A stretch of DNA of 25,539 bases from a virus, in the IMG/VR virus record IMGVR_UViG_3300034190_000391, positions 1 to 25,539 of that record; one strand, written 5' to 3'. Position numbers and translations under genes: made by a program. Shown one piece after another: positions 1 through 25,539 of the stretch. The notes beneath the pieces were generated by a model. That model worked only from the letters and a program-made list of their open reading frames with translations. It was not told the origin of the DNA and did not search any database. The stretch's first letter is position 1. Each line of letters starts with the position of its first letter.

Positions 1-376
1 TGATTTGTTTAAGAGAAATTGCACACTCTTTTCAAATAAGCATAAAGATGAACTGCCATCTAGCAATCTAACAAAAACTTTCGTGTTAGATTTGTTCGAG
101 ACATTGAACCTTAAATCTCAAGCTAAGATCATTGCTCACAATAAAGGCGAGGATGTTAAGACACCTTTGGATACAATCATAGATAAGTTGGTAGGTCTGA
201 AGACTAAGACCGGTAAGCAAAGGGATGGTCTTATCATGACACAATCTGAACTTGATGATTTTAAGGTTAGATTAATCAATAGGTTTGAGATTGCAGACAA
301 AGGCAGAAAGGCAATCGATGAGGCAGAGGAAGAGCAATCAGTAGTTGATGATGTTACTGAGGCTTTACTTGCTTAA
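1..376 (+). CDS. 3' end of a hypothetical phage gene (5' truncated)
   Basis: The reading frame is open from the first complete codon of the window and ends with TAA at 374-376, so this is the C-terminal part (about 124 residues) of a longer protein. The TTG at 5-7 has no visible ribosome binding site and should not be taken as the start. The fragment is charged and mostly helical in character, with a Lys-rich middle (LKTKTGKQRDG) and an acidic end (DEAEEEQ). I do not recognise a family. A terminator-like hairpin follows 15 bases after the stop, so this gene probably ends a transcription unit. No function can be assigned. Confidence 0.75.
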   Translation, partial: DLFKRNCTLFSNKHKDELPSSNLTKTFVLDLFETLNLKSQAKIIAHNKGEDVKTPLDTIIDKLVGLKTKTGKQRDGLIMTQSELDDFKVRLINRFEIADKGRKAIDEAEEEQSVVDDVTEALLA

Positions 377-391
377 TCTAATACACAAATT

Positions 392-427
392 GACACAGAT
401 CTATATGGTCTGTGTCTGCTTGTTTAT
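392..427 (+). terminator. Intrinsic terminator-like hairpin
   Basis: GACACAGATC (392-401) pairs with GGTCTGTGTC (407-416), giving a 10-bp stem with one G-U pair and a TATAT loop. A T-rich stretch (TGCTTGTTTATT) follows. It lies 15 bases past the stop of the upstream gene and 65 bases before the next start, a normal place for a Rho-independent terminator. The U-tract is interrupted, so termination may be partial. Confidence 0.6.
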
Positions 428-434
428 TGGAAAT

Positions 435-442
435 ACTATCAT
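435..442 (+). promoter_or_regulatory. ACTATCAT motif, intergenic copy 1
   Basis: ACTATCAT lies between the hairpin at 392-416 and the gene starting at 481. The same octamer occurs in the gaps at 3513-3520 and 13019-13026, and a 7-base version (CTATCAT) lies in the gap near 5427. Position after a hairpin and before a gene suggests a promoter or activator element, but no clear -35 box accompanies it. Function is inferred. Confidence 0.3.
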
Positions 443-480
443 CCATATAAGCAGAAACCTAAACAACCAAAGGAGACTAT

Positions 481-777
481 ATGTCACAAGAAAAAAAACT
501 AATAGAACGTACATCTAAATTAGTAGATCAGTACAACAAAGTAAAAGATCTAAGATGGGAACTGCATCAAAATAGTTCTCTGCTATTAGAGGCAAATTTA
601 AAGCATGAGCAAGCTGAAAAAAAGTTTGATCAAGCTATCGAGAAATTTATGCTTGTACACCTAGAAGATTATACTAATGACCAAGTAATTAAAAAGGTCA
701 TTCAATATCTTGGTGCAGAGCATGAAGAACAAGCTAAGAAAATACTAAATAAATTTAAACAACAAGTGGAGTTATAA
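481..777 (+). CDS. Hypothetical coiled-coil protein, 98 aa
   Basis: The ATG at 481 has a good ribosome binding site (AAAGGAGA) about 5 bases upstream. The product is very rich in Lys, Glu, Gln and Leu, and most of its length fits long amphipathic helices of coiled-coil type (for example EANLKHEQAEKKFDQAIEKF). There are no cysteines, no signal peptide and no membrane segment. The stop overlaps the start of the next gene (TAATGA), so the two are probably translationally coupled. It is the first gene of a plus-strand run leading to the AAA+ ATPase. I do not recognise a family; the function is unknown. Confidence 0.8.
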   Translation: MSQEKKLIERTSKLVDQYNKVKDLRWELHQNSSLLLEANLKHEQAEKKFDQAIEKFMLVHLEDYTNDQVIKKVIQYLGAEHEEQAKKILNKFKQQVEL

Positions 778-1049
778 TGAGTAAACATAATCAAATAGTT
801 GACCACTTTAAAGGTCGCATCGTTAGTGGAATATTCACAAAACTTGATGGAACAAAAAGAAAGTTTTGGGGAGTTCTTAAACACGAGGATCGAGATCTTG
901 GGAAAGATCTTGTTACTGTCTATGATTTCAGAATAAAGGAATATCGTAGATTTAGATTGGACAATGGCACTTTAAGATTAAAAAGTGGCAATGTCTTTTA
1001 TAAATATAACCATGCAAATGGTATAACTTTCAAAACAAGGAGTGCATAA
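777..1049 (+). CDS. Small basic protein, possible SH3-like barrel fold
   Basis: The ATG overlaps the stop of the previous gene (TAATGA), which suggests translational coupling. The 90-residue product is basic and mainly beta in character, with a core reading LDGTKRKFWGVL, then LVTVYDF and YRRFRLDNGTLRL. That layout (DGT-R, a hydrophobic strand, VYD, then R-F) resembles the small SH3-barrel-like proteins often annotated in marine phages. This is an impression from pattern and not a search result. The gene sits two bases upstream of the AAA+ ATPase and is probably in the same operon. Function unknown. Confidence 0.8.
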   Translation: MSKHNQIVDHFKGRIVSGIFTKLDGTKRKFWGVLKHEDRDLGKDLVTVYDFRIKEYRRFRLDNGTLRLKSGNVFYKYNHANGITFKTRSA

Positions 1050-1051
1050 TA

Positions 1052-2125
1052 ATGCGTATTACAGACATAAGAAATGCTATTCAAGGCATGATGATCCATA
1101 ACTTTAAAACTGTTAAAGGTGGTCGTAAAGATCAGCTTGTTATCCCTTATGTTGAGGGTGGTGTTGGTCAAGGTAAAACTACTGTGGTCAATTCATTAAC
1201 TACTGACGAACTTATCCTTAAACATTGTAGAGAAATATTTGACTACAAGGAAGATAAGCTAGGCTTTATTAACTTTGGTTTACCACAGTTTGATCCATCA
1301 GAAATTGCCGGTTGGCTTGTGCCATCCAAAGATGGGGAAAGCATGAACAGATTAAGACCTAATTTTATGCCTACTGAGGGATGTGGAATTATCTTTGTTG
1401 ATGAGGTTGCCCAAGCTACATTAATGGCTCACAACATCTTTGGTCAGCTAGTCGATGAACGTAGATTAGGAGATCATTATCTACCGGATGGATGGATGAT
1501 TGTTGGAGCCGGAAATAGGCTGTCAGATCGTGCCGGATCTAATAAGCTACCATCACAGCTTAGAGATAGATTTACATATCTTAGCCTAGAAATTAACCTA
1601 GATGATCTACTGCATTACTATGCATCTAACAATGTGGATCACAGATTAAGTTCATGGCTAAAGTTTGATGATCAGCATCTTTATAACTTTGATGTGTCAG
1701 CTAATAGCAACTGTACACCTAGATCAGTTGAAAGAGCCGGTGTTCTTTTAGGTCTAGGTTTTGACAGCACTACTTTAAGAGGTGTTCTTGAGGGGCAAAT
1801 TGGAGAGACAGCATCTGCTAGTTTGATTGCTCATATAAAGCTACATGACAAACTGCCGGACTTTGACAAGATTGTTAATGATCCGGATGGTACAGAAATA
1901 CCGGAAGATCGTGGTGTTCTTTATGCCTTATGTGGTTCATTAGCTTTCAAGATGAACATGACCAACTGTGCAAGTATTCTTAAATACATTCAGAGAATAC
2001 CGGAGCAAGAGTTCATGGCTTTCATGCTTAAAGATGCTGTAACAAGAAACAAAACTCTTGTCACCAACCAAGCTATGAAACAAGTTCTAGGATCTAAAGG
2101 TAATCTTAAAGATCTATTACTTTAA
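1052..2125 (+). CDS. MoxR-type AAA+ ATPase
   Basis: A 357-residue protein with one AAA+ module. Seen directly: Walker A GGVGQGKT at residues 36-43, Walker B IIFVDE at 113-118, a sensor-1-like GAGN at 152-155, and an arginine-finger-like LRDRF at 170-174. The order and spacing fit the MoxR/RavA/CobS branch, whose members form ATP-driven rings and typically work with a VWA-domain partner encoded next door. Such a partner follows here (2206-3417). The start at 1052 has AAGGAG about 10 bases upstream. In known family pairs the ATPase remodels or activates a protein or metal-enzyme target; the phage target is unknown. The family call is strong and the role is inferred. A 16-bp hairpin follows the stop. 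Confidence 0.9.
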   Translation: MRITDIRNAIQGMMIHNFKTVKGGRKDQLVIPYVEGGVGQGKTTVVNSLTTDELILKHCREIFDYKEDKLGFINFGLPQFDPSEIAGWLVPSKDGESMNRLRPNFMPTEGCGIIFVDEVAQATLMAHNIFGQLVDERRLGDHYLPDGWMIVGAGNRLSDRAGSNKLPSQLRDRFTYLSLEINLDDLLHYYASNNVDHRLSSWLKFDDQHLYNFDVSANSNCTPRSVERAGVLLGLGFDSTTLRGVLEGQIGETASASLIAHIKLHDKLPDFDKIVNDPDGTEIPEDRGVLYALCGSLAFKMNMTNCASILKYIQRIPEQEFMAFMLKDAVTRNKTLVTNQAMKQVLGSKGNLKDLLL

Positions 2126-2133
2126 ACTTATAC

Positions 2134-2170
2134 TCTAGGATAAGGTGCAGTATTTGTGCTTTATCCTAGA
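2134..2170 (+). terminator. Long intergenic hairpin between ATPase and VWA genes
   Basis: TCTAGGATAA (2134-2143) pairs perfectly with TTATCCTAGA (2161-2170). Pairing continues inward with G-U pairs to a GTATT loop at 2150-2154, giving about 16 base pairs. It is followed by CAAAAAC and not directly by a T-run; a T-run comes only after the 21-bp repeat at 2173-2193. It may attenuate transcription, stabilise the upstream mRNA or set the ratio of ATPase to VWA protein. Confidence 0.5.
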
Positions 2171-2172
2171 CA

Positions 2173-2193
2173 AAAACTTTACGTAAACTTTTT
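2173..2193. repeat. 21-bp palindrome-centred repeat, copy 1
   Basis: The first of three identical 21-bp intergenic sequences built around the perfect palindrome TTTACGTAAA, with AAAAC before and CTTTTT after it. This copy sits between the hairpin at 2134-2170 and the VWA gene, immediately before that gene's ribosome binding site. The preceding bases CTAGAC are also shared with copy 3. It may be an operator or part of a terminator. Confidence 0.8.
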
Positions 2194-2205
2194 TTGGAGA
2201 CTTTA

Positions 2206-3417
2206 ATGCAAAATTTAAAATTAGAAGACAAGTTCTCAAAGGTTAGAATTCAATTACTATGGGATAAAGATGACAAAGGTCATGCCTTTTATGGGATCGT
2301 TCTTGTTAAGATGAAGATCATAGAAAAGAATGAGATCCCCACCTTTGCAACTGATGGCAAAGATATTTTCTTTAATAGAGAATATGCTGACAGCTTATCC
2401 TTTGAGCAGTTAAAAGGTGTTATTGTACACGAGGTAAAACATCGTGGACTAAAACATCATATCAGACAGCAACAAAGGGATGCTGAGATTTGGAATATAG
2501 CTTGTGATCTTTCTATCAATCCAATAATAAAAAACTCCGGTTTAACTTTGCCGGATGGTGGTTTGTTTGATCCTCAGTTTATAGGTTGGAGTAGTGAAAA
2601 GATTTACAATACCATTGCCCCACAGATCCAAGCTAAGAAAAAACAGCAACAGCAACAAGGTCAAAATGGAGATGGACAGCCATCAAATGATGGAGATCCT
2701 ACTTGGTTACAGCCTCAATCATGGGGCAATATCGAGGGCAATGTTACTGATGGCATGTCTCCGGCTGAACTAAAAGCTGAAGAGGCTGACGTAAATGAAG
2801 AGATCTTCCAAGCTGTAAGACAAGCTAAAGAAAGAGGCACTATTCCGGCAGAGGTCAAACAAATGGTCGAGGTCATGAAAAGAGCAGAGATTAATTGGCA
2901 AGACATTGTTGAAAGACATGTCGAGGGCGATAATCCTCACGACTTTTCATATAGGAAGATGCACAGAAAGTTTTACTACAGCCATAACATAGTTGCCCCT
3001 ACCATAGAAAACTATGGTGTTGGTCACATTGTTGTTGGAGTGGATAGTTCCGGATCTGTATCAGATAAAGAATTACAGTATTTTCTAGGTGGTTTAAATG
3101 CTTTGTCATTAGAACTTAAACCTAAGTCTGTAACTGTGATCACTTGCGACAGCAAAGTACAAAACGTCTACAAGCATGAGCAAGGAGATGAGATTACCAA
3201 GATCAGATGTAATGGGCGAGGTGGCACATGTGTCATGCCGGTGTTTGATTACATAAAAGAAAATGATCTAGAGGTAGACAGTTTTATTTATTTTACTGAC
3301 ATGGGGATCTTCGACTTTCCAAAAGAAGAAATGCCTTATCCGGTATTATGGGTAAGCACAGACCTAAATGCTGACAAAGCACCTATTGGTCAAACAACGT
3401 ATCTAAAAGTGGCTTAA
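2206..3417 (+). CDS. Zincin-type metallopeptidase-like / VWA domain protein (DUF2201-like)
   Basis: The frame is open from a TTG at 2194, but ATG 2206 has GGAG at the right distance, so the product is taken as 403 residues. The N-terminal half carries HEVKH at 75-79 (an HExxH zinc-binding motif) followed by DAEIWNIACDLSIN near 92-105, the pattern of the DUF2201 N-terminal metallopeptidase-like domain. A Gln-rich linker (around residues 145-160) leads to a VWA-like domain with the MIDAS motif DSSGS at 280-284. In bacteria this architecture is usually encoded beside a MoxR-type ATPase, as here. The natural inference is a two-component machine in which the ATPase ring drives or loads the VWA protein. 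Whether the zinc site is catalytic cannot be judged from sequence. Confidence 0.88.
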   Translation: MQNLKLEDKFSKVRIQLLWDKDDKGHAFYGIVLVKMKIIEKNEIPTFATDGKDIFFNREYADSLSFEQLKGVIVHEVKHRGLKHHIRQQQRDAEIWNIACDLSINPIIKNSGLTLPDGGLFDPQFIGWSSEKIYNTIAPQIQAKKKQQQQQGQNGDGQPSNDGDPTWLQPQSWGNIEGNVTDGMSPAELKAEEADVNEEIFQAVRQAKERGTIPAEVKQMVEVMKRAEINWQDIVERHVEGDNPHDFSYRKMHRKFYYSHNIVAPTIENYGVGHIVVGVDSSGSVSDKELQYFLGGLNALSLELKPKSVTVITCDSKVQNVYKHEQGDEITKIRCNGRGGTCVMPVFDYIKENDLEVDSFIYFTDMGIFDFPKEEMPYPVLWVSTDLNADKAPIGQTTYLKVA

Positions 3418-3443
3418 TGCTACTTTTGGATAAAAACAAGGCT

Positions 3444-3496
3444 CTAGGATCGTCACACAGAGGCGAAACAATATGTCTGTGTGTGATTGTACCTAG
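3444..3496 (+). other. Structured intergenic region
   Basis: CACACAGA (3454-3461) pairs with TCTGTGTG (3476-3483) around a 14-base loop, and CTAGG (3444-3448) pairs with CCTAG (3492-3496) outside it. It resembles the ACAGA/TCTGT hairpins at 392-416 and 5508-5539. It follows the VWA gene and precedes the ACTATCAT motif and the gene at 3538. No U-tract follows, so it is more likely an RNA processing or regulatory structure than a classic terminator. Confidence 0.4.
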
Positions 3497-3512
3497 TAAT
3501 TTCAATCAAACT

Positions 3513-3520
3513 ACTATCAT
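3513..3520 (+). promoter_or_regulatory. ACTATCAT motif, intergenic copy 2
   Basis: This copy extends to ACTACTATCAT, an 11-mer shared exactly with the copy at 13016-13026. It lies 18 bases upstream of the ATG at 3538, with the AAGGAG ribosome binding site between them. That spacing is tight for a bacterial promoter -10 element but possible for a short leader. Confidence 0.3.
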
Positions 3521-3537
3521 TGAATAAGGAGACAATA

Positions 3538-4518
3538 ATGATATTTTTAAAAAAAGGATCAAGTCCTAACAAACAATCTGATCAATTTGTAGATCATAAA
3601 GTATTAGAAAGTTATTTAAACTTTTTAGCTGTTGGCTATAAATCATTTGGCTTAACAGAAATGCAAAAGGTCAAATTATTATCCAAAAAATCTATAGCTA
3701 GTATGTCTCAAGAAGAAAAAGAAGATTTGAGAATTTTTACTAGTCACAGAAAGCATTATGTAAATCATGGTTTAGACAGCATTTATAATTGTGGATCAGC
3801 TATTAGAGAATTACGAAAAGAACGTAAATTTAAGAGTGCCATTTATTCTAATAAATATGATGGTAAAAAAGTATTCAGAAAAGAAAGGGAATACTCTCAA
3901 GGTTTCTTTAATGGTCAGACTATTAATTCAAAGTATTCTTACATAACTAAAATGTTTGCCCAAAAATGGTGGGATGAGCATCAATCTAGAACAAATGTAA
4001 AAATACAATGTAATGCATTGGCTAGAGAAATAACTGTAGTTCCATCTGAGATTAAGAGATCTGCAAGTTATTCATATTATAATTGTCATAATGATATAAA
4101 CATTTCGCCATCTTGGTTTAGGAATGTTTACATGAAAGGTTTGGCTACAACTACTTACAAAAGCAAAACAGCTTTTGTTGCTAATGCAAAACCTTTTCCA
4201 ATAGATAGAATTAAATCTAGTGGCTTAGATGTTTATAAGATTGATCTTATTACTTGTCATGATGGAGTTATAAATTTAGAGAAAGATCTTTGGTATTTGG
4301 TTTATGAAAGCAAACCTTTCGAGATCCAAGAGGTTCACAACGATTGGGGGGGCAATGTTCCTAATCGTGGTAATGACAGCGACAGAGAAAATTTTAAAAA
4401 CAATTTAATCTACAATCCGGCTGTGACTATCAACTGTGCCTCTGACAATTTTAGACGAGCAGAAAACGTCATGAATGGCAGAGTTCAGAAAAACTTACTT
4501 AATGCTATGGGAGTTTAA
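3538..4518 (+). CDS. Hypothetical protein, 326 aa
   Basis: The frame extends upstream to 3487, but ATG 3538 is preceded by AAGGAGAC at good spacing and is chosen as the start. The product is basic, rich in Lys, Asn, Tyr and Ser, with no signal peptide or obvious membrane segment. Notable stretches are KERKFKSAIYSNKYDG near residue 100, QKWWDEHQSRTN near 145, an aromatic run SYSYYNCHND near 180, and a C-terminal FRRAENVMNGRVQKNLLNAM. I see no nucleotide-binding or nuclease motif. It sits downstream of the ATPase/VWA pair and upstream of small unknown genes. I do not recognise the family. Confidence 0.85.
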   Translation: MIFLKKGSSPNKQSDQFVDHKVLESYLNFLAVGYKSFGLTEMQKVKLLSKKSIASMSQEEKEDLRIFTSHRKHYVNHGLDSIYNCGSAIRELRKERKFKSAIYSNKYDGKKVFRKEREYSQGFFNGQTINSKYSYITKMFAQKWWDEHQSRTNVKIQCNALAREITVVPSEIKRSASYSYYNCHNDINISPSWFRNVYMKGLATTTYKSKTAFVANAKPFPIDRIKSSGLDVYKIDLITCHDGVINLEKDLWYLVYESKPFEIQEVHNDWGGNVPNRGNDSDRENFKNNLIYNPAVTINCASDNFRRAENVMNGRVQKNLLNAMGV

Positions 4519-4519
4519 T

Positions 4520-4747
4520 ATGCTGAATGAAAACTTTAATGTTGAGAAAATGTTTGGTCTAGATGCTTACGAGAACAAATATGGAGTTACACCTCAAGAG
4601 CAAACTGACGAAATATTATTTCATCAATTAGATGAGGTAGGTGCATTTATAAATAGAAATGCACCTAACATTTCTGACACTAACTACTTAATATTTTTTA
4701 AAATATTCCAAGAACTTAATGAAAGGGAGAAATTTAATGGAAAATAA
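4520..4747 (+). CDS. Hypothetical acidic protein, 75 aa
   Basis: The ATG at 4520 lies two bases after the previous stop and is preceded by GGGAG, so the longer in-frame start inside the upstream gene is rejected. The product begins MLNENFNVEKMFGLDAYENK and is acidic, with helical segments and no cysteines. Its last 11 bases overlap the start of the next gene. No family recognised. The tight packing suggests it is co-transcribed with the genes on either side. Confidence 0.75.
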   Translation: MLNENFNVEKMFGLDAYENKYGVTPQEQTDEILFHQLDEVGAFINRNAPNISDTNYLIFFKIFQELNEREKFNGK

Positions 4748-5069
4748 TGAAATAATAAAAGCTAAAAAAATAGCTAAACTACAAGGACAACTTAAAGCAT
4801 TAAGAAAGATCGAATTAGAAATAAATAAAAATATAGTTGATGTTTTTAATGAACTTGAAAAATATGGACAAGAGATGCATCCGGAAAACTTTCCGGAGAC
4901 ATTAGTAACACAAAAAATTAAGGTATGGCTAAGAGGAGAAATATCTGATGTTCATTCAAATCCAAATGATGATGATGTGGACAGCAGAGAACTAGGTATT
5001 CTTGATGGCAGATACGAATGTGCTAGAGCCTTAATTACTCAAATAAAAAAATGGGAGAATGAAATATGA
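4737..5069 (+). CDS. Hypothetical coiled-coil protein, 110 aa
   Basis: ATG 4737 is preceded by AAGGGAGA, which decides the start over an in-frame ATG 18 bases earlier. The N-terminal half is a Lys/Glu/Leu-rich helix (residues 1-45, KKIAKLQGQLKALRKIELEI) of coiled-coil type. The rest includes an acidic loop NPNDDDVDSRE and a C-terminal helix. The stop overlaps the next small start as ATGA. No known domain recognised. Confidence 0.75.
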   Translation: MENNEIIKAKKIAKLQGQLKALRKIELEINKNIVDVFNELEKYGQEMHPENFPETLVTQKIKVWLRGEISDVHSNPNDDDVDSRELGILDGRYECARALITQIKKWENEI

Positions 5070-5119
5070 TTGTAGAATGGTGGGAATTACCTTTTGATTG
5101 GGAGAATGATTATGAGTAG
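5066..5119 (+). CDS. Possible 17-residue leader peptide gene
   Basis: A very short frame, ATG 5066 to TAG 5117-5119, encodes MIVEWWELPFDWENDYE. It overlaps the previous stop by ATGA and its own stop overlaps the start of the following membrane-protein gene (ATGAGTAG). A GGGAGA ribosome binding site lies about 8 bases before its ATG. Its double coupling and filling of an otherwise empty gap suggest it is translated. The peptide is acidic and Trp-rich. Function unknown; it could simply carry ribosomes to the next start. Confidence 0.45.
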   Translation: MIVEWWELPFDWENDYE

Positions 5120-5309
5120 AATTGATGCCTTTTTATTATTTCTTTTAGGAGTAGCTGTTATATTTATGGCTATTGTTACATTGGCAGATCCTAATGGATA
5201 TTACATGCAAACTGTAGGAAGAATTTTGTTTACTCTAGGAATAGGATCTATAGGATTAACTATGATCTTGATTGGAGTTGCAAAAATGATTTTTAACAGA
5301 ACAGAATAG
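5112..5309 (+). CDS. Small membrane protein, two predicted transmembrane helices
   Basis: ATG 5112 (MSRIDAF) is chosen because GGGAGA lies about 8 bases upstream; earlier in-frame starts are too close to it or have none. The 65-residue product has two hydrophobic helices, about residues 6-26 (AFLLFLLGVAVIFMAIVTL) and 38-58 (ILFTLGIGSIGLTMILIGVA), joined by a short loop with DPNGYY. Size and topology fit a small phage inner-membrane protein such as a holin-like protein, but there is no endolysin beside it, so that is only a guess. Its TAG stop abuts the possible structured RNA at 5309. Confidence 0.7.
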   Translation: MSRIDAFLLFLLGVAVIFMAIVTLADPNGYYMQTVGRILFTLGIGSIGLTMILIGVAKMIFNRTE

Positions 5310-5409
5310 GGGGAAGAGATACTCCTTTCCGGTGGGTAAAAGTGGATGCCTTGTTGTTTGCATTATCAACAGCCTCAAAGCTATACATCCCTAAATAGTT
5401 TGTTCCCCC
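5309..5409 (+). ncRNA. Candidate structured RNA in the 5.3-5.8 kb gap
   Basis: GGGGGAA (5309-5315) pairs with TTCCCCC (5403-5409). Nested inside are GGATG/CATCC and TGTTG/CAACA stems, all in the same register, giving a roughly 101-base closed structure in a gap with no convincing gene. The G- and C-runs stand out from the AT-rich surroundings. It is not a tRNA: there is no T-arm or D-arm pattern and no CCA. I could not match it to a known riboswitch or ribozyme. It may be a phage small RNA or a 3' UTR element of the upstream operon. Covariation was not tested. Confidence 0.4.
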
Positions 5410-5493
5410 AATAATAATTGAAACAGCTATCATGGGCAAAACTTAAATCTCTTTTAAATTATGGTAGGTTAATGTATGGAAAGCCACATAAAA

Positions 5494-5539
5494 GGCTCTT
5501 AGAGCCTCGTACAGAGGGGGAAAAGTTCTCCTCTGTACG
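5494..5539 (+). other. Two adjacent hairpins
   Basis: GGCTC (5494-5498) pairs with GAGCC (5502-5506) around a 3-base loop. Immediately after it, CGTACAGAGG (5508-5517) pairs perfectly with CCTCTGTACG (5530-5539) around a 12-base loop. Neither is followed by a T-run. They may be part of a second small RNA or a processing site. Confidence 0.5.
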
Positions 5540-5613
5540 AATACTAACAATCAAATTAACTCCTCTATATCAAGAGTATACACTTATAAAAAAAATCCAA
5601 AAAGAAAGCCAAG

Positions 5614-5622
5614 TTATCCACA
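5614..5622 (+). promoter_or_regulatory. Perfect DnaA box (TTATCCACA)
   Basis: TTATCCACA is an exact match to the bacterial DnaA-box consensus and lies in a non-coding gap. Two other exact copies occur inside genes at 9476-9484 and 15456-15464. One isolated box does not make an origin, but the intergenic position near repeats and hairpins deserves note. Confidence 0.4.
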
Positions 5623-5716
5623 GGCGAAAACCATATAGTAAAACTTTTCTCGATAATTACATTATAAAGTAAAACGGATTTAAATAGTTATTTTAATCCG
5701 GAACTAACCACAGAGT

Positions 5717-5737
5717 AAAACTTTACGTAAACTTTTT
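5717..5737. repeat. 21-bp palindrome-centred repeat, copy 2
   Basis: Identical to the copies at 2173-2193 and 12946-12966. Here it lies in the convergent gap between the plus-strand block ending at 5309 and the minus-strand gene ending at 5843, directly beside the reverse terminator. Related text (AGTAAAACTTT) also occurs about 80 bases upstream. Confidence 0.8.
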
Positions 5738-5771
5738 AAAAAAAAGAACCGGATGAGGAAACATCCGGCTC
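5738..5771 (-). terminator. Rho-independent terminator of the primase operon
   Basis: Read on the minus strand, GAGCCGGATG (5771-5762) pairs with CATCCGGTTC (5755-5746) around a 6-base loop (10 bp, one G-U pair). It is followed by eight T residues (5745-5738). It lies 72 bases past the stop of the minus-strand gene at 5843. This is the clearest classic terminator in the window. Confidence 0.85.
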
Positions 5772-5842
5772 TAAATGTGTAGCATTACAAGAGAAATTAT
5801 TAACATCTCTTAATGAATTACTAATCCCCTCCTAACAAATAG

Positions 5843-6337
5843 TCAACTATTTCCCCAAAATTTATAAAACTTTTCTATATTTTTACTAATAAAATCAAAA
5901 TTTCCGGATAACTCTATCCAATTAATTTCCCATTTCGTGAAATCTTTATCGTGCATAATTTTTATTAAAATTTCATATGCTGTTTTATTACCAGTACGTT
6001 TAACGTAATTCAAACAACTCACAACTTTTGATCTTAAAACAGCTTGTCTATCCCCATTTTGATCGTATGTAGCTGTAATTCTAGGATTGTAGTTTGTGGC
6101 TTTTACACCAATCATACCGGCTTTGTTAAACTCAGAGAAAAGAACATCAACAGATTTATATTGGTCTAACGATATACTATCATTCATGAGTAGCCGGTCT
6201 AAACATGTTTGGTCTACAACTCTAACTCTAACCTTGTTGGTGTTGCCTATAAACTCTGCTTTAAGAGTATTCCCACCACCAGAGGGTTCTAGGTCATAGT
6301 CTTTTTTTTTAGTTTTTTTAAAACTTGATTTCGTCAT
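5843..6337 (-). CDS. Hypothetical protein, possible DUF6456-like
   Basis: 164 residues; its start overlaps the end of the primase-helicase gene by 20 bases, so it is co-transcribed. The N-terminus is very basic (KKTKKKD). The middle reads VVDQTCLDRLLMNDSISLDQYKSVDVLFSEF and the C-terminal part TAYEILIKIMHDKDF then FISKNIEKFYKFW. This pattern, a helical start with IS..QY followed by a C-terminal helical bundle ending in an aromatic-rich helix, recalls DUF6456, a domain of alphaproteobacterial DNA-binding regulators. I hold that match weakly. The basic tail would suit a nucleic-acid-binding role. A strong terminator follows the stop. Confidence 0.85.
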   Translation of the reverse strand: MTKSSFKKTKKKDYDLEPSGGGNTLKAEFIGNTNKVRVRVVDQTCLDRLLMNDSISLDQYKSVDVLFSEFNKAGMIGVKATNYNPRITATYDQNGDRQAVLRSKVVSCLNYVKRTGNKTAYEILIKIMHDKDFTKWEINWIELSGNFDFISKNIEKFYKFWGNS

Positions 6338-8135
6338 ACTCTTCTTTTTCGTGCCAACTTTTGACTACTTTTTTTGGTTTAAACATGTCTAATGGAGATG
6401 ACAAATTTTCGTACCTAGATGTAAGTTTGTCAAACTCTAACTCGCACTCTCCAATAGATCCTACCCATGAGAACCTACATTTCCAAACTAATATCTGACT
6501 AACATTTGATCCACTAGCATTAGGTCTGTGAACTGTAAGACCTACATCAGATTTACTAAAGAAACTAGCTGATCCGGCAATGTCATAACCTTTTGGTGGT
6601 GGTACTGTTCCATCTTCTTTTCTAAACATTTTTTGAGGATGGGCAACAAACCAAATATGTATGCCATGTGCTTGAGCAAATACTCTTAGCTTTGTAAGCA
6701 TGTCAGAAATCCAATCTGTCTCGTTTGAAGACATATCTTTTGCTATGTAATTATAAGGATCTATAACACAGCCTCTTATCCCGTATCTATAAACAGCAGT
6801 CTTCATTCTTTCCAAGATGCTATCTAACGTAGATAGCGATCCATCAGCTTGATATAAAAAACAAAAGTTTTCTGAAACAAACTTCTTGCCTTTTTCTAAT
6901 TCAAGATTACTCATCCTTTCTGAACTACCCTCAAAGAATGGCTTTCCAATATATTTACTTATTAGCTTTGCAATGTGTATTCGTGGCTCGTTCTCAAATG
7001 AACATATACCAAATTTCCAACCTTTAGCTTTTGATATGTTCAGCATTATTTGATCAACAAATTCAGATTTACCGGATGATGGATGACCGGTTACTATTGT
7101 TAACTGCCCCTCTACAACTGTGTATAATGGATCTACAGCTTTATATCCGGTGCTTACCCCACTACCAATACCATCTTTGTAAATATCATCCACTTGATCA
7201 TAAAAATGTTCTGCATCGTAAAGACCGGAAACCGGATAAGGAATAGGATTATCTACTATTTCTTTTAATTTATCTTTTCCATGCCTCATTAGAATTTCAT
7301 TGGCATCTTTGCAGTCATTAGGATAAATAAATTTATAACATTTATCTTTCCCCACTCTTCTAGCTATCTCTTCTTCCATAGCTTGACCGGCTAAATCGTT
7401 GTCCATAGCCACAATAATTCTTTTGCATTTATCTAATTTTTCTTTTGAGTTCCAAATAAATTTAAATTTATTGTCCTCGTGTGGATCTATTTTGCCATCA
7501 ACAACTTTCATAACAGCACCATGAGGTATGGAAACTGCATTATTAAATCCTATCTCCATAAAAGAAAGACAATCCATCTCTCCCTCGCAAATTATGATAT
7601 CCTCAGAGTTTTCTATGTTGTCAATATTATAAAATTTTAATGCCTTGCCATAACTAGAAAAGCCTTTCTCCGGAAATGATCTGACCTTTGCAAAAGGAAA
7701 CAATCCCTTTTCATTTTTGTATGGGAAAACCAAACAAGGTAATTCTTTTTGTGCTGTGCTTATATATTTTTTTGTGAACTTTACTCCGGCTTTTTCTGCT
7801 GTCTGTTTAGAAATGCCTCTACTTTCCAAATATTGCAAACTGCCATTTTCCTCTGCAAGAACATCCCATTTTTCTGTTTCGTAACTAGACAAAGGATTTG
7901 ACTGTTCTTGCATGATATCCCCCTTTACAATCTTTAATCTGCTATCATTAAATTTGATGCCTCCATCTTCTCCACAATGCCAACAATTATAAAATATTGC
8001 ATCAGAATCAACCTTTAAAGACAATGTTTTTTGATTTTTTTTCTTCCTAGTGTGGGAGCAGAAAGGGCAATTCGCCTTGTGCTGACCACTACCAAGTCTC
8101 AAGGCTACATCCTTGATCGAGTGTTTAATTTCCAT
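6318..8135 (-). CDS. T7-gp4-type DNA primase-helicase
   Basis: 605 residues with the layout of a phage primase-helicase. Seen: a zinc ribbon C23-x2-C26 and C51-x2-C54 for template recognition; a TOPRIM primase domain with EGEMD at 184-188 and AMDND at 243-247; and a RecA/DnaB-like helicase domain with Walker A GHPSSGKS at 350-357, Walker B CVIDP around 456-460, and a later FVAHPQK motif. The frame continues upstream to a TTG at 8156, but AAGGAG lies just before ATG 8135, which fixes the start. It unwinds the replication fork and makes primers. The gene lies downstream of the AT-only tandem repeats and is followed, with overlap, by a small unknown gene. Confidence 0.95.
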   Translation of the reverse strand: MEIKHSIKDVALRLGSGQHKANCPFCSHTRKKKNQKTLSLKVDSDAIFYNCWHCGEDGGIKFNDSRLKIVKGDIMQEQSNPLSSYETEKWDVLAEENGSLQYLESRGISKQTAEKAGVKFTKKYISTAQKELPCLVFPYKNEKGLFPFAKVRSFPEKGFSSYGKALKFYNIDNIENSEDIIICEGEMDCLSFMEIGFNNAVSIPHGAVMKVVDGKIDPHEDNKFKFIWNSKEKLDKCKRIIVAMDNDLAGQAMEEEIARRVGKDKCYKFIYPNDCKDANEILMRHGKDKLKEIVDNPIPYPVSGLYDAEHFYDQVDDIYKDGIGSGVSTGYKAVDPLYTVVEGQLTIVTGHPSSGKSEFVDQIMLNISKAKGWKFGICSFENEPRIHIAKLISKYIGKPFFEGSSERMSNLELEKGKKFVSENFCFLYQADGSLSTLDSILERMKTAVYRYGIRGCVIDPYNYIAKDMSSNETDWISDMLTKLRVFAQAHGIHIWFVAHPQKMFRKEDGTVPPPKGYDIAGSASFFSKSDVGLTVHRPNASGSNVSQILVWKCRFSWVGSIGECELEFDKLTSRYENLSSPLDMFKPKKVVKSWHEKEEYDEIKF

Positions 8136-8220
8136 AATTTTCTCCTTACTACACAATTACTAATTATTCCAAAAATAATTATTCGTCAATAAGAAATGAA
8201 ATTTACATTTATAATTTTAT

Positions 8221-8294
8221 TATATATTTATAATTTTAATATATATTTATAATATTAATATATATTTATATATATAATATATATTTATATATGG
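8221..8294. repeat. 19-bp AT-only tandem repeats, candidate replication origin
   Basis: Three full units (8221-8239, 8240-8258, 8259-8277) and a fourth 17-base unit (8278-8294) all begin TATATATTTATA; a degenerate partial unit lies upstream at about 8205-8220. Units differ only near their ends. Nearly the whole stretch contains no G or C. It lies in the only sizeable gap of the minus-strand replication operon, just upstream of the primase-helicase. The repeat structure and easy melting suggest an origin or unwinding element. It could also affect expression of the primase gene. Confidence 0.65.
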
Positions 8295-8298
8295 AAAA

Positions 8299-8625
8299 TT
8301 ACATGCTCAAAGATCTAGCTTGAATAACTTTCTTTAATCTCTCCCCTAAATATCTAGCTACTAAAGGCTTACTAGTTAATATTTCTTTTATTTTAACAGA
8401 TAAGTTTTCTGAATTTAATGTTGCTAAATCACAAACAGCAACAAAATCTTCAGTTAAAATCCACTTGCCAACTGATAATTTTTCTTTGTCAGTACCAAGA
8501 TATGAATCAGAAATCGCTTGGCAAATCACATGTTTCCAAAGGCGAGACTCTGATGTGAGTTCGTGGTGTGTCTCTGTCCAACCCCCAATAAATGATTTTT
8601 CTTTTGACTTGTCTGTCATTAACAT
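8299..8625 (-). CDS. Hypothetical protein, 108 aa, overlapping rusA
   Basis: ATG 8625 has AAGGA 7 bases upstream, inside the RusA gene, and the two genes overlap by 119 bases in different frames. The well-structured part begins at about residue 28: SRLWKHVICQAISD, then KWILTEDFVAVCDLA. This RLW...QAI.D / W....DF..VC.lA pattern recalls a small conserved family in phages of alphaproteobacteria whose function is not known to me. The first 30 residues may be a by-product of the overlap, but I see no later ATG. The AT-only repeats begin just after its stop. Confidence 0.7.
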   Translation of the reverse strand: MLMTDKSKEKSFIGGWTETHHELTSESRLWKHVICQAISDSYLGTDKEKLSVGKWILTEDFVAVCDLATLNSENLSVKIKEILTSKPLVARYLGERLKKVIQARSLSM

Positions 8626-8899
8626 AAACTTTTCCTTGCATACAATCCAAGATCACACTCTCGTCAAGATCCGGTCTTCTAGATGCATAGTATATAATTA
8701 ACTCTACTTTTACGTCATTTTCAATAAGATTTTCTAAAGTGGGGCATTGTTTTGCAAAATCTTTCTCATAATCTCTCGCTTTTTGAGATTTTATAACACC
8801 CATTCTTTTGCCAAAATTAACTATTTTTCTAGAGTTTGCCTTAGATGCCGGTTCTCCATAAATAATAAATTTAAAACTTTCTTTTATTTCTGTTGACAT
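8507..8899 (-). CDS. rusA: RusA-family Holliday junction resolvase
   Basis: 130 residues, the usual RusA size. RusA is a dimeric Mg-dependent endonuclease that cuts four-way junctions, in phages to resolve recombination and replication intermediates before packaging. Seen: N-terminal FIIYGEPASKANSRK; then the acidic signature PDLDESVILDCMQG with D77 and D79; then VYVNDRQV with D95. These match the three catalytic aspartates of E. coli RusA (D70, D72, D91) in order and approximate spacing. It is the first gene of the minus-strand replication operon, with its start 48 bases from the divergent Cas4-like gene. The last 119 bases are shared with the next gene. Confidence 0.92.
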   Translation of the reverse strand: MSTEIKESFKFIIYGEPASKANSRKIVNFGKRMGVIKSQKARDYEKDFAKQCPTLENLIENDVKVELIIYYASRRPDLDESVILDCMQGKVYVNDRQVKRKIIYWGLDRDTPRTHIRVSPLETCDLPSDF

Positions 8900-8947
8900 T
8901 ATTTTACCTATATATATATATTTATACGTGCATTACAGGAGATTGAC
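8900..8947. promoter_or_regulatory. Divergent promoter region of the replication and recombination operons
   Basis: Only 48 bases separate the divergent starts at 8899 (minus) and 8948 (plus). The gap holds TATATATATATATTTATA, which resembles both a -10 element on either strand and the 19-bp repeats at 8221-8294. On the plus side CAGGAG is the ribosome binding site. A full promoter on each strand would have to extend into the coding regions. Shared sequence with the repeats hints at a common binding factor. Confidence 0.4.
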
Positions 8948-9853
8948 ATGAAGATTACCAATAATTTTGGTATGCCACAACCATTTGTGGACTTTGCCAT
9001 AAACGACAAATACAGTAAAGGCAAAGCTGATATATCGATAACATCATTAATTGATAGTCCTAGAGTTAGGATTATGAAAAATGTTTATGACAATGACATT
9101 GAAGTTGATGCTGTTGATATGGTTTGGGCATTATTTGGTACTGCTGTACATTCAGTTTTGGAACAATCAAATTCATCCAAGAACATCATAAATGAAGAGA
9201 GATTATATGCTAGTCATAATGGTTGGATTATATCCGGTGCATTAGATAGGCAAGAAATTAAAAATAACACAGCATCCATCATAGATTATAAAGTTACATC
9301 TGTTTGGTCTGTTATCTATGGTAAGCCGGAGTGGGAAAAACAACTTAATTGTTACAGTTGGCTTTTTAAAAAAAATAATACTCATAACCAAATAAAGGTA
9401 GGATCTTTAAAAATATGTGCAATATTAAGAGATTGGAACAGAAGAGATGCTGAGAGAAAAGAAAATTATCCACAAGCACCTATAGTCTTTGTGGACATTC
9501 CTATTTGGGATGATAATTCCATTGATAAATATATCTCTGACAGAGTTTCCTTACATCAAGAGGCTCAAGTTAATTATGATTTAAATGCAGACTTGCCTTT
9601 ATGCTCTGATCAAGAAATGTGGAAAAAGAATGATACTTGGGCAGTAAAGAAAAAAGGTCAAAAGAGAGCATTGAGAGTTTTAGATAGTGAAGAAGAAGCT
9701 ATTAAATACGTAGAATGGCATGACAAAACCGACCAAGCCTACATAAAAAAATCAGATTTAGAAACAGAACATCGAAGTGGAGAGTACACTCGTTGTGGCA
9801 ACTATTGTTCAGTTGCTGAATTTTGTAATCAATATAAAGAGAGGATAAAATGA
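8948..9853 (+). CDS. Cas4/RecB-like PD-(D/E)XK exonuclease
   Basis: 301 residues. Seen in RecB-nuclease order: a conserved histidine in GTAVHSVLE (H68), then SGALDRQEI with D100, then IIDYKVTS with D113 and K115 (D-x-K instead of E-x-K), and the Q132-x3-Y136 motif in QLNCYSWL. Three cysteines near the C-terminus (C283, C287, C293) resemble the iron-sulphur end of Cas4, but the fourth, N-terminal cysteine is not present, so a cluster is uncertain. Phage members probably resect DNA ends for recombination by the annealing protein encoded downstream (10480). There are no CRISPR genes nearby. It is the first gene of the plus-strand block. Confidence 0.85.
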   Translation: MKITNNFGMPQPFVDFAINDKYSKGKADISITSLIDSPRVRIMKNVYDNDIEVDAVDMVWALFGTAVHSVLEQSNSSKNIINEERLYASHNGWIISGALDRQEIKNNTASIIDYKVTSVWSVIYGKPEWEKQLNCYSWLFKKNNTHNQIKVGSLKICAILRDWNRRDAERKENYPQAPIVFVDIPIWDDNSIDKYISDRVSLHQEAQVNYDLNADLPLCSDQEMWKKNDTWAVKKKGQKRALRVLDSEEEAIKYVEWHDKTDQAYIKKSDLETEHRSGEYTRCGNYCSVAEFCNQYKERIK

Positions 9854-10074
9854 AAGAACAAAAAGCAAAGCCTAAAAAGGTTATAAGAAAAGTTAAGAAA
9901 AGTGGTGTTGTTAAACTTAAACCATCTTTAAAAGAGCCTACAAAAAAAGAGGCATATGAAAAACATATAAGAGAGGCAACTGTAAAATCACAAAACAAAA
10001 CTAATACTAGTGTTTTTCGTGACATAATTGATGCCATCATTGATACAATCAAAGACAAATTGAGAATAAAATGA
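9850..10074 (+). CDS. Small Lys-rich hypothetical protein, 74 aa
   Basis: Start and upstream stop overlap as ATGA, and the same arrangement links it to the next gene, so translation is coupled on both sides. The first 45 residues are extremely basic (KAKPKKVIRKVKKSG), suggesting nucleic-acid binding or a disordered tail. The rest forms a short helix (VFRDIIDAIIDTIKDKL). I do not recognise a family. Confidence 0.75.
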   Translation: MKEQKAKPKKVIRKVKKSGVVKLKPSLKEPTKKEAYEKHIREATVKSQNKTNTSVFRDIIDAIIDTIKDKLRIK

Positions 10075-10301
10075 GTGACAGAATTGATCTTTGTTACTTG
10101 CCTACAAATGGTTTGTGCAAAATTAATGAGATTTTAGACGATAGTTTTTTTCCTAAAGAAAAAGAAAACATAATTACTCAAGAACTCATTACATACGAAA
10201 GAACCAAAATAGGTATAAAGAAAACTACGTTTAAAAGAAACTTTACAAGTAAAAGCCATTACGACAGTACTACAACTGAAATTTTTAGTTGGAGCAAGTA
10301 A
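10071..10301 (+). CDS. Hypothetical protein, 76 aa
   Basis: Begins within the previous stop (ATGA) and its TAA is followed at once by the next ATG. The product begins MSDRIDLCYLPTNGLCKI, then ILDDSFFPKEKENIITQ, and ends with a basic Thr/Ser-rich tail. The two cysteines (C8, C16) do not form a recognisable zinc motif. No family recognised. Its place between nuclease and annealing protein suggests an accessory role in the same operon. Confidence 0.7.
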   Translation: MSDRIDLCYLPTNGLCKINEILDDSFFPKEKENIITQELITYERTKIGIKKTTFKRNFTSKSHYDSTTTEIFSWSK

Positions 10302-10490
10302 ATGGAAAATGCACTTGAAAAAAAAAGAGGTACTTACTTGGGTTTTTTTAAAGAGGGAATAGTGGATGCTTTCTTTAATAAGAATTTATACGAGGAAAAG
10401 AAAAGTTCTTACTATTACAAATTGGGATATCAATTTGGTTCATTTTTAGAAGTTAAATTAAAAGAAAGAGAGGAAGAAAATGAAAGATGA
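10302..10490 (+). CDS. Hypothetical protein, 62 aa
   Basis: ATG 10302 directly follows the upstream TAA and has GGAGCAAG before it. The product is a highly charged small protein with an aromatic segment SSYYYKLGYQFGSFLEVKL, ending in a Glu/Arg-rich tail. The last 11 bases overlap the annealing-protein gene. No known family seen. Confidence 0.7.
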   Translation: MENALEKKRGTYLGFFKEGIVDAFFNKNLYEEKKSSYYYKLGYQFGSFLEVKLKEREEENER

Positions 10491-11187
10491 AGTGCCGGAT
10501 AAGGTTAAGGAAACCTTAAAAGAAATTGGAATGACAGCACAACAAGCCGGTTGGAATTGTCATGGAACTTATGTACTTTTACATAAAGCATTGGAAAAGG
10601 TCGCTGTTCACAAAAAAATTACATTTAAAGAACCAACTGTTTTGGAGAGTAATTCTGAAAAGAAGATTGTCAGTTTACTTGTTACCGGCAGTATGGGAGA
10701 TAGTTCAGAATGGTCTATAGGAGAGGCATCTCCATCAAATAACAAAAACAGTTATCCATATGCTATGGCTGAAAAAAGAGCCAAAGATCGTGTGATATTA
10801 AAGTTAGTTGGTCTTCATGGAGATGTCTATGCAGAAGATGAGGCTGATGCTTTTAAAGAAGAAAGACCGGATGAAATTAAAGGTGGCACTATAGATAATG
10901 GATCTGAGAAAACAAAAGAAGATCCACCTAAAGAGACTATGGAAATAAAAGAGGTTAAATCCGGCAAAGTAGAAAATGTTAATTTAAAAGAAGATGTTGC
11001 TAACATAAAGCAAGTGTTCTTAACATTTATGCCGGAAGACAGCATTGAGGAACTGCGTAGATTTAAAAATTCTAATGCAGAGGCTCTAAAGACGTTGAAA
11101 GAACTAGATGCTATGGCATTTGGGGAAGTATCAACAGCCTTTATTGCAAGGGCAGACAAAATCAAATCCAAACAACAAGGAGAATAA
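10480..11187 (+). CDS. Probable Rad52/ERF-like single-strand annealing protein
   Basis: 235 residues. The N-terminal 120 residues look like a folded domain ending in SYPYAMAEKRAKDRVILKL (91-109) and VYAEDEAD. An alanine, then K-R-A and a hydrophobic helix is the hallmark of ERF and Rad52-type phage annealing proteins, in which this segment lies near the end of the DNA-binding core. The rest (130-180) is a Lys/Glu-rich linker, followed by a helical C-terminal domain. Such proteins coat ssDNA and pair complementary strands. An exonuclease upstream and an SSB-like gene directly after it support the call. Family assignment is by motif only; the exact branch is uncertain. Confidence 0.65.
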   Translation: MKDEVPDKVKETLKEIGMTAQQAGWNCHGTYVLLHKALEKVAVHKKITFKEPTVLESNSEKKIVSLLVTGSMGDSSEWSIGEASPSNNKNSYPYAMAEKRAKDRVILKLVGLHGDVYAEDEADAFKEERPDEIKGGTIDNGSEKTKEDPPKETMEIKEVKSGKVENVNLKEDVANIKQVFLTFMPEDSIEELRRFKNSNAEALKTLKELDAMAFGEVSTAFIARADKIKSKQQGE

Positions 11188-11188
11188 A

Positions 11189-11509
11189 ATGGAAAATGAT
11201 TACCCACCAAGTGGCACTCTATTTGAGGCTAAAGTTAGAAAAACAGATAGGTCTCCGGATTATACCGGTCAATTAGAATTACCACCGGAAGTAGTGGAAG
11301 ACCTATCAAAGCAAATTAAAAATGGAAATCAAAAACCTAAATTAAGTTTAATAGGTTGGAAAAAGATAAGTGGTAAAAGTGGAAAGCCATTTTTAAGTTT
11401 AAGGGGAAATATTTTTGAGATTTACAATCCTAATGATCAAAATCAATCTTCTCAAAACAAGCCAAGCACATCAAGCGATCACGATGCATTAGCTGATATA
11501 ACATTCTAA
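11189..11509 (+). CDS. Probable phage single-stranded DNA-binding protein
   Basis: ATG 11189 is preceded by AAGGAGAA and lies one base after the upstream stop, so the longer in-frame start at 11108 is rejected. The product is 106 residues: a compact N-terminal domain with TGQLELP and KPFLSLRGNIFE (beta-strand-like), a Gln/Ser/Asn-rich disordered linker, and the tail DHDALADITF. A small beta domain, a disordered linker and an acidic tail ending in hydrophobic-x-F is the layout of bacterial and T7-type SSBs, whose tip recruits partner proteins. Its position next to the annealing protein fits. The OB fold itself is not obvious by eye. Confidence 0.6.
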   Translation: MENDYPPSGTLFEAKVRKTDRSPDYTGQLELPPEVVEDLSKQIKNGNQKPKLSLIGWKKISGKSGKPFLSLRGNIFEIYNPNDQNQSSQNKPSTSSDHDALADITF

Positions 11510-11520
11510 GGGAGATTTAA

Positions 11521-11763
11521 ATGGAAGAAGTTAAAGCAAATACAGATAATCTAGGTGTTCCTAGTGTAAATTTCGAGGCTGTCAAAACATCTATGATGCA
11601 AGATAAAAATGGAACAAATATTAGGCTGACAATACATCCTAATGATGTGCCACCACAGTTGCATAAAGATTGGGTTGGATCTAGATACATGGTTGTTATG
11701 GTAAAATTAAATGAAGATGGCACTCCGGAAAAAGGGGATATCAATGTCACGAATGAAGTTTAA
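11521..11763 (+). CDS. Hypothetical protein, 80 aa
   Basis: ATG 11521 is preceded by AAGGGAGA. The product is a small acidic protein with a beta-rich core: TNIRLTIHPNDVPPQLHKDWVG and RYMVVMVKLNEDGTP. The IHP.D.P..L..D..G.RY pattern is reminiscent of small proteins found beside phage recombination genes, but I cannot name a family. The gene's 3' end overlaps the start of the HTH gene by 20 bases. Confidence 0.75.
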   Translation: MEEVKANTDNLGVPSVNFEAVKTSMMQDKNGTNIRLTIHPNDVPPQLHKDWVGSRYMVVMVKLNEDGTPEKGDINVTNEV

Positions 11764-11983
11764 TGATGATGCTGTAGAAAATAACGAGTATGTAACTATT
11801 GAGGGATTGTCTAAGATGCTTAATGTATCAAGACAATCTATAGTTAAAGTAATAAACGATACGGAACGTAATTTCCCAAAACCTTTCCCTTTAATGAAAT
11901 CTGAAAAACGAGAAAAGAATATTTGGAGTAAAAAGGAAATTAAAGAATGGCTTGAGGAACAACGAAACCAAAAAGTTACGTAA
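11744..11983 (+). CDS. AlpA/MerR-like small HTH protein
   Basis: ATG 11744 follows AAAGGGGA at good distance; an earlier in-frame ATG at 11711 lies deep in the upstream gene and is rejected. The 79-residue product has the AlpA/excisionase layout: YVTIEGLSKMLNVSRQSIVKVI (helix-turn-helix, residues 16-37), then FPKPFPL (wing), then W61 and IKEWLEEQ in a terminal helix. Such proteins bind DNA as small regulators or recombination directionality factors. No integrase is seen in the window, so a transcriptional role is more likely. A TTACGTAAA sequence related to the intergenic 21-bp repeat lies at the 3' end of this gene. Confidence 0.75.
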   Translation: MSRMKFNDDAVENNEYVTIEGLSKMLNVSRQSIVKVINDTERNFPKPFPLMKSEKREKNIWSKKEIKEWLEEQRNQKVT

Positions 11984-11987
11984 AGTT

Positions 11988-12446
11988 ATGACTAGGGCAA
12001 AGTACGAGACGCTAGAAAACCTCACAGAAGAAAAAAATATATTAGGATACATCTCACAAAAGTGGGATGTATCTTGTTCTAAGATGCCAATATCATACAA
12101 ATTAGATTATGCCATGTACAGAAATGAAGAGTTAGTAGGCTTTGCTGAAGTTAAGTCTCGCACTCATGCCTTCAGGACATTTGACACATACATAATTTCT
12201 TTATCAAAAGTAATGTCAGCTAGAAGATTAGCATCTGTCACTAGCACTAAATCATTGCTGATTGTAAATTGGAGTAACTTAATAGGTTGGATTGATTTTT
12301 TCTCTGACTTCTCTGTTCGACAGGGTGGTAGGTCAGATAGAAATGATTGGCAAGATCAAGAGCCAATGTGTCATTTTGATATTAATGATTTTAAACTAAT
12401 TTCGGACTCTGTTTTACCGGCAGCCGAAATAAAGGAGAGAGAATAA
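11988..12446 (+). CDS. PD-(D/E)XK nuclease-like protein, 152 aa
   Basis: The ATG at 11988 is chosen over a TTG at 11952 inside the upstream gene, although its ribosome binding site is weak; the short gap suggests coupling. Seen: LDYAMYRNEELVGFAEVKSR with D40, E54 and K56, the D-x(n)-E-x-K active-site pattern of the PD-(D/E)XK superfamily, preceded by a helix containing K8-type basic residues. A later hydrophobic strand (SLLIVNW) also fits the fold. Possible roles are a recombination or packaging nuclease or a structure-specific endonuclease. It is the second nuclease of this fold in the operon, and very different from the 8948 gene. Confidence 0.75.
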   Translation: MTRAKYETLENLTEEKNILGYISQKWDVSCSKMPISYKLDYAMYRNEELVGFAEVKSRTHAFRTFDTYIISLSKVMSARRLASVTSTKSLLIVNWSNLIGWIDFFSDFSVRQGGRSDRNDWQDQEPMCHFDINDFKLISDSVLPAAEIKERE

Positions 12447-12697
12447 TGAAATTATACGATGAATACAAAGAAGCATTTATAGGCACTACTATAAGTGCTT
12501 TCAGTAGAAATCAAGTGGCATTATATGACTATGATAAATGCATAATGATACTGATGCATGACAATAAATGGAGTGAGGAAGAGGCTGTGGAGTGGTTTGA
12601 TTTTAATACCATAGGTGCATGGGTTGGCGATGACACTCCAATATTCATCAATCAACATAAGATTAGCGATATAGAGGAGTATCTAGATGAAGAATGA
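12446..12697 (+). CDS. Conserved-looking phage hypothetical protein, 83 aa
   Basis: The start overlaps the previous stop (TAATG). The product is acidic, with ALYDYDKCIMILMHDNKWSEEEAVEWFDFNTIGAWVG. The pattern W..EEA.E.f.fN..gawvG..tP.f resembles small proteins common in marine phage replication modules, but I know no function. It overlaps the DUF3310 gene by 11 bases. Confidence 0.78.
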   Translation: MKLYDEYKEAFIGTTISAFSRNQVALYDYDKCIMILMHDNKWSEEEAVEWFDFNTIGAWVGDDTPIFINQHKISDIEEYLDEE

Positions 12698-12905
12698 CAA
12701 TGTAAACAGACCTAATCATTATAGAAAAGGTAAGGTTGAATGTATCGATGCTATCAAGTCTGCTACGGGAGTAGGTTATGAGTATTATTTGCAAGGAAAT
12801 ATTCTCAAGTATGTTTGGAGGCATAAACATAAAAATGGATTAGAAGATCTTTTAAAAGCAGAATGGTATCTCAAAGAACTAATAAAAGTAAAAAAGAAAA
12901 AGTAA
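12687..12905 (+). CDS. DUF3310 family protein
   Basis: 72 residues spanning the DUF3310 motif set: NRPNHYRKGKVECIDAI at the N-terminus, then GNILKYVWRHKHKNGLEDLLKAEWYLKEL. DUF3310 proteins are widespread in phages; the T7 relative gp1.7 has been linked to nucleotide kinase activity, but that role should not be assumed for this shorter protein. It is the last gene of the plus-strand operon and is followed 33 bases later by the 34-bp palindrome. Confidence 0.88.
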   Translation: MKNDNVNRPNHYRKGKVECIDAIKSATGVGYEYYLQGNILKYVWRHKHKNGLEDLLKAEWYLKELIKVKKKK

Positions 12906-12938
12906 AGCTGTATTTGATGCCACCGGGGTCTGATTCGA

Positions 12939-12972
12939 CTAGACTAAAACTTTACGTAAACTTTTTGTCTAG
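12939..12972. terminator. 34-bp near-perfect palindrome, likely bidirectional terminator
   Basis: The sequence from CTAGAC to GTCTAG reads as its own reverse complement except at two symmetric position pairs. It contains repeat copy 3 at its centre. It lies between two convergent genes (stops at 12905 plus and 13043 minus), where one symmetric hairpin could stop transcription from both sides. It has T-runs within the arms but no free U-tract after the stem, so other roles (operator, recombination site) remain possible. Confidence 0.55.
12946..12966. repeat. 21-bp palindrome-centred repeat, copy 3
   Basis: Identical to 2173-2193 and 5717-5737. This copy is embedded in a larger palindrome. The preceding CTAGAC is also present before copy 1. 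Confidence 0.8.
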
Positions 12973-13018
12973 CATAGATTAATAACACCACTCAAATCAA
13001 TAACGTAGCTGTAGGCAC

Positions 13019-13026
13019 TACTATCA
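13019..13026 (+). promoter_or_regulatory. ACTATCAT motif, intergenic copy 3
   Basis: This copy lies in the convergent gap, 47 bases past the 34-bp palindrome, with the 11-mer ACTACTATCAT shared with 3510-3520. No plus-strand gene follows, which weakens the idea that the motif is simply a promoter, unless it drives antisense transcription into the giant gene. Confidence 0.3.
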
Positions 13027-13042
13027 TGCATCGTGTGCAGAT

Positions 13043-16000
13043 CTATCTTTCTTTAAGACCTACTTCCCTCATAAGCACTACCCCTTTTCTCATAAGCTCT
13101 TGGATCTTTTCAGTTCTAAGTCTTATGAGCTTTCTCCTAGTATCATCCGGTATTCTAAGGTTTCTTTCTAATTCTCTTATTTGCCTTAACATTCTATTCC
13201 TAGCATTGTCTATAGCTTTAAATCTTCCATATATCTTCAGTTCATCATCGTATCTAGCACGAAGTCTTCTTATATCTTCTATATCGCCTCTTCTGTTTGC
13301 CAAATCTAGTCTAGCAAATATAGTAAACAATCCTTTTCTATTTTCTAAATAAGTTTGTGTGTCTACTCTTTCAGACGGCTGGGCAATAACCTTACGTAAA
13401 AAAGGTATTCTTGATTCAATGTTACCATCAAAATCTCCTTTTATAACATCCGGTATAACTCCAAAAGCTAAGTTTCCAAATCTATTAACTGTAGCACCGG
13501 CTCCACCTATTGCGAACTCAATCCAATATTCAATAACATCCGGAGACCAATCAACTATTCCACTTTCAACTTCATCTCCACCGGTAAGACTGTTTAACTG
13601 ATCTACTATAAACTTAGGTATGGCTCCGGTATTGCCCCAGTACTGTTGACTGTCCGGTCTAGGCGAAGATGCGTACATAGGACTTTCTTTGTATATAGGA
13701 TCTCCTCTATAGTTTTTGTTTACAAATAATTCTATAAAAGGATCTAAAAATGTAGGTAAAGCGTATGTCTCCCAATTTTCTATAGCACCAAATGGACTTA
13801 ATGTTTCCATTGTTGTGTTGAATATAGAGCCACTTGCTTGACCAAATGTATACTCACCACGAGTGTAGCGACTTAATGACCTGCCTAAGTTAACAGCCAT
13901 ATTTAATCCATAAGCCAATGGTATCTTAATAAATTTCTTGTCTGACAATCCCATGCTTGGGAATATCAAATTATGCTCTAATGAGTAATCGTCTAGATCA
14001 TCATATTGCTTTATGCCATTATCATCTTCATCATCGCTAACCATTGCCATAAGTTGATCTTGAAGTAATCCATAAGCAACCATACCTAGCCATAGTTTTC
14101 TAACTCTAGGAGACCTTCTAGCCGCCATGAGCAGAGCCATACTTCCTTGTAATGAAGCATTGTAAAACAAATACAATGAATTCATTGCAACTTTGTCTTC
14201 TCCACCTTTTGCAAAGTTTACTGTTACATCTCTCGCTGCTTCAGCAGCCCGTGCATCAGAGAAACCTCTTTTTTTCAAAGCTGTGAACGTAGCGACACGA
14301 ACACCATTTTCAACTGCTGTGTTATAATCATCTAAAAACTGTAATAATTTTCTAAATCCTACCTTATGCAGTCCTTGATTTTGTGTTCCACCAATGTCAT
14401 TTAACAGCTTACCCATATTTTCCATCTGGTCTTGTACACTAGCCATCATATTTGTAGCGTTTTTTCCACCTGCTTTAACAAACTTCAAATACTCTTGTGA
14501 CCAAAAACTATCTGTATTTTCAGTTCTTAAAACATTTCTTATACCTAGTATAGCTTTGCCTGTTGATAACCCTATCTCTTTTGTAATACCCTCTAAATCA
14601 TATTGTTGGGCGTTAACAAGAGCAGTTTCCAAATCTTTTGCTAAGTTAGGTAACACGAAAGCTGGGTTATACGTTGTGTTAACATTTGAAAGCCATTTGT
14701 TTAATTTACCTAACATTCTAATAAATGTGCCATTAGTTTGTGGATCTGAATGTAATTTTAATGATCGGGCTATCGATGAACTGTAAATGTTTACGTAAAC
14801 TTCTTGTCCATTTTCTTTTACTGCAAATTGATTGGGATTCATTGGATCTTTAGTGGCAATGTATGCAATATTTTTAGACATATCTGATGCCAACTGATCG
14901 TTTATAGCGACAGTTCCATCTTGACTTTCGTTTTCACCTCTTATTAATTTTAAAAAAGATACACCTACTTTGTTTCTTTCACCTCTATCAATGGCCCTCT
15001 GGTTCTGTGCTATAGCAGATGCTAATATGTTCTCTGCATATTTAGTTCCTCTACCCTTTGCACTTCTATCCTCATTGCCCATAGCTCCAAATAGATTAAC
15101 TGTTTTTCTTTGTCTGTTTAATCTGTCGTCAGTAGCTTCATCAACTGCATCCATATCACCTCTAAGTGGGACATAATTTTTATACTCTACTCTTTTATCA
15201 TATGTTTCTTGTGTAATTAAACCTGACTCAAGCCTTTTAGCATTTGTGCTTTCTATTAAATTTTTTGTAAGATTAACTATATTATTAAATATAGTTTTAT
15301 TTTCTGCATTTAATCCATCAAACCATTGCAATATTGCTGTAGCTTCTGCATTAGACATACCTGAACCAAGTGGTCTTTTATGATCCTGTATAATCTTTTT
15401 ATTACGCTCTTTAGCGTGTCTAGCGTATAATAATACATCTGTTAATACTAAATTGTTATCCACACCAAGCTCTAAAGCAGTTTTTACAAAACCTTCTTGT
15501 CCTGTTTCTTGCGCAGCGGCTTGTGATAGAGAGGATAAATTATTTAATTGATCGTCAGTAATATTAATCTTTTTAACTTCTTCTAGTATTGGCTTTACTA
15601 TAGTTTCTTCTAAGTCAGTTAATTGTGCGCCTGTAGTTCCATGTGAGTTTTTTTCTTGTAAATACGTATCAGCAACATCAGATATGTTATATCCTTTGTC
15701 TCTAAGCGTATCCATCATATCGCCAATAGGTTGAAATGAATCTTGAAACTTTGTAACTATTCTATTTGCGGCATCTCTTCTAGTCTTTCCCATCATAGGA
15801 AAAGATTTGCCAAACTTATTTATTATACTTTGTGGAACTATTTTTAGTCCCTTTTCTATAATACCTGCTAAATTATTATACCTTATAGTTTGTTGAGATT
15901 CCTCTATATAAGCATCATTTTTTATAGCAGTTTGTTCTCTCTGTGTTGCTCCTGTTAGACTAGCCCTTATGGCTGATTTTCTAATCTCAGTTCCTCTGGG

Positions 16001-19000
16001 AGCGACTCCTCCAGTTCTGCCGTCATCGGTGGGATCCCCTCTGGATAAGCGAGATCTAGATAGTTCTCTCTGGTAACTGGAATCTCCAAGCTCTGCAGAT
16101 ACTGTATCAGACTGTCCTGACCACGCTGGCGCTTCAAATCCTGTTGTCGTTGCATCTAAAACCTCCTGTCTTGCTTCGTTTATGTTTATATTGCCTTCAG
16201 TATATCTATCCCAAATATTTTCTATTTGAGCTACTTTTTGTTCATTAGATTTAAAAGTGTCTTTGTATAACCCTCTAATTGCTTCCCATGTAATAGATTG
16301 CATTTGTCTAGGTAATATACCTCTTTCATTTGCTGCTCTTTCATAAGCCTCTGCCAATAAACCATAAGTGCCATACGAACCTGAAACAGATGAATTAGGT
16401 ATAATACCAAACTTTTCTGCTCTACCTTTCTTCGTATATAGCCCAAAGTTATGATCAACTTCTAAAGATTTACCACTTAATGGTTTTAAATGAGCAGCCG
16501 CAACTGCATGTGTGTCTATGGTAGAGTGGCCCTCAGTGGACATAGGAGTAATTATATTATTATAAAAACTTCTTATTTTATGTCTTTTACCCATAACTAT
16601 AGATATGTTTTCTAAAGACGGATCATCCATAACATCAATAGCTTTTGATATCTCAGATAAACTTCCCCATCCTGTTTTCTTAGGCTGACCATTTTTTGTT
16701 CTTGCGTAATCTAAAAACTGACCTTCAGGTGTTACTATTCTATGGCCTCTGTCATTATATGTTTCATCAAATATTCTTATCCACATAGCTTTATGCATAG
16801 GTAATTCCAAGCTATTTAGGCTATTTGAGTTTCTTCTTGGATTACTTATATGATTTAAAGCTGCTTTATATTTGTCTTTATTAAATAATTTTCTGGCAGT
16901 CTGCATCATCTCCGGGGTGAACTGTATGTTACCAAAGTTTTTAGTTATGTCTAAAACTCTTTCAGATAATGATACATTCATATACCAATCTTTTTGTGGA
17001 GACTGAGCCGCCATAACAGCTGCTATAACTTCTGGGCTATAACCATACTCTTGAGAAAATCTATCTACTATAACTCTAGCGCCATCATACCATTTAGAAG
17101 ATCTGTCTCTTGTTTCAGGGTCTATTGAGTCATGTATAAATAAAAGATTGTCTTTTGCCGCTTCAATATAATCTTCTATTATTTCTAAATCTGAAAAGTT
17201 TGCGTAAAGTTTTGAGTTTTGAGATATATTATATCCCTTGATAAGGTTGGCTGCTTTTCTTGCAAGCTCTTTGTCATTTCTAATTGCATCTCCATTAACA
17301 AACAACAAGCTCTGTAAAGGATCGTCTGTTCTTGACTGTGCTGTAGGAAATCTTGTACTTATAGTATGCTCTTGCCCCCGCGCAAGAACAGCAGACCTCA
17401 TTAATCTGGTAGCATCATCTCCACGCTTTTGATTAATTTTATCTTTATATGCCTGATTGTATTTTTGAGGTTGATATGTTTCTGCTATTTTTAACTCATT
17501 AAACATAGCTGCGGTAAAGCCACGCCCTGTTGATTTAGCCCAGTAACCACTTGCACCAGACTCTTTTATCATACGTTCCATAGCAGTTGTTATATAAGCT
17601 ACTCTGTTTGGGCCTGATAAGTTAGGCATTTCTTTTGTAGCTTCTTTGTTTGCTAATTCATTGTATCCATTTTTATCTTTTGCCCAATCATACATGTCAT
17701 CATAAGGAACCTGTATTTCATAAATGTTTTCTCCAACATTTGGTTCTGGATTGTAACCATCAGGATCTGTAATGTTTATTGCATAATAACTTCTGGCAGG
17801 ATATCCCGGATATGTTCTTCTCCTCTCTTCACCGCGCATAAATAAGTTAGACCTTTGTTTTTCTGGGTCTATGCTTTGAAGGCCCTCAATAGGAGAGAAG
17901 TGTGTAAGCGTTACTGTACCTTCCTTCGTAACTTCAGGTTCGCTCCTCTCCTGTAATGGCTTGCTCTTGCTAAGTACTTCTGCTTGTCCTCCTCCTCTTC
18001 TCTCATATCTTCCTCTGTCATTGGAGTCATCTCTAACTCTACTAAATTGTTGACTTCTTCTTTTGACTTGTTCATTGATTTCTCCCTCTATATCGTTAGC
18101 TAAACCATCTTCCATAACAAAATCAGATAATATTGTTACTTTTTGTTCAGCATACTGTGTTTCTTCTGCCTTGTTTTTGCTATTTCTATTTTGCTCACCT
18201 ACAGCATCACTGTAGTTTACCCATGAGTTTTGACCTCTTGTTTCTGTTGTCATAGCTTTGGCTGCTAATGGGCTGTACATTCTTACATGAGCTTGCCATG
18301 CGTTCTCTTCACCTCTTGAGGAAAAAGTAGCACCTTCTAATCCATGACCAAAATAATCATGAACTATTCTAAATAAATCATTATATCTTAAATCTTGACC
18401 ATCAACTATTTCTCCGGTCTTAGCTAACAATGGATTGTTATCTATATCTTCTTGTGTAAAAGGCTCAGTGCCAAAACCTGAGTCCGTTGGGTATACCCAC
18501 ATATGATTATTATTATGAAGATCTGCCAACATATCTTTTGATCCATTTGGATAAGGTTCAGATTGACCTTCTTTAATCATTTCTATTTTTACGCCTGTAG
18601 CCTTTACAAACTGCCATTGCTCAAATGTTTCATCATTCATAGCTTTATAAGCGTCTTGAACATCAGGGTTAAACGGATCATGAACAGCCATATCAAAATC
18701 ATTTGCAATTCTTTTTGCTAAATCAACATCAACGGACACATATTTATCTTGTCTTCTAGGAGCAATATTCTTTGATGCTAAATAATCTGCTTTTGCTTTC
18801 TGTACTTTATCTAACGGTCCTAATGAAGAAGGGAATAAATTAGGTAATCTGTCTAGACTATACTTATAAATAACATCTGATGGTGCGCCACCTTCCACTT
18901 TAGGCGCTTCTGATTCAAGCCAATAATCAACTTCTCCACCTTTACCATATACTTGATTGCCAATAAAAACTACTCTGCCACCATTATATCCTTTTACCGC

Positions 19001-22000
19001 ATAACCATCAGAGTCAGTAAATAAATGAGTTCCATTTACTTGCGCTCTATTTTCATTGCCTATAAATCCGGGATTAAAACCAATTATATGATCTGGGCTA
19101 TCAACAATTTCTTGTATCTCTTCTCTTGTTAGCTGTTGTATTTCACCTACACCAGATGCCATAGGATGTTTTGCTAGTTTCCCATTATATATATCAGCTC
19201 GAGATGATTGTTTTATGTCAAATTTAACATCATTAGCTAATGCCACTGTATGATCATAGCCAACAGCTTCACTATATTTAGTTCTATCTTTTGTATTTAC
19301 ATTGTGTATTGATTGAGTAACTTGTTTCTTGCCATTAGCAAGTGTAATAAAGCCATTCAAATTAGGTCTTATTCCAACCAATGTACCATTTGGCATTGAT
19401 CTATTTTTGAATGTTTTAAGTTTAACATTCTTAGGCATGGCCTCATAATATTCTGTATCATCTAGTACTTTAGGTATGTAAATTCTAGAGTTTCTTACAT
19501 CTTCTCTTTGATTAACATCTAAGTAATCTCTATCTGGCCGATCTTCTCTAGCCCTCCTACCAATTTGTTTTTCTTGATCAGTTGTTTGTATATTATCAAA
19601 TATAGCATCTATATCTTTAAAGCCTTCATTATTATGAACAGTAAAGATGCCTTTAATAAAACTAATAATTTTATCAAATAATGATTTAGGCTTTCCACCA
19701 AGATTTAATTTACCGGATGCATAATCTCTATACATCTCGGCTATAGCTTCTTCTGCTATTTGATCTTGTGTGTATCCTTGATTAGAATACATACGAGTTG
19801 CTCTATCTAAATATGTATATTCTCTTACTTGCTTCTTGCCTTTAACTACTTTTACATATTTTCTTTTGGCCGCAGCTTTTTCTAAAGCTAAATATTCTTC
19901 ATTAGTAAACAATCCTAAGTTTTTAAGGGCATGTATAACTTCATGATTCATAACCCCTGATAACTTTCTTTGTAATTCAAGGTTACTCATGCTTGGATCA
20001 TATATCTCCATAGCTAAAGCTATTATCTTTTGCCCGTCTTTTGTTGCTTCAAATGTACCTTCTGTAATACCTATTTCAGCTTCACCGGCATTAATAGATC
20101 TTTCTAATTTAGTTTCGTCAATTAAGTCTTTGTTATCAAGACGTACATCAGCAAGACCTATTCTTCTTAACTCTCTTCTTAATGCGCGTAACACTTGTTT
20201 TTGTTTTAATTTATATTCTTCTTTAAGCTGTAGCTCGGCACTATTATCAAATGCTTTCTTTGCCACATAGTTAGGAACTATGTTAGTTGCTTTAATTTTA
20301 TCTTGTTTTTCATCTAGTCTTGTAGCTTTGTTCTCTAAATCAAAAGCCATTCTTTGTATGTCAGAATACTCTTTTCTTAATATTTCTAACTGCTGTCTAT
20401 TCGTTTCTAACTGTATAGCATCATCTTTATATTGCTCTTGAGCTTCTTCTAAAGTTTTTTGAGCTTCAATATTTCTTTTTGCCAACTCTGTTAAACCAGC
20501 AGCTTGGCTTTCCATATCAGCACCTGACTCTTTTTCAACAACTCTAGAGGTATATTTACCAGCTTTAATTATCTTGCCATTCTTTACAACAGGTGGTGTG
20601 TATTGCAATGCACCTTTAGCTAACAAATTATTTAATACATTGTCAGCTTCTTCATTAGACATCTTAGTGCCTGTAAGACTAAAGTTAGGAAATAACTTAT
20701 TTATTCTAGCAGCTATACGCTTGACTTCTGCTCTATTAATAACTTTTGCTTTTAAAATTGTTTCTGTAAATTTATTAGCTACACTCTTGGCATCAATATC
20801 TTCTATCTCTGGAAAGTAATCTTTCTTTTGTTGTTGTCCTGTTAATATAGGCTTTTGTGTTGCCCTTTCTCTATTAGCAGACTCAATACCAACAACTTCT
20901 TCTATCTCTTGCAATGTAGCTGGAGCATCAACTTCAATGTTTTTGCCAAAGTCAACCCTTGCTTTTCTAATCTTATAGGCTTCTTCTTGTGGCAACTTTC
21001 CTAGTTCAACAGGCAAAAATGGTGATTTTAATTCTTTTGATGCTTCAAGTGTCTGATTAATTTCTTCTTGTTTTTTTATTTCGTTTTGTAATTTTTTTTC
21101 ATTGTCTACAAAATTCTGTGTGCTTTGATCATTTGCAACATCACCAAAGTCAGATAGTTTTTGATCTTTATCAAACGTTTCGTCTACAATAGTGCCTTCT
21201 GGAGCAGGTAATTGTAATATTTGTTTTGATTTAATAAAATTAGCAGCATTTCTTAACTTTTCATTTGCTTCAATTGTCTCATCATTTTGATCTTCATCTA
21301 ATTGTTGATACTTAGTGTCTATTTTTTTAAGCTGTCTTCCTCTTATACTGTCTATTATAAGATTTAATGCAGCACCTGCACCACCACCGTACACAGCATC
21401 ATCATAAGCACTTTGACCAACTTCTAAATCAGGATTATATAAATTCTTTTCTACTAAATCTTGTGCTAAACCTGCTAATAATTCTTGACCACCTTCAAAT
21501 GTACCAGCAATCAAAGATCTTTTTAACTTACCACTTATTGTTCTTAATGCATCATCAACTTTGTTTTTAGGAACTTTCTTTAATATCTTCATTGCTGTTC
21601 CTAAACTTCTGAACATATAAGATATTGGGGCAGCTTCTGATAAACCTATTGCGCCACTAAGAATTATTGCATCTCTTTTTGTTTCTTCATCAATCTCTCC
21701 ACCTTTTTCAATGAAGTTCGCCATTCTGTTCATTTGATCTTGAGATTGTAGTGCTGCACCCTGTACAGCAGCTGTACCTAATGCAGAATAACTGGCACCT
21801 TTTGCTGTGGCACCCAATAAAGATGCGCCTTTAGCAACTGCAGTAGAGGGTACAAGAAAAGATAACATAGAACCAAGTGCTTGACCTGACTTACTAGCAA
21901 CACTTTCATTCATATCAAAAGTGTTTTGTATATATTCTGATGCGTTGTTTGAAAATGATTGAGCAGCTTTACCTATGCCGGTTGTACCTACATCTTCTCC

Positions 22001-22261
22001 AAGAACAGTTTCTCCTAAAGCTGCCAAACCACCCGGTATTTCTGTAAATGATCTAGCTACGCCACCAACTGTAGATTTAGCAAAATCAATTAATCCACCT
22101 TGTGAATCATCTTCTTCTTCAGGTGCAATCATCATTACACCATCTTGCCTATCTACGTATTGTTGTATAAAGGCATCTTCTTGTTCTGTTGGTGTGCTAC
22201 CAGCTATTGCTATGGGATAAGTATTGCCAGTGCGTTTACTTGTTACGTTAATTGTACCCAT
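13043..22261 (-). CDS. Giant polyvalent virion protein (3,072 aa)
   Basis: Order of segments: residues 60-310, Ala/Gly-rich and partly hydrophobic, perhaps a membrane or channel part; about 585-660, coiled coil; a zincin-like site HEVIH at 773-777 with EEAIAEMYRDY near 840; a domain with VHDYFGHG at 1300-1307 and GEENAW; a variable linker near 1420; THFS at 1453-1456 opening a domain that resembles polyvalent ADP-ribosyltransferases; about 1690-2030, an HhH-glycosylase-like domain with SPQKDW (1754-1759) and IDTHA (1915-1919); a second linker (about 2035-2098); and a C-terminal LPD38-like segment with YNASLQGS at 2700-2707. Polyvalent proteins of phages are thought to be injected with DNA and to act early on the host. 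The start follows the upstream stop by six bases with a weak ribosome binding site, suggesting coupling. Domain names are by motif and need profile searches. Confidence 0.9.
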   Translation of the reverse strand: MGTINVTSKRTGNTYPIAIAGSTPTEQEDAFIQQYVDRQDGVMMIAPEEEDDSQGGLIDFAKSTVGGVARSFTEIPGGLAALGETVLGEDVGTTGIGKAAQSFSNNASEYIQNTFDMNESVASKSGQALGSMLSFLVPSTAVAKGASLLGATAKGASYSALGTAAVQGAALQSQDQMNRMANFIEKGGEIDEETKRDAIILSGAIGLSEAAPISYMFRSLGTAMKILKKVPKNKVDDALRTISGKLKRSLIAGTFEGGQELLAGLAQDLVEKNLYNPDLEVGQSAYDDAVYGGGAGAALNLIIDSIRGRQLKKIDTKYQQLDEDQNDETIEANEKLRNAANFIKSKQILQLPAPEGTIVDETFDKDQKLSDFGDVANDQSTQNFVDNEKKLQNEIKKQEEINQTLEASKELKSPFLPVELGKLPQEEAYKIRKARVDFGKNIEVDAPATLQEIEEVVGIESANRERATQKPILTGQQQKKDYFPEIEDIDAKSVANKFTETILKAKVINRAEVKRIAARINKLFPNFSLTGTKMSNEEADNVLNNLLAKGALQYTPPVVKNGKIIKAGKYTSRVVEKESGADMESQAAGLTELAKRNIEAQKTLEEAQEQYKDDAIQLETNRQQLEILRKEYSDIQRMAFDLENKATRLDEKQDKIKATNIVPNYVAKKAFDNSAELQLKEEYKLKQKQVLRALRRELRRIGLADVRLDNKDLIDETKLERSINAGEAEIGITEGTFEATKDGQKIIALAMEIYDPSMSNLELQRKLSGVMNHEVIHALKNLGLFTNEEYLALEKAAAKRKYVKVVKGKKQVREYTYLDRATRMYSNQGYTQDQIAEEAIAEMYRDYASGKLNLGGKPKSLFDKIISFIKGIFTVHNNEGFKDIDAIFDNIQTTDQEKQIGRRAREDRPDRDYLDVNQREDVRNSRIYIPKVLDDTEYYEAMPKNVKLKTFKNRSMPNGTLVGIRPNLNGFITLANGKKQVTQSIHNVNTKDRTKYSEAVGYDHTVALANDVKFDIKQSSRADIYNGKLAKHPMASGVGEIQQLTREEIQEIVDSPDHIIGFNPGFIGNENRAQVNGTHLFTDSDGYAVKGYNGGRVVFIGNQVYGKGGEVDYWLESEAPKVEGGAPSDVIYKYSLDRLPNLFPSSLGPLDKVQKAKADYLASKNIAPRRQDKYVSVDVDLAKRIANDFDMAVHDPFNPDVQDAYKAMNDETFEQWQFVKATGVKIEMIKEGQSEPYPNGSKDMLADLHNNNHMWVYPTDSGFGTEPFTQEDIDNNPLLAKTGEIVDGQDLRYNDLFRIVHDYFGHGLEGATFSSRGEENAWQAHVRMYSPLAAKAMTTETRGQNSWVNYSDAVGEQNRNSKNKAEETQYAEQKVTILSDFVMEDGLANDIEGEINEQVKRRSQQFSRVRDDSNDRGRYERRGGGQAEVLSKSKPLQERSEPEVTKEGTVTLTHFSPIEGLQSIDPEKQRSNLFMRGEERRRTYPGYPARSYYAINITDPDGYNPEPNVGENIYEIQVPYDDMYDWAKDKNGYNELANKEATKEMPNLSGPNRVAYITTAMERMIKESGASGYWAKSTGRGFTAAMFNELKIAETYQPQKYNQAYKDKINQKRGDDATRLMRSAVLARGQEHTISTRFPTAQSRTDDPLQSLLFVNGDAIRNDKELARKAANLIKGYNISQNSKLYANFSDLEIIEDYIEAAKDNLLFIHDSIDPETRDRSSKWYDGARVIVDRFSQEYGYSPEVIAAVMAAQSPQKDWYMNVSLSERVLDITKNFGNIQFTPEMMQTARKLFNKDKYKAALNHISNPRRNSNSLNSLELPMHKAMWIRIFDETYNDRGHRIVTPEGQFLDYARTKNGQPKKTGWGSLSEISKAIDVMDDPSLENISIVMGKRHKIRSFYNNIITPMSTEGHSTIDTHAVAAAHLKPLSGKSLEVDHNFGLYTKKGRAEKFGIIPNSSVSGSYGTYGLLAEAYERAANERGILPRQMQSITWEAIRGLYKDTFKSNEQKVAQIENIWDRYTEGNININEARQEVLDATTTGFEAPAWSGQSDTVSAELGDSSYQRELSRSRLSRGDPTDDGRTGGVAPRGTEIRKSAIRASLTGATQREQTAIKNDAYIEESQQTIRYNNLAGIIEKGLKIVPQSIINKFGKSFPMMGKTRRDAANRIVTKFQDSFQPIGDMMDTLRDKGYNISDVADTYLQEKNSHGTTGAQLTDLEETIVKPILEEVKKINITDDQLNNLSSLSQAAAQETGQEGFVKTALELGVDNNLVLTDVLLYARHAKERNKKIIQDHKRPLGSGMSNAEATAILQWFDGLNAENKTIFNNIVNLTKNLIESTNAKRLESGLITQETYDKRVEYKNYVPLRGDMDAVDEATDDRLNRQRKTVNLFGAMGNEDRSAKGRGTKYAENILASAIAQNQRAIDRGERNKVGVSFLKLIRGENESQDGTVAINDQLASDMSKNIAYIATKDPMNPNQFAVKENGQEVYVNIYSSSIARSLKLHSDPQTNGTFIRMLGKLNKWLSNVNTTYNPAFVLPNLAKDLETALVNAQQYDLEGITKEIGLSTGKAILGIRNVLRTENTDSFWSQEYLKFVKAGGKNATNMMASVQDQMENMGKLLNDIGGTQNQGLHKVGFRKLLQFLDDYNTAVENGVRVATFTALKKRGFSDARAAEAARDVTVNFAKGGEDKVAMNSLYLFYNASLQGSMALLMAARRSPRVRKLWLGMVAYGLLQDQLMAMVSDDEDDNGIKQYDDLDDYSLEHNLIFPSMGLSDKKFIKIPLAYGLNMAVNLGRSLSRYTRGEYTFGQASGSIFNTTMETLSPFGAIENWETYALPTFLDPFIELFVNKNYRGDPIYKESPMYASSPRPDSQQYWGNTGAIPKFIVDQLNSLTGGDEVESGIVDWSPDVIEYWIEFAIGGAGATVNRFGNLAFGVIPDVIKGDFDGNIESRIPFLRKVIAQPSERVDTQTYLENRKGLFTIFARLDLANRRGDIEDIRRLRARYDDELKIYGRFKAIDNARNRMLRQIRELERNLRIPDDTRRKLIRLRTEKIQELMRKGVVLMREVGLKER
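15970..16160 (-). other. GC-richer linker segment within the giant gene
   Basis: This stretch encodes a Ser/Arg/Gly-rich linker (SRSRLSRGDPTDDGRTGG) between the glycosylase-like and C-terminal parts of the giant protein. It is visibly richer in G and C than its surroundings and happens to leave a second frame open on the same strand (62 codons), which I do not regard as a gene. A similar linker with RYERRGGGQ lies near 17960-18020. Confidence 0.5.
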
Positions 22262-22267
22262 TAAGAG

Positions 22268-24553
22268 TTATCCAGCAGCTTTTTTATTTGTTTCTATACT
22301 CGCACTTGTCATAGGCAGGTTTAAGCCTTTACTATTTAAATAATTATATAAAAATCTTTCTTCTGCTTTAAGTGCCGCAAGAACGTCTGCAGGTAGCTCT
22401 GCGTTAACAATACCCATATCACCTTGTTTTCCATACAACCTATTTCTTAATGCCAATAATTTATCATAGGCTTCTTTAGTTGTAAGTTGTGTTTTACCAG
22501 CAGCAGTAGCTAATTTAGCTCTAGCATTAATTAAACTAGTAACTCCATCAGAATATCTTTGCCTTGAATCTCCAAGTGTTTTAAGTCCAGCTGCCGCAGC
22601 TTCACCATAACCTTTCTGATCCATTAAGTTTAAACCTACTTGAGCTAATGCCATATACTTATCAAAATCTCTGTCTTTTTTTAACTGAGACATAAGATTT
22701 ATAATTTCTTGTTCTGTATTTCCTACGCCTGCACTCTTAGATCCATCGCTAAACACGTAATTAGACTCTGGTTTCTTTTCTTCTACTTTATTTTTTTCTT
22801 TAAATTTTTTAGTATCTTCTTTTTCTTTATTAAATTTTTCTTCTTGCAAAGCCTTATCAGCAAATATATTTTTCTTTTTCTCAGGCTCTTTCAATTTACC
22901 CTGTTTAATTTCTTCTTCTATATTTTTCTTAATAATAGGAGATTTAATTGTATCTAAAATATTTAAGTTTGACTGCTCTCCATAACCATCACTATAAACA
23001 TCTTGATTACTTCTTGCTGGTAAACCTTGTTTTTGTTTAAATCTATTTACAAACAAAGGATCTTGAAAAGCAGCAAATCCACCATCTACTCTATTATCTT
23101 TAAATTTATCTATATCATCTTTTATTGTAGGTTGTTTTCCCAATATTTTTCCAAATATATTAGGATCACTTTTTCCAGTAACAAAATCTAATTCTGTTAA
23201 ATTACCACTATCTTGAAGCATTTTTAATGTTTTTGGATCTAATTTATCTGTAGCATCTTCTGCCATTAGTTTATCATCTAACGATTGTGCAGATTCGGTA
23301 GATGCATTAGCACTAGATATGCCAAATATATTACCTAAATCTATATTTCTAGCACCCATATTACCTGCTGTAGGAAAAGATAGGTCGGCTGTTAATTTTT
23401 CACCACCACTTTTATCTCCAGACAAAGAATCAATACCAGACAACAATTCATTTACATCTGTTACATCTTCTGTCTCAGAGGCCGCTACAGCGCTCTTAAT
23501 AAGATTAGGGCCTAGATCACCAGTATAGCCCTCAAACTTAGCTATAGCAGGTATTAAAGCCTCTTTAACAGACGGTTTGCTAAAGTCAATAGGATCATCC
23601 ACACCAACTCCTAAAGAGTCAGCTACCATTTTTGCATAATTATCATTATTTTTATTATTATCAGATGGTGGAGCGTATCTATTAATAAAATCTCTAACAG
23701 TTGTTATACCTTTATTAGCATATGTTCCTGACAATCTAGACATAGCTCTAAGTCCAAATTCAGGAGATGCGTATCCTGCATAACCACCTTGACCACTTGT
23801 CTCTCCCATAAAACCTGCAGGTCTAATATTACCCGGATTCATATTTCTATCAGCAAGTGACAAACCATTAGCGGCTTTTACAACACCACCTTCTGCAAAT
23901 CTTCTAGATTGACCACCAAAAGGAATATTAGTTTCACCTCTTAAATATTCTCGTGGCATAACTGCAGGTCTAATTGCACCCTTTCCACCTATACCTATTT
24001 GTGGTGGCAATGGTCTTTGTGCATTAATAGGCTGCATAGTTCCCGGTGATCCCGGACCTCTGTGTCCAAAATAAAATGGTTGTGGTAACATTGGTATTCT
24101 TGGACCGGGCATTTGCATTAAACCTGTTTGATTATCTAGATCAATATTAAACTTTTGTTCTGCTTCTTGTTGAACGCCATCTAAATAAGGATCTATCTCC
24201 TGACCCATACTTTCTCTTATCTCATTACCAAATTGCATTAAGCCACCAGATGCCATATTCATAGGTGCGCTTGTACCAACGCCTTCTGACACTGCGCTTT
24301 GTGGTGCCATAGCTTCAGGCATACCCATCATTCCTTCTTGAGGAACACCAGCAGAGGCAATAGCTTCCTGTGCAACTGTAGGTTGATTTTGACTTTGCCT
24401 TGCCTCATAATCACCTTTAACTCTTCTTCTTCTATTTAATTCTGCTAAAACAAGAAATTGAGGAGTAGATCCAGAAGGTTGTTGCATTTCTTTAACAAGT
24501 TGATCTTGTGAAAAGTTTTTCAAATCATCTTGAACTTGTATTAAATTCATCAT
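22268..24553 (-). CDS. Virion protein with lysozyme-like (P5-type) domain, 761 aa
   Basis: The N-terminal region (LKNFSQDQLVKEMQQPSG, then PQFLVLAELNRRRRVKGDYE) is a pattern often seen in marine podovirus virion proteins. Glycine motifs MASGGLM (near 100) and FAEGGVV (near 218) follow. Residues 239-340 start with NPGNIRP and continue with GYASPEFGLRAM, DFINRYAPP and YAKMVADSLGV, the pattern of the structural-protein-P5/lysozyme-like family that degrades peptidoglycan during entry. A long Lys/Glu-rich coiled region (about 520-620) and an Ala-rich C-terminus complete it. The start overlaps the upstream stop (ATGA). Probably a particle-associated cell-wall hydrolase or an ejected protein. Confidence 0.85.
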   Translation of the reverse strand: MMNLIQVQDDLKNFSQDQLVKEMQQPSGSTPQFLVLAELNRRRRVKGDYEARQSQNQPTVAQEAIASAGVPQEGMMGMPEAMAPQSAVSEGVGTSAPMNMASGGLMQFGNEIRESMGQEIDPYLDGVQQEAEQKFNIDLDNQTGLMQMPGPRIPMLPQPFYFGHRGPGSPGTMQPINAQRPLPPQIGIGGKGAIRPAVMPREYLRGETNIPFGGQSRRFAEGGVVKAANGLSLADRNMNPGNIRPAGFMGETSGQGGYAGYASPEFGLRAMSRLSGTYANKGITTVRDFINRYAPPSDNNKNNDNYAKMVADSLGVGVDDPIDFSKPSVKEALIPAIAKFEGYTGDLGPNLIKSAVAASETEDVTDVNELLSGIDSLSGDKSGGEKLTADLSFPTAGNMGARNIDLGNIFGISSANASTESAQSLDDKLMAEDATDKLDPKTLKMLQDSGNLTELDFVTGKSDPNIFGKILGKQPTIKDDIDKFKDNRVDGGFAAFQDPLFVNRFKQKQGLPARSNQDVYSDGYGEQSNLNILDTIKSPIIKKNIEEEIKQGKLKEPEKKKNIFADKALQEEKFNKEKEDTKKFKEKNKVEEKKPESNYVFSDGSKSAGVGNTEQEIINLMSQLKKDRDFDKYMALAQVGLNLMDQKGYGEAAAAGLKTLGDSRQRYSDGVTSLINARAKLATAAGKTQLTTKEAYDKLLALRNRLYGKQGDMGIVNAELPADVLAALKAEERFLYNYLNSKGLNLPMTSASIETNKKAAG

Positions 24554-25488
24554 AATCCAGTTATCCCTTTATATAATCCTAAACCAGCTATACCTGTTCC
24601 AAGCAAGTCTTTTACAGGGTTGTATTGTTGAAATTTTGTGGTCTCTGTAGAAGGTTGAACTGGAACACCACGAAGAATAGATGATAAAAATGTAAGGTCT
24701 TCTCTTGGCATATCTCTTTGTCTTACAAAATCTTCATATGAAAGATCTAATCCTGCTTGTTCTCTAGCTTGTCTGTCTTTTGCTATTTTTTCTAATAACT
24801 GTGCTGATTCTATATCACCAGCCCTTGCTTTTTCTCCAAGTGCAGCAAGCTGTGCAGACTGACCGGATAAACTTTCAGCTGCTGACAAGCCCATCTTTTC
24901 AGCGGCCATACGAGCATCTCTATCTGCTCCAAATTGCTGTTGAGCCTGCTCAAATGCTTTTTGTTGCCCTGTTGCCTGTATTTCTCCTAATTGCCTTTGT
25001 AAAGCCTCATTAGCTAATCCTTGTTGTACTGCTCCTCTGCTACCACCAAAAGCACCAGCATCCACTGCCGATGCATCTCTACCTGCTTGCTGTCTTTGAA
25101 AATCTAATACAGCTTGATTTTTTTGTACATCTAATACATTTTGTAAATAAGGAGACATGTATTGTTGTGCTTGAGCAGAGTCGAAATCTTGTGATTGGAA
25201 ACCCATTCCCTGCAAAGCTCTATTCATACCAGACGCAGTGCCTGTAGCAGCTTGTGTTAATCCGGGGATACCACCTTCTGCTGCTGCTCTAGCCATTTCT
25301 CTAGATCGTATAGTGTCAGTATTTTCATCGGCTAATCTTTGACCTTCATAAGGTGTATATTCACGCTTAGACTCAGCTTCCGCCCTTTTCATCATATCAA
25401 TAGCATATGGCTCAAAGTATTTAGGTAAATTACTTTGAACTATATTTTGTTCTGTTTGTTGAGGTGGCGCTTTTGAACCTTTACCCAT
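24550..25488 (-). CDS. Putative internal virion or ejection protein, 312 aa
   Basis: ATG 25488 has GGAGATAA upstream. The protein is Ala/Gln-rich and largely helical. Its middle carries SAQAQQYMSPYLQNVLDVQ, AGAFGGSRGAVQQGLANE and KAFEQAQQQFGADRD, a combination very common in uncultured marine phage contigs, normally located between tail or portal genes and the large polyvalent protein. Helical, Ala/Gln-rich proteins in this position often form the ejected internal core in podoviruses; that role is inferred from position. The C-terminus has a hydrophobic Gly-rich stretch (LLGTGIAGLGLYKGITGL), possibly membrane-active. The stop overlaps the next gene's start. Confidence 0.85.
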   Translation of the reverse strand: MGKGSKAPPQQTEQNIVQSNLPKYFEPYAIDMMKRAEAESKREYTPYEGQRLADENTDTIRSREMARAAAEGGIPGLTQAATGTASGMNRALQGMGFQSQDFDSAQAQQYMSPYLQNVLDVQKNQAVLDFQRQQAGRDASAVDAGAFGGSRGAVQQGLANEALQRQLGEIQATGQQKAFEQAQQQFGADRDARMAAEKMGLSAAESLSGQSAQLAALGEKARAGDIESAQLLEKIAKDRQAREQAGLDLSYEDFVRQRDMPREDLTFLSSILRGVPVQPSTETTKFQQYNPVKDLLGTGIAGLGLYKGITGL

Positions 25489-25539
25489 TATTTATCTCCA
25501 TTTTATAAGCAATATAATCTGGTTCCCAGTTATATTTTT
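25481..25539 (-). CDS. 3' end of an upstream virion gene (5' truncated)
   Basis: On the minus strand a frame open from the window edge reads YNWEPDYIAYKMEINNG and ends with TAA at 25483-25481, overlapping the start of the next gene by 8 bases. Its composition looks like protein and the overlap is typical of this operon. A second frame is also open here, ending at 25494, but is less protein-like. Too short to classify. Confidence 0.45.
   Translation of the reverse strand, partial: KYNWEPDYIAYKMEINNG

Follow-up and report, generated by a model that had tools for sequence, protein, structure and literature searches.

Uncultured phages related to the IMG/VR virus record IMGVR_UViG_3300034190_000391 carry a single continuous stretch of DNA, about 15-17 kb long, from which about a dozen words of 4-5 bp have been lost, while the same sites are present in the remaining genome. 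Most of these words are exact recognition sequences of known Type II restriction enzymes, both palindromic and non-palindromic, and the set of lost words differs between clades while the location of the block does not. We consider it probable that selection has cleared this block of restriction targets because it is the end of the genome that is ejected first, and that DNA entering later is protected by something made early or delivered with the block. The window analysed here is the whole of this record, 25,539 bp in length.

Word composition of the window

Counts on both strands gave 59 occurrences of CCGG, 4 of CAGG/CCTG and 4 of CCAG/CTGG in positions 1-13,680, in agreement with an earlier note on this DNA that had estimated about 60 and about 8 by eye. 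None of the latter four words occurs upstream of ~5.5 kb, as the note had described for positions 1-5,400. The reversal that it reported beyond the boundary is equally real: past 13,880 there are ~14 CCGG and ~115 CCAG/CTGG/CCTG/CAGG, and densities per 10 kb pass from 43 to 12 for CCGG and from 6 to 99 for CCWG/CWGG. As a null we used 300 synonymous-codon shuffles within each region, which preserve the proteins and the codon usage, and the bias of the first part lies far outside it (CCGG 55 vs 10.8 expected, z +17; CCAG 4 vs 45.5, z -7.9; CAGG 2 vs 40.9, z -8.6). The corresponding z values for the second part are +2.7, -1.7 and -0.5.

The earlier note read this pattern as replacement of CCWG/CWGG by CCGG. 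Both the loss and the CCGG excess are borne out, but the loss is not limited to these words. Nearly missing from the first part are CCAG, CCTG and CCCG and the complementary words CTGG, CAGG and CGGG, and the unrelated words CCGC, GGCC, GCGC, GCWGC, GGWCC, CAGTG, GGTGA, GGGAC and GAAGG are depleted there as well. Recognition words fall far below the expectation from composition and codon usage under both codon-shuffle and Markov nulls. A mutational or codon-usage effect was rejected, since G+C is equal on either side of the boundary and the signal survives codon shuffling. The CCGG excess appears to be forced by the forbidden alternatives: if CCHG/CDGG is forbidden and CCGG allowed in this clade, positions at which the protein requires CC-N-G or C-N-GG would be left with CCGG only.

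The boundary is not a product of assembly. Contig L001 (99.94% identity to window positions 5,099-17,500) and contig L002 (99.89% identity to positions 1-15,718) run through it, and several base differences from the window show them to be separate assemblies; the more divergent L003 (84-92% identity) also spans it. These contigs exclude the chimeric assembly that the earlier note had listed as a possible cause. The features of the window are collected in Table 1.

Table 1. Features of the window, with positions counted from the first base of the record
Position	Strand	Feature	Basis
1-13860		Window's share of the restriction-site-free block	Counts and change-point fit
13043-15050		Inner block edge; forbidden words return gradually in the giant gene 3' end, mainly from 13,855-14,115	Edge profiles
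13043-22261	-	Giant gene of 3,072 aa on the late strand; domains LPD38 (polyvalent protein) and DUF7178; its last kilobase contains the block edge	ORF, Pfam
2-376	+	e4, cut 3' part; tip gene present in all clades	tblastn, alignment
1052-2125	+	AAA+-like ATPase (Walker A GxGQGKTT, DEVAQ), without Pfam match	Sequence
2194-3417	+	DUF2201 metallopeptidase/VWA-like protein	Pfam
6318-8156	-	Primase-helicase (Toprim and DnaB_C); query for relatives	Pfam
8507-8899	-	RusA-type resolvase	Pfam
8948-9853	+	PD-(D/E)XK nuclease	Pfam
11952-12446	+	PDDEXK_14 phage nuclease	Pfam
12687-12905	+	DUF3310 protein; last early gene ahead of the giant gene	Pfam

The block in related genomes

Relatives were retrieved with the primase-helicase query and with terminase proteins; the loci examined share ancestry and are not independent tests. 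The same boundary, which the earlier note had suggested looking for in related genomes, is present in divergent relatives as one edge of a block with the same two edges. Genome G001 is 59.9 kb long and its ends overlap by ~110 bp, and it is therefore near complete. Its positions 11,147-29,489 contain GGCC, GCGC, CGCG and GCWGC only once in total, compared with 90 expected from the remaining genome, and with the full word set the block was placed at 11,450-28,492. A word-agnostic scan of this genome found 38 strongly depleted 4- and 5-mers in a 13-kb window inside the block, against a genome median of 2. Other genomes showing both edges have blocks of 14.6-17.0 kb, and outside the block each relative's genome is normal for most of the lost words. 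Eight words (GGCC, GCGC, GCWGC, GGWCC, CAGTG, GAGTC, GGTGA and GAAGG) are absent or nearly absent from the block in 21 terminase-fetched loci and occur at normal level on the far side of terL in the same loci. A k-mer block scan detected no comparable block in the isolates DSL-LC04, HTVC023P, HTVC027P, 023Pt_psg01, Planktothrix Pag-Yong1 and Ruegeria 45A6, or in the G+C-rich relative G009.

The identity of the forbidden words switches between clades at the same place in the genome. In the 5-8 kb of sequence surrounding the primase gene, most members of clade 1, to which the window belongs, have 17-28 CCGG, 1-5 CCWG and no CCGC. Clade 2 has no CCGG, CCGC, GGATG or CATCG and 43-69 CCWG, and clade 3 has no CCGG, 15-21 CCGC and 13-24 GGATG. 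The window's clade lacks CCWG, CCGC and CCCG and keeps CCGG, while its sister clades lack CCGG within the same block. More distant relatives have a block in the same position that is depleted of other words again: CCWG, GCWGC and GGATG in G007; CCGG, CCTAG and GGCCC in G008; GAGCT and GCWGC in G010; and GGCC, GGWCC and CCGG in L205.

Edges of the block

The two edges differ in form. Edge profiles were expressed as observed/expected ratios, with the expectation taken from the same proteins back-translated with the codon usage outside the block. The left edge is a step and falls within the gap that separates terS (phrog_51) from terL: pooled over 15 loci, the ratio before the terL start falls from 1.03 at 250-500 bp to 0.45 at 500-750 bp and 0.00 at 750-1000 bp. 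For the window itself this edge is seen in contig L002, in which the block extends ~3.0 kb further left, to L002 position 18735 (about -3,017 on the window scale), giving a block of ~17 kb in all that reaches the terS-terL gap. terS is on the late strand and yet lies within the block, and terL lies outside it, which indicates that the edge tracks DNA position rather than early-gene function.

Directly after terS the gap contains a conserved C-rich noncoding element. Contigs start 200-1000 bp before terL more often than expected (24 vs 12.6, p 0.0006; 3 on the downstream side), and several of these starts are in or beside the element. The clustered contig ends fall at no single base.

The right edge is a slope of ~4 kb that extends ~2 kb to either side of the stop codon of the giant gene. 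Ratios inside the gene are 1.03 at 2-3 kb, 0.84 at 1-2 kb and 0.35-0.42 in the last kilobase; beyond the stop codon they drop from 0.37-0.52 within the first kilobase to 0.19 at 1-2 kb and 0.05 at greater distance. Among genomes, the fitted inner edge ranges from ~1 kb inside to ~1 kb outside the giant gene; with block lengths of 14.6-17.0 kb, this fits a constant block length as well as an edge tied to the giant gene. The earlier note had placed a sharp change in this gene near 13.65-13.88 kb. The change is real, but the best fit in the window is at 13,855-14,115, and across relatives it is a slope rather than one sharp point.

Correspondence with restriction sites

Recognition sequences from Biopython's copy of REBASE were compared with the depleted words by Fisher test. 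Strongly depleted 5-mers inside the block were enriched in REBASE sites in four clades (12/88 vs 6/386, p 6e-6; 13/73 vs 7/372, p 7e-7; 8/75 vs 6/369, p 6e-4; 5/43 vs 0/324, p 2e-5), with the words treated as independent, which is only roughly true. This enrichment is much weaker outside the block. One word is lost everywhere: CCWGG, a classic restriction word, is missing inside and outside the block alike, with 0 found outside the block against 131, 59, 41 and 37 expected in four clades. The loss is thus organised in two tiers, one word throughout the genome and about a dozen in the block only, and the genome-wide tier is a sign, from within these genomes themselves, of selection against restriction sites in the phage family. 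Avoidance of a target, which the earlier note had offered as a cause, is supported, but the loss is far wider than a CCW/CWGG-related target and is confined to one positional block that a phage family has in common.

Relative to transcription the two strands are depleted equally, which indicates that the target is double-stranded DNA. Cleavage at the RNA level was considered and rejected, because both strands are depleted alike and the edges cut through genes. The loss of CCHG/CDGG without loss of CCGG in clade 1 matches no single common enzyme.

Discussion

Packaging by terminases usually initiates close to terS and proceeds in the direction of terL and the structural genes, and the last-packaged DNA is the first to be ejected. 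By this usual order, the DNA upstream of terS, here the block, would be last packaged and first ejected. As the front of the linear virion DNA, the block would make up the first 15-17 kb to enter a cell and would meet the host's restriction enzymes unprotected while it is the sole phage DNA inside. Selection would then remove recognition sites from it, mostly through synonymous changes. Early genes of the block, or proteins delivered with it such as the giant polyvalent protein, may protect the DNA that follows, and sites in the later DNA would cost little because that DNA is already protected. The step at the left edge would mark the physical end, where the first DNA is fully exposed, and the slope at the right edge an exposure that falls as protection builds. 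The forbidden words may vary by clade because the hosts carry different restriction systems. We regard as evenly balanced the broader proposition that DNA delivery in this uncultured family is staged, with ~16 kb as the first segment, and that the site loss from exactly this segment is an imprint from which, with the sequence as the only source, the end that enters first, the approximate amount that enters before protection and the restriction specificities of the hosts of each clade can be read. About a dozen specificities of 4-5 bp imply a large restriction repertoire, which counts against the reading of the block as first-entering DNA. So do the misfit of CCHG/CDGG to any single common enzyme, the spread of the clustered contig ends over more than one base, the shared ancestry of the loci and the absence of a recognised methyltransferase or anti-restriction gene among the G001 proteins scanned.

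A Pfam scan of proteins from G001, the near-complete relative, gave no DNA methyltransferase among those covered, no known anti-restriction family was recognised in them either, and the tip genes matched no known family. Candidates for the putative protecting factor are the small tip genes, including e4, which is conserved in all clades, and, provided that it enters together with the DNA, the giant LPD38 protein. For e4 there was no Pfam match, and its predicted model (pLDDT 76.6) gave no PDB match at E below 0.5.

Other explanations must be weighed against this first-entry reading. Essentially every early and replication gene lies in the block, and the block might mark early-gene function: all DNA would enter at once and be open to cutting anywhere, only cuts in the early operon would be fatal, because this operon has to be expressed before restriction can be turned off, and cut late regions would be mended or replicated later. 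The late-strand terS in the block, the stop in a noncoding gap between two late genes and the extension into the 3' part of the late giant gene argue against this, and we regard it as unlikely. As the block is bounded by both edges, entry in stages from the giant-gene side can also be imagined, with the terS-terL gap as the end of the first segment. It would predict the reverse of the observed step and slope; moreover, the terS-terL gap is where contig ends cluster, and packaging in the usual direction makes the block the last-packaged end, which leaves this orientation highly improbable.

The agent might also be another sequence-reading defence (CRISPR motif choice, modification-dependent nucleases or Argonaute) or an unknown nuclease rather than classical restriction-modification. 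CCHG/CDGG fits no common Type II enzyme and related modification-dependent specificities such as CCDG exist in the REBASE list, but the exact match of most lost words to Type II sites makes such an agent quite unlikely. Finally, the change of composition inside one open reading frame could reflect mutational bias, mismatch repair biased to CCGG, recombination between lineages or a chimeric assembly, all but the first raised by the earlier note. Near-identical contigs cross the boundary and divergent relatives have the same two edges, G+C is unchanged, many unrelated words are lost and sister clades have no CCGG at all in the block; taken together, these explanations are hardly credible. Biased repair in particular finds no support, the rest of the genome being untouched, and recent recombination is very unlikely given the same edges in relatives at ~30-60% protein identity with differing word sets.

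If the first-entry reading is true, k-mer maps of metagenomic phage genomes would show, without culture, the order of DNA entry, which parts are protected and which are not, and a fingerprint of the restriction systems of the host. It would also predict a so far unrecognised early protection factor in genomes where no anti-restriction gene or methyltransferase can be recognised. The block would further document the rewriting of a whole 16-kb segment when the opposing enzymes change, the swap of CCGG and CCWG between sister clades being almost complete.

Comparison with known systems

Two elements of this picture are already known: genome-wide site avoidance, which is well documented (PMC6286503), and site-free first-entering DNA in T5-like phages (PMC13250531). 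A 15-17 kb block cleared of about a dozen words, with a step and a slope as edges and with swaps between clades, was not found in the open-access papers searched. Genome-wide avoidance of restriction sites in prokaryotic viruses has been described as counter-defence (Rusinov et al. 2018, PMC6286503), and early genes, pre-early regions and T5 did not come up in a search of its text. The loss of CCWGG throughout the genomes of the present family resembles such avoidance, whereas most words here are lost in one block only. In conjugative plasmids, excerpts of PMC11541004 and PMC11602122 describe anti-defence functions clustered in the leading, first-entering regions. These regions are noted for anti-defence genes, and site loss confined to a block, as seen here, was not found in the same excerpts. 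The closest isolates by TerL (52-56% identity) are HTVC023P-type pelagiphages and related podophages of 57-65 kb, which are similar in genome size; unlike the present family, HTVC023P, HTVC027P, 023Pt_psg01 and DSL-LC04 have no multi-word block upstream of terL.

A close parallel with the same logic is T5, in which early genes are likewise found in the segment that enters first, and restriction sites occurring elsewhere in the genome are missing from it. Of the 6 EcoRI sites of T5 the first lies at 30,220, and the 10,219-bp repeat that carries the annotation first-step-transfer DNA contains none; with a total of only 6, this absence is statistically weak alone. Weak restriction of a T5 relative has been put down to a pre-early region without EcoRI sites (2026 paper, PMC13250531). 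The steps of entry have been demonstrated experimentally for T5 and are inferred here. Furthermore, one or a few 6-bp sites are concerned in T5, in contrast to about a dozen 4-5-bp words over 15-17 kb in the present family, in which the set of words also switches between clades.

Word avoidance within and outside the block

CCWGG, the EcoRII/Dcm word, is absent (0 occurrences) from the entire genome, both within the restriction-word-poor block and outside it, in the whole window and likewise in G001, G004, G007, G011 and further relatives. Outside the block the expected counts in four clades were 131, 59, 41 and 37, and none was observed; CCWGG is missing everywhere, whereas the other lost words are missing from the block only. 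Two clade-1 relatives (L005 and L006) contain CCGG, yet also carry 16-18 CCWG near the primase gene, as if the pressure against CCWG had been relaxed or had just begun.

Features near terS and in the tip region

Among the clade-1 loci L110-L121, one forbidden site persists at approximately the same position, in or adjoining terS and some 1.0-1.5 kb before terL; 15 loci together hold 7 such sites, which possibly have a functional role. A conserved C-rich noncoding element (ACCCCACCTACCCC...TTTTGCACAC), present directly downstream of terS in the terS-terL gap of G001 and in L110, L113, L121, L128, L150, L166 and L169, is a candidate packaging or end site.

Coordinates of the noncoding element and of a tip-region ORF
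Feature	Location	Remarks
Conserved C-rich noncoding element	L081:11310-11947 (G001 terS-terL gap)	Directly downstream of terS
ORF	G006 (L101), 25,858-27,063	Variable tip region; putative SprT-like metalloprotease motif HEVSHHVQF, spotted by eye

Related phages and a possible lead to a host

The 62.8 kb contig CAIRQE010000106.1 (L205) represents a related phage (TerL 62%) with 0 GGCC, 0 GGWCC and 1 CCGG upstream of terL versus 15, 11 and 15 downstream. It was binned with an uncultured bacterium, providing a possible lead toward a host. The related isolate DSL-LC04 (OR003939.1) has 11.6 kb without CCAGA (14,318-25,962), starting exactly upstream of terL, and a second stretch (49,906-56,388) in which CGGCC, GGCC and CCAGG are missing or rare.
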